Positions 1 to 40,277 are shown, counted from the stretch's first letter. The stretch is DNA of 40,277 nt from a virus (IMGVR_UViG_3300032278_004274:1-40277); one strand, 5' to 3'. Numbers and translations: made by a program. The notes: generated by a model from the letters alone, not told the origin.

Positions 1-462
1 TCACGGTCTGGACAAACTGTGTGGGGGTTCTTCCACGACGCTGACATCGTCGCGTCCGGCGCTCAGCTGGTCGCGGATTCGTCGGCGCACCATGTCCTTT
101 TCGAGCATCAGTTCGATGTTCGGTGCGTCGGGCGACTGGCCGGAGTACTGGAAGTACAGCGTCTTGTAGGTCTGCTGGCTGAGAATCCATTCCTGGAGCA
201 GCTTTCGCTGTCGCGAAAGCTCTTCGGCCAGCAGGCGGTGCCGGTGCAGTAGCGCCTCTACCGCGGCGCGGGTGCGCGGCGATATTTCCTGGTCATCGGC
301 AAGCACGGCGGCGACTTCGGCAATGGCGTAATCCTCGTGCCAGTCTGACAGCGCGATGCCTGCTGACGATTCACCCAGGACAGTCCACGCACGGTGGGCG
401 GACGGCTTGGCGGATTCGCTGATGGGCCCGATGGCGGGACGCCGGATTTCTCCTGCGGTCAT
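1..462 (-). CDS. hypothetical phage protein at the left end
   Basis: This is a complete 153-residue reading frame of unknown function; I recognise no family. It is polar and mostly helical, with a heptad-like charged stretch around residues 75-110 that could form a short coiled coil. There is no signal peptide or membrane segment. An upstream start at 486 would add eight residues, but the ATG at 462 is preceded at proper distance by GGGGAAC, so I chose it. The gene is leftward and separated from the early operon by about 450 bp, which suggests its own promoter. It is the gene nearest the expected left end of the prophage. Its stop codon is the first triplet of the window. Confidence 0.65.
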   Translation of the reverse strand: MTAGEIRRPAIGPISESAKPSAHRAWTVLGESSAGIALSDWHEDYAIAEVAAVLADDQEISPRTRAAVEALLHRHRLLAEELSRQRKLLQEWILSQQTYKTLYFQYSGQSPDAPNIELMLEKDMVRRRIRDQLSAGRDDVSVVEEPPHSLSRP

Positions 463-575
463 GATCTGTTCCCCGTTGCACAACATCCCCCGGCACTACA
501 CGTTCGCTTGTTACCACTATCTCTGTTCTGGATTGGATCTGTCTTTATATGACGCGTATCTGGTTCGCGCGCTCT

Positions 576-692
576 TTATTTCGTGGTGGCGAAGCCGTTG
601 GCGCAAAAGCGAACGGTCTCATTGTCGGCCGGTCCTTGTATTGGCTGAAACTTGCCGGACCTGGCGCTTTGTCGGAAACGCTTGCCGGTCAT
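576..692 (-). CDS. possible 38-residue small protein
   Basis: A 38-codon frame starts at an ATG preceded by GGAGGAC with nine bases of spacing, a strong ribosome binding site for this genome. The predicted peptide is basic in its first half (MTGKRFRQSARSGK) and has one cysteine. It has no membrane segment and no zinc-finger pairs. I considered a Mu Com-like protein because such genes can sit near phage ends, but the CxxC pairs expected of Com are missing in all three leftward frames here. The frame may be chance; support is the ribosome site and the lack of any competing gene. Confidence 0.25.
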   Translation of the reverse strand: MTGKRFRQSARSGKFQPIQGPADNETVRFCANGFATTK

Positions 693-724
693 CGCCGGCG
701 TCCTCCGAAACCCGGAGTCAAGAA

Positions 725-742
725 AGGGCGCTCTTGCGCCCT
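725..742. terminator. terminator-like hairpin after the early operon
   Basis: A perfect 7-bp stem AGGGCGC/GCGCCCT with a TCTT loop is followed on the plus strand by TCAAATTTTT and on the minus strand by TTTCTTGAC. It could act in both directions. For leftward transcription it would end the early operon about 175 bp after the Mor-type gene. Confidence 0.5.
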
Positions 743-915
743 CAAATTTTTGCCACGCCTATAGTTCAGTGCATTTGTCCTCTTTTTGAGGATTCCTGAG
801 ATAAGTCAGACAACAGTGGCGAGATAAATCCGGGTCAAGACGATTCTAAGCGGGAAGATCTGGGCCCGGCTTCGCAAAAGGATTGCGCGGTATGAAAATG
901 GCGGCCGGCTTGCCT

Positions 916-1290
916 TCAGCCGATTTCGCCGCCAAAGAGATCGCCCTGGCGCTCCGCGACCAGTCGCTTCTGAACCCGCGCAATGAGCTTGTACAGCCCG
1001 CGCGCGGTCATGTGGTGCTTCCGGGCCAACTCGGCATAGTTGTTGCCCCGGAATTCCTCGTAGATCTTCAAATCCCGCTTGGCGATTCGGAAGAAGTAGT
1101 CGCGTGGGAACGTAAACTGCTGCCCCCCCCAGTTCTCCGCGAGTTGGTTGGCTACCGCGTCGCCCGCCTGTTCGGCGACGTCGCTGTCGATGCCATGCTC
1201 ACGTAGGACCTGTGACGTGTGGGCGCTGATATCGGACAGCAGTTCGTGCCGAGCCAGCGACATGCGATCTTTGCCTTCACCTTTAGCCAT
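916..1290 (-). CDS. mor: Mor/C-family middle/late transcription activator
   Basis: This 124-residue protein fits the Mor transcription activator family of phage Mu (Mor and C), which bind dyad sequences as dimers and recruit RNA polymerase to middle or late promoters. The N-terminal helical part (about 12-55) matches the dimerisation region. FTFPRDYFF near 59-67 fits the linker strand. Residues about 83-108 form the helix-turn-helix (YAELARKHHMTARGLY). The start at 1290 has GGAGG six bases upstream and overlaps the GemA stop by 8 bp. It is the last gene of the early leftward operon, so it would appear late in the early phase. Only this one Mor/C member is visible, so it may do the work of both Mu proteins, probably at the three dyads upstream of the late blocks. 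Confidence 0.9.
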   Translation of the reverse strand: MAKGEGKDRMSLARHELLSDISAHTSQVLREHGIDSDVAEQAGDAVANQLAENWGGQQFTFPRDYFFRIAKRDLKIYEEFRGNNYAELARKHHMTARGLYKLIARVQKRLVAERQGDLFGGEIG

Positions 1291-1738
1291 TGCCGCCTCC
1301 GTCGACTTGCTGCGGGAACCGGCTCCGCCACTTCTTGAGCTGTTCGATGACGGCCTGGGCCTGCTTGACCGTCAGCCACTGGAGCGCATCGCAGCCGGTC
1401 TGTCGCTTCACGAACGTGGCCAGCGCCGCCTCCGACGGGTTCTTGACGACGCCAAGATTCGCTAGCTCGATCCATAGGCCGCGAATCATGCGGGATTGCT
1501 CATCGGCCGCCATCGGCCGCGTGCCCGCGGGCGTGGAACGCACCTTGAAGCCACACTGCTTGAGGTGCTCCACCACGCGGCGCAGGGCTGGAACTGTCAG
1601 CGCAGCGGCGCTATCCTGACCTCCAATTTTCTGCAGGAGCACTCGATAGGTGTCTTCTGCCATCTCTAGATCACGCCTGGCGACGTGGATCAATCGGATC
1701 AGTCGGCCGCGCTCGTCTGTGCCCGTTTTAGAAGCCAT
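1283..1738 (-). CDS. gemA: GemA-like regulatory protein (Mu gp16, DUF1018)
   Basis: This 151-residue protein resembles Mu gp16/GemA, a DUF1018 early protein reported to modulate host gene expression. Family traits visible here are the N-terminal helix beginning KTGTDERGRLIRLIHVARR, the middle DSAAALTVPALRRVVEHLK segment, and a C-terminal half with the QSRMIRGLWIELANLG motif and the hydrophobic VKQAQAVIEQLKKW helix. The ATG at 1738 has GGAGGGC eight bases upstream and was preferred to the one at 1753, which lies in that ribosome site. A 19-codon frame (1728-1787) overlaps the start and ends just inside the gene, and might couple its translation to the upstream microprotein. Directly before the Mor-type gene, as in other Mu-like phages. 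Confidence 0.88.
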   Translation of the reverse strand: MASKTGTDERGRLIRLIHVARRDLEMAEDTYRVLLQKIGGQDSAAALTVPALRRVVEHLKQCGFKVRSTPAGTRPMAADEQSRMIRGLWIELANLGVVKNPSEAALATFVKRQTGCDALQWLTVKQAQAVIEQLKKWRSRFPQQVDGGGNG

Positions 1739-1783
1739 GTGTATGCCCTCCATAGGGAATTGACGAATAACGCAAGCTGGAGC

Positions 1784-1915
1784 TCATCGCCCCACGCCCC
1801 GTTCGCATTTGATGGGCTGCGGTCCGAGCACCACTGCAAAATGGCCAAGGCCCAACATACCGACCATCCATAGCAGTACCGCAACTCCACCGATGTACTT
1901 AAGGATCGTGCCCAT
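1784..1915 (-). CDS. 43-residue membrane microprotein
   Basis: A short frame begins with an ATG that shares one base with the stop of the preceding gene (TGATG), the usual sign of translational coupling. The peptide starts MGTILKYIGG and continues with a long hydrophobic stretch (about residues 9-30, rich in V, L, G and W), then a short polar tail ending ECERGVGR-like (actual tail KCERGVGR). One membrane-spanning helix is therefore predicted, with a basic C-terminus. I recognise no family. The function is unknown. A role in membrane-level control of the host or of superinfection would be inference only. No other gene occupies this stretch. Confidence 0.6.
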   Translation of the reverse strand: MGTILKYIGGVAVLLWMVGMLGLGHFAVVLGPQPIKCERGVGR

Positions 1916-2907
1916 CACACGCTTTCACCTTGGGACCGCTCGAGCATGGCGGCATCAATGTTTGCGCTCGTCCTGGAATATGATCGTTGTCCGATAGACT
2001 CCCAGATGGAGGCAATACGCTGGCGCATTTCGAGGTCGGTATGATCGTCCGTGAGCCACCGGTACCGAGCTGCATCGCCGACGACCGCACGCACCAACTC
2101 GATAATGTCCTCTATCTCGAAGCTACCGCGAGGGCCACGCACGATACTCACGATGCTTCGGAAGCCATCTTGCCAGCGATCCTTGCGCACGCGCTTTCCG
2201 TCTTCGCGGATTTCCCACGCATCGCGCTCATCCCCAACCCCAACCTGTAAGGAGTCCTTGGCGGATTCCCGCGTGCGAATGGCGGCAAGAGTGTTTTCAA
2301 TCAGACGCAATGCGCGATGCGTTTCTTCGTCCAGTCGCGCCAATTCAGTCCGCAGGCACACAGTCAGATATGCTGCTTCTCGTGCGAGTTTCGAGTCGAC
2401 CGATTCCGCCTTGCCGCTCTGGTGCTGGCGGGCGGTTTGCCAGATTTCCCATGCTTCCTGCACCCTGTGGCTACAATACTGACCGAGCCTTTCCGATCCT
2501 GGAGCGTCACGACGATAAAGATAGTCCTCGCCGCGGGCACGCATACATGCCTCAAACGCTTCGCGCTCCCCCGCCTGTACAGCGGGTGCTTGGGTGGAAC
2601 AGCGCGCTAGGTCTCGACCAAATTCAGCGAGACTGCCGCTTTTCCACAATGCTTCACCAGCATCGTTCCGCGCGATGCGAATCGTTGGGAAGGTGTAGGA
2701 CACCGGCTTGTTTCCGATCCAAGCGCCGATGAATTCGCCGCGCTCGATGGTCCATTGGCGGCCACATGTCGTCTTCACATAGCGCTTACCGACCTTCTCT
2801 ACGGGATAGTTTCCGAGCGCCACGCCGTTTCGATCCAGCACTTCGGCCGTGTCACCCACGGAAACTGGTCCAAGCGACTCGGCTGGGGCGTAGTAGAGGG
2901 CACTCAT
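1915..2907 (-). CDS. large hypothetical early protein with modular C-terminus
   Basis: This 330-residue protein has no function I can assign. Residues 1-80 look beta-rich (VGDTAEVLDRNG, VGKRYVKTTCGRQW) and may be a small barrel. The middle (about 110-160) carries a pattern often seen in phage proteins of unknown function: EAFEAC, then tyrosines, then AWEIWQTA. The C-terminus has ARYRWLTDD followed by a helix, another motif I associate with phage accessory proteins. The start has GGGAGGT upstream and overlaps the previous stop as ATGA. The neighbour at 2904-4298 carries the same EAFEVW...AWDVWQ type pattern, so the two may share ancestry. Confidence 0.75.
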   Translation of the reverse strand: MSALYYAPAESLGPVSVGDTAEVLDRNGVALGNYPVEKVGKRYVKTTCGRQWTIERGEFIGAWIGNKPVSYTFPTIRIARNDAGEALWKSGSLAEFGRDLARCSTQAPAVQAGEREAFEACMRARGEDYLYRRDAPGSERLGQYCSHRVQEAWEIWQTARQHQSGKAESVDSKLAREAAYLTVCLRTELARLDEETHRALRLIENTLAAIRTRESAKDSLQVGVGDERDAWEIREDGKRVRKDRWQDGFRSIVSIVRGPRGSFEIEDIIELVRAVVGDAARYRWLTDDHTDLEMRQRIASIWESIGQRSYSRTSANIDAAMLERSQGESV

Positions 2908-4298
2908 GATTTACCTCCCGTCTGCGCCTGATCGGTCATGGCGGCGCGGATAGCTGCACGCAGGTCGTGGGGCGCTACCTTCGCGTCGCGCGTCCCGATG
3001 CGGCCCGTGCCAACGTCGATAATGGTGCCGTCATCGAGATAGATTGTGTCCACCAGTCGTTCAGTGAGCCAATCCAACATCGCTCTATCCGCCGATCCCG
3101 CCTCGCTCGCCGTGGCTGCCGGGGTGACCGCAAGCGATTCGTAGCGGTGGATCACGGCAGCGGCGTTTGTTACGGCCGAGCATTGTTTGTCGCGGTCCAC
3201 CCTGGCGACAGCGTGTAGACAAATCAGCGCGTCCAGCAACTCGACGTTCGGCGCTGGTGCGGCGGGCGCGGCGAGTAGGGCGCGGGCGAATGCATGGCGC
3301 CATGTCGGCACGGCGCGAGTGTCCAAGCGCGCATCCTGCACGTGGTAGCCATGCGACTCCGCAAGGGCTTCGGCGGCGGCATCGTGGATACGGTCGATTT
3401 GCTCATCCGTCAGCCCCTGCCCCGTCGCTGCGTTGCTGGCCTGTGCGGCGGTGGGCCTGCGCAAATAGAGCCTTGTGCCGGGCGTCATGGCTCGTTCGCT
3501 TCTGAGGCAGACCATTCCTGCTGGCGATGTGACGCGGTAGTAGGCAGTACCATTTGCGTCGACTAACTCCCCATTTGTCGGCAGTTCATAGGGCTGCATA
3601 GCAAGCCACCTAACACCCCATTCTTTCGTGTACTCCGCCACCGGCTCGCCCGTCGCTGCGTTGCTGGCATCCGCAATGAAATTCATCGTATTTAAATGAC
3701 CTTCCTGCATTGGCATGACGTTTGGATTGGTCGGCACTGGTTCGTCTACCGCTGGCGCAGCTTCCATAGCTTTCATCCAGAAATAGCAGCACAGATTCTT
3801 TACTTCTGCGCCGTCCGTGATTGTCTTAGCCCATTCTTCTTCGAAGGCTTCATTCCTTCTGCCGGGGGCGGTCACTATGAGGGAAGGCTGCTTCCCCCCC
3901 GCCTGCGATTGCCAAACATCCCACGCCGCGTGCGTCAGTTCACTCAAATACCAGCCGCAATTTCCTTTTGTGAGGCTGTATGGACGGTAGCGCTTAGGGT
4001 TCGTTTCGTTGACCCATACCTCAAAGGCTTCTTGTGAGCCAAGTGGGCGGCGCAATGCGAAATGGCGCACAGTGTTTAGCCACGAATCTGTGCGGGCAAA
4101 CTCTTCGAAAATCTGCATATCCGTCAGCCCTTGCCCCGTCCCCGCGTTGCCGGCTGACACGGCAGCCTGTGCGGCGCGATGCATGGTTTCCCGCGTCGTC
4201 TCTGGAAATCCTTCCCACGCCTTGCCGGCGCTCCATGCCTCCGGGTAAATCACCCGGCAGATCGCGATCGCCATCTGCTCAATGCTGTTTTGGGTCAT
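2904..4298 (-). CDS. mosaic hypothetical protein with repeated linkers
   Basis: This 464-residue protein looks assembled from separate modules joined by similar linkers. The linkers are GNAGTGQGLTDMQI (about 50-63), SNAATGEPVAEYTKEWG (about 213-229) and SNAATGQGLTDEQI (about 288-301). The first module has EAFEVW...AWDVWQ, the second a small beta-rich domain with cysteines, and the C-terminal module ends in an ADRAMLDWLTERL segment. No catalytic motif is recognisable. The linkers are also similar at DNA level, so modules may have been swapped by recombination. Start and stop overlap neighbours by four bases (ATGA), which supports expression as part of the early operon. Function unknown. Confidence 0.75.
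   Translation of the reverse strand: MTQNSIEQMAIAICRVIYPEAWSAGKAWEGFPETTRETMHRAAQAAVSAGNAGTGQGLTDMQIFEEFARTDSWLNTVRHFALRRPLGSQEAFEVWVNETNPKRYRPYSLTKGNCGWYLSELTHAAWDVWQSQAGGKQPSLIVTAPGRRNEAFEEEWAKTITDGAEVKNLCCYFWMKAMEAAPAVDEPVPTNPNVMPMQEGHLNTMNFIADASNAATGEPVAEYTKEWGVRWLAMQPYELPTNGELVDANGTAYYRVTSPAGMVCLRSERAMTPGTRLYLRRPTAAQASNAATGQGLTDEQIDRIHDAAAEALAESHGYHVQDARLDTRAVPTWRHAFARALLAAPAAPAPNVELLDALICLHAVARVDRDKQCSAVTNAAAVIHRYESLAVTPAATASEAGSADRAMLDWLTERLVDTIYLDDGTIIDVGTGRIGTRDAKVAPHDLRAAIRAAMTDQAQTGGKS
3408..4178. repeat. three related linker repeats inside the mosaic gene
   Basis: Related stretches lie near 3408-3449, 3643-3671 and 4120-4178. The first two share CCCGTCGCTGCGTTGCTGGC exactly. The first and third share ATCCGTCAGCCC, TGCCCCGTC and CCTGTGCGGCG, with about ten extra bases in the third. 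They encode the recurring SNAATG-type linker on the minus strand. Confidence 0.75.
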
Positions 4299-4396
4299 CT
4301 TTCTTCCTTGTTTGGCTGCTCATCAGTACCAGGCCACCACACCCGATAGACAGCCACCAAGCAGGCATTTCGCAGAATTCGGGTCTGCCTATCCAT
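4295..4396 (-). CDS. 33-residue small protein
   Basis: A 34-codon frame starts at an ATG with GAGGGAA seven to eight bases upstream and ends in a TGA that overlaps the next ATG (ATGA). The peptide begins MDRQTRILRN and ends WWPGTDEQPNKEER. It is soluble, with a short hydrophobic centre. A second copy of the WPGTDEQP coding segment lies just upstream (4409-4435) in the same sense; two of the three base differences are at third codon positions. That pattern suggests the peptide was under coding selection. No family recognised. Role unknown. Confidence 0.5.
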   Translation of the reverse strand: MDRQTRILRNACLVAVYRVWWPGTDEQPNKEER

Positions 4397-4435
4397 ATTT
4401 CCCTCTGTGGCTGCTCGTCAGTGCCAGGCCGCCAC
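4314..4435. repeat. direct repeat, partial duplication of a small gene
   Basis: Two 27-bp copies (4314-4340 and 4409-4435) differ at three positions. Read on the minus strand both encode xWxPGTDEQP-type peptides. The first copy is the end of the 33-residue gene. The second has no in-frame start codon after an upstream TGA and looks like a decayed or truncated copy. Confidence 0.7.
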
Positions 4436-4490
4436 GCCTGGCAGACCGCCTCCCGGCGGTTTCGCTTCGTTCAGTCGGTGGTGCGGGAGA

Positions 4491-4595
4491 TCAACCACGC
4501 CGACCCACAAGGCGCCAGAAAAATGGCGCAAAGACACCGGCCAAAAATGCCAAGGCCAGCGCCACCAGGAGTGCAGGGACGCTGATGATCAGCAT
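4491..4595 (-). CDS. 34-residue membrane microprotein
   Basis: This tiny frame starts at an ATG overlapping the lipoprotein stop by one base (TGATG), so its translation is probably coupled. The peptide is almost entirely hydrophobic (MLIISVPALLVALALAFLAG and onward) and ends in a basic tail LVGRRG, which predicts one transmembrane helix with its C-terminus in the cytoplasm. No family is recognised. The nearby lipoprotein gene and the two other early microproteins with membrane helices suggest a group acting at the envelope, which is inference. Confidence 0.55.
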   Translation of the reverse strand: MLIISVPALLVALALAFLAGVFAPFFWRLVGRRG

Positions 4596-4975
4596 CACTT
4601 CACCGTGTCCTCGTCCGAGCAACCCACCAACTCGGGGGTGTATCCGCAATAGCGCTTCACTTCCTTGTAACCACCAGCAATCTGGGGAACCATGCCCGTG
4701 CACGTGACCAGGCCGTTGTAGTTGCTGTCGCTGGGTCGGCACTCGTTCCAGGCGCCGCGCTCTGTCCCGGCGGACGTCTTCCACTCCTTCTCGTAGAACT
4801 GCTTGGCGTTGATCTGAGCGCGCTGGCGCTCCTCGGCGGTCAATGCGTGCACCTTGTCCTTCACCTGCTCCTGAATCTTCTGCTCGGCGGTCTTCTGGCC
4901 GCACGCCGCTACGGCCAGGGTCGCGGCGATGGCTACGGCCAGCGCAAATCGGCGGCCAATGGTCGACTTCTTCAT
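4595..4975 (-). CDS. exported lipoprotein with four cysteines
   Basis: This 126-residue precursor has a basic N-terminus (MKKSTIGRRF), a hydrophobic core and a lipobox AVAAC with the lipidated cysteine at about residue 25. The mature part begins with a charged helix (residues 30-60) followed by a domain with cysteines near 79, 92, 110 and 119, likely two disulfides in the periplasm. The start at 4975 has AAAGGAC upstream; an ATG at 5005 lacks one. A lipoprotein in an early operon is not a lysis protein by position. Superinfection exclusion or lysogenic conversion are plausible roles, not shown by the sequence. Confidence 0.75.
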   Translation of the reverse strand: MKKSTIGRRFALAVAIAATLAVAACGQKTAEQKIQEQVKDKVHALTAEERQRAQINAKQFYEKEWKTSAGTERGAWNECRPSDSNYNGLVTCTGMVPQIAGGYKEVKRYCGYTPELVGCSDEDTVK

Positions 4976-5064
4976 GGTGTTCGGTCCTTTCGGGTTATCA
5001 GGCACAGCGCCTGCCGATGCCCCGCGCGCGGCGAGGCATGAGCCGAAGCTGAATGAGCCGGTGA

Positions 5065-5337
5065 TCAGTTGACCGCTGCCTTCAGCGCGGTACCGGCCTT
5101 GAACTTCGGCACCTTGCGGGCGGGTACCGTGATGGACTCGCCGGTCTGTGGATTGCGCCCTTCGCGCGCGTCTCGCTGACCAACACTGAACGTGCCGAAG
5201 CCAACAAGAGCTACGTCATTGCCTTCCTTCATGCTGCGCGTGATGCCGCTCAGGACGGCATCGACCGCATTGCCGGCGGCTACCTTGGTCAGGCCGGTTT
5301 GCTTCGCCACGTGGTCAATCAATTCAGACTTGTTCAT
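5065..5337 (-). CDS. HU-family histone-like DNA-binding protein
   Basis: This is a full-length 90-residue HU/IHF-family protein. It begins [18 protein letters not shown] like bacterial HU and carries the signature [19 protein letters not shown] (about 46-64), the arm with the [14 protein letters not shown] segment, and the C-terminal helix. HU dimers bend DNA without strong sequence preference. In phage Mu the host HU is needed to assemble the transposase complex at the left end, so a phage copy within the early operon may secure transposition; that link is inference. It has its own gap on each side, so extra regulation is possible. Confidence 0.95.
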
Positions 5338-5387
5338 CGATATTTCCTATGCTGGTTGAGGTTTTCCGGGAAACCGCCCGGTACGGA

Positions 5388-6011
5388 CTAAATCGCTGCG
5401 ATATCGAGGGAAATCGGCCTGTACTCGTCTGAGCCTTCGATGCGCTCATAGAAGCGCACGTAGGTCTTCGTGCCGATGGGTTGGATGCTTTCGCTGATGG
5501 CCCGCATCGCGCGGTCCCAGCGTTCGTCCTTGATGTCCAGACGGCGTAACGAGAGGATGCGGCCCGTGTTCAGGTTGCCTTCCTTATCGGTATCGAAAGC
5601 ACCCTGGATGATGGTCTGGATCTCTGGCCGGGAACCTTCCGTCCACTCGGTGAGCAGTTCGTCGATGATGGTTTTTGCGGCCTGCAGCCGTTCGTCGAAC
5701 GTGATCCTCTCCGCGCTACGGAGCTGCATCTTGAAGTTGCCGTCGTAGGAGAGCAGCGTCACGTTGCCGGCATCACCGCCGATCTTGGCCTGGTACAGCT
5801 CGGCCGACATTTCCATGAAGGCGTGGACGTCGCCGTACACACGCTTCTTGAAGTCAGCGATCTTGTTGCTGAGCATCTTGGCCAGCATGGTCAATTCGCG
5901 GACCGTCTCGTCGCGCTGGCGATCGATGGGCTTGACCATCTTTTCCGGCACAAGGTGGCCGCGGGCGTTCTTCATGAAACCGGCGGGGATAACTTCGGGT
6001 GTGGACTGCAT
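5388..6011 (-). CDS. DUF3164 family protein
   Basis: This 207-residue protein matches the DUF3164 family, which is common in the early region of Mu-like phages and whose function is unknown. Family features include the N-terminal stretch with GHLVPEKMVKPIDRQRDETV, a long central helix region around residues 35-75, and the LLSYDGNFKMQL and ERITFDERLQAAK segments. The C-terminal third ends in YVRFYER. The ATG is preceded by GGAGG with good spacing. It is located between the small early genes and the HU gene. There is no membrane segment or catalytic motif that I can see. Confidence 0.88.
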   Translation of the reverse strand: MQSTPEVIPAGFMKNARGHLVPEKMVKPIDRQRDETVRELTMLAKMLSNKIADFKKRVYGDVHAFMEMSAELYQAKIGGDAGNVTLLSYDGNFKMQLRSAERITFDERLQAAKTIIDELLTEWTEGSRPEIQTIIQGAFDTDKEGNLNTGRILSLRRLDIKDERWDRAMRAISESIQPIGTKTYVRFYERIEGSDEYRPISLDIAAI

Positions 6012-6027
6012 GGATGCCTCCAGTGGG

Positions 6028-6348
6028 TCAGTGAAGCGGTTCAGGGCAATGGGCTCGATCGCTGGCTAGCACCGAGCGGCCAAGCGCGTGGCTGCGAGCA
6101 GCGTGGGCGTACAAGATCAGGCCCTGCATGGCCCTCTCCGATATCCAGCCGATGCTGGCGGCGAACACGACCAGCGAGATGCCCATGGCAGTGCTCTCGT
6201 GAATCTCCACGGGATCATTGGCATCGGCGGCAATGTAAATGGAGCCGAGATAGCCGATCGCGAGCTGCAGGAGCTCCGGCCGCCATTCGATGGGGGTGGA
6301 AGCTGCCGTCTCGAAATCGGATTTCACCTGTGAGTCTGGGATGGTCAT
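6028..6348 (-). CDS. hypothetical early protein, 106 residues
   Basis: I do not recognise this protein. The N-terminal third is acidic and polar (MTIPDSQVKSDFETAAS). The middle holds two moderately hydrophobic segments, around LLQLAIGYLGSIYIAA and MGISLVVFAASIGWI, that are probably buried helices rather than membrane spans. The C-terminus is rich in histidine and arginine. The start overlaps the stop of the previous gene as ATGA, which supports it as a real member of the early operon. Sixteen bases separate it from the DUF3164 gene. Confidence 0.65.
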   Translation of the reverse strand: MTIPDSQVKSDFETAASTPIEWRPELLQLAIGYLGSIYIAADANDPVEIHESTAMGISLVVFAASIGWISERAMQGLILYAHAARSHALGRSVLASDRAHCPEPLH

Positions 6349-6887
6349 CGGTTGGTCTCGGTGGTGGTTGAGTCGGTCGCACCGATTAGCGCCCGGCGTG
6401 CCAGTGCCGTCTCGGTGACTGTGAAGGCGAGGAGACCACCGTCGGCGCGCACAAGCACCAAGGCCCCCTCATGCAGAAAGACAACAGGCCGGTGTGCCGG
6501 CGGGTTGGGAGGCGATGGCGCCGTGAGGGATGGGGCCTGGGGCGCCGCGCGCCATCCAAGCGCGTGCTTCTCCAGAACGAGAGTGCTGGGCCGTCGCACG
6601 GGCTGCTGGAGCTTCAGATCTCCTTTACCCACCACGCGGGCAACCTGTCTGCTTGCTCTCTGGCCGCCCCATACCCCGGGTACCGTATGTTCGGCGACTC
6701 GATACTCCCGTTCACTTGACGCACCCCGCGCCGAGACCAGACAGGTGACCAGGTCGCCGTTATCGACATGCGGCTGCAGGAGCTCGGTGACCAATTCCGC
6801 CGCGACTTGGCAATGCGTCGCGATCGCGTTGGTGCGCGCCATGCCTACCTTGGCCAGATAGGCCAGAATCTGCTCTAGCGGGGTCAT
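6345..6887 (-). CDS. hypothetical protein with winged-helix-like N-terminus
   Basis: This 180-residue protein begins with MTPLEQILAYLAKVGMART, NAIATHCQVAAELVTELLQP and then VDNGDLVTC, a pattern of helices and a wing that fits a winged helix-turn-helix of about 65 residues. A proline-rich stretch around 115-135 links it to a small C-terminal beta-rich domain with VVFLHEGALVLVRADGG. It may be a DNA-binding regulator made during early growth, but no family was identified. It overlaps both neighbours by four bases. Confidence 0.65.
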   Translation of the reverse strand: MTPLEQILAYLAKVGMARTNAIATHCQVAAELVTELLQPHVDNGDLVTCLVSARGASSEREYRVAEHTVPGVWGGQRASRQVARVVGKGDLKLQQPVRRPSTLVLEKHALGWRAAPQAPSLTAPSPPNPPAHRPVVFLHEGALVLVRADGGLLAFTVTETALARRALIGATDSTTTETNR

Positions 6888-7060
6888 ACTGCCCTCCAGA
6901 AGCGCACAGTTTGGCCAGCGGGCTGAGCGTCCTTACAGCACGGCAAGCCACGCGGCTCGTTGAGCCCGGCGTGATATCCGAAGGCCAGCACCGCTAGCGT
7001 CCACACGCCGATGACCAGGCACAGCGCTACACGAGAACGAAACCAAGGCCGCGCAGTCAT
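6884..7060 (-). CDS. 58-residue membrane-anchored small protein
   Basis: This frame links two other early genes by ATGA overlaps at both ends, which strongly supports translation, and GGGAGA lies upstream of its ATG. The peptide has a basic start (MTARPWFRSR), a hydrophobic segment of about 20 residues (11-30) and a polar C-terminal part with paired cysteines (LPCCKD). It is probably a single-pass inner-membrane protein with the C-terminus in the periplasm, by the positive-inside rule. No lipobox is present and no family was recognised. Confidence 0.65.
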   Translation of the reverse strand: MTARPWFRSRVALCLVIGVWTLAVLAFGYHAGLNEPRGLPCCKDAQPAGQTVRFWRAV

Positions 7061-7341
7061 GCTGCATCTCCCGACAGAAGCTTCAGGCGGGCGGTCAGGT
7101 CCTTACGACGGGTGCGATACCACTGCTCCAGTTCGACGAGATTCGCCTCGGCGTGGTCCAGCTCTTTGCGCATCCAATCGATTTCGCGAGATGCGCGCTT
7201 TTCCTCGCGATCCAGCGCCCGCAATGCGCGCATCGTCTCGATGCGGGACAGCGTGCGCCGTACCTCGGCAACAACGCGGCCAATGCCTGCGCGCAGTTCG
7301 CGAAAGACCGGGTCATCCCTCAAATGCCTGGGCATAGCCAT
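7057..7341 (-). CDS. coiled-coil hypothetical protein, 94 residues
   Basis: This small basic protein is almost wholly helical. Residues about 25-85 form a continuous heptad-like stretch rich in Arg, Glu and Leu (LSRIETMRALRALDREEK, then DWMRKELDHAEANLVELEQW), typical of a coiled coil. No enzymatic motif is present. It lies in the early operon between another small helical protein and a membrane-anchored protein, and overlaps the latter by four bases. Function is unknown; it might oligomerise or bind nucleic acid through its basic face. Confidence 0.65.
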   Translation of the reverse strand: MAMPRHLRDDPVFRELRAGIGRVVAEVRRTLSRIETMRALRALDREEKRASREIDWMRKELDHAEANLVELEQWYRTRRKDLTARLKLLSGDAA

Positions 7342-7351
7342 GAGGCTCTCC

Positions 7352-7624
7352 TTAGTGGGCGCGCTGCAGGGCCTGTTCGACCTGGCGCTTCGCTTCCGCG
7401 CACTGCTGAATGAGCTGGACCATCAGCTGCACGTTGCCTGTCTCATGGGCAGCGATGATTTGCCTGAGGACATCCCGCGCGGTTTGTGCGAGATCCGCCT
7501 GCTGCTGCAGGACGCCGAACACCCGCCATCCGTATTCCTCGAGCGACTGGGCGTGTCGCACGAGGTCGGCGTGCGACAGCTTCTTTGCATTGGCCAGAGG
7601 CGGACCCTGGATTACCATTGCCAT
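7352..7624 (-). CDS. hypothetical early protein, 90 residues
   Basis: A small helical protein directly after the AAA+ transposition protein, with one base between the stop of that gene and the start of this one. It starts MAMVIQGPPLANAKKLSHAD and continues as helices rich in Gln, Ala and Leu (VLQQQADLAQTARDVLRQII, then LMVQLIQQCAEAKRQVEQAL). No domain recognised and no signal or membrane segment. The position in the operon implies synthesis together with the transposition proteins, but no functional statement can be supported. Confidence 0.65.
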   Translation of the reverse strand: MAMVIQGPPLANAKKLSHADLVRHAQSLEEYGWRVFGVLQQQADLAQTARDVLRQIIAAHETGNVQLMVQLIQQCAEAKRQVEQALQRAH

Positions 7625-7625
7625 G

Positions 7626-8810
7626 TCAGACTCCCCTGATCACGTCGGCGGTGACGGTTGGCACGCCAAGGTCAGCGGCCAGGTTCATGGCGGCGGTCAG
7701 GAGGTTGCCGACCGCGAGGGGATGCAGCAGCGATACGTCTTCAGTGCGCTCGTGGCGATTCGCGCGCAAGGTCAGACGGGCGCGCAGTGCGTCGACGCCG
7801 CTTGCATCGATGATCTCGGCGACGGGCTTGTTGTGACGCCCGAACTTGAACTCCAGGTACTCGTCCAGGCGCGGACCATTCAAAGGAGCCAGCTCGACCA
7901 TTTCGCAGCGCTGAACCACTTCACGCACGTCCTGGTTGCGCTCCGATAGCTTCACCTTGAGCTCGGGCTGACCGATCAGGATGATCGAGAGCAGCTTCTT
8001 GAAGCCCATCTCCAGTTCGAAGAATCGCTTCAGGTGCTTGAGCGTGGGGACGGGCAAGGCATGGGCCTCGTCGATGACCAGGCAGTGCTTGTAGCCCGCG
8101 GCATGGCTTTCCTTGAGTGCCTTGTGCAGCTGGGCGAAGCGGGCTTCCGGGCTGCTCTTGACCTTCTCGAGCGGGGCGACGGACGCCATCAGCGCCTCGG
8201 CGATGTGCGTCGCCTTCAGCGTCTTGCCCTTCTGGTCGTTATCCTCCATGGCGAGCACATAGGGCTTCACCAGAACGACCTGGTGGTGCTCGCGGATGAT
8301 CCGGTCCTCGAGGTCGCGCAGCAGCGTGGTCTTTCCGGCGCCGGATTCTGCGACGACGGCCAGCAGGCCACCGTGCTTGGCCGTGGCCAGCATTGCCTCT
8401 CGCACGTAGCGAATATCGGGGCTGACATACATGTCCTCATGCGACTCGATATCGTCCTGGAACGGGTCGCGGAAGATGCCGAAGTGCTTGCGGGTGGCGG
8501 GCAACAGGATCTGCTTGCGGAGCAGCATGGATTCCTCCTCGGTTTTGATATCCGGTGTTTGCAGTTCAGCGGAAGACGGGGCCGTGGTATCCGTGGCACC
8601 ATCGAAGGCGGTCTCGATCGCGGCATGGCTCACGCCGCGAGCGGTCAGGAAATCGCAGATGCGCTCCTGCAGGTCGGTTTCGTCCAGGCTCTTAGGCCAT
8701 TCGCCGTGGTTCACGATTTGTGCGATCGCCGCGGCCGAGAGACCGAGGTGGTCGGCGAGCGCCGTCTGCTTGCAGCCGGCATCACGCAGGATCGTCTTGA
8801 GATTCAGCAT
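7626..8810 (-). CDS. MuB-like AAA+ transposition target protein with N-terminal HTH
   Basis: This 394-residue ATPase is the partner of the transposase, equivalent to Mu B and BcepMu TnpB, which binds target DNA and stimulates strand transfer. Residues about 5-35 form a Cro/CI-type helix-turn-helix (QTALADHLGLSAAAIAQIV), as in Mu B. The ATPase core has Walker A AESGAGKTT at about 154-162 and Walker B CLVIDEAH at about 243-250, and is of the ExeA-like AAA+ type. The C-terminal part completes the AAA lid. The ATG at 8810 has GAGG six bases upstream. A GTG at 8822 would add four residues. It follows the transposase gene directly. Confidence 0.93.
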   Translation of the reverse strand: MLNLKTILRDAGCKQTALADHLGLSAAAIAQIVNHGEWPKSLDETDLQERICDFLTARGVSHAAIETAFDGATDTTAPSSAELQTPDIKTEEESMLLRKQILLPATRKHFGIFRDPFQDDIESHEDMYVSPDIRYVREAMLATAKHGGLLAVVAESGAGKTTLLRDLEDRIIREHHQVVLVKPYVLAMEDNDQKGKTLKATHIAEALMASVAPLEKVKSSPEARFAQLHKALKESHAAGYKHCLVIDEAHALPVPTLKHLKRFFELEMGFKKLLSIILIGQPELKVKLSERNQDVREVVQRCEMVELAPLNGPRLDEYLEFKFGRHNKPVAEIIDASGVDALRARLTLRANRHERTEDVSLLHPLAVGNLLTAAMNLAADLGVPTVTADVIRGV

Positions 8811-8822
8811 GGGGGACCTCAC

Positions 8823-10610
8823 TCACATTCCGCCGACAGCACGCAGCGGGGTTGGGACGAGCGCGGCAGGCCGTGAAAGCTCCGCCACGATGGAATCGAT
8901 CTGATCGGCCGGCACGCCGTTGGGAAAGCGCTGGGCAAGCCGCTGGTAGTTGTCAGATGTCCAGGCGACGCCGATCGCCTCGATGCGAGACTTGATCTGT
9001 CGTGCGGCATCGACCAGCGACAGCGGCGGAAACTCGACCTTGGGCGCGACCAGGTCGTGCGCGGAACCTCGGCGTGGCAAGTAGGTCGGGAGCTCCGCCT
9101 CGTTGATATGCTTGTAGGGATCGAACAGCCCACCAAACGGCAGGGCTTTGGCTTTGCGCGCCGCCTCGGCATCGGCCGCTGAACTGGTTCCCGTGACCAG
9201 CTGCTCGATCTCCTTGATTGCCTTTTGCGCGGGCGTGTCGGCATGACGATGGAAGGTGTCGCCGATCGATGCCGCGCCGACCGCGAACCCGTATTCATCC
9301 TTAGGCACGACCTTCACCACGTGGTAGACCTCATGGCCGTCTTCTCCCACGAGCACGACCTGGGCGGCGTCTTCGCGCCAAGGATTGCGGGTGATCAGCA
9401 GCTTCTCGTGCACGAGCACGTCAGGGATGGTGGATACGTCGAACTCTTGGCCGCTGAACGACACACGCAGGTTCGGCGTAACCTTGCGGCACACCGGCTC
9501 CGCAACTGCGAGCTCCCTGCAGACATCGATCGAGGGTGCCTTGATCAGCTGGTCGGCCCGAATGGTCATCCAGGCGTGGCTGCGTGTCTTGCCGTGGCGG
9601 CTATGTACCGCCGTGGCATTGAAGTGCATGCGCCATTTGCGGGCCAGCGCGTTAAGCTCTTCGAGACTTCCCACCGGCTGGAACTTCAGACCGGGCTCGA
9701 GCTTGCGCTCGATGATGTTTCGCGCGTTCTCGACTTGACCGGTGACGCGGGCGTTGCCTGGCTTATGCACAATCGGCCGAATGCCGAGGGATCGGCACAA
9801 GTTGCGTGTCATGGCCGACGTGTTGGCCGAGCCCGGATCCATCATGAGGATGTGGGGCACGCCGTGCATCATGTCGGCATCGCCACGCTCCTGCATCGCG
9901 TTGATGAGGATGGAGCAGAGGTTCTCGCCCGATTCGGCACCTAGCACATACTCGACATAGATCCAGCCGCTGGTGTGGTCGGTGATCTCATAACTCCATA
10001 CCCTGTTTTGCGCGATCCGCGCGAGGTTGCGCGGCTTGTTCTTATAGAACTGGTCGTGTGCCATGATCCGCAGTCCCTGGGCACGGCCTTCTCCCGGCGT
10101 CAGGTAGTACAGCACGCACAGGCTGGCATCGACCTGCCACACATGATTCGGGTGGCGGCTTGCGAGCTGAGTCACCGGCGCCGGGGCGAGCAATTGCTCA
10201 GGATGAAGACCGTAGCCACGCAGCGCGCGGTTGATGGTCGACTCGGACAATGGCCGCACCTCGCCTGTGTCGGGGTCCACATGCTCGGCACGGATCATGC
10301 CGTTCTTCCGCAGGCCTTCGACGGCATCAATGACGGAATAGAGCTGCTTGGTCGCATTCTTGCGGGCCGATTCCATCAGCAACGCTGAGATCATCATGGC
10401 TTCGTCACGGCCCAGCGCTGTCTGGCCAGCGTCACTGCGGCGTTTGCGGGGAGTTACCACGGCGACCTCTTTGATCTTGCGCGCCAGCGTCGCCCGGGAC
10501 AGCCCAAGCTCCTTGCATGCCGCGTCGTAGATGGCACCCTTCTGGCCGTGGCCCGCACAGCGGGCGGCCTGGGCAACGCCAACCAGTCGTTCGGTCAGAA
10601 CGGCGCTCAT
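8823..10610 (-). CDS. DDE transposase (MuA/TnpA type)
   Basis: This 595-residue protein catalyses replicative transposition of the phage. An N-terminal DNA-binding part (LGLSRATLARKIKE, around 36-48) precedes the integrase-type catalytic core (rve fold). The likely catalytic triad is D161 in VWQVDAS, D258 in MMDPGS and E294 in GQVENA, with 35 residues between the last two, the classic D-35-E spacing. The C-terminal part includes a Mu-type beta-barrel (about 390-450) and a tail that would contact the AAA+ partner. It is nearer to BcepMu-type TnpA than to Mu A in overall arrangement, by memory. The gene starts four bases after the preceding stop. Confidence 0.95.
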   Translation of the reverse strand: MSAVLTERLVGVAQAARCAGHGQKGAIYDAACKELGLSRATLARKIKEVAVVTPRKRRSDAGQTALGRDEAMMISALLMESARKNATKQLYSVIDAVEGLRKNGMIRAEHVDPDTGEVRPLSESTINRALRGYGLHPEQLLAPAPVTQLASRHPNHVWQVDASLCVLYYLTPGEGRAQGLRIMAHDQFYKNKPRNLARIAQNRVWSYEITDHTSGWIYVEYVLGAESGENLCSILINAMQERGDADMMHGVPHILMMDPGSANTSAMTRNLCRSLGIRPIVHKPGNARVTGQVENARNIIERKLEPGLKFQPVGSLEELNALARKWRMHFNATAVHSRHGKTRSHAWMTIRADQLIKAPSIDVCRELAVAEPVCRKVTPNLRVSFSGQEFDVSTIPDVLVHEKLLITRNPWREDAAQVVLVGEDGHEVYHVVKVVPKDEYGFAVGAASIGDTFHRHADTPAQKAIKEIEQLVTGTSSAADAEAARKAKALPFGGLFDPYKHINEAELPTYLPRRGSAHDLVAPKVEFPPLSLVDAARQIKSRIEAIGVAWTSDNYQRLAQRFPNGVPADQIDSIVAELSRPAALVPTPLRAVGGM

Positions 10611-10613
10611 GGG

Positions 10614-11525
10614 TCAGTCCTCCCGGGTGGCGCCGGACTTGAGCCAGTCGGGCATCGGGTCGCCCGACGGCGCCTCGGGTATGTCAAACTCGGAGCGCAG
10701 CTCGTTCACGGCAAGCTCGACCTGGCAAAGCAAGCCCGCCATGAAGGCGCTATGGGCGGCGCCGTGCTTGTCCGAGTGTTCGGCGAGCGCCTGGAAGGCG
10801 GCGCGTATCTTGCCGCGGACAACCGCTTCGGCCTCGAACGCAAAGGCGCTGGCTTCCTTGCGCAGTTCCTCGCCCTCCTGGTCAGGGTCCGGCGTGACGA
10901 TGCGGGGCTTCTTCTTGTTCAGCTTCGCGGCTAGCTCGTCGATTTTTTCGTTCTTCTCCGACAGCAGTCGACCTTGGGCATCAGCGTTTTCGCGCGATTC
11001 GCGGAGCGAAGCACGCAGTTCCCTAACGCTCATGCGATCTACGTCGTCCAACTTGAGACCGGCGACGGTTCCGCCATCAGCCAACTCAGCGAGGTCCTCA
11101 TCGTCCTCTGCCACCAGTTCGAACAGCTTTGCCTTGCCCAAAACCGACAACGTTGTCGCTTTTGATTGGAGCGCCGGGGACAGGTACTTGAGAGCGGCCT
11201 TCATCATGCGCTGCGCGGCCCGCTCGTGAATGCCGAGCGCGCTCTCCACGATGGTCACGAATTCCCCGTGCGCCTCGTTTTCCTTTAGGAGAATGAGCCT
11301 CTTGCCCGCCTCCAGCATGGCTTCCGCAGACTGAGCCATGTAGAACCGCGTTTCGGAGACGATGCGAGTGCGGTCATACGGCAGCCCATCGCCGAACTGG
11401 TCGGCGATGGCCGTTGTGCGCTGGTCCAGCAGGTTCTGTGCTGCGACCGCTGCCGGCAGGCTCGGCGTGTCGGCCTCCGACACGATCACCGCCGCAGGTG
11501 CGGTTTGGGTTGGCTTGCGAGCCAT
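10614..11525 (-). CDS. DUF3102-like phage protein
   Basis: This 303-residue protein is similar in pattern to DUF3102 proteins that occur in the early regions of transposable and other phages. Residues about 60-115 carry the characteristic string: a helix with AMLEAGKRLILLKENEAHG, then GEFVTIVESALGIHERAAQRMM, which resembles a ParB-like or HTH segment. Residues about 165-205 form a charged coiled coil. The C-terminal helices end in PDWLKSGATRED. It may bind DNA but no specific function is established. It is immediately upstream of the transposase gene and was probably acquired with it. Confidence 0.8.
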   Translation of the reverse strand: MARKPTQTAPAAVIVSEADTPSLPAAVAAQNLLDQRTTAIADQFGDGLPYDRTRIVSETRFYMAQSAEAMLEAGKRLILLKENEAHGEFVTIVESALGIHERAAQRMMKAALKYLSPALQSKATTLSVLGKAKLFELVAEDDEDLAELADGGTVAGLKLDDVDRMSVRELRASLRESRENADAQGRLLSEKNEKIDELAAKLNKKKPRIVTPDPDQEGEELRKEASAFAFEAEAVVRGKIRAAFQALAEHSDKHGAAHSAFMAGLLCQVELAVNELRSEFDIPEAPSGDPMPDWLKSGATRED

Positions 11526-11537
11526 CGTTGACTCTCC

Positions 11538-11849
11538 TTAGAGGTTTGAACTGAGGCGACGCCGCGACTCCTCGATGCGCGACTGGGCGCCGTCAAGGGA
11601 TTGCAGAATCGCGATGGCGTGCCGCGCGAGTTGGTGCGACGGGCGGATGCGGCTCGTCTCAGGGATGCGCTCGGCGAACCCCTTCTCCTCCAGCGTGGCG
11701 ACGTAACGGGTGATGGCGCTCGGGTCGAGGCCCGTGGCACGGGACAGTTCGGTCGGCGAGAGACCGTGCGCGAAGTGCCCGAGCAACACGGCCAGCACGT
11801 CCAGGACTTTCCCGGCCGACTGGACGGCGGGCTTCTTGTCAGCGACCAT
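11538..11849 (-). CDS. IclR-type winged-helix DNA-binding protein
   Basis: This 103-residue protein consists mainly of an IclR-like N-terminal winged helix. VQSAGKVLDVLAVLLGHFAHG is the first helix, LSPTELSRATGLDPSAITRYV the helix-turn-helix, and LEEKGFAERI the wing. The effector domain of full IclR proteins is absent, so it is a stand-alone DNA-binding protein, probably an early regulator. I chose the ATG at 11849, with AGGA upstream; a GTG at 11882 has a poorer context. It overlaps the end of the previous gene by 11 bp. Confidence 0.78.
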   Translation of the reverse strand: MVADKKPAVQSAGKVLDVLAVLLGHFAHGLSPTELSRATGLDPSAITRYVATLEEKGFAERIPETSRIRPSHQLARHAIAILQSLDGAQSRIEESRRRLSSNL

Positions 11850-12138
11850 GGCGGCGGTCCTGCCAGTGCTTTGCGCGACCACCGTCGTGCTTCACTACCC
11901 ACCGGCGCGCATCTGCGAAGCCGGTGACACTGTGAAGGCTGCATTCGAAGCCGTGACGGAAGAACCAGCCGCCCCCAGTTCCGTGGTGGACGACAAGGGT
12001 GTCTTTCAGCCTGTTGTATCGGCGCAGGCTCACGCGGTACCGATGGCAGCGGCCGTCGGCGCGCTCCACTGTCACGATTGCGCCGCCGGTAATGCGGCGG
12101 GCCTTGATGTGTGCCGGGGATGGCAGATCGGCGTGCAT
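11839..12138 (-). CDS. hypothetical basic protein, 99 residues
   Basis: This frame begins at an ATG sharing one base with the previous stop (TGATG) and has GGGAGAG upstream. It encodes a basic protein that looks beta-rich in its first half (ITGGAIVTVERADGRCHRYR, then LKDTLVVHHGTGGGW) and ends in a basic tail. The frame stays open far upstream, but the coupling signal and ribosome site mark the real start. No family recognised. The strongly basic composition would suit nucleic-acid binding, which is only inference. Confidence 0.6.
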   Translation of the reverse strand: MHADLPSPAHIKARRITGGAIVTVERADGRCHRYRVSLRRYNRLKDTLVVHHGTGGGWFFRHGFECSLHSVTGFADARRWVVKHDGGRAKHWQDRRHGR

Positions 12139-12491
12139 CACCACTCTCCCATCAGGCCGTCCAAAGCGGCAAGCTGCAGCGCGCTTGTCCTTTTCAGGTT
12201 GACGATTGCGATCACGCACAACTCGCAGTCGAACTCCCCACCGCGCACTGCCTGAAGGCAAGGATCTGTCGCCCGCTCCAACAACGCGGCTTCGGCGGTT
12301 GATGCGAGCGCCATTGCTACATCCCACCGCGAGAGGGCTTGCCGATAGGACGACACAGCATGCTCCCGAAGATCGAGAGACCTGATCAGCGAATTGCGAA
12401 AGAAGACCGGTATCGGGACCACTTTCGTCGGTTCCAGGGTGTGCGAACCGCCAGCGGCGCGATGCGCCCTGTCCTGATCCATGAGCAGCAT
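12138..12491 (-). CDS. hypothetical early protein, 117 residues
   Basis: This frame starts at an ATG with AGGAG seven bases upstream; a TTG two codons earlier is less likely. It encodes a mixed alpha/beta protein with a hydrophobic C-terminal half containing ELCVIAIVNLKRTSALQLAA and a central helix rich in Ala and Leu. No motif identifies it. It sits second in the early operon, only two bases after the HTH gene, so it should be among the first proteins made upon induction. Confidence 0.6.
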   Translation of the reverse strand: MLLMDQDRAHRAAGGSHTLEPTKVVPIPVFFRNSLIRSLDLREHAVSSYRQALSRWDVAMALASTAEAALLERATDPCLQAVRGGEFDCELCVIAIVNLKRTSALQLAALDGLMGEW

Positions 12492-12493
12492 GA

Positions 12494-12970
12494 TCAAGCT
12501 CCTATGAGGTCGAGATCGGGTTGTGTGTGTTTGTGGATATTTCCGCGATGCCAGGCAAGTGCGCCCATGCCTGACTCGATGTCGGCGAGGGTCTGCTCCG
12601 CCTCGCGGGTGCCGTCAGCGAAGGCCAGAATGGCGCCGACGGCGGTGTTGAGCAGCGACTGGAGTTCCTGGACGTCCGTCGCCTGGACTGATCTGCCCGT
12701 CGGGATGTCGATCAGCAGCTTGCCGCCGCTCGCGGCCAGCCAGCGGGTCGCGAAGTCGATTCCACATGCGGCCTCAAAGGGGCGCACCATCACCAGGGGG
12801 ATTCGCCCGGTCTGGAGCCACTTGTAGACGGTCCAGTGGTCGGCGATGCCCATTTGCTCGGCGATGCGTTCGACCGAGCGGTTGTGTCGCTCGCGAGCAA
12901 AGTCCTTGCACAGTTCCAGCGCCTGGCGCAGGCTCGTCGGTTGGATGCGTTTCCAGTTCCGGCGGGTCAT
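12494..12970 (-). CDS. phage HTH regulatory protein, first early gene
   Basis: This 158-residue protein is the first gene of the leftward early operon. A helix-turn-helix covers about residues 29-57 (NRSVERIAEQMGIADHWTVY followed by KWLQTGRIP). The region after it, with VMVRPFEAACGIDFATRWLA, fits phage regulatory proteins of the CII/CP76 type or the equivalent protein of BcepMu-like phages, but I cannot decide between them. The C-terminal half is helical and acidic. GGAGC lies upstream of the ATG. As first early gene it could act in the lysis-lysogeny decision together with the Ner-like protein. Confidence 0.75.
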   Translation of the reverse strand: MTRRNWKRIQPTSLRQALELCKDFARERHNRSVERIAEQMGIADHWTVYKWLQTGRIPLVMVRPFEAACGIDFATRWLAASGGKLLIDIPTGRSVQATDVQELQSLLNTAVGAILAFADGTREAEQTLADIESGMGALAWHRGNIHKHTQPDLDLIGA

Positions 12971-13080
12971 TGGAAGCTCCGTTTACCTTGGTTTTCCAAA
13001 CAAAGTCCCGCGTTGCTGCTGGTACAAGACATTTGCGCCATGTACGCTTGGCGGTAGATAATTCGCACAGGAACAGGCTG
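12971..13080. promoter_or_regulatory. divergent promoter region of the early operon
   Basis: About 110 bp separate the first leftward early gene from a rightward small gene. A short dyad TTGG-TTTT-CCAA lies at 12988-12999, just before the leftward start, and could be an operator for the Ner-like or HTH protein. On the minus strand TTGTAC followed 17 bases later by TTTGTT is a weak promoter candidate. No strong consensus promoter is visible. Confidence 0.4.
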
Positions 13081-13326
13081 ATGGACGACACCCAACGCAT
13101 TCAGCAACTGGAGGGGCAAGTCAATGCACTGGCTCATGCTTGGCTCACTCTTGTCGCTGCCCTGGAAACCCAGGAAGGCTTTGATGCTGCCGGCTTGCAG
13201 GCTTCTCTGCGCAAGCGTCGCTGGCCACAAAACCCGGCGTTGAATGCCGAGGCGCGTCCGACCTTGAGCTGGTTGTGCGATTGCCTTGACGAGGCGCGCA
13301 CGACTCGCCAATCCGGAGGGCGTTGA
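13081..13326 (+). CDS. hypothetical small protein, 81 residues
   Basis: This small rightward gene stands between the early operon and the Ner-like gene, both leftward. It begins MDDTQRIQQLEGQVNALAHA, an amphipathic helix with heptad spacing that could form a short coiled coil, and continues with further helices. It contains two cysteines close to the end (LSWLCDCLDE). AGGAAC and CAGG lie upstream of the start. Small proteins of this type are frequent near the repressor of Burkholderiales prophages, but their role is unknown to me. Confidence 0.6.
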   Translation: MDDTQRIQQLEGQVNALAHAWLTLVAALETQEGFDAAGLQASLRKRRWPQNPALNAEARPTLSWLCDCLDEARTTRQSGGR

Positions 13327-13362
13327 TGGGGAAGCCGAAGCGGTCGTGCATGGCGAGCGACC

Positions 13363-13605
13363 TCAGGCAGCGGCGCGCTGGCGGACTGGACCCAAAGCCT
13401 TGGCGGGATCCACGCAGATCTCGCCAGCCTTGAGGCCGAGCTTGATAGCGATTTCGTGGGCCTGGCCGCGGACGCATTTCTTGCGGCCACCCAGGACCTC
13501 GAACACCAGGTTCGGGGAGAACTTGTTGGCGATCGCCCACTGGGTGATCGAAATACCTTTGGACTGAAGCTCTGCACGAGCTTCGTCTGCGGTACGTAGT
13601 TTCAT
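13363..13605 (-). CDS. Ner/Cro-like DNA-binding regulator
   Basis: This 80-residue protein has a compact helix-turn-helix: ELQSKGISITQWAIANKFSP is helix two and the turn, NLVFEVLGGRKKCVRG the recognition region, and HEIAIKLGLKAGEIC a following helix. The pattern fits small phage regulators that keep the repressor gene off during lytic growth, such as Ner of Mu or the small HTH proteins of BcepMu-like phages. The ATG at 13605 has AAGGAG five bases upstream. It is divergent from the repressor, with the operators between them. An in-frame upstream ATG at 13737 lies within the operators and was rejected. Confidence 0.8.
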   Translation of the reverse strand: MKLRTADEARAELQSKGISITQWAIANKFSPNLVFEVLGGRKKCVRGQAHEIAIKLGLKAGEICVDPAKALGPVRQRAAA

Positions 13606-13686
13606 GTTTGCTCCTTCAGAGGGGCACCGGCACTTGGCAGAGTGCCGACTAAGTTGCCGTTCGGAGAGGGACGGTGTGAGTGAATT

Positions 13687-13735
13687 ATTGCTCAATATTT
13701 TGAGCAATGCAATAAGGAAGCTCAAATTTATGAGC
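13687..13735. promoter_or_regulatory. two identical repressor operators, GCTCA-N6-TGAGC
   Basis: Operator 1 (13687-13708) is a perfect dyad ATTGCTCAA-TATT-TTGAGCAAT. Operator 2 (13720-13735) is GCTCA-AATTTA-TGAGC and covers the ATG of the repressor at 13730. Both contain the same five-base half-sites with a six-base centre, 30 bp apart or about three helical turns, so two dimers could bind on one face. The layout implies autoregulation of the repressor and control of the divergent Ner-like gene. Confidence 0.85.
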
Positions 13736-14143
13736 AACTATCAGGAGCGCTTTGCCGAGGAAATCGAACGCGTCGGCGGCGTGTCTGCGGTCGCGTCTAG
13801 TCTCGGCGTGGCCAGAAACACGATCTACAACTGGATTGCAAAAGGAAACGTCCCCTTGGCGAGCCTCATGGGGCTTGCCAGTCTGTTGGGTGTCGACGTG
13901 AACTACGTGCTGACAGGCCAGCGGTCGTCCGCTGACCTGAGTACCGAGGAGAGCCTATTGCTGAGCCGCTATCGCCAGGCATCACCGGCAGTGAAGCTTG
14001 CCGTGCAAGGGGCGTTGCTTGGCGGCACAGCACCAGCCGGCAGTACGTTCGTGACCCACGGGAACGTGGGGCAAGTGATCCACGGCGACGTGGTCAACAC
14101 GGAGCCTCTCTTCGTTGGCGGCGAGCCGAAGAAAAGGAAGTAG
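13730..14143 (+). CDS. phage repressor (CI/c-like, XRE-type HTH)
   Basis: This 137-residue protein has an XRE-type helix-turn-helix at about residues 14-40 (ERVGGVSAVASSLGVARNTI then YNWIAKGNVP), followed by LLGVDVNYVLTG, the usual end of this domain in lambda-like repressors. It lacks a LexA-type peptidase domain, so induction probably does not depend on RecA-stimulated self-cleavage. The C-terminal tail carries GNVGQVIHGDV (about 111-121), a motif also found in the nearby membrane protein at 14397-14735. AAGGAAG precedes the ATG by nine bases, and an operator overlaps the start codon. Position between the early and late arms fits a Mu-like c repressor. Confidence 0.88.
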   Translation: MSNYQERFAEEIERVGGVSAVASSLGVARNTIYNWIAKGNVPLASLMGLASLLGVDVNYVLTGQRSSADLSTEESLLLSRYRQASPAVKLAVQGALLGGTAPAGSTFVTHGNVGQVIHGDVVNTEPLFVGGEPKKRK

Positions 14144-14396
14144 CAGGAGCCGTCACAAGGTGGGCAGGTCCAACGGCAACCATCATTGGTGCGCGCATAG
14201 AACGCACCGGTCTGTCGGAATCGGATGCATACTGCCCCTCCGTCATGGAACGTCAGCCTGGAGCGGCCGCTATCAAGACCTGGCCGTGACCATTTCTGCT
14301 TACTTGCTGAAAGAATGTCTTCACCAAACTCACTGAGAATCACCGACAGCTAAACGCCAATCGGAGGAAGGCGATACCGTTTCTCCGTATAGAGCG

Positions 14397-14735
14397 ATGG
14401 CATATTTCAGCGACCGTTCGATGGAAGGGAGCGGCGCGCAGCGGCGGGCATCCTACAAGGGTCAGCCGCATTTTGTCGGAGTTCCGGGGATGGTTTGGAA
14501 GATCGATATTCGTGGGAACGTAGCCCAGTTGGTTTATGGCGACGTGTATCAGTTGCCTCCTGCGGCCTCGGAACGCAGCCTCAAGCACACCCGGGCAAGA
14601 CACCGCCGGCACCTGTGCATTTGCATCCTGGTCGCCATGGTTCTTGGGTTTTCTCTCGGCCGATTCGGACCTGCGATTCAAAGTGCAATCAACGGCGAGG
14701 TGAGTCCACCAGGATCGTGTACGCCATCGCGCTAG
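14397..14735 (+). CDS. tail-anchored membrane protein with repressor-like GNV-GDV motif
   Basis: This 112-residue protein has a soluble N-terminal part, a basic stretch (KHTRARHRRH, about 63-72) and one hydrophobic segment at about 73-92 (LCICILVAMVLGFSLG), then a short tail. The basic stretch predicts that the N-terminal part stays in the cytoplasm. That part contains RGNVAQLVYGDV (about 39-50), clearly similar to GNVGQVIHGDV in the repressor. Function is unknown; a link to the repressor, for instance as a membrane partner, is inference. No good ribosome site precedes the ATG, so the start is uncertain. The 253 bp before it hold no gene I can support. Confidence 0.6.
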   Translation: MAYFSDRSMEGSGAQRRASYKGQPHFVGVPGMVWKIDIRGNVAQLVYGDVYQLPPAASERSLKHTRARHRRHLCICILVAMVLGFSLGRFGPAIQSAINGEVSPPGSCTPSR

Positions 14736-14824
14736 GGCACTGGCGAAATCTAGGTAACTCGCGCAACAGAATCGTCAATTTTCTACTGCATTCTTAGCGG
14801 CCTCACATGAATGGGGTGCTAACA

Positions 14825-15571
14825 ATGTCTTTCTTGGTTGGATTCTTCAAGGTTCTGGCGATGGCACTTCCAGTCGTGACCATCGCGGGTCTCATTTCGC
14901 CAAAGTATCTCCGGGATCCAGTGAGCGGCGCGGTACCACGCCGGCGGGCGATCATTATCTGGGGAACAATTGGCTCGATTCTGTCGGTCGTGGTTCTGAT
15001 TGCTTTGGTTCCCAAGGCGCCCAGCCCGCCCACTTTGCCGCAGACGGCTGCGCTACCAGAGTCAACCCCCAGTGCATCCGAGCCAATCGCTGCTGCCGTG
15101 GACCTGAAAAAGGGGCCCAAAGACTATAAGAGCCTCGGAATCACACCGGAGGTGTTTCGCATGCGCTTCAATAAGGAGATGACCAAGGTCAATGGGGACT
15201 ACAAGCTTGCCGAATTCGATATCGATCAAGGAGAGGTCTATGACGCCTTCGATCGGACACTGGGGACTGGCATTGCGATTGTGGGAACAGTCAATAAAGT
15301 CGATGGATCCATCCGGGAACTCATGGTGATCGTGGGAGGCGGGGATGCAAGCCACACGCTAAGATCGATAGCGTTTTTGCTCGCGGCCACCAAAGCTGTA
15401 AACCCGGACGCTCCTGCCAAGGAAAACGGCAGCACTGTGATCGAGATGACCAGATTCGCATTGGCTAACCTGGAAACTCCAAAGTCCATCGAGCGAACCG
15501 TTGGCAAACTGGAATACACGGCCTCTGCCAGCCACAGCACGGGTCTGATGTTCGCAATCAGCAGTCACTGA
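14825..15571 (+). CDS. two-helix membrane protein with exported domain, unknown
   Basis: This 248-residue protein has two N-terminal transmembrane helices (FLVGFFKVLAMALPVVTIAG and, about residues 42-60, a second rich in I, V and L). The loop between them is basic (LRDPVSGAVPRRR), which places the loop in the cytoplasm and the C-terminal domain, about 180 residues, in the periplasm. That domain starts after a proline/serine-rich linker and shows LGITPEVFRMRFNKEM and GTGIAIVGTVNKVDGS segments that I associate with uncharacterised Burkholderiales proteins. I chose the start with GGGGTG upstream; an ATG at 14807 is possible. The place between repressor and lysis genes is typical for lysogenic accessory genes. 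Confidence 0.65.
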   Translation: MSFLVGFFKVLAMALPVVTIAGLISPKYLRDPVSGAVPRRRAIIIWGTIGSILSVVVLIALVPKAPSPPTLPQTAALPESTPSASEPIAAAVDLKKGPKDYKSLGITPEVFRMRFNKEMTKVNGDYKLAEFDIDQGEVYDAFDRTLGTGIAIVGTVNKVDGSIRELMVIVGGGDASHTLRSIAFLLAATKAVNPDAPAKENGSTVIEMTRFALANLETPKSIERTVGKLEYTASASHSTGLMFAISSH

Positions 15572-15650
15572 GATCTCTCTGGCGAATTTGGCACCAGAGG
15601 GGCTGGGAGCGCACTATCCTAGCCATTCTCCACGACGAACACATGCCGTC

Positions 15651-15668
15651 ATTTGAACCGGTTCCAAT
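15651..15668 (+). promoter_or_regulatory. late-promoter dyad upstream of lysis genes (Plys-like)
   Basis: ATTTGAAC-CG-GTTCCAAT is an imperfect dyad with one mismatch in eight-base arms. Its centre lies 103.5 bp before the endolysin ATG. Two more copies stand upstream of the protease and of the W-like gene. In Mu the late promoters Plys and PI precede the lysis genes and gene I, so I infer a Mor/C-type activator site. A run of alternating CG (15676-15687) follows. Confidence 0.7.
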
Positions 15669-15729
15669 GACCCCTCGCGCGCGCGCGGCCATCATCGCTG
15701 CGTGACGCACAAAGCGCCCATCGCGCCCT

Positions 15730-15760
15730 CTGCGTCTTGATCCACTACGGTAAGACGCAG
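15730..15760 (+). promoter_or_regulatory. hairpin directly before the endolysin start
   Basis: CTGCGTCTT (15730-15738) and AAGACGCAG (15752-15760) form a perfect 9-bp stem with a 13-base loop, ending two bases before the ATG at 15763. There is no ordinary ribosome binding site for that ATG. The structure may delay or limit endolysin synthesis, or protect the message end. Confidence 0.55.
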
Positions 15761-15762
15761 CT

Positions 15763-16323
15763 ATGGGAAATGAATCGATGAGCGCTTTCGAGCAAGCCTT
15801 CGCCAAACTGCTCGGCATCGAGGGCGGGTATTCCAACCACAAGAACGACACCGGCGGGGCCACGCGCTACGGCATCACCGAGGCCGTGGCGCGTGCGGAA
15901 GGCTATACCGGCCCAATGCCGCAGTTGCCGGTCGATATGGCCAAGGCCATCTATCGTCGGCGCTACTGGGACCTGCTGCGCCTAGACGACGTAGCCAAGC
16001 TATGCCCAGCGATTTCCGACAAGATGTTCGACATCGCCGTGAATATGGGCACGTCGATCGCCGGTACTTTCCTGCAGCGGTCGCTCAATGTGCTGAACCG
16101 CCAAGGTGTCGACTACGCGGACGTCATCGCTGACGGTGTGGTCGGTCCGAGGTCGATCAATGCCCTGTGCGCCTACTTCGCCAGGCGCGGGGAAAAAGCC
16201 GCCCCGGTCTTGCTGAAGGCTCTCAACAGCCTGCAAGGTGCGCGGTATATCGAGCTTGCGGAGCGGCGTCCGGCCAACGAAGACTTCGTCTTTGGGTGGC
16301 TGGACAATCGAGTGGGGGTGTAG
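15763..16323 (+). CDS. endolysin, glycoside hydrolase family 108
   Basis: This 186-residue enzyme is a muramidase-type lysin of the GH108 family with a C-terminal peptidoglycan-binding-3 part. The active-site region is EGGYSNHKNDTGGATRYGIT at about residues 20-39, with E20 the likely catalytic acid. FDIAVNMGTS and the GVVGPRSINAL segment belong to the second part. There is no signal peptide, so release into the periplasm should need the holin. The start is uncertain: the ATG at 15763 follows a hairpin and lacks a ribosome site, while the ATG at 15778 is preceded by GGGAA. It is the first gene of the late lysis block. Confidence 0.92.
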   Translation: MGNESMSAFEQAFAKLLGIEGGYSNHKNDTGGATRYGITEAVARAEGYTGPMPQLPVDMAKAIYRRRYWDLLRLDDVAKLCPAISDKMFDIAVNMGTSIAGTFLQRSLNVLNRQGVDYADVIADGVVGPRSINALCAYFARRGEKAAPVLLKALNSLQGARYIELAERRPANEDFVFGWLDNRVGV

Positions 16324-16324
16324 C

Positions 16325-16873
16325 GTGCCCCTGATTCCGATCGCCATGGCCCTGGCGCAGTTCGCGCCGGGCATCATCAAGCTGCTAACCGGGAGCGACA
16401 AGGCTGAAGCGGTAGCCGGCAAAGTCGTCGATATCGCCCGGACGGTCACGGGGACCGACACGCCCGAGGCCGCGTTGGCTGCCATCCAGGCAGACCCCAA
16501 CAAGATTCTCGAATTCCAGCAAGCATTCAACGCGCAACAGGCGGACATAGAGAAGGCGTACCTGGCCGATGTCGCCGATGCGCGCGCCCGTGACGTGGAG
16601 TTCATCAGGTCTGGCCGACACAACGTGCGCGCGGACCTGATGATCGTGCTGGATGCGCTGGGCCTGCTGGCCTGCGTGGCGGCGCTGTTCTTCTACCGGA
16701 ACGAGATGTCGGGCGAGGTGGTAGCGCTGCTGTCCACCATCGCATCGATCTTTGGCCTGTGCCTGCGCGATGCACACCAGTTCGAGTTTGGCAGCAGCCG
16801 CGGCTCGAAAGAGAAGGACGAAGTTCTCGCCACCTCACTCAAAACCTCCAGTGAGGCCAGGAAGCCGCGATGA
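16325..16873 (+). CDS. holin-like membrane protein (3TM type)
   Basis: This 182-residue protein starts with GTG one base after the endolysin stop; GGGGGTG lies just upstream. The N-terminal half is amphipathic and helical (FAPGIIKLLTGSDKAEAVAG), followed by RADLMIVLDALGLLACVAAL and VVALLSTIASIFGLCL, two clear transmembrane helices. The arrangement recalls the three-helix holin family first described from gene-transfer agents (PF11351), where a short helix precedes the spans. Its place between endolysin and DUF2730 supports a holin role. The C-terminus is charged and would be cytoplasmic. Confidence 0.75.
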   Translation: MPLIPIAMALAQFAPGIIKLLTGSDKAEAVAGKVVDIARTVTGTDTPEAALAAIQADPNKILEFQQAFNAQQADIEKAYLADVADARARDVEFIRSGRHNVRADLMIVLDALGLLACVAALFFYRNEMSGEVVALLSTIASIFGLCLRDAHQFEFGSSRGSKEKDEVLATSLKTSSEARKPR

Positions 16874-17223
16874 TGATCCAGCTTGAACTCTGGCACCTGA
16901 TCTCCCTGCTGGTGAGCTTTCTCGCTGCCATGGGCGCCTTTGGGCGCGTGCTGCTCGCCCAGTTCGAAAAGCGCATGGCTGACCGATTCGCGGCCCAGGA
17001 CCAACTGCGCAACGAACTCCACAAAGTCACGCTTCAAACCATCCAGTCGAGCGAGCAGTTGCTGCGCCAGCTCGAGCGCGACCACCTCAACCTCAAGGCC
17101 GAGTTGCCGCGCGAATACTGGCGGCGCGAAGACGCGATTCGCGAATACACGGTCATGCACGCGAAGCTGGACGCGCTGGCCGGCAAGATTGACTCGATCA
17201 ACAACAGGGGAGCGACGGCATGA
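16870..17223 (+). CDS. DUF2730-like protein (Mu gp25 type)
   Basis: This 117-residue protein has one N-terminal transmembrane helix (LELWHLISLLVSFLAAMGAF) followed by a long charged helix that probably forms a coiled coil (about 30-80). This is the layout of DUF2730 proteins, which occur in Mu-like phages between the lysis genes and the terminase (Mu gp25). The layout is also that of an i-spanin, and as no other spanin is visible, a spanin-like role is possible but unproven. Its ATG overlaps the previous stop as ATGA and its own stop overlaps the next start in the same way. Confidence 0.75.
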   Translation: MMIQLELWHLISLLVSFLAAMGAFGRVLLAQFEKRMADRFAAQDQLRNELHKVTLQTIQSSEQLLRQLERDHLNLKAELPREYWRREDAIREYTVMHAKLDALAGKIDSINNRGATA

Positions 17224-17537
17224 TCGACTTGGAAAAAGCCCGGCGTGAGACCTTGCGCTGGCGCATCCTGGTGGCGCTCAATGTGAGCCGGCCGGAGCCT
17301 GTCGACGAGGGCCTGCTGTTGTCCGTGCTGACGGATACCAAGTTGCAGGTGTCGACGCGCGAACTGCGCCGGGAGCTGGACTATCTTGCGGAGCGCGAAC
17401 TAGCGACCCTGCAGGGTAAGGACGGCCCGCTGTGGATGGCCGGCCTGACGCGTCATGGCGTCGACGTTGTCGAGTACACCGTCGAATGCCAGCCGGGTAT
17501 CGCGCGCCCGCCGAAGTATTGGGCTGGGGACAGGTAA
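17220..17537 (+). CDS. Mu gp26-like small winged-helix protein
   Basis: This 105-residue protein has the pattern of a winged helix: RWRILVALNVSRPEPVDEG, then LLLSVLTDTKLQVSTREL followed by RRELDYLAERELATLQGKDG as recognition helix and wing. It matches in size and position the gp26 protein found before the terminase small subunit of Mu-like phages. It may bind DNA, perhaps in packaging or regulation, but its function has not been established. It overlaps both neighbours by one to four bases, within the late block. Confidence 0.8.
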   Translation: MIDLEKARRETLRWRILVALNVSRPEPVDEGLLLSVLTDTKLQVSTRELRRELDYLAERELATLQGKDGPLWMAGLTRHGVDVVEYTVECQPGIARPPKYWAGDR

Positions 17538-18058
17538 TGCCGCCTCGCTCCAAGGTCGCCCGCCTGCCTCCGGCCGTCAAGGAATGGCTGGAAAGCGCGC
17601 TGCTGGAGAACAACTTCAGCAGCTACGAGTTGCTGGCCGCCGAGCTGCGTGCGCGTGGCTACGAAATCAGCAAGAGCGGACTGCAGCGCTTCGGAGCGGA
17701 TTTCGAAGAGCGGATCCGGGCGCTCAAGGTCGCAACGGAACAGGCGAAGGTCGTGGTGCGCGAGATGCCCGACGACGAAGGCGCGACCAACGAAGCCTTG
17801 CTGATGCTCACGCGCAGCAAGCTGTTCGAGGTCATGCTCGAGATGGAGGTGGACCCACAGAAGGTCGACCTGGCCAAGGTCACGCGCTCCATTGCAGATC
17901 TGGCCAAGGCGTCAATCGCACAGAAGCAGCACGCTCTGCAGGTGCGCGCCAAGGCCGAGGCCGCAGCCGACGCGGTGGAAAAGGTGGCCCGCCAGGGCGG
18001 CCTGTCGGCCAAAACGGTCGACGACATCCGGCGCCACATCCTAGGTATTGCCCAATGA
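17537..18058 (+). CDS. terminase small subunit (Mu gp27, DUF3486)
   Basis: This 173-residue protein belongs to the DUF3486 family, typified by Mu gp27, the small terminase component that recognises phage DNA for packaging. Visible features are the N-terminal SKVARLPPAVKEWLESALLE, the helix-turn-helix-like SSYELLAAELRARGYEISKS and LQRFGADFEERIRALK, and a long helical C-terminal region. The ATG shares a base with the previous stop (TAATG). The large subunit follows with an ATGA overlap, so the two are probably made in step. The frame stays open upstream of 17537 but only this start fits the coupling. Confidence 0.92.
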   Translation: MPPRSKVARLPPAVKEWLESALLENNFSSYELLAAELRARGYEISKSGLQRFGADFEERIRALKVATEQAKVVVREMPDDEGATNEALLMLTRSKLFEVMLEMEVDPQKVDLAKVTRSIADLAKASIAQKQHALQVRAKAEAAADAVEKVARQGGLSAKTVDDIRRHILGIAQ

Positions 18059-19590
18059 CGCACGTGACATCCGCACCGGCCGCGGCCAAGCCGGTGGCAC
18101 GTGCAGCTGCCGACGCCGCCCTGCGGGCTCCTGCGGTGTTGTTGCCCTATCAGCAGCGCTGGTGTGCCGACACGGCGCCGGTAAAAATCTGTGAGAAGTC
18201 ACGCCGTATCGGCCTGTCCTGGGCCGAGGCTGCCGATTCGGCGCTCATGGCCGCCAGCGACGCCGGCATGGACACGTGGTACGTTGGCTATAACAAGGAC
18301 ATGGCCCAGGAGTTCATCCTGGATTGCGCGGATTGGGCACGCTCCTACGGCATGGTGGCGGGTGAGATTGAGGAGACGGAAGAGGTTTTCGTTGAAGGCG
18401 ACGAGCGAAAGGCCATCCTGGCGTTCGTGATTCGTTTTGCATCGGGATTCCGCATTACCGCGCTGTCCTCGCGCCCGTCGAACCTGCGCGGCAAGCAAGG
18501 CCGCGTCATCATCGACGAAGCGGCTTTCCATGACCAACTGGGCGAGCTGCTCAAAGCAGCGATGGCGCTGCTGATCTGGGGCGGCCAGGTCCACATCATC
18601 TCCACGCACGACGGCGCGGATAACCCATTCGCCGAGCTGATCGAGGAATGCCGGGCCGGCAAGAAGCCATATTCCGTGCACCGGATCCCCTTTGTTCAGG
18701 CTTTGGCCGAAGGCCTGTATCAGCGTGTGTGCCTGAAGAAGGGCATCCCGTGGACTATCGAGGGCGAGCGTGCCTGGGCCAAGGAGATCCGGGACTTCTA
18801 TGGCGAAGACGCCGAGGAAGAACTCGATTGCGTGCCCAAGCGCGGCGGCGGCAAGTACCTGTCCATCGCCCTGATCGAATCGCGCATGTCGGCCGACACG
18901 ACGATCCTGGAGATATCGCGTAACGACGAGTTCGTGGTGCTGCCTGAGCATATCCGCATGGCCGATATCGCGGACTGGTGCAATGCGCAGCTGCTGCCCC
19001 TGCTGGCCAAGATTCCTTCGACGGTTCGCAGCTACTACGGCCAGGACTTCGGGCGCAGTGGCGACCTCTCGTCAGGCGTACCACTAATCCAGGCCAACGA
19101 CCTGGTTCGCCGGCTGCCGTTCCTGCTCGAGATGGCGAACATTCCCTTCGAGTGTCAGAAGCAGCTCGTCTTCTTCCTGTTGGATCGTCTGCCCAATTTG
19201 ATGGGTGCCGCATTTGATGCGACCGGCAACGGCGCGTATCTGGCCGAGGTAGCCATGCAGCGGTATGGCCGCAATCGGGTCGATGAAATCAAGTTGTCGC
19301 AGGACTGGTACATGCGCTGGATGCCCAAGCTCAAGGCCGGCCTCGAGGACGGCAACCTGGACGGCCTGCCCAAACACGACGGCGTGCGCGACGATCTGCG
19401 CGGTATCGAGAAGGTCAAGGGTATCCCGATGGTGGTGAGGCGCACCGCCGGCAAGGACAAACAGCAGCGCCATGGCGACTCGGCCGTCGCGCTTTGCCTG
19501 GCCAACTACGCCTCCTATGAACTCAACAAGGGGCCGGTGCGTGTCACGAGCCGGCCCCGCCGTGGCGGCGATATCGCACGCGGTTACTGA
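18055..19590 (+). CDS. terminase large subunit (Mu gp28-like)
   Basis: This 511-residue packaging motor has an N-terminal ATPase and C-terminal nuclease. The Walker A-like region is KSRRIGLSWAEA at about 49-60, of the modified type common in terminases, and Walker B is VIIDEA at about 151-156 with the catalytic glutamate at 155. WGGQVHIISTHDG fits the coupling motif III. The nuclease begins near residue 330 with YYGQDFGRSGDLS, where the aspartate would bind metal, and continues with FDATGNG. Mu-like phages use such a terminase for headful packaging from integrated DNA. The real start is the ATG overlapping the small-subunit stop; the frame stays open for 600 bp upstream without meaning. Confidence 0.93.
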   Translation: MTHVTSAPAAAKPVARAAADAALRAPAVLLPYQQRWCADTAPVKICEKSRRIGLSWAEAADSALMAASDAGMDTWYVGYNKDMAQEFILDCADWARSYGMVAGEIEETEEVFVEGDERKAILAFVIRFASGFRITALSSRPSNLRGKQGRVIIDEAAFHDQLGELLKAAMALLIWGGQVHIISTHDGADNPFAELIEECRAGKKPYSVHRIPFVQALAEGLYQRVCLKKGIPWTIEGERAWAKEIRDFYGEDAEEELDCVPKRGGGKYLSIALIESRMSADTTILEISRNDEFVVLPEHIRMADIADWCNAQLLPLLAKIPSTVRSYYGQDFGRSGDLSSGVPLIQANDLVRRLPFLLEMANIPFECQKQLVFFLLDRLPNLMGAAFDATGNGAYLAEVAMQRYGRNRVDEIKLSQDWYMRWMPKLKAGLEDGNLDGLPKHDGVRDDLRGIEKVKGIPMVVRRTAGKDKQQRHGDSAVALCLANYASYELNKGPVRVTSRPRRGGDIARGY

Positions 19591-19601
19591 AGGGGCATCC
19601 C

Positions 19602-21122
19602 ATGAACAACGGGCTGTACTTGCCGAACGGCACTTTCGTCCGCTTCTCCGAAGCCGACACGCGCGTCGCGCTGGCACGCGATATCGCCACGCGCGAACGC
19701 ATGAACCTGGGGATGCAGTGGTTCCTCCCCAACCCCGATACGGTGTTGCGCAAGCTCGGCCAGTCCATTCAGGTGTATCGCGACCTGACGAAAGATCCCG
19801 CGGTAGGAGGGCTCGTTCGCCGGCGTCGCTCAGCGGTGCTGCGCCTGGCACGCGGGCTGGACCCGGATTTCAAAGGCCCGGCGAGAGTTCGTAAGGACGT
19901 CGCTGCAATGCTGGGTAGCGTCAACGTGGCCCAGATCATCAGGCAGGCGCTGGCCGCTCCGCTGTACGGCTATCAGCCGATGGAAATCACGTGGGCGATC
20001 GAGGCCGGGCGCTATATGCCCAAGGCCGTTACGGCCAAGCCACCCGAGTGGTTTGCCTTTGACCAAGCCGGCCGGCTCGTTCTGCTGACGCCCAGCGCGC
20101 CGACCGGCGAGCAACTGCCACCCTACAAGTTCATTCTGGCCACGCAGGATGCCAGCTACGAGAATCCCTACGGCGAAGCGGACCTGGCCATGTGCTTCTG
20201 GCCGGTCGCTTTCAAACGAGGCGGCCTCAAATTCTGGGTCAAGTTCACCGAGAAATACGGCATGCCGATGGTTGTCGGCAAGCTACCGCGTGGCAGGGGC
20301 ACCGGCCACGATGCCGACGATCTGCTCGACAAGCTCGAGCAGATGGTCCAGGACGCTGTGGCGGTGATCCCGGACGATGCATCGGTCGATCTGAAAGAGG
20401 TCAAGAGTGGATCCGGCAACGCCGAGTTGTACGAGCGACTGCTGCTGTTCTGCCGTTCGGAGATCTCGATCGCCCTGACTGGAACGAATCAGACCACGGA
20501 GGCGAACAGCAATCGCGCCAGCGCTACCGCGGGCCTCGAGGTGGCGGACGATATTCGGGATGGCGACGCGGAAATTGCCGCGGCAGCAATCAATTCCCTG
20601 GTCAGGTACTACTGCGCGCTCAACCACGATATTCCCGAGGAGAATGTGCCGGTCTACCAGATCTGGGAGCCGGAAGACAAGGACGCGACGCGCGATCGCC
20701 AGGCGAAGCGTTCCCGGGACATGCGAGCCGCCGGCGCCCACTTCACGCCGCGCTACTTCGAGCGGGCTTTCGGCCTGGAGGCAGGCGACCTGGACGCAGC
20801 GCGGATGACGGCACCGTCGTCCGATCGCCTGCCTGCGGATCCGACGTTTGCAGAAAGTGCCCTGTCATACGAGGAGCAGGATGGCCTGGACATGGTCCTC
20901 GAGCAGCTCGCGGCGCAGACGATGCCGGGCGTCAGCGTTGCGATGCTCAAGCCTGTCCTGGACGCCCTGCGCGCAGGTGCCGACGCCAAGACCGCGCAGG
21001 CCATGCTGGTCCGCCTGCTGCCCGACATCGATACGGCGCTCCTGCAGCAGTCCCTCGCGCAGCTGCTGTTCGTCGCTGATGTCGTCGGCCGGCTCAGCGT
21101 GCAGACCGAGCTCACGGCATGA
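19602..21122 (+). CDS. portal protein (Mu gp29, DUF935)
   Basis: This 506-residue protein fits the DUF935 portal family of Mu-like phages, which forms the dodecameric ring at the head vertex through which DNA passes. Family signs are an N-terminal part with NPDTVLRKLGQSIQVYRDL, the LVRRRRSAVLRLARGL helix, the GYQPMEITW segment, and FWVKFTEKYGMPMVVGK in the centre. The last quarter is helical and may reach into the head. GGGG lies before the start at correct distance. It overlaps the next gene by four bases. Confidence 0.94.
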   Translation: MNNGLYLPNGTFVRFSEADTRVALARDIATRERMNLGMQWFLPNPDTVLRKLGQSIQVYRDLTKDPAVGGLVRRRRSAVLRLARGLDPDFKGPARVRKDVAAMLGSVNVAQIIRQALAAPLYGYQPMEITWAIEAGRYMPKAVTAKPPEWFAFDQAGRLVLLTPSAPTGEQLPPYKFILATQDASYENPYGEADLAMCFWPVAFKRGGLKFWVKFTEKYGMPMVVGKLPRGRGTGHDADDLLDKLEQMVQDAVAVIPDDASVDLKEVKSGSGNAELYERLLLFCRSEISIALTGTNQTTEANSNRASATAGLEVADDIRDGDAEIAAAAINSLVRYYCALNHDIPEENVPVYQIWEPEDKDATRDRQAKRSRDMRAAGAHFTPRYFERAFGLEAGDLDAARMTAPSSDRLPADPTFAESALSYEEQDGLDMVLEQLAAQTMPGVSVAMLKPVLDALRAGADAKTAQAMLVRLLPDIDTALLQQSLAQLLFVADVVGRLSVQTELTA

Positions 21123-21976
21123 GTGAGCAAGCTGACCCGCAGAGCATTACGGCTGCTGACGTCCGAGCGGTGTTCGGCCTTGAGCCGAAGGATGTGATCG
21201 CATATTTTCAGCGCAAAGGGTTCGCCATCACATGGAACTGGCAGGAGGTGTTGAACGAAGCGCATGCACATGCGTTCACGGTGGCCAAGGTGATGCAGCT
21301 CGATATCCTGCAGGATATCCATGACGCTCTGGACACCGCCATTCGGGATGCCCAGCCATACGTCCAGTTCGTCGACCAACTTGAGCCCATCTTGAAACGC
21401 AAAGGCTGGTGGGGCCGCAAGGAAGTTCTCGACGCCGATACGGGGGAGATCACGAGCGTGCAGCTCGGTAGCCCGCGCCGGCTGTGGACCATCTATCAGA
21501 CGAACATGCAGTCCGCCTATATGGCTGGGCGCTACAAGGCCATGATGGAGGCCACCGACACGCATCCCTATTGGCAGTACGTGGCGGTGATGGATGGGCG
21601 CACGCGGCCATCGCATCGCGCGCTCAATGGGCGCGTGTACCGCTTCGACGATCCGTTCTGGGCGACCTTCTATCCGCCATTGGGCTGGAACTGCCGCTGT
21701 CGCGTACGCCCAGTCTCTGAGGCGACACTGGCTCGCATGGACTTGAGGGCCCGCCAGTCCGGCTCTGAGCCCATCCGGGTGAAGAAGATCGAACTGCCGA
21801 GCGGCGACAAGGTTGCAGTGACTGCGTTCCGAACTGTCGACTCGAAGACGGGCAAGCGCATCGTGGTTCAGACGGACCCCGGCTTTTCCTTCAACCCCGG
21901 CCGCGCGGCGTGGGAGCCCGATGCCGGACGCTGGCGCGGCCCGATTGCCGATCTGGCGAAACAGACCTGGCAATGA
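21119..21976 (+). CDS. Mu F-like minor head protein (gp30)
   Basis: This 285-residue protein belongs to the phage Mu F-like/SPP1 gp7-type head morphogenesis family. The diagnostic C-terminal region is present: YVAVMDGRTRPSHRALNGRV and later FYPPLGWNCRCRVRPV, with the conserved cysteines and arginines. The N-terminal part is helical (QEVLNEAHAHAFTVAKVM). Such proteins are minor capsid components that assist portal and head assembly and may enter the cell with the DNA. ATGA overlaps connect it to the portal and to the next gene. Confidence 0.93.
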   Translation: MSEQADPQSITAADVRAVFGLEPKDVIAYFQRKGFAITWNWQEVLNEAHAHAFTVAKVMQLDILQDIHDALDTAIRDAQPYVQFVDQLEPILKRKGWWGRKEVLDADTGEITSVQLGSPRRLWTIYQTNMQSAYMAGRYKAMMEATDTHPYWQYVAVMDGRTRPSHRALNGRVYRFDDPFWATFYPPLGWNCRCRVRPVSEATLARMDLRARQSGSEPIRVKKIELPSGDKVAVTAFRTVDSKTGKRIVVQTDPGFSFNPGRAAWEPDAGRWRGPIADLAKQTWQ

Positions 21977-22446
21977 TCGAATTTCGCCTGAACACCGCCG
22001 ATCTCGACGCGGCCATGAATCGGCTCGCGAACATCGGGCTGCTTCATACGCTCACGCCCAAGCTTGCGGTCGAGTTGTTGTCGCTCACCGAGGAGAACTT
22101 CGAGACGGAAGGCCATGGAGACTGGGCGCCGTGGGCGGAGTCGACGAAGGCCGCACGACTCGCGCGATCGCCCAAGGGCGCTGGCAAGATCCTGCAGGAA
22201 TCGGGGCACCTGGCCCGCAGCGTGGTGACAGGACACGGCACAGACTATGCGGCGGTGGGCGTACCGTACAATGAAGAGGCGAAGAACTACGCCGCCATCC
22301 AGCAGCTGGGTGGCAACGCCGGGCGCGGCCACAGCGTGCATATCCTCGCTCGACCGTATTTGCCATTCACTGAGGACGGGTTGCTGCCGGAGGCGGAAGA
22401 CGCGCTCCTGGACCTGACCCTGACCTGGCTCATGCGCTCCATCTGA
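21973..22446 (+). CDS. virion morphogenesis protein (Mu G-like, gp31)
   Basis: This 157-residue protein matches the phage virion morphogenesis family that includes Mu gpG and P2 gpS, involved in tail completion or head-tail joining. Characteristic parts are FETEGHGDWAPWAESTKAAR, the KILQESGHLARSV strand, and HILARPYLPFTEDG near the end. The ATG at 21973 overlaps the F-like stop as ATGA; an upstream in-frame start was rejected for that reason. After it comes a gap with the PI-like dyad, so it ends one transcription block. Confidence 0.9.
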   Translation: MIEFRLNTADLDAAMNRLANIGLLHTLTPKLAVELLSLTEENFETEGHGDWAPWAESTKAARLARSPKGAGKILQESGHLARSVVTGHGTDYAAVGVPYNEEAKNYAAIQQLGGNAGRGHSVHILARPYLPFTEDGLLPEAEDALLDLTLTWLMRSI

Positions 22447-22606
22447 AGACAGCGTCGCTGTCGCCCGGGACGGCCCCGCTGCGGCCGATGTAGCAACTTC
22501 TTTCGGTGCAAGCATTGGCGGGATTTATAAACGCTTTACGCGGCCAATCGAATCCCATCCCACAGACGCATTCGCTGTCGCTGCCCAGGCAGTACCTCAA
22601 TGACGG

Positions 22607-22624
22607 TTTTGAACCCGTTCAAAT
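22607..22624 (+). promoter_or_regulatory. late-promoter dyad upstream of the protease (PI-like)
   Basis: TTTTGAAC-CC-GTTCAAAT is the best copy of the shared dyad (seven perfect pairs per arm). Its centre is 42.5 bp before the protease ATG. A 5-bp hairpin CCGCA-CAAGA-TGCGG (22641-22655) lies between them and ends two bases before the ATG, with no ribosome site. Mu has its late promoter PI at the corresponding place. The rest of the 22447-22657 gap shows only a weak hairpin (22448-22462). Confidence 0.75.
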
Positions 22625-22657
22625 GACACGTGTGAGCCCACCGCACAAGATGCGGCT

Positions 22658-23725
22658 ATGGCTACCAAACAAACCTATCGCGTTCATGCCCTCCGTGCCG
22701 GTCGTCACGTCGACGCTCGCGGTCGGGTCGTCGAGCTGAGTGCCGCCGACATTGCTGAGCTGGCCGAATCGTATGACCCGGCGCTGCATCGCGCGCCGCT
22801 CGTCAAGGGTCATCCGGAACACGACAAACCGTCCTATGGCGTCATCCAGGCAGCGGTCGCCGAGAACGGCCACCTGTTCGCCGAGGTGACGCCGGTCCCG
22901 GAGCTGGTGGACGACGTGCGCGAGCATCGCCTGCTCGGGGTTTCCGCCGCTCTGTATGGCCGCACCCATCCGCGCAATCCGACTCCCGGAAAGCTCCACC
23001 TGCGGCATCTGGGTTTTGTGGGCGCGGTGCCGCCCTCGGTCAAGGGCCTGGACGCGCCTCAGTTTGCCGAGGACGACGCCACCCACGAGGACTACTTCGA
23101 GTTTTCCGAGTCGGCGGCGCTTGGTACCACCGCCTACACCTTCGACATGGTCGCAGGGCTATTGCGCGGCTTGCGTGAACAGATCATCGCCGACAAGGGC
23201 GTGGAGGCGGCTGAGGCCGTCCTTCCAACCTGGCGCATCGAGGCGATCGTCACTTCTGCAGACGAGCTGCGCCGTCAACGAGACCACGAGATTGACGACG
23301 CGCCACAACCAATCTTCTCTGAGGACCCCATGACCGAAGCCGAAATCCGTGCTCTCCAGGAGCAGAACGCCAAGCTGACCGCTGAAAACGCGACGCTCAA
23401 GAAGTCAATCGCGGATGACAAGGATTTGCGCCTGCAGGCCGACCACGCGGCGTTCTGTGAGTCGCTGATCTCCGATCGTCGCCTGCTGCCACGCGACAAG
23501 GAAGGCACCCTGCAGATGCTGAACCACCTGGCGCGCACCAGCGATGGTGCCGAGTTTGGCGAAGGCGACGACAAGCAGTCGCCAGTCGATGCCTATAAAG
23601 CCTCGCTGCGCGCCCGCCTGCAGATCGACGACGCGCTCTTCTCGGAATCGGCCGGCCGCAGGCATCAGCCCGTCGACGAGAAGCACCCTCTGGTCGCCGA
23701 GGCTGAAGCCCGTGCCGCTCGCTGA
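22658..23725 (+). CDS. Mu I-like head maturation protease with scaffold domain
   Basis: This 355-residue protein corresponds to Mu gpI. The N-terminal 200 residues are the protease, with VKGHPEHDKPSYGVIQ, the LLGVSAALYGR segment that includes the serine expected as nucleophile, and LRHLGFVGAVPPSVKGL, all familiar in Mu-type head proteases. The C-terminal third, after about residue 225, is a coiled-coil scaffold (EIRALQEQNAKLTAENATLK) that organises capsid assembly and is then removed. An internal ATG at 23330 would produce the scaffold alone. It is the first gene after the PI-like dyad. Confidence 0.9.
   Translation: MATKQTYRVHALRAGRHVDARGRVVELSAADIAELAESYDPALHRAPLVKGHPEHDKPSYGVIQAAVAENGHLFAEVTPVPELVDDVREHRLLGVSAALYGRTHPRNPTPGKLHLRHLGFVGAVPPSVKGLDAPQFAEDDATHEDYFEFSESAALGTTAYTFDMVAGLLRGLREQIIADKGVEAAEAVLPTWRIEAIVTSADELRRQRDHEIDDAPQPIFSEDPMTEAEIRALQEQNAKLTAENATLKKSIADDKDLRLQADHAAFCESLISDRRLLPRDKEGTLQMLNHLARTSDGAEFGEGDDKQSPVDAYKASLRARLQIDDALFSESAGRRHQPVDEKHPLVAEAEARAAR
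23330..23725 (+). CDS. nested scaffold protein (Mu gpZ-like), internal start
   Basis: In frame inside the protease gene, the ATG at 23330 (residue 225) is preceded by GAGG with good spacing. The product of 131 residues is the coiled-coil scaffold plus its C-terminal capsid-binding helix. In Mu, gene I carries a nested gene Z with the same arrangement, as lambda does with C and Nu3. The start is supported by the ribosome site and the domain border, not by experiment. Confidence 0.65.
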   Translation: MTEAEIRALQEQNAKLTAENATLKKSIADDKDLRLQADHAAFCESLISDRRLLPRDKEGTLQMLNHLARTSDGAEFGEGDDKQSPVDAYKASLRARLQIDDALFSESAGRRHQPVDEKHPLVAEAEARAAR

Positions 23726-23764
23726 CGCGGGCGCACCTTTCCTTTCCCACCATCAGGACAGGCA

Positions 23765-24151
23765 ATGAAGACCCAGACCTACACACAACCGAAGTTTGTC
23801 TCCGACGTCGTGCACACGAAGGTGAATCCGGCGTGGAGCGTCGATACGGCCGTGCTCTCGGGCGGCGCTTTCCAGATCGGTACCGTCGGCGCGCGCGTGA
23901 ACGGCAAGGTGGTGCCGCTCGATGCCAGCACTGACGCTGGTGTTGGCGCCGCTGCTGTGGTGGTGATCGCCGATGCTGACGCCACTGCCGGCGACGTGAT
24001 GGGACCAGTCGTGGCCCGCGGCGCCGTAGTTCTGGCCGATGGTTTGGTCTGGCCAGCAGGCATCACCACAGCACGCAAGGCCATGGCGATCGCCGCGCTG
24101 GAGGCGCGTGGGATTGTCACGCGCACAGGCCTCGCCACAGCAACCGCCTGA
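23765..24151 (+). CDS. head decoration protein (lambda gpD-like)
   Basis: This 128-residue protein fits the lambda head-decoration family (HDPD), whose trimers stabilise the expanded capsid. It contains FVSDVVHTKVNPAWSVDTAV at the start, the GGAFQIGTVGARVNGKVVPL strand region, and the alanine/valine-rich AAAVVVIADADATAGDVMGP core. Proline and glycine-rich turns follow (DGLVWPAGIT). It lies between the protease and the major capsid gene, as D lies between C/Nu3 and E in lambda. About 40 bp separate it from each neighbour. Confidence 0.85.
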   Translation: MKTQTYTQPKFVSDVVHTKVNPAWSVDTAVLSGGAFQIGTVGARVNGKVVPLDASTDAGVGAAAVVVIADADATAGDVMGPVVARGAVVLADGLVWPAGITTARKAMAIAALEARGIVTRTGLATATA

Positions 24152-24199
24152 ACGGCTCGCGGCCCCTCGCCAACTATCCCAAAACCTGGAGCGATCTCG

Positions 24200-25186
24200 A
24201 TGAATCTCGCAGACATGTTTCGCCTGGCCGAGCTGACGGCCGCCATCAACAAGCTGCCACTGCACACCGGCCTGGTCGGTGACATGGGCCTTTTCGACGA
24301 TCGCGGCATTCGGACCACGCAGGTCCTGGTCGAAGTGAAGAACGGCCGTCTGGGCCTGGTGCCAGACACCGATCGCCGCGGGGAGCCGCAGCCGATGGGC
24401 AAAGAAAAGCCCGTTCGCAAGACTTTCCGCACGACCCACCTGCCCACATCCGGCACCGTGATGCCCGACGAGATCCAGGACTTCATGGCGTTCGGCAGCG
24501 ATACGGTAGTGCGCCAGCAGTCGCAGGTGATCAATGACGAGCTGCAGCGCATGAAGAACTGCCTGGAATTGACCCGCGAATGGCAGCGGGTGGGCGCGAT
24601 CAAGGGCCAGATCCTGGACGCCGACGGGTCGGTGATCTATGACCTGTATGACGAATTCGGTGTCCAGAAGAAATCGATGGATCTCGCGTTCGGCGTGGCC
24701 ACCACCAAGGTGCGCAAGCTCATTACCGATGCGAAGCGTCACGCCGAACAGAAGCTTGGCGGCGTACTGGTGAAGGGCTTCCGAGCGATTTGCGGCCCGG
24801 ACTTCTTTGATGGCCTGGTGGAGCATCCGACCGTGAAGGAGGCCTATGCCCACTACGCCGAAGCCGCTGATCGCATCGGCGGCGACATGCGCAGTGGCTT
24901 CAAACACGGCAACGTTGAGTTTGTCGAGGACAACCTGCAGATCGGCGAAAAGCGGTTTGTCGATGCTGATAAGGCTCACGTTTTCCCGATCACTCCCGCC
25001 GGTTCCGTCTTCATTGGCCGCAATGCTCCGGCCAACTACAACGAAACGGTCAATACGCTTGGCCAGCCGTTCTACTCCAAAGCCGAGCCGCGCAAGATGG
25101 GCAAGGGTTGGGACATGGAGGCACAGGCGAACCCGCTGTACCTGAACCTCTTCCCAGAGGCGATGGTCACGCTGGTGGCCAAGTAA
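24200..25186 (+). CDS. major capsid protein (lambda gpE family)
   Basis: This 328-residue protein belongs to the lambda gpE major capsid family (HK97 fold), which builds the head shell. It is distinct from the Mu T protein expected in a pure Mu-like phage. Landmarks are the N-terminal strand, the E-loop region with RTTQVLVEVKNGRLGLVPDT, the QEWQRVGAIKGQI-type helix (here EWQRVGAIKGQILDADG), and the C-terminal segment GKGWDMEAQANPLYLNLFPE, typical of gpE. A ribosome site (GGAGCGATCTCG) precedes the start. Expected to be the most abundant late protein. Confidence 0.93.
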   Translation: MNLADMFRLAELTAAINKLPLHTGLVGDMGLFDDRGIRTTQVLVEVKNGRLGLVPDTDRRGEPQPMGKEKPVRKTFRTTHLPTSGTVMPDEIQDFMAFGSDTVVRQQSQVINDELQRMKNCLELTREWQRVGAIKGQILDADGSVIYDLYDEFGVQKKSMDLAFGVATTKVRKLITDAKRHAEQKLGGVLVKGFRAICGPDFFDGLVEHPTVKEAYAHYAEAADRIGGDMRSGFKHGNVEFVEDNLQIGEKRFVDADKAHVFPITPAGSVFIGRNAPANYNETVNTLGQPFYSKAEPRKMGKGWDMEAQANPLYLNLFPEAMVTLVAK

Positions 25187-25283
25187 GCGCGTCGGCGCCC
25201 CGATACACCTGTGAGGCGAGCAGTGACCCCGGACCGGCGCGGAAATGCGGCGCCGGCCGGGCCGGGCTCGTAGGAGGCGTTCC

Positions 25284-25748
25284 ATGGACTATCTCACTCG
25301 CGCCGACCTGGATGGCTATGTGCCGCCATCCATCCAGGCGCAGCTGACCGACGATGACGCGGGCACAGTCGTCAACGAATCACGTCTCGCCGAGGCCATC
25401 AGTACGGCCTCCGAAGTCGCTGACGGATACCTGCGCCAGCGCTATCGCCTGCCGCTGTTGGTCGTACCCAAGCAGCTCAAGGACTGGGTGGGCGCGATCG
25501 CCAGACACTGGCTGTACATGCGTCGCCCCGAGGGTGCCAATGACCTGCCACCGGCGGTGGTCCGCTCCTACAAGGATGCGGTGATGTTCCTCGGCCAGGT
25601 GCGCGACGAAAAACTCTCTATCGGGATCGTGGACGCCGACGGCGCGGAGCCTGGCAAGGATTCGCAACCGGCGCCAGCATCCGGCGGCGCGATCCAGCTG
25701 CGCGCATCTCGTCGCGAGTTCAGCGATGACGTGCTGGGCAGGTACTGA
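25284..25748 (+). CDS. gp36-like head-tail connector (DUF1320)
   Basis: This 154-residue protein matches the DUF1320 family (Mu gp36), thought to act at the neck as a connector or adaptor. Key segments are MDYLTRADLDGYVPPSIQ, LAEAISTASEVADGYLRQRY, and the aromatic WVGAIARHWLYMRRP helix. AGGAGG lies six bases before the ATG, the strongest ribosome site in this area. The stop shares a base with the next ATG. It begins the connector trio gp36-gp37-gp38. Confidence 0.9.
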   Translation: MDYLTRADLDGYVPPSIQAQLTDDDAGTVVNESRLAEAISTASEVADGYLRQRYRLPLLVVPKQLKDWVGAIARHWLYMRRPEGANDLPPAVVRSYKDAVMFLGQVRDEKLSIGIVDADGAEPGKDSQPAPASGGAIQLRASRREFSDDVLGRY

Positions 25749-26221
25749 TGCTGCTCGAGACGCAGGCCGACATCATTGCCCGACTTCGTGCGCGCCTGCC
25801 GGGTGTGCTTGTCGAGGATTTTCCGGACAAGCCCGAGGACTACCGGCTCAACCACCCGGTCGGTGCTGTCCTGGTTCAGTACGGTGGCTCGCGGTACGGA
25901 AAACGTGACGAAATTGGCCTCGTGGTTCAGGAACGCGCTCTGCGTTTCGGCTGCCAGCTCGTCTGGCGTGCGCTGAATGGCGAAAGGGGTGTCCTGGTTG
26001 CGCTCGAGTTGGTACGGCGCGCACTGGTCGGCTTCAAGCCATCGCATAGCAAGAAGCTGCGGGCCGTGCGTGACATGTTTGTCAGCCAGCAGGGCGGCCT
26101 GTGGCGCTACGTGATCGAGTTCGAGGGCGACGCGCTGGTGGTCGAAAACCAGGAGGCCGATGACGGTCCCCTGTTGACCGTGGTGGGTTCTTTTGAAGAG
26201 GAAGTCGGCAATGGCGACTAA
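25748..26221 (+). CDS. gp37-like tail terminator/neck protein (DUF1834)
   Basis: This 157-residue protein fits the DUF1834 family (Mu gp37), which by position and fold is probably a tail terminator or neck component. It starts MLLETQADIIARLRARLPGV, has the strand GAVLVQYGGSRYGKRDEIG, and the FGCQLVWRALNGERGVLVAL segment. Its ATG overlaps the previous stop by one base. The end overlaps the next gene by 11 bp. No other function is indicated. Confidence 0.88.
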   Translation: MLLETQADIIARLRARLPGVLVEDFPDKPEDYRLNHPVGAVLVQYGGSRYGKRDEIGLVVQERALRFGCQLVWRALNGERGVLVALELVRRALVGFKPSHSKKLRAVRDMFVSQQGGLWRYVIEFEGDALVVENQEADDGPLLTVVGSFEEEVGNGD

Positions 26222-26486
26222 GCGTTACAACTATCAGGGCCCTGTCTCGGGCGTCACTCTCAACGAAGGCACCGCTGACGAGCCCAAGCGGCGCGAGGTG
26301 CCGCTGCTCCCGGGCAAGGACGTCGATCTGCCCGAAGACAACGAGTACGTCCGTACGCTGGTCGCATTGGGGCACCTGACGCCGTCGAACACGGCCGACT
26401 CCGCCGCACCGATTGCGGCCGAGAGCGCCACCGAGGCCGCAGGTGACACGGCAGCCAACTCGGTGACGAAGGTCCGCAGCCGCTAA
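26211..26486 (+). CDS. gp38-like small tail protein
   Basis: This 91-residue protein occupies the place of Mu gp38, just before the tail sheath. It starts MATKRYNYQGPVSGVTLNEG, then VPLLPGKDVDLPEDNEYVRT, giving a small beta-rich fold, and ends in an Ala/Thr-rich flexible tail. GAGGAAG is at proper distance from the ATG at 26211. A TTG at 26193 in the same frame is less likely. The role is unknown; it may connect the sheath gene block with the neck. Confidence 0.8.
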   Translation: MATKRYNYQGPVSGVTLNEGTADEPKRREVPLLPGKDVDLPEDNEYVRTLVALGHLTPSNTADSAAPIAAESATEAAGDTAANSVTKVRSR

Positions 26487-26525
26487 GCAGCGGGCATCGT
26501 ATCCCAACAGATAAGGAATCTCCTC

Positions 26526-27731
26526 ATGCCCGCCAATTTCCTGCACGGCGTCGAAACAATCGATGTCGACAATGGCTCTCGCCCGGTGCGCGAAGTCAAA
26601 TCTGCCGTGACCTTGCTTGCCGGTACCGCGCCGGCCGGCCCCGTGAACACACCTACGCTGGTGCTCTCGGAAACCGACATCGCCCAGTTTCTGCCCGCCA
26701 ATGGCGCGCCCATGGGTAACCACACCATCCCGCGTGCACTGCGGGCCATCTTCAACCAGCGCAATGCCACCGTGATCGTGGTGAACGTCTCAAAAGACGG
26801 CCTGGACACGGCCGTCGCGGCGGACATTATTGGTGGCGTGGATGCCGCGGGAAAGCGCACTGGACTCAAGCTCGCAGCTGACTGCTACAACCTCTTTGGC
26901 TACTTCCCGAAGATGCTGATTGCTCCGGGCTTCTGCCAGCTGGCAGGAGTCGCCGCCGAACAGGTGGTGCAGGCAAACGCCGTAGGTGCCTACACGCTCA
27001 TTGATGCGCCGGTCGGTGCCACGGTTGCTCAGGTAATTGGCGGGCGCGGTCCATCAGGCACCATCCATTTCGAGACCTCCAGCCGGCGCGCGATCCTTTG
27101 TTATCCGCATGTGCGCGCATACGATACGTGGGCACGCGCGGAGGCGCTGCAGCCCTTGTCGCAGTTCGCAGCCGGCGTGATCGGCCGCAAGGATAACGAC
27201 AACGGCTACTGGTGGTCGCCTTCGAACACCGAGATCCTTGGCATTACCGGGCTCGAACGGCCACTGACCGCGCGCATCGACGATCCACAATCCGAGGTGA
27301 ACGTGCTCAACGAAGCGGGTGTCGTGACCGTGTTCAATTCCTTCGGTACCGGCTTCCGCCTCTGGGGCAACCGCTCCGCTGCATTCCCGACCAGTACCGC
27401 GCTCGACAACTTCATCGCGGTTGGCCGGACCAAGGACATGATCGACGAGGCCATCCGGTACAACAGCCTGCAGTTCTCGGATCATCCTGTCAGCCAGGGG
27501 CTGATCGACTCGCTGGTCATGACCACCAAGTCGTTCTTCAATATCAAGATCGGCCAAGGCGCCTTGCTCGGCGGCGACGCCTGGTTCAATCCGAAGCGAA
27601 ATCCGCAGGCGCAGTTGGCCAATGGACAGGTGCTGATCAGCTACCGCTTCACACCTCCGCCCCCGATGGAGCGGCTCACCTATGAGTCCGAGTTGACCAG
27701 CGAGTACCTGGTCAACCTCAAATCCGCGTAA
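26526..27731 (+). CDS. contractile tail sheath protein (P2 FI-like)
   Basis: This 401-residue protein is a tail sheath of the P2 FI/Mu L type and makes the contractile outer tube. It opens with FLHGVETIDVDNGSRPVREV, contains the GRGPSGTIHFETSSRRAIL strand region, CYPHVRAYD, a core with YWWSPSNTEILGITGLERPL, and ends in FTPPPPMERLTYESELTSEY, a typical C-terminal sheath motif for handshaking between subunits. By length it is nearer to P2 FI than to Mu L. It is followed by the tube gene, which is the usual order. Confidence 0.95.
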   Translation: MPANFLHGVETIDVDNGSRPVREVKSAVTLLAGTAPAGPVNTPTLVLSETDIAQFLPANGAPMGNHTIPRALRAIFNQRNATVIVVNVSKDGLDTAVAADIIGGVDAAGKRTGLKLAADCYNLFGYFPKMLIAPGFCQLAGVAAEQVVQANAVGAYTLIDAPVGATVAQVIGGRGPSGTIHFETSSRRAILCYPHVRAYDTWARAEALQPLSQFAAGVIGRKDNDNGYWWSPSNTEILGITGLERPLTARIDDPQSEVNVLNEAGVVTVFNSFGTGFRLWGNRSAAFPTSTALDNFIAVGRTKDMIDEAIRYNSLQFSDHPVSQGLIDSLVMTTKSFFNIKIGQGALLGGDAWFNPKRNPQAQLANGQVLISYRFTPPPPMERLTYESELTSEYLVNLKSA

Positions 27732-27773
27732 CCATCGGCGACGCTCGCCAAGTACAGCGAAGGAGCTAGCAAC

Positions 27774-28295
27774 ATGAGCCAGATCAAGGTCCGTCAGATC
27801 GTCAACGCCAATGTGTACCTGGAGGGCATGGACATGCTCGGCCAGGCCGAAGAGGTCAAGATCCCAGAGATCTCTGTCATCGAGTCCGAATACAAAGGCC
27901 TGGGCATGGTCGGCAAGATCAAGCTGCCGGCCGGCATCGATGCCATGGAGGCCGAAATCAAGTGGAAGTCCTACTTCGAAGAAGCGATGCGTCGTGTCGC
28001 CAACCCTTTTGCCGCGGTGCAGGTGCAGATCCGTTCGAACGTGGAGGACTGGGACAGCACGGGTCGCCAGCGCGAACGCCCGCTCGTCACCTACCTGACG
28101 GTGCTGACAAAGAAGGTCATGGGGAGCACGTTCAAACAGCAGGAGCGCACCGACTTCCCGTCTTCGTACAACGTGCACTACATACGCCAGGTCTTTGACG
28201 GCAATGAAGAGCTCGAGGTCGACGTCTTCAACAACATCTTCAAGATCAATGGCCAGGATGCCCTGGCCCAGTATCGACTCAATATTGGCGGCTAG
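27774..28295 (+). CDS. major tail tube protein (P2 FII-like)
   Basis: This 173-residue protein forms the inner tube of the contractile tail, as P2 FII. Recognisable parts are NANVYLEGMDMLGQAEEVKI at the start, the strand segment PEISVIESEYKGLGMVGKIK and KLPAGIDAMEAEIKWKSYFE, and the end with FNNIFKINGQDALAQYR. A GAAGGAGC ribosome site precedes the ATG. The stop is followed by two overlapping hairpins that could reduce read-through into the chaperone and tape-measure genes. Confidence 0.95.
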   Translation: MSQIKVRQIVNANVYLEGMDMLGQAEEVKIPEISVIESEYKGLGMVGKIKLPAGIDAMEAEIKWKSYFEEAMRRVANPFAAVQVQIRSNVEDWDSTGRQRERPLVTYLTVLTKKVMGSTFKQQERTDFPSSYNVHYIRQVFDGNEELEVDVFNNIFKINGQDALAQYRLNIGG

Positions 28296-28310
28296 ACCGG
28301 CAGCTGCCGC

Positions 28311-28343
28311 GGTGCCGCACGGAGTCTGAGGTGCGGCACCTCA
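28311..28343 (+). repeat. two overlapping hairpins after the tube gene
   Basis: GGTGCCGCAC (28311-28320) pairs with GTGCGGCACC (28331-28340), a perfect 10-bp stem with a 10-base loop. TGAGGTGC (28327-28334) also pairs with GCACCTCA (28336-28343), so the two structures exclude one another. No T-run follows, so a plain intrinsic terminator is unlikely. Confidence 0.75.
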
Positions 28344-28395
28344 GATCGCAAGGCGCGCATCACGTGCCCCATTCACCGCTCCCAACAGGATTGTC

Positions 28396-29010
28396 ATGTC
28401 CGCCACCACCCACACCCTCGCGCGTGCCGTCGTTCACGGGACGCTGATCTTCAGCAGCGTCCCGATCCAGCAGCTGACCCACGCCGATCGTCGCCAGGCT
28501 GCCAAGAGCAGCTCGAAGGAAGGTGACCAGGATGACTTTCTGCTGCATCGCCTGACCGGAATGCCGCTTGAGGCGATCGCGCTGCTGTCGTTCCGGGATT
28601 CGCAGGACCTGGTCGACCAGTTCCGGCTGCAGGCATTCGATGGCGAGCCGCGTGCTGAAGGCACAAAGACCGTGCTGGCCTGTTTCGAATACTCCCTGCG
28701 GCAGCCACTGCGCCTTGCTGATGGCACCACCCGCGACACGCTGCGCCTGCGTGAACTCACTCGCGGCGATCAGAAGGCGGCGGCGCAGTACAGCGCTGAC
28801 GATTTCGATGCTGAGGAATTCTTGATCGCCCGGATGGCCGGGCTTGCCATCGAGGATTTGGCCGGCCTGCATATCGGCGACAGCTACGAGCTGCCGCGCT
28901 TTTTTCGCCGCGTGGTCTATGGAGGAAGCGCAGCTTCGGCGGCTGGACCGAGCGCTGATGCGGCTGATGCGGCTGACGTGGTCGGAAATTCTGCTCCTGC
29001 CACTGTCTGA
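28396..29010 (+). CDS. tail assembly chaperone (gpE/gp41-like)
   Basis: This 204-residue protein is the first of the pair of tail assembly chaperones that coat the tape measure protein before tube polymerisation. Two related halves are visible: FLLHRLTGMPLEAIALLSFR (about 48-67) and FLIARMAGLAIEDLAGLHIG (about 138-157). After about residue 172 the sequence becomes Ala/Asp-rich (SAASAAGPSADAADAADV), unlike a conserved domain. In that stretch another frame encodes a conserved-looking helix, as in P2 E/E' and Mu gp41/gp42. A long form by ribosomal frameshift is therefore likely. Confidence 0.85.
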   Translation: MSATTHTLARAVVHGTLIFSSVPIQQLTHADRRQAAKSSSKEGDQDDFLLHRLTGMPLEAIALLSFRDSQDLVDQFRLQAFDGEPRAEGTKTVLACFEYSLRQPLRLADGTTRDTLRLRELTRGDQKAAAQYSADDFDAEEFLIARMAGLAIEDLAGLHIGDSYELPRFFRRVVYGGSAASAAGPSADAADAADVVGNSAPATV

Positions 29011-29068
29011 ATACTGGGAGTTTGCCGAGGAGGCAAACGAGATCGTTAAGGCGCGATCGCGGCGCTGA
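28919..29068 (+). CDS. chaperone extension (E'-like), reached by frameshift
   Basis: This frame overlaps the end of the chaperone gene and encodes 49 residues from its ATG, MEEAQLRRLDRALMRLMRLT followed by WSEILLLPLSEYWEFAEEAN. The latter part fits GpE'-type extensions. It is offset +1 from the upstream gene, so a +1 or -2 shift is required, not the -1 of P2; Mu is reported to use -2. The run of six T at 28900-28905 followed by C (TTT TTT C) is a possible +1 slip site. Independent start at the ATG is an alternative but no good ribosome site precedes it. Confidence 0.7.
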   Translation: MEEAQLRRLDRALMRLMRLTWSEILLLPLSEYWEFAEEANEIVKARSRR

Positions 29069-29074
29069 TCGATG

Positions 29075-29302
29075 TCAGTCGCCGCGCCGAAGGAGTTCAC
29101 GCAAGCCGGCGACACCGTACCAGAGGAAGACGCACACAAATAGCATCACGGCGACGGGGAGCAGGCTGAGAATGGTGCCCATGGCCCAGGACAGCACGAG
29201 GCTCGCGAAGCCGGCTTCCGATTCGCCGAATCGCCAAGCGAACCACAGCCCGCCCAGGCAGGACGGGATCAACAACAGCTGAAAGACGAGCTTCTCGGTC
29301 AT
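29075..29302 (-). CDS. divergent two-helix membrane protein inside the tail operon
   Basis: This 75-residue frame runs against the late genes, in the only gap of the tail block that has no rightward gene (29069-29300). Its ATG overlaps that of the tape measure gene on the opposite strand by two bases. It predicts two transmembrane helices, about residues 3-22 and 33-65 (the latter with a long run of hydrophobics), and ends in a basic LRELLRRGD. Codon third positions are mostly G or C as in the neighbouring genes, which supports coding. No ribosome site or promoter is evident. It may be a moron, a gene expressed in the lysogen, but the family is unknown. Confidence 0.55.
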   Translation of the reverse strand: MTEKLVFQLLLIPSCLGGLWFAWRFGESEAGFASLVLSWAMGTILSLLPVAVMLFVCVFLWYGVAGLRELLRRGD

Positions 29303-32300
29303 GGACAAGTTGCTGACGGTCGGGTTGGTGATATCGGCGGCCACTGGTGCCGCGTCGCAGGCCCTGGGAAGACTGCGTAAAGACGCAGAAAGCCTCAATA
29401 AAAGCGTAGCGGCGATTGGCGCTGGGCGTCAAGCCATCGATCGGGTGGGGAAGCTGCGTGATGGGCTTGCCCAGGCGCAGGACCGCGCAGAGAAGACGCA
29501 CCTGGCTGCCCAGCGTATGGGCGAGAAGCTCACCACGGCCCAAGGCGCGGTGGGCCGGCTCTCCGGCAAGCTTGCCGACGCCAATGCTCAGGCGAAGCTG
29601 ACAGACAGCACTATCGCGCATACCGCTTCGGCGCTGCAGCTTTCACGCGATCGCGCCGAGTCACTTCGGCTACAACTGGCACTGGCTAAGGGTGCCGGTG
29701 CCGCTGGCGCGGCCGAGATGGGAAACCTGCGGCTCGGCATCGCCCGCGCTGGGAACGAGGCCGAGCGCCTTACCAAGGAACTTGACAAGGCCCGGCAACG
29801 CCAAGCGGCGACGCAAGCGGAGACGGAGCGTCTGCAGGCCGGGCTCACGCGTGCACAGGGCATCGCCGGGGGCCTTGCCAAGGAGGTCGGCGCGAGCGAG
29901 AACCGAAGCCGCGCAGCCCGACGGGAGCTGGACAACGTCGGTGCGAGCCTTTCGCGTGCCGAAGAGAATGCGCGACGGCTTGGCCTTCGTCTGGACGATA
30001 TCCAGCGAACAAGCCGCTCACTCGCCCAAATGGAACGCGCGGCGCAGCTACGCCAGTCGGGACGGCAGGACATCGAGCGCGGTCGACAGTTGCGCGCAGA
30101 AGCGAGGTCGGGCGTCGTCGAGACGGCTGCTGTGGGCTACTCGCTCCTCAAACCGGTTTCAGCGTTCGCGAAGTACGAGGACGCTGTCAAGAACATCGCC
30201 ATCACGGGCGAAATGAGCACTCAAGAGGAGGCATCGCTTGCGCGTGATATCCGGGGCAACGCGCTGCGCTATAACCAGCATCACGATGCTGTCGCCAAGG
30301 CCGTTGAGACGCTGGTGGCGGAAGGTATGGAAGGCGATGTTGCCGCTCGGCAATCTGGGCTGCTTGCAAAGACATCCACTGCCACCCGCGCCTCGCCTGA
30401 AGATCTCGCTCGCATGAATGTGAGCTTCCAGAAGGTGTTCGAAGTCTCGGACATGGAGAAGGCATTCAGTCAGGCCGCGAAAGCGGGCAAGCTCGGCTCC
30501 TTCGAGCTGCGCGACATGGCGAAATGGCTTCCCGAACTCGGTGCCTACTCCAAGGGCATCGGCCTCAAGGGAAACGAGGCTGTCGTCAGCCTCGCGGCGC
30601 GCCTGCAGGTTGCGAAGCTGGGGGCGGGCAGCAATGATGCCGGTGCCAACAACCTCAAGAACTTCCTCGCCAAGCTGACGTCGGTCGACACGCAAAAGGA
30701 CTTCAGCAAGCTTGACGTCGATCTGACCGGTGAACTGCGCAAGCAGGCGGCCTCCGGCAAAGACCCGATTACCGCCGGCATCGACATCATCTTGGCCCAG
30801 ATGCGCAAGGCCGCGCCAGCGGCCGCAGCGGAGATGAAGAAGATCGCCGACGATGTCGCGAAGATAGATGACCCTACCGAGCGCGCCGCGGAAATGGAAC
30901 GCCGGCGAGGCATGATCGAAGCACTCGGACAGCGTGCGGGCCTCGGCACCATGTTCCAGGACATGCAGGCTGTGTCGTACATCCTTGCCGAGATTCAGAA
31001 CCGTCCTAAGCTGACGGAGATTCTCGAGGAGGTCCGCACTGGCACGGGCAAGTCCGGCAAAGCTGTGATCGATGAAGACTTCGAGAAGCGTATGGCCGGC
31101 ACCTCGGAGAAGTTCAAGGCGCTCTCGATTGCTGCAACCGATCTGCTGATTAGCGTGGGCGGAGCGCTTGCGCCGACGGTAGTCGACCTGTCCGCCAGCT
31201 TGAAGTCGGCCACGGGTTGGGTTACTCGTATGAGCGATCAATATCCCCGCCTGGTGAGTGCGATCGGAACCACCGTGGGCGTGCTCATGGCGTTCTCCAT
31301 TGCGCGGATCGCCACGAAGTGGATTGCCGGCGGAGCGCTGTCAGCGATCGGTGCGGGCAAGGGGCTGCTCGGCTGGCTAACCGGCGCCAAAGCCGCGAAA
31401 GACATTCAGCGCGTCTACGTCGTCAACATGGGCGTAGGTGGTGGGCCGGATCTGGGTGGAGGTGGCGCTGATGGCCGCAGCGGTCGCCGGGGCCGGCTGC
31501 GTCGCGCAGGTGGCTCGCTAGGCCGTGGCCTCTCTCGTGCGGCTGGTGCGATGGGCGGCATTGGGCGTTCGGCCTTGTCCTTGCTCGGAAATAGCCCGGG
31601 CTTCTGGGCGGCGATGCGTGGTGCCGGCAAGATTCTCGCCCCGCTTGGTCTCGCAATGGCTGCGGGTGATGCTTTTAGTGCCGTGAGCGACCCAACGCTA
31701 TCGGCGCGCGAGCGACAGCGCGGCTTTGGCTCCGCTGCCGGGGGGTTCCTGGGAGGCCTAACAGGCGGCGCGCTTGCAGGGGCGGCGGCCGGCTCCATCG
31801 TGCCTGGCATCGGCACCGCTGTCGGGGGCGTTGTCGGTGGTCTCCTTGGCGCGGCAGGAGGTTCGCAAATTGGCGGCTGGCTGGCGTCTCAGATCGATAT
31901 TGGCAAAGTCAAAGAAACGTGGGTTTCGGCCAAGTCGGAGTTCCGGGAAGGGGTCTCCTACGTCAGAGGCCTGGTACCGGACTTTTCCCAGGCAGGCAGC
32001 GATATCATGGCCGGCCTCGCGCGCGGCATCGAGTCGGGCTTCGCGTGGGTGGACAGCGCTGTCTCCGGCATGGCCACTGCAATCGAGCGCCGCTTCAAGG
32101 GTCTCCTAGGCATCCAATCCCCTTCGCGCGTATTCGCAGAATTGGGTACGTTTGTCTCAGAAGGGGCGGCGCTAGGCATCCACACATCGAGCGGCATGGC
32201 CACGAATGCGGCCGCCGCGCTCGCAGCAGGGATCGTCGCCGCCGCATCGCCCGGGCAGAGCCTAGCCCAGCAATGGGCGAATAATGGCCTGCCAGCATGG

Positions 32301-32534
32301 GTGACGGCCGCTGCCGGTGGTGCTGGCGGTGCCGCGGCAGGCGGCGGTGGCCAGCCCCAGCCCTTGGTCATCACTTACGCCCCGCAGATCACTGTCGAAG
32401 CCGGTGCCGATGCGCAAGCTGTCGACGCGGCGGTTCATCGGGCGACGCGCTCGGCCTTTGCCGAGTTTGAGCGCCACTTCGACCGGCTCATGGCAGATCG
32501 TGGCCGGCGCAGCTACGACTACGGAGGCGCATGA
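29301..32534 (+). CDS. tape measure protein
   Basis: This 1077-residue protein sets the tail length. It begins MDKLLTVGLVISAATGAASQ as many tape measures do, then has a long coiled coil (about residues 25-270). A central PhageMin_Tail-type domain follows (about 290-600) with RDIRGNALRYNQHHDAVAKA and NNLKNFLAKLTSVDT. Further on are glycine-rich hydrophobic segments (about 650-860), including GGALAGAAAGSIVPGIGTAV, possibly used to cross the membrane during injection. Residues near 930-945 carry GIQSPSRVFAELG, common in this class. There is no good ribosome site before the ATG. Length fits a contractile tail of medium size. Confidence 0.95.
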   Translation: MDKLLTVGLVISAATGAASQALGRLRKDAESLNKSVAAIGAGRQAIDRVGKLRDGLAQAQDRAEKTHLAAQRMGEKLTTAQGAVGRLSGKLADANAQAKLTDSTIAHTASALQLSRDRAESLRLQLALAKGAGAAGAAEMGNLRLGIARAGNEAERLTKELDKARQRQAATQAETERLQAGLTRAQGIAGGLAKEVGASENRSRAARRELDNVGASLSRAEENARRLGLRLDDIQRTSRSLAQMERAAQLRQSGRQDIERGRQLRAEARSGVVETAAVGYSLLKPVSAFAKYEDAVKNIAITGEMSTQEEASLARDIRGNALRYNQHHDAVAKAVETLVAEGMEGDVAARQSGLLAKTSTATRASPEDLARMNVSFQKVFEVSDMEKAFSQAAKAGKLGSFELRDMAKWLPELGAYSKGIGLKGNEAVVSLAARLQVAKLGAGSNDAGANNLKNFLAKLTSVDTQKDFSKLDVDLTGELRKQAASGKDPITAGIDIILAQMRKAAPAAAAEMKKIADDVAKIDDPTERAAEMERRRGMIEALGQRAGLGTMFQDMQAVSYILAEIQNRPKLTEILEEVRTGTGKSGKAVIDEDFEKRMAGTSEKFKALSIAATDLLISVGGALAPTVVDLSASLKSATGWVTRMSDQYPRLVSAIGTTVGVLMAFSIARIATKWIAGGALSAIGAGKGLLGWLTGAKAAKDIQRVYVVNMGVGGGPDLGGGGADGRSGRRGRLRRAGGSLGRGLSRAAGAMGGIGRSALSLLGNSPGFWAAMRGAGKILAPLGLAMAAGDAFSAVSDPTLSARERQRGFGSAAGGFLGGLTGGALAGAAAGSIVPGIGTAVGGVVGGLLGAAGGSQIGGWLASQIDIGKVKETWVSAKSEFREGVSYVRGLVPDFSQAGSDIMAGLARGIESGFAWVDSAVSGMATAIERRFKGLLGIQSPSRVFAELGTFVSEGAALGIHTSSGMATNAAAALAAGIVAAASPGQSLAQQWANNGLPAWVTAAAGGAGGAAAGGGGQPQPLVITYAPQITVEAGADAQAVDAAVHRATRSAFAEFERHFDRLMADRGRRSYDYGGA

Positions 32535-33466
32535 TGTTCGCGGTGCTCGGCGATCTCGAGTTCGACACAATTGGCTGGCAGCCGCACAGCATTAAGCGGG
32601 GGGCGGATTGGGCCCAGCATCCGCTGATCAGCCGCAAGCCGCGGCTTGAGCGCGTCGCAGGCAAGCTCGACGAGCTGCAACTGCAGCTTGCTTTCCATCG
32701 GTACTTCGATGATCCCGCCTACCAGGCGCGGCGACTGCGCCAGTTGGTCGGCCAAGAGGTGCCTCTGCCGCTGGTGTTTGCGGACGGCGAGTATCTCGGG
32801 CGATTCATCGTCACGGACCTTGAGGAACGGCCGAAGGTGACACTACCCGACGGCGATGTGCTGGAAGCCGAATTTACCGTGTCGTTGCTCGAGTACGTCG
32901 GGGACGAACCGGCCCCAACGCCCGCGGCCGTTCGTGATCCACGCGCGCCGGTGCGCTCAGTCTACGAACTGTCCGGAGGTGGGCTCGGTGGGCTACTCAG
33001 TGGAATTCCGGGCGGCGCAGGCGGTTTTCCAGGGGGCAGCCTCCTAGGCAACCTGTCCAGCGCCGCCGCGAGCTATATGTCCGCCGCGCGCGGCGGCCTG
33101 GCAATGGCCAGCACGGCGCTGGATGCATTGAGGGCGGTTCAGAGCAGTCCGATTACGGCGATCGGCAAATTGATCAGTGTGGCGACGCCTCTCGCGCAAG
33201 CGGTGCCCGCACTCAGCGGACTCGGGGACACCCTTACGCAGGCGGCACCGTACCTGCAGGATGCCGCGCAGCTTGGACAGCAGGCCTACAACGCAGCTCG
33301 CAGCGCGAACGCAGCACTGAGTGCCGTGCGCTCAGGTGGCCTTGGTGGGCTGGTCAGTCGAATCGATACGGCAACAGGTATTGTCAGCAGCGTGGACAGC
33401 GCGCTGGGGGCACTGCGCAAGCCCGTAGCCAAGATGGCGCTTTCCTCAGTGCTACGTTTGCAATAA
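32531..33466 (+). CDS. P2 U-like tail protein with C-terminal extension
   Basis: The N-terminal 135 residues of this 311-residue protein fit P2 gpU, a tail completion component: FAVLGDLEFDTIGWQPHSIK, PRLERVAGKLDELQLQLAFH, and the ADGEYLGRFIVTDLEERPKV strand. The remaining 175 residues are Ala/Gly/Leu-rich and helical (residues about 170-310), an extension frequently seen in U-like proteins of Burkholderiales phages. The ATG overlaps the tape measure stop (ATGATG). GGAGG is located three bases before the first ATG and six before the second, so the start may be 32534. Confidence 0.88.
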   Translation: MMFAVLGDLEFDTIGWQPHSIKRGADWAQHPLISRKPRLERVAGKLDELQLQLAFHRYFDDPAYQARRLRQLVGQEVPLPLVFADGEYLGRFIVTDLEERPKVTLPDGDVLEAEFTVSLLEYVGDEPAPTPAAVRDPRAPVRSVYELSGGGLGGLLSGIPGGAGGFPGGSLLGNLSSAAASYMSAARGGLAMASTALDALRAVQSSPITAIGKLISVATPLAQAVPALSGLGDTLTQAAPYLQDAAQLGQQAYNAARSANAALSAVRSGGLGGLVSRIDTATGIVSSVDSALGALRKPVAKMALSSVLRLQ

Positions 33467-33469
33467 GCC

Positions 33470-33688
33470 ATGGCCGACGAATTCATCGAACATGTGACGA
33501 TTGACGGCGAGCGATGGGACCAACTCGCTGCGCGCTACTACGGCGATGCAAGCGCCTTTGGCCGCATCATCGACGTTAACCCGCACGTGCCGATTGGCCC
33601 AACGCTCGTGGGCGGCGTATGGCTGCGCATCCCTATCATTGACCTCGTCACCGCCACACCTGACCTGGAGTTGCCACCATGGCTGTAG
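33470..33688 (+). CDS. P2 X-like tail protein (LysM-like)
   Basis: This 72-residue protein corresponds to P2 gpX. It has the LysM-like sequence GERWDQLAARYYGDAS, then IIDVNPHVPIGPTLVGG and VWLRIP, which is the standard pattern. It is considered a baseplate hub or tail tube end component. It overlaps the start of the gpD-like gene by ten bases and follows the U-like gene after three bases. Product lacks any membrane feature. Confidence 0.93.
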   Translation: MADEFIEHVTIDGERWDQLAARYYGDASAFGRIIDVNPHVPIGPTLVGGVWLRIPIIDLVTATPDLELPPWL

Positions 33689-34710
33689 AGGAACCCAAGA
33701 GCCTGCAGCAGGCCATCCCGCGCTTCCAGTACGCGCTTGTCATGCGCGGCAAGGACGTAACAGCGGCGTTGGATCCATACGTCACACGCATCGAATTCCG
33801 GGACAACATCGAAGGTGAGTCTGATCAGCTCGATATCGACGTCGAAGACGTGGACGGACGCTGGCGCGAAGCCTGGTATCCGTCGAAGGGGGATGCCCTC
33901 CTGCTCTCACTCGGGCGGCGGGCCGAGCCGATGATCACTCTGGCCACCACCGAGATCGACGAGATCCGCTTCCGTGGTCCGCCATCGACGGTGTCGGTGC
34001 GCGCACTGTCCACCGGCATCAACGGCGGGTATCGCACCCGGGAGCCTCGGCCGTTCGAAAACATGACGCTCAAGCAAATTGCGCAGCACGTTGCGCGTCG
34101 CCGCAAGCTTACTCTGGTCGGCACGATCCGCGACATTCGCATCGACCGCGTCACCCAGTACCACGAGCGGGACGTGGAGTTCCTCGCGCGGCTCGCCCGC
34201 GAGTATGGCTATGCGTTCAAGATCACCGGCGGAAAGCTGGTGTTTCATGCGCTTGACGCCATGCGTGAGCAGGCCGGTATCCTGACCCTCACCGAAGCTG
34301 ATCTGAGCGACTACGAGTTCTCGGACCAGATCAAGGATGTCGCCAGCTCGGTTGAGTCGAGATACCATGACCCGCGCAAGAAGCGGCTCATCCGCCGGCG
34401 GCACAAAGCGGAAGGAGTGGGGGCCAGCACTGACACATTGCGCCTGCGCACCCGTGCGGGAACACCGGACATGGCACGGCACCGGACCGAAGCGGCTCTG
34501 GCCCGAGCCAATGATGATCGACTGGCAGGATCGCTTAGTCTGCGGGGCAACCCCCGCCTTGTCTCCGGCGCAAGTTTCACCCTCGAAGGGATGGGTAAGC
34601 TCGACGGCACGTGGCTGATCCGGGCCGCCGTCCATCGCATTACGCGCCAGACCGGGTACGCCACGAACCTCCAGGTGAGGCAAACCAAGCCGGCACGGAG
34701 GCAGTCATGA
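33679..34710 (+). CDS. P2 D-like baseplate hub / late control protein
   Basis: This 343-residue protein is of the P2 gpD/Mu gp44 hub family, which forms a ring between the tail tube and the spike. Family parts are SDQLDIDVEDVDGRWREAWY, the LSLGRRAEPMITLATTEIDE strand with the GPPSTVSVRALSTGI segment, and QYHERDVEFLARLAREYGYA in the middle. The C-terminal domain contains LVSGASFTLEGMGKLDGTWL. Its stop overlaps the gpV-like ATG by four bases. It is a structural protein despite the name late control D used for the P2 family. Confidence 0.93.
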   Translation: MAVEEPKSLQQAIPRFQYALVMRGKDVTAALDPYVTRIEFRDNIEGESDQLDIDVEDVDGRWREAWYPSKGDALLLSLGRRAEPMITLATTEIDEIRFRGPPSTVSVRALSTGINGGYRTREPRPFENMTLKQIAQHVARRRKLTLVGTIRDIRIDRVTQYHERDVEFLARLAREYGYAFKITGGKLVFHALDAMREQAGILTLTEADLSDYEFSDQIKDVASSVESRYHDPRKKRLIRRRHKAEGVGASTDTLRLRTRAGTPDMARHRTEAALARANDDRLAGSLSLRGNPRLVSGASFTLEGMGKLDGTWLIRAAVHRITRQTGYATNLQVRQTKPARRQS

Positions 34711-35339
34711 GTCGCGGCCCGAATACCCATAACGAAACCGGCGTTTCCCGCCAGGTCGGGACAGTGTCCGATATTGACGAGCGGGCCGGGCGCGTGCGCG
34801 TGCGCTTGCCGGAGTATGGCAATCTGCGATCGCCCTGGTTGGACGTCCTGCAGCGCAAGACGCAGGACGACAAGGACTACTGGATGCCGGATATCGGCGA
34901 ACAGGTTGCCGTGCTCCTGGACCTGTCCGGCGACGAAGGCTGGGTGCTGGGTGCCCTGTACTCGGAAGTGGACCAACCGCCGGTGGCGAGCCGCGACAAA
35001 TGGCACAGGCGCTTCAAAGATGGGGCAATGATCGAGTACGATCGGGCGGAGCATGCCTTCCGCCTTGAGTTGCCGGCTGGCGGCAAGGTTCTGATTGTCG
35101 CCCCAACCGGCGTATTGGTGCAAACCGACGAGGCTACACTTGACGCTAAGACTACCGTTTGTAAGGGAGACCTTGTCGTCGAAGGCAGGCTGACTTACCT
35201 TGGCGGCATGAGCGGAAAGCCTGGGCCCGGCGGCGGCAAGGCGGCCGACATTGAGGGCGACATTGGGGTGAATGGCAATATGGATGTCAGCGGTACGGTG
35301 ATGGATGGCGGTGGCAACAGCAACCATCATCGGCACTAG
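34707..35339 (+). CDS. baseplate spike protein (P2 V-like)
   Basis: This 210-residue protein is the central spike, of the gpV/Mu gp45 family. The N-terminal OB-fold has VSDIDERAGRVRVRLPEYGN, the middle YWMPDIGEQVAVLLDLSGDE, and the C-terminal third is a beta-helix-like run of short repeats leading to a glycine-rich end. The last residues NHHRH offer histidines that could bind the metal ion found at the tip of such spikes. The start at 34707 overlaps the D-like stop; the frame is open upstream without being coding. An intrinsic terminator follows immediately. Confidence 0.93.
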   Translation: MSRGPNTHNETGVSRQVGTVSDIDERAGRVRVRLPEYGNLRSPWLDVLQRKTQDDKDYWMPDIGEQVAVLLDLSGDEGWVLGALYSEVDQPPVASRDKWHRRFKDGAMIEYDRAEHAFRLELPAGGKVLIVAPTGVLVQTDEATLDAKTTVCKGDLVVEGRLTYLGGMSGKPGPGGGKAADIEGDIGVNGNMDVSGTVMDGGGNSNHHRH

Positions 35340-35341
35340 AA

Positions 35342-35372
35342 AAAGGCCCATATCCGGGAGATATGGGCCTTT
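35342..35372 (+). terminator. intrinsic terminator after the spike gene
   Basis: AAAGGCCCATATC (35342-35354) and GATATGGGCCTTT (35360-35372) form a perfect 13-bp stem with a CGGGA loop; the right arm ends in TTT. It lies two bases after the spike stop codon. It should stop most rightward transcription, so that the following block needs its own promoter. Confidence 0.85.
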
Positions 35373-35520
35373 CCTGCCACTTTATTGCTCTACCACTTCC
35401 TCTACCTGCGTTGCGCTTTCAGCAACGAGGAAATTCTAAGTTGTGAAGGCGTCGTGCGCCCCCCCGCTGAGGTTGGGGTCGGCTGTCATGGCAGCGTCAT
35501 TCTTAGCGCGGACGCGGTTG

Positions 35521-35538
35521 TTTTGAACCCGTTCAATG
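35521..35538 (+). promoter_or_regulatory. late-promoter dyad upstream of the W-like gene (PP-like)
   Basis: TTTTGAAC-CC-GTTCAATG carries the perfect inner dyad TTGAAC-CC-GTTCAA. Its centre is 42.5 bp before the W-like ATG at 35572, the same distance as at the protease. It is located between a strong terminator and the baseplate block, in the 232-bp gap 35340-35571. A hairpin GCGCTC-GCAG-GAGCGC (35540-35555) follows. The remainder of the gap shows nothing I can name. Confidence 0.75.
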
Positions 35539-35571
35539 GGCGCTCGCAGGAGCGCTCTTTACCATGGCCGT

Positions 35572-35958
35572 ATGAGTCTGATCGCGGCCACTCTCCCGAT
35601 TCGCTATGTCCACTGGCAGCACCGCCTCGGTGCGCTGGGGGAGGCCGTCACGGGTGTGGACGACGTCGTCCAAGCGTTCAGCATCATCCTGCGCACGCCA
35701 AAGGGCTCAGACCCGCTGCGGCCGCTTTTCGGTACGAGAATCTACCAGTATCTTGACTGGCCCATACAGCGCGCACGTCCGCATGTGGTTCGTGAGTCGA
35801 TAGAGGCGTTGCGCCGTTGGGAGCCCCGGGCCGTCGTCGAGCGAATCCTGTCCACGATCGACGGATCCCGCCTGAACCTGCGCGTTCCGTACCGGCTCGC
35901 CGATGGCATCGCCGGCACAACACTGGTGCCCTTCGACTTCGGCAGGGGGACGCCATGA
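35572..35958 (+). CDS. baseplate wedge protein (P2 W/gp25-like)
   Basis: This 128-residue protein fits the gpW/gp25-like family (Mu gp46), which joins the sheath to the baseplate wedges. The signature is VDDVVQAFSIILRTPKGSDP, then LRPLFGTRIYQYLDWPIQRA, the usual pattern ILxTPxGxxPLRPxFG. The C-terminal strand has LNLRVPYRLADG. The ATG at 35572 has no close ribosome site. A three-codon frame (ATG GCC GTA TGA, 35564-35575) with AGGAG upstream overlaps it and might couple translation. An ATG at 35536 would lie inside the dyad and is unlikely. Confidence 0.9.
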   Translation: MSLIAATLPIRYVHWQHRLGALGEAVTGVDDVVQAFSIILRTPKGSDPLRPLFGTRIYQYLDWPIQRARPHVVRESIEALRRWEPRAVVERILSTIDGSRLNLRVPYRLADGIAGTTLVPFDFGRGTP

Positions 35959-37091
35959 CCGAACGCGTCGTGCTTCCTCCGCCGGTCTATATTGAGACCG
36001 ATCCCGCAGTGATCCTGCGGGAACTGGTGACCGAGTGGGAAACGCTCACGAAAAAGCCGCTCTATCCGGGGCAGGCTGAGATGCTCTTCATCAACAATCG
36101 CGCCTATCGTGAGGCACTGCTGCGCCAGCAAGTGCAAGGCGCCGCCAAGAAGAACCTGGTTCGGTTCGCGGACGAGCCGATATTGGACTACCTCGGTGAG
36201 CTCGTCGACGTACAACGGCTACCGGCGCAGCCAGCCCGTACGACGATGCGCCTGGCCATGCCTGCGCCTGTTACGCAAGACCTCCTGGTCCGGGCCGGCC
36301 TCGTCATTGGCAGCGACGATGGCCAGGTTGAGTTCGAGACGCAGATTGATGTCACGATCCCCGCGGGTGGCGCTAGCGCTGACGTCGGCTCAATCTGCCT
36401 GGCGACTGGCATTGCCGGGAATGGATACAGGCCGGGCCGGATCTCTGAGCTGTCGGGCACCTATCCCGATGGGCTGACCGCCACCAATATCGAGATCACT
36501 GATAACGGTACAGAGCGCGAGGATTCCGAGCGCTATCGCGATCGCATCATCGACGCTCCGGCGGGGTTTTCCGTCGCGGGACCGCAGGACGCATACGAGT
36601 TTTTTGCTAAGGGGGCGCATCAAGACATCTGCGATGTGCGTGCCGTGTCTCCTGTTCCGTGTGTTGTGGAGGTCTACGTGCTGACCGTGAACGGCCCGCC
36701 GACAAAGGCCATGCGCGACCTCGTGCTGTCTTCCATCAACGGTAAGAAGCGTCGCCCACTCTCAGACGCTGTCAGCACCCCCGAGGTGCAGCAGGTCGAC
36801 TACGCCATCAAGGCAGAACTCACGTTGTTGACTGGAGCGGACCCCGATTTGACGCTTGCCGCTGCGAAAACGGCCATCAACCTTTGGCTGTATGGTGACA
36901 AGAACACTGTCGGCCGCGAGCGGATGCTTGGCGCAGACATCGTGCCATATCAGATCAAGGCGGCGTTCAAGGTTCCCGGTATTTATGACGTCCAGATCCC
37001 GAGCCTGGCAGGCACGATAGTGGTTCCTGAAAGCGTCTGGGCGCACTGCACATCGCTGCAAGTCAACTTGGTCGGGACCGCCAATGGCTGA
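35955..37091 (+). CDS. baseplate wedge protein (P2 J / Mu gp47-like)
   Basis: This 378-residue protein belongs to the gpJ/Mu gp47 baseplate family, part of the wedges that hold the fibres and trigger contraction. Features seen are the N-terminal WETLTKKPLYPGQAEMLFIN, LRQQVQGAAKKNLVRFADEP, LDYLGELVDVQRLP, the strand region VFETQIDVTIPAGG-type (here VEFETQIDVTIPAGGASADV), and the ERYRDRIIDAPAGFSVAGPQ and AYEFFAKGA segments. The ATG overlaps the W-like stop as ATGA. The I-like gene begins inside its last eight bases. Confidence 0.94.
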   Translation: MTERVVLPPPVYIETDPAVILRELVTEWETLTKKPLYPGQAEMLFINNRAYREALLRQQVQGAAKKNLVRFADEPILDYLGELVDVQRLPAQPARTTMRLAMPAPVTQDLLVRAGLVIGSDDGQVEFETQIDVTIPAGGASADVGSICLATGIAGNGYRPGRISELSGTYPDGLTATNIEITDNGTEREDSERYRDRIIDAPAGFSVAGPQDAYEFFAKGAHQDICDVRAVSPVPCVVEVYVLTVNGPPTKAMRDLVLSSINGKKRRPLSDAVSTPEVQQVDYAIKAELTLLTGADPDLTLAAAKTAINLWLYGDKNTVGRERMLGADIVPYQIKAAFKVPGIYDVQIPSLAGTIVVPESVWAHCTSLQVNLVGTANG

Positions 37092-37722
37092 GTTCGTATC
37101 AGTTCTGACGCCGCCGCTGGCCACCGACGCGCGTTTCACTGCGCTTGAGCAGCTCGAGGCCAAACTGCTCGCACACCACGATCTGTCCGGGCTGCTGCCG
37201 AATATCGTCGATACCGCGCCAGCCTGGCAGTTGCCATACCTTGCCGAACAGTTCGGCGTTCTGGGCACTGAAGCCTGGCAGATGTGCCCGGACGACGACG
37301 CTAGGCGGGAACTGGTTCGCAACGGCATCCGGCTACGCAAGTATTGGGGCACGCCTTGGGCTATTGAGGAGGTTTTCCGCATCCTTGGCCTGCCGGCAGC
37401 GCTGGAGGAATGGTTCAACTACGGCGGCCAGCGCGGCACCTTCCGCGTTGATATCACGGTGCCGGACCGCGGCATCGACGAAGATCTGTACAACCGCGCC
37501 GTACGGGCGGTGCTTCAGTACAAGAACCTGCGCTCGCACCTGGACCGTCTGCGCGTTGTTGCGAACTCGAAGGGAACGCTATACATCGGCGCGGCCACGG
37601 TTGTCGGGGAAAACATCACGGTCGGCCCGTGGTCCCCGCCTGAGAGCCACAGCGCGGGCGTGGTGAACATCGGCATGGCCACCACGATGACCGAAATCAT
37701 TCACGTCTATCCTCGACACTGA
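37084..37722 (+). CDS. tail protein (P2 I / Mu gp48-like)
   Basis: This 212-residue protein is of the P2 gpI/Mu gp48 type, the third baseplate wedge part, and probably connects the wedge to the fibre. Recognisable pieces are LPYLAEQFGVLGTEAWQMCP, DDDARRELVRNGIRLRKYWG and TPWAIEEVFRILGLPAALEE, with the conserved tryptophans. The C-terminal part after LDRLRVVANSKGTLYIGAAT is variable among phages and may be fibre-facing. The stop overlaps the ATG of the fibre gene. Confidence 0.92.
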   Translation: MAEFVSVLTPPLATDARFTALEQLEAKLLAHHDLSGLLPNIVDTAPAWQLPYLAEQFGVLGTEAWQMCPDDDARRELVRNGIRLRKYWGTPWAIEEVFRILGLPAALEEWFNYGGQRGTFRVDITVPDRGIDEDLYNRAVRAVLQYKNLRSHLDRLRVVANSKGTLYIGAATVVGENITVGPWSPPESHSAGVVNIGMATTMTEIIHVYPRH

Positions 37723-38489
37723 TGGCCAGAAACTACTACACCATCACGACGCGTGCGGCTCGCCAGAAGCTGAACCAACTGGTAGCGCTGCACCGCGAGT
37801 TGGACCTCACCCACATTGCTATTGGCGACGGCGGCGGGGCCGAGTACGACCCACAAGAAACACAGCCCGGTCTCATTCGGGAAAAGTGGCGCGGCCCGAT
37901 CAACAGTCTGACGCCCGATCCTAGCAACAAGGATCAGCTGATTGTCGAGGCCGCCATTCCCGACGAAGTGGGCGATTTTTACGTGCGTGAGGCTTGCATC
38001 ATCGATCGCGATGGCGATGCCTATGCGATCGCCAGCCTGCCGGAGTCGTACAAGCCTACGTTGCCAAGTGGCAGCAACAAGCAGATGAACATCCGGCTCA
38101 CGCTGGCCACCGCCAACGCGAGCAGCATTCGCCTGGTCATCGACCCCAACGTGACGATGGCCACCCGCCAATGGACTGAGGACGCCCTGGCTACGGCGAT
38201 CGCGCCTTTAGCCCTTGCATTCGTCAACAACGCCAGCAACGACGTCGCATTGCGCGAGTCGTTGGAAACGCTTCGCAAAAGCTCGGTGACGCACGGCAAC
38301 AGCGTGATCTGGTTTCGCCAGCGCCTGGACGCGCTGGAAGCCGCTCCGAACCTAGACGTTGTCACCGCCCGTCTGGCGTCGGTGATCCTGGCGCAAAGCA
38401 AGTCCCTGCAAGATCTGCGCGACCAGAACAAGGCACTCAGTGACGCGCTGGCGCTAGTGAATCGGCGCCTTGCCTACTACTTTCCTTAG
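37722..38489 (+). CDS. short tail fibre protein (P2 H N-terminal type)
   Basis: The first 150 residues of this 255-residue protein match the N-terminal domain of P2 H-type fibres (DUF3751): YYTITTRAARQKLNQLVALH, LTHIAIGDGGGAEYDPQETQ, then IPDEVGDFYVREACIIDRDG. This is the part that attaches to the baseplate. The rest is helical and ends in a likely coiled coil (SKSLQDLRDQNKALSDALAL). The protein is short compared with usual fibres of 500 residues or more and lacks a visible receptor-binding tip. The following gene may supply that part. Confidence 0.9.
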   Translation: MARNYYTITTRAARQKLNQLVALHRELDLTHIAIGDGGGAEYDPQETQPGLIREKWRGPINSLTPDPSNKDQLIVEAAIPDEVGDFYVREACIIDRDGDAYAIASLPESYKPTLPSGSNKQMNIRLTLATANASSIRLVIDPNVTMATRQWTEDALATAIAPLALAFVNNASNDVALRESLETLRKSSVTHGNSVIWFRQRLDALEAAPNLDVVTARLASVILAQSKSLQDLRDQNKALSDALALVNRRLAYYFP

Positions 38490-38507
38490 CATTTATCAGG
38501 AGCCACC

Positions 38508-39311
38508 ATGGGAATGTCCGAAGACATCGCACGCCTGACCACCGCGGCCCAGGATCTCGTCAACACTTTCACGGGCAAAGCTGCGGCAATCGACGCTTCG
38601 GTCGCTGCAGCGCTTCAGGCCGCACCATCGATGCAGCGGACGTACGTTGTCGACTCTGTCGCCGGCGATGATGCCGCTGCGGGCACCGTCGCGGCACCAC
38701 TGCGAACGATCAAAAAGGCGGTTGACCTGACGCCGAGCGGCGGCAGCGTAGAAATCCTGCTCAAGCCAGCGCAGGTATTCCTGATCGACGCCGACATCAA
38801 CGTTGTGAACAAGATCGTCCGCATCGACCGTCAGGCCGTAGGCACGAAGCCAATCATTCGCCCTAAGGGGTACCTCGATACGGGTGGCCTCAACGCCAAC
38901 TATGGCTTCTATGGTTTCGGAGGGACGATACTGTTTCTCAACTGCACGCTCGAGTCCGCGTCCAAGACCGATGCCGCCAAGGCAAACGGTTTCCTCCTGG
39001 GATTGCTGCGCCGATGCGACTTGGCCACGCTGACGGTGGCTGTGTTTGGATGCGACGTTGTCCTGCAGGGGCTACCCCTCGCCCATATTGCGGCCGCCTG
39101 CCAGCGCACGGACATGTGGATGTACATCGTATCCATCACGACGCCTGGCGCTGGCATGCTTGTCGTGTCCGAAACCAACCCGTTCACCCTGTATGCGGCA
39201 AACATGACACTACCGGGCGGAACAACGATTGCGTCCTTGATCACCGGTATGGTCAAGGACACCAACGCCGTGCCGGTGCCGCGCAACGTCGAATCGAACC
39301 TGGTTCTGTAA
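38508..39311 (+). CDS. beta-helix-like tail spike or fibre tip candidate
   Basis: This 267-residue protein starts with a helical trimerisation-like region (about 1-40), then VVDSVAGDDAAAGTVAAPLR and TIKKAVDLTPSGGSVEILL, a pattern seen at the start of right-handed beta-helix proteins such as tail spikes. The remaining part is beta-rich with repeated short hydrophobic strands. No catalytic motif is clear. AGGAG lies five bases before the ATG. Its place between the short fibre and the fibre-assembly gene suggests that it is the receptor-binding component, which is inference. Confidence 0.7.
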   Translation: MGMSEDIARLTTAAQDLVNTFTGKAAAIDASVAAALQAAPSMQRTYVVDSVAGDDAAAGTVAAPLRTIKKAVDLTPSGGSVEILLKPAQVFLIDADINVVNKIVRIDRQAVGTKPIIRPKGYLDTGGLNANYGFYGFGGTILFLNCTLESASKTDAAKANGFLLGLLRRCDLATLTVAVFGCDVVLQGLPLAHIAAACQRTDMWMYIVSITTPGAGMLVVSETNPFTLYAANMTLPGGTTIASLITGMVKDTNAVPVPRNVESNLVL

Positions 39312-39367
39312 GCCGATAGCGTCGTTTCGCCCGCAGTTCCCAATACAACTATCCGAACAGGTTCTAC

Positions 39368-39808
39368 ATGCTGACCCTCACATACGACGGAAAAAACCTC
39401 GTCAACTGGACCCGCGAAGCACTGGTCGCCGCCGGCGTGCCGGAAACGGTAGTCAAGGCTGCAGAACTCGATGCTGCCCGCGTGGCGCGGCTTGCCGGCA
39501 TCAACGCCGAGTTTTCCAAAGCCATGGCCGCCGCCAAGGCCGGTACGCCGGATGACGAAGCCAATTTGTTGGCCACGCAGATGCGTGAGGCGGCCGAGTA
39601 TGCCGCCAATCCCGCATCCCCAACCCCGATGCTCTCGGCTATCGCGGCCTCGCGAGGTATTGATCTCGCCAAGTTGGTGGCTGAGGTTCAAACGAAGGTC
39701 GCGGTCTACTCGGGCGCCGCCGGCGAACTGATCGGGAAACGCCAGCGCCTCGAGGCGGACCTGCAGGCTGCGGAAACGCTCGAGGCAATCGAATCGCTCA
39801 CGTGGTAA
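39368..39808 (+). CDS. probable tail fibre assembly protein
   Basis: This 146-residue protein is helical, with MLTLTYDGKNLVNWTREALV at the start and a long helix at the end (IGKRQRLEADLQAAETLEAI). The N-terminal part is beta-like and the centre Ala-rich. Short proteins of this kind follow fibre genes in many tailed phages and assist trimerisation. I cannot name a family with confidence, so the call rests on position and general shape. It begins 56 bp after the spike gene, with a weak CAGG ribosome site. Confidence 0.6.
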   Translation: MLTLTYDGKNLVNWTREALVAAGVPETVVKAAELDAARVARLAGINAEFSKAMAAAKAGTPDDEANLLATQMREAAEYAANPASPTPMLSAIAASRGIDLAKLVAEVQTKVAVYSGAAGELIGKRQRLEADLQAAETLEAIESLTW

Positions 39809-39815
39809 CGTCGCC

Positions 39816-40277
39816 ATGCAGATCGCGTTCTATAGGGGCCGAAAGCGGTGGCTGGACCGCCTGATCCAGTGGTGGTCGCGTGGTCCATACAGCCACTGTG
39901 AATTGGTGCTCGAGAAGGCCCCGAATGGCACGCACGTCTGCGCGTCGTCATCGTGGGTGGACGGCGGCGTTCGGATGAAGGCTATCGACCTTTCCGGCCC
40001 GGCGTGGGTGGTGGTCGATGTGCCAGTATCGCTGGATACCGTCCGCCAGGCCGAAGAGTGGTTCCGACGGCATGACGGCGAGGGCTACGACATCCTGGGC
40101 TTGGTCGGCATGGTCCTGCGTACACGCAACCGTGCGGACGGAAAGCGCTGGTTCTGCTCGGAGGCCGTTGCCGCGGCGCTGGGCTGGTCGGAGCCCTGGC
40201 GCCTTGACCCGACCACGCTTAACTACGTCTTGGCGTGGCGCTGGATGCCGATCGGCGATCCAACGCCACGCCTGTAA
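39816..40277 (+). CDS. permuted NlpC/P60-like (papain-fold) enzyme
   Basis: This 153-residue protein looks like a circularly permuted NlpC/P60 member of the YiiX/LRAT type. It has RGPYSHCEL with the likely catalytic histidine (H27) first, CASSSWVDGGVR, YDILGLVGMV, and then WFCSEAVAAALG with the likely nucleophile C114. This order His before Cys is typical of the permuted group. Such enzymes act on amide or ester bonds in peptidoglycan, lipids or proteins. Placed at the end of the fibre block, it might be a virion hydrolase or an accessory enzyme. No signal peptide is seen. The gene ends at the last base of the window. Confidence 0.8.
   Translation: MQIAFYRGRKRWLDRLIQWWSRGPYSHCELVLEKAPNGTHVCASSSWVDGGVRMKAIDLSGPAWVVVDVPVSLDTVRQAEEWFRRHDGEGYDILGLVGMVLRTRNRADGKRWFCSEAVAAALGWSEPWRLDPTTLNYVLAWRWMPIGDPTPRL

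Follow-up and report, generated by a model that had tools for sequence, protein, structure and literature searches.

Three dyads in the DNA of a transposable phage are proposed to be operators of a single Mor/C-family activator, and the late mRNAs of the gene I (PI) and W (PW) promoters to be leaderless, with an inverted repeat at PI that would fold only in read-through RNA; from the sequence, we put the probability of this combined reading at roughly 0.83. The window, meaning the whole stretch of DNA analysed, is a viral record 40,277 bases long with 62% GC, and its gene content is that of a Mu-like transposable phage. Starting near 10.6 kb, the genes for a transposase, a DNA transposition protein, a GemA-like protein and a Mor-like protein run leftward; those for lysis, the head, the contractile tail and the baseplate run rightward. 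Two short IMG/VR contigs of one bacterial genome (2590828102) carry Mor and baseplate genes 100% identical to those of the window.

The dyads lie on the plus strand at 15651-15668 (Plys, ATTTGAACCGGTTCCAAT), 22607-22624 (PI, TTTTGAACCCGTTCAAAT) and 35521-35538 (PW, TTTTGAACCCGTTCAATG), where the initial annotation had located them, and the count of three is far above chance, with none expected in dinucleotide shuffles. That annotation had written them as one pattern, ATTTGAAC-NN-GTTCAAAT. A shared core does exist, but the identity was overstated: the three sites have one, one and three mismatches to the pattern, respectively, and none is an exact copy. Common to all three is TTGAAC-N2-GTTC(A/C)A, and the 14-bp core TTGAACNNGTTCAA is perfect in the dyads at 22607 and 35521, with one mismatch at 15651. 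The full-window motif scan yielded no fourth copy of the core, as had been noted on first reading, and every remaining match has two to three mismatches. A GAAC-N2-GTTC at 39353, just 5' of a gene, was considered as a fourth site and rejected, as it matches the core with three mismatches and lies about 8 bp before the ATG. When both strands of the window were scanned for the geometry instead (a dyad with at least six of seven pairs plus NANNNT at +30.5), ten sites emerged, namely the three dyads and seven of unrelated sequence. The window scans found no dyad near the Mor/C gene, no mom site and, unlike in Komp_PAO1_1, no dyad in the gap between the tail tube and tape measure genes. A search of all viral contigs for the exact dyad with its ATG spacing returned 27 matches, among which only the twin contig of the window has the dyad at a late boundary of a transposable phage, and the dyad sequence is therefore peculiar to the phage of the window; the remaining matches look like chance. 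The window dyad was likewise absent from all six distant relatives found in the genome-collection scan.

Each dyad precedes a late block, and the proposed identities of the downstream genes were borne out. The first is followed by the endolysin gene heading the lysis block (15763..16323, plus strand; phrog_315), the second by the head maturation protease gene I (22658..23725, plus strand; phrog_976), which has a sole possible start in frame at that end, and the third by the W-like (gp25) baseplate gene (35572..35958, plus strand; phrog_43), which aligns with W of Komp_PAO1_1 and PhiKM. Taking 35572 as the W start, all three dyads are intergenic, as claimed. A further ATG in the W frame, at 35536, falls inside the third dyad, and the longer ORF from there would overlap that site. 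Homology supports the shorter form, beginning at about its residues 6-13, and in Komp_PAO1_1 and PhiKM the W gene is annotated as starting at the equivalent position of the phage's own promoter, or 1 nt off.

The layout around the dyads fits an activator-dependent promoter. A -10-like hexamer of the form NANNAT lies exactly +30.5 from the centre of each dyad: CATCAT at Plys (15690..15695, with a predicted start at about 15702), CAAGAT at PI (22646..22651) and TACCAT at PW (35560..35565), all on the plus strand. These hexamers match TATAAT at only three to four of six positions; A2 and T6 were demanded by the search, and their conservation was discarded as evidence. With a 17-bp spacer, PI has a -35-like ATGACA (22623..22628, plus strand; 5/6) that abuts the dyad, and the counterparts at Plys (ATGACC, 4/6) and PW (TGGGCG, 3/6), likewise with 17-bp spacers, are weaker. 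Under the usual numbering, the spacing to the hexamer places the dyads at -42.5, and a dyad near -43 before a -10 element, characteristic of Mor/C-dependent promoters, was found at all three sites. In Mu, the 16-bp element bound by the Mor dimer has its centre at -43.5 and stands where a -35 element would otherwise be (PMC4390567). The same layout with other dyads recurs in known phages, with four copies in Komp_PAO1_1 (before lysis, I, a tail gene and W), three in B3, three in JBD25 and two in phiSHP3, and analogous sites occupy matching gene boundaries in B3, JBD25, phiSHP3, Komp_PAO1_1 and PhiKM. The motif scan of related phages suggested initially thus revealed sites with the same geometry and, in each phage, a dyad sequence of its own. 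Given the fixed -10 spacing, the analogous sites in relatives and the covariation described below, the earlier assignment of the dyads as Mor-type sites appears sound, and they are very probably activator sites at the late promoters of the lysis, I and W blocks.

The profile search confirmed that the window encodes exactly one PF08765 protein, as first proposed, at 916..1290 on the minus strand (PF08765 E=6.9e-36; phrog_532, late transcriptional activator, E=1.1e-33). Its residues 14-118 cover positions 3-107 of the 107 in the profile, including the C-terminal helix-turn-helix, and it matches the solved structures of Mu C (9l0x, E=1.1e-6) and Mu Mor (1rr7, E=9.4e-6). The gene adjoins a GemA-like gene, as in Mu (1283..1753, minus strand; phrog_286 E=1e-47; relatives annotated GemA). 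This Mor-type protein is the likely reader of the dyads, because the dyad sequence tracks Mor far better than flanking DNA does. Mantel tests gave a dyad/Mor correlation of about 0.67 over 21-28 relatives, which are phylogenetically linked, such that the counts overstate their independence. For 28 phages with dyad centres set by judgement, r was 0.66, and 0.61 (p=2e-4) once gene-I protein distance was partialled out; the converse, dyad against gene I given Mor, was weak (r=0.18, p=0.08). For 21 phages with program-placed dyads, r was 0.68, as compared to 0.13 and 0.24 for equal-length upstream and spacer DNA; the program itself placed 16 of these 21, and the other five centres were set by judgement. 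Inspection of the recognition helices by eye agrees with this pairing. Helices with SLQ(W/F)(I/V)Y go with TTTAAA-type arms, the T(A/E)RG(L/I) helices of the window and phiSHP3 go with TTTGAAC / TGTGAAC arms, and GCGGAA arms, at a spacing of +32.5, accompany a divergent Mor group. TTTAAACCCGATTAAAA is a dyad of another group.

The two-step cascade of Mu, in which C is a second family member under a Mor-dependent middle promoter, is not seen here. Among 40 relative records, the Mor search gave a match in 36, over the cut-off in 31, and almost always one per phage. The idea that one protein would replace Mor and then C fits both the window and nearly every relative record, and the putative single-activator cascade is the normal state of this phage group, not a peculiarity of the window. 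In the same search, two records (G014 and G034) have two adjacent pieces each, and a whole bacterial genome (G007) has three matches. In other respects the window resembles Mu: the activators acting at Pm (Mor) and at Plys, PI, PP and Pmom (C) belong to the same family, PF08765, the dyad lies near -43 of a sigma-70 promoter with weak elements (PMC4390567, PMC4461284), and one late block opens with the lysis gene and another with the protease gene. The dyad sequence differs, however, the third site precedes W instead of P, and gene I of Mu is preceded by a leader that carries an AGGA-type site. On examination, Mu PI displayed no clear dyad at +30.5. A similar hairpin is present at the leader of Mu PI.

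The distance from dyad to start codon, which the first reading had missed, is the most informative feature of these sites. At both PI and PW, the ATG lies 42.5 bp from the dyad centre, that is, at the predicted +1. Plys is not leaderless; its predicted leader measures about 61 nt, or 76 nt should endolysin start at 15778. In 65 non-redundant gene-I upstream regions anchored at the ATG, strong dyad symmetry occurred at -45.5 to -42.5 in 34%; the remaining bins had 0-11%, and shuffled sequences 2%. A free search for dyad and hexamer placed the predicted start of gene I at 0 to -2 from the ATG in 27 of 35 cases and at -17 to -29 in the other eight, and never between -3 and -16; the automatic rule gave no confident dyad in 31 of 66 gene-I regions, some owing to imperfect dyads. 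The W promoter is independent of that of gene I, and among 31 non-redundant relatives its predicted start fell exactly at 0 in 21 and within -2 to +1 in 23 (shuffled upstream regions: mean 0.11, maximum 2). A Shine-Dalgarno motif was present in only one of 33 leaderless gene-I relatives, compared to four of ten with leaders, and position -1 was a pyrimidine in 27 of 27. Because the ATG coincides with the predicted +1 at I and W, and in many relatives too, the late mRNAs of both genes are probably leaderless, which is the simplest reading of the geometry, and an arrangement common to many related phages is implied. In leaderless mRNAs such as that of lambda cI from PRM, the start codon is at +1 and there is no Shine-Dalgarno site; here, by contrast, the leaderless state is predicted for essential late structural genes under an activator.

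The gene I promoter also contains an inverted repeat, CCGCA-CAAGA-TGCGG (22641..22655, plus strand), which ends 2 nt before the ATG and is proposed to form a hairpin in read-through RNA only. Its stem, CCGCA/TGCGG, is modest in the window (-5.6 kcal/mol). Most gene-I starts across the relatives have an inverted repeat upstream with the 3' arm at the ATG, and the arms vary among phages yet stay complementary: stems of at least 5 bp were found in 24 of 44 outside the GGCGGC type, whereas exchange of arms between phages left 4.5 on average, and at most 10, with at least 5 bp. The stems that reach 5 bp or more number 36, and in every one the 5' arm lies outside the predicted transcript of the promoter itself. 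As this arm is upstream of the predicted start, only read-through RNA from the upstream operon should fold the repeat. A precedent is gene e of T4, whose long transcripts fold into a structure at the start codon; since the late promoter is situated within the 5' strand of that structure, the proper transcripts are without it (PMC3014915). The gene I repeat of the window follows the same logic, its start-codon helix having the 5' strand upstream of the predicted proper start. The differences are that the gated gene here would be the head protease, that the promoter is of the Mor type, and that many of the transcripts are predicted to be leaderless. A read-through block like that of gene e is the least certain part of our proposal, and we consider it an even bet. 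A hairpin at the lysozyme start (15731-15759) was rejected as a read-through block, as it lies inside the predicted Plys transcript. No inverted repeat precedes W in the window, and most phages lack one there; a strong terminator-like hairpin lies between the V-like and W genes of the window (35343..35371, plus strand; -25.5 kcal/mol for the fold of 35330-35385).

Alternatives to each part of this proposal were weighed. The dyads could be operators of a host LexA-like protein, a phage CI-type repressor or another early protein, with the Mor-type protein acting elsewhere: GAAC-N2-GTTC is a generic palindrome, of a type bound by many dimeric regulators, a CI-type HTH protein is encoded at 13604-14143, and the covariation comparison covered Mor alone among regulators. 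Yet a conserved host regulator would not yield a dyad that differs among phages and still tracks Mor once gene-I distance is accounted for, and a centre at -42.5 beside a weak -10 element is the position of an activator and atypical for a repressor operator, making such a regulator highly improbable. The fixed dyad-ATG distance could also arise with conventional mRNAs, if transcription started further upstream or if a G/C-rich stretch were an unusual ribosome site in a short leader; GGCGGC or GGGCGC just 5' of the ATG is common in the relatives and partly Shine-Dalgarno-like. However, only 0-2 nt separate the end of this stretch from the ATG, less than a normal ribosome site needs, and in the window a Shine-Dalgarno match is lacking both at I (-1.1 kcal/mol) and at W (-1.5 kcal/mol). 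Moreover, the spacing is held to 1-2 nt in two different genes of many phages. In the relatives with leaders of 17-29 nt, some of which have genuine Shine-Dalgarno motifs, the distance from dyad to -10 is unchanged, and there are no intermediates. Leaders of this kind at I and W are improbable, and leaderless mRNAs are favoured.

Another possibility would be that the gene I repeat acts in DNA, as a hairpin or GC clamp that brackets the -10 element and tunes promoter melting. In leaderless phages, the loop indeed usually contains the -10 hexamer (such as GATCAT, GACACT or CACTAT). In phages with leaders, on the other hand, the -10 is outside the loop, and still the 3' arm is at the ATG and the 5' arm ends, with one exception, no more than about 5 nt before the predicted start, as would be expected of folding in RNA. 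At W, moreover, the -10 is equally close to the ATG, but most phages lack a repeat. A role in DNA is thus unlikely, though a possibility to be reckoned with, and we retain folding in read-through RNA as the preferred reading of the repeat.

The closest counterparts of the window are B3, JBD25 and Komp_PAO1_1 of Pseudomonas, phiSHP3 of Stenotrophomonas and PhiKM of Escherichia. Each has one Mor gene and repeated dyads before the lysis, I and tail or baseplate blocks, with the -10 at +30.5, and in several the ATG of I or W is at or near the predicted start. They differ in that each has its own dyad sequence, that the third site of B3 and JBD25 precedes the tape measure gene, and that PhiKM and Komp_PAO1_1 have a leader at I and none at W. 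In the proposed mechanism, the early operon, read leftward, would end in mor, and a Mor-type dimer would bind the three dyads centred at -42.5, drawing host sigma-70 polymerase to the weak -10 elements. Early transcription would then pass directly to late transcription without a separate C, and the lysis, head and baseplate blocks would be read rightward. Translation would begin at a 5'-AUG end for I and W and behind an ordinary leader for the lysis genes, and in RNA reading through from Plys the folded PI repeat would leave gene I untranslated from the wrong transcript.

The interpretation as promoters and activator is well supported; what goes beyond the initial annotation is the proposed leaderless architecture, together with the read-through hairpin. 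In the literature searched, neither the dyad sites nor leaderless late mRNAs were described for this phage group; this novelty is provisional, as many older papers, among them those on the B3 genome and on Mu late-promoter mapping, were outside the search. Some start codons would be corrected, namely that of W in the window and that of B3 gene I, whose annotated start lies 30 nt upstream of the predicted leaderless ATG. The DNA-recognition code of the Mor/C family could be read from the dozens of natural activator/site pairs. In a widespread phage group, essential head and baseplate genes are predicted to have leaderless late mRNAs that depend on an activator. The read-through hairpin, if true, extends control of the T4 gene-e type to transposable phages. 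B3/BcepMu-type phages may, with the chances for and against about equal, gate translation by transcript of origin, with one Mor-type activator setting the late mRNA starts precisely at the AUG and a covarying hairpin, or a terminator as at W, barring read-through RNA from use by the next operon; each late block would then be translatable solely from its own activated promoter.

The predicted leader of the window's lysis promoter, Plys, contains a strong inverted repeat, TGCGTCTT...AAGACGCA, on the plus strand at 15731-15759. Folded as RNA, this repeat gives -11.8 kcal/mol, and it stands 3 nt before the earliest ATG in the endolysin reading frame.

In the relative Komp_PAO1_1, a clear tblastn match locates the head protease gene I on the plus strand at about 5190-6293, and the public record carries a minus-strand hypothetical protein (5112-7241) annotated across it. 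In phage B3, a leaderless ATG of the protease was predicted from the phage's own dyad together with the -10 hexamer; the annotated start lies 30 nt 5' of this predicted ATG (19857-19887).

Elsewhere in the window, a minus-strand gene of the early region, at 5065-5337, specifies an HU-type DNA-binding protein of full length, which matches PF00216 with E=1.9e-34. The last ORF (39816-40277, plus strand), incomplete at the record end, matches phrog_1128, an enoyl-CoA hydratase/carnitine racemase-like family of the moron category.

The W promoter of Komp_PAO1_1 (17429-17480) carries, between the dyad and the -10 hexamer, a hairpin with a few T residues in a row after it (GCCAGGTTCGCCTGGCTTTCT). This hairpin and T run are possibly another means of halting read-through.
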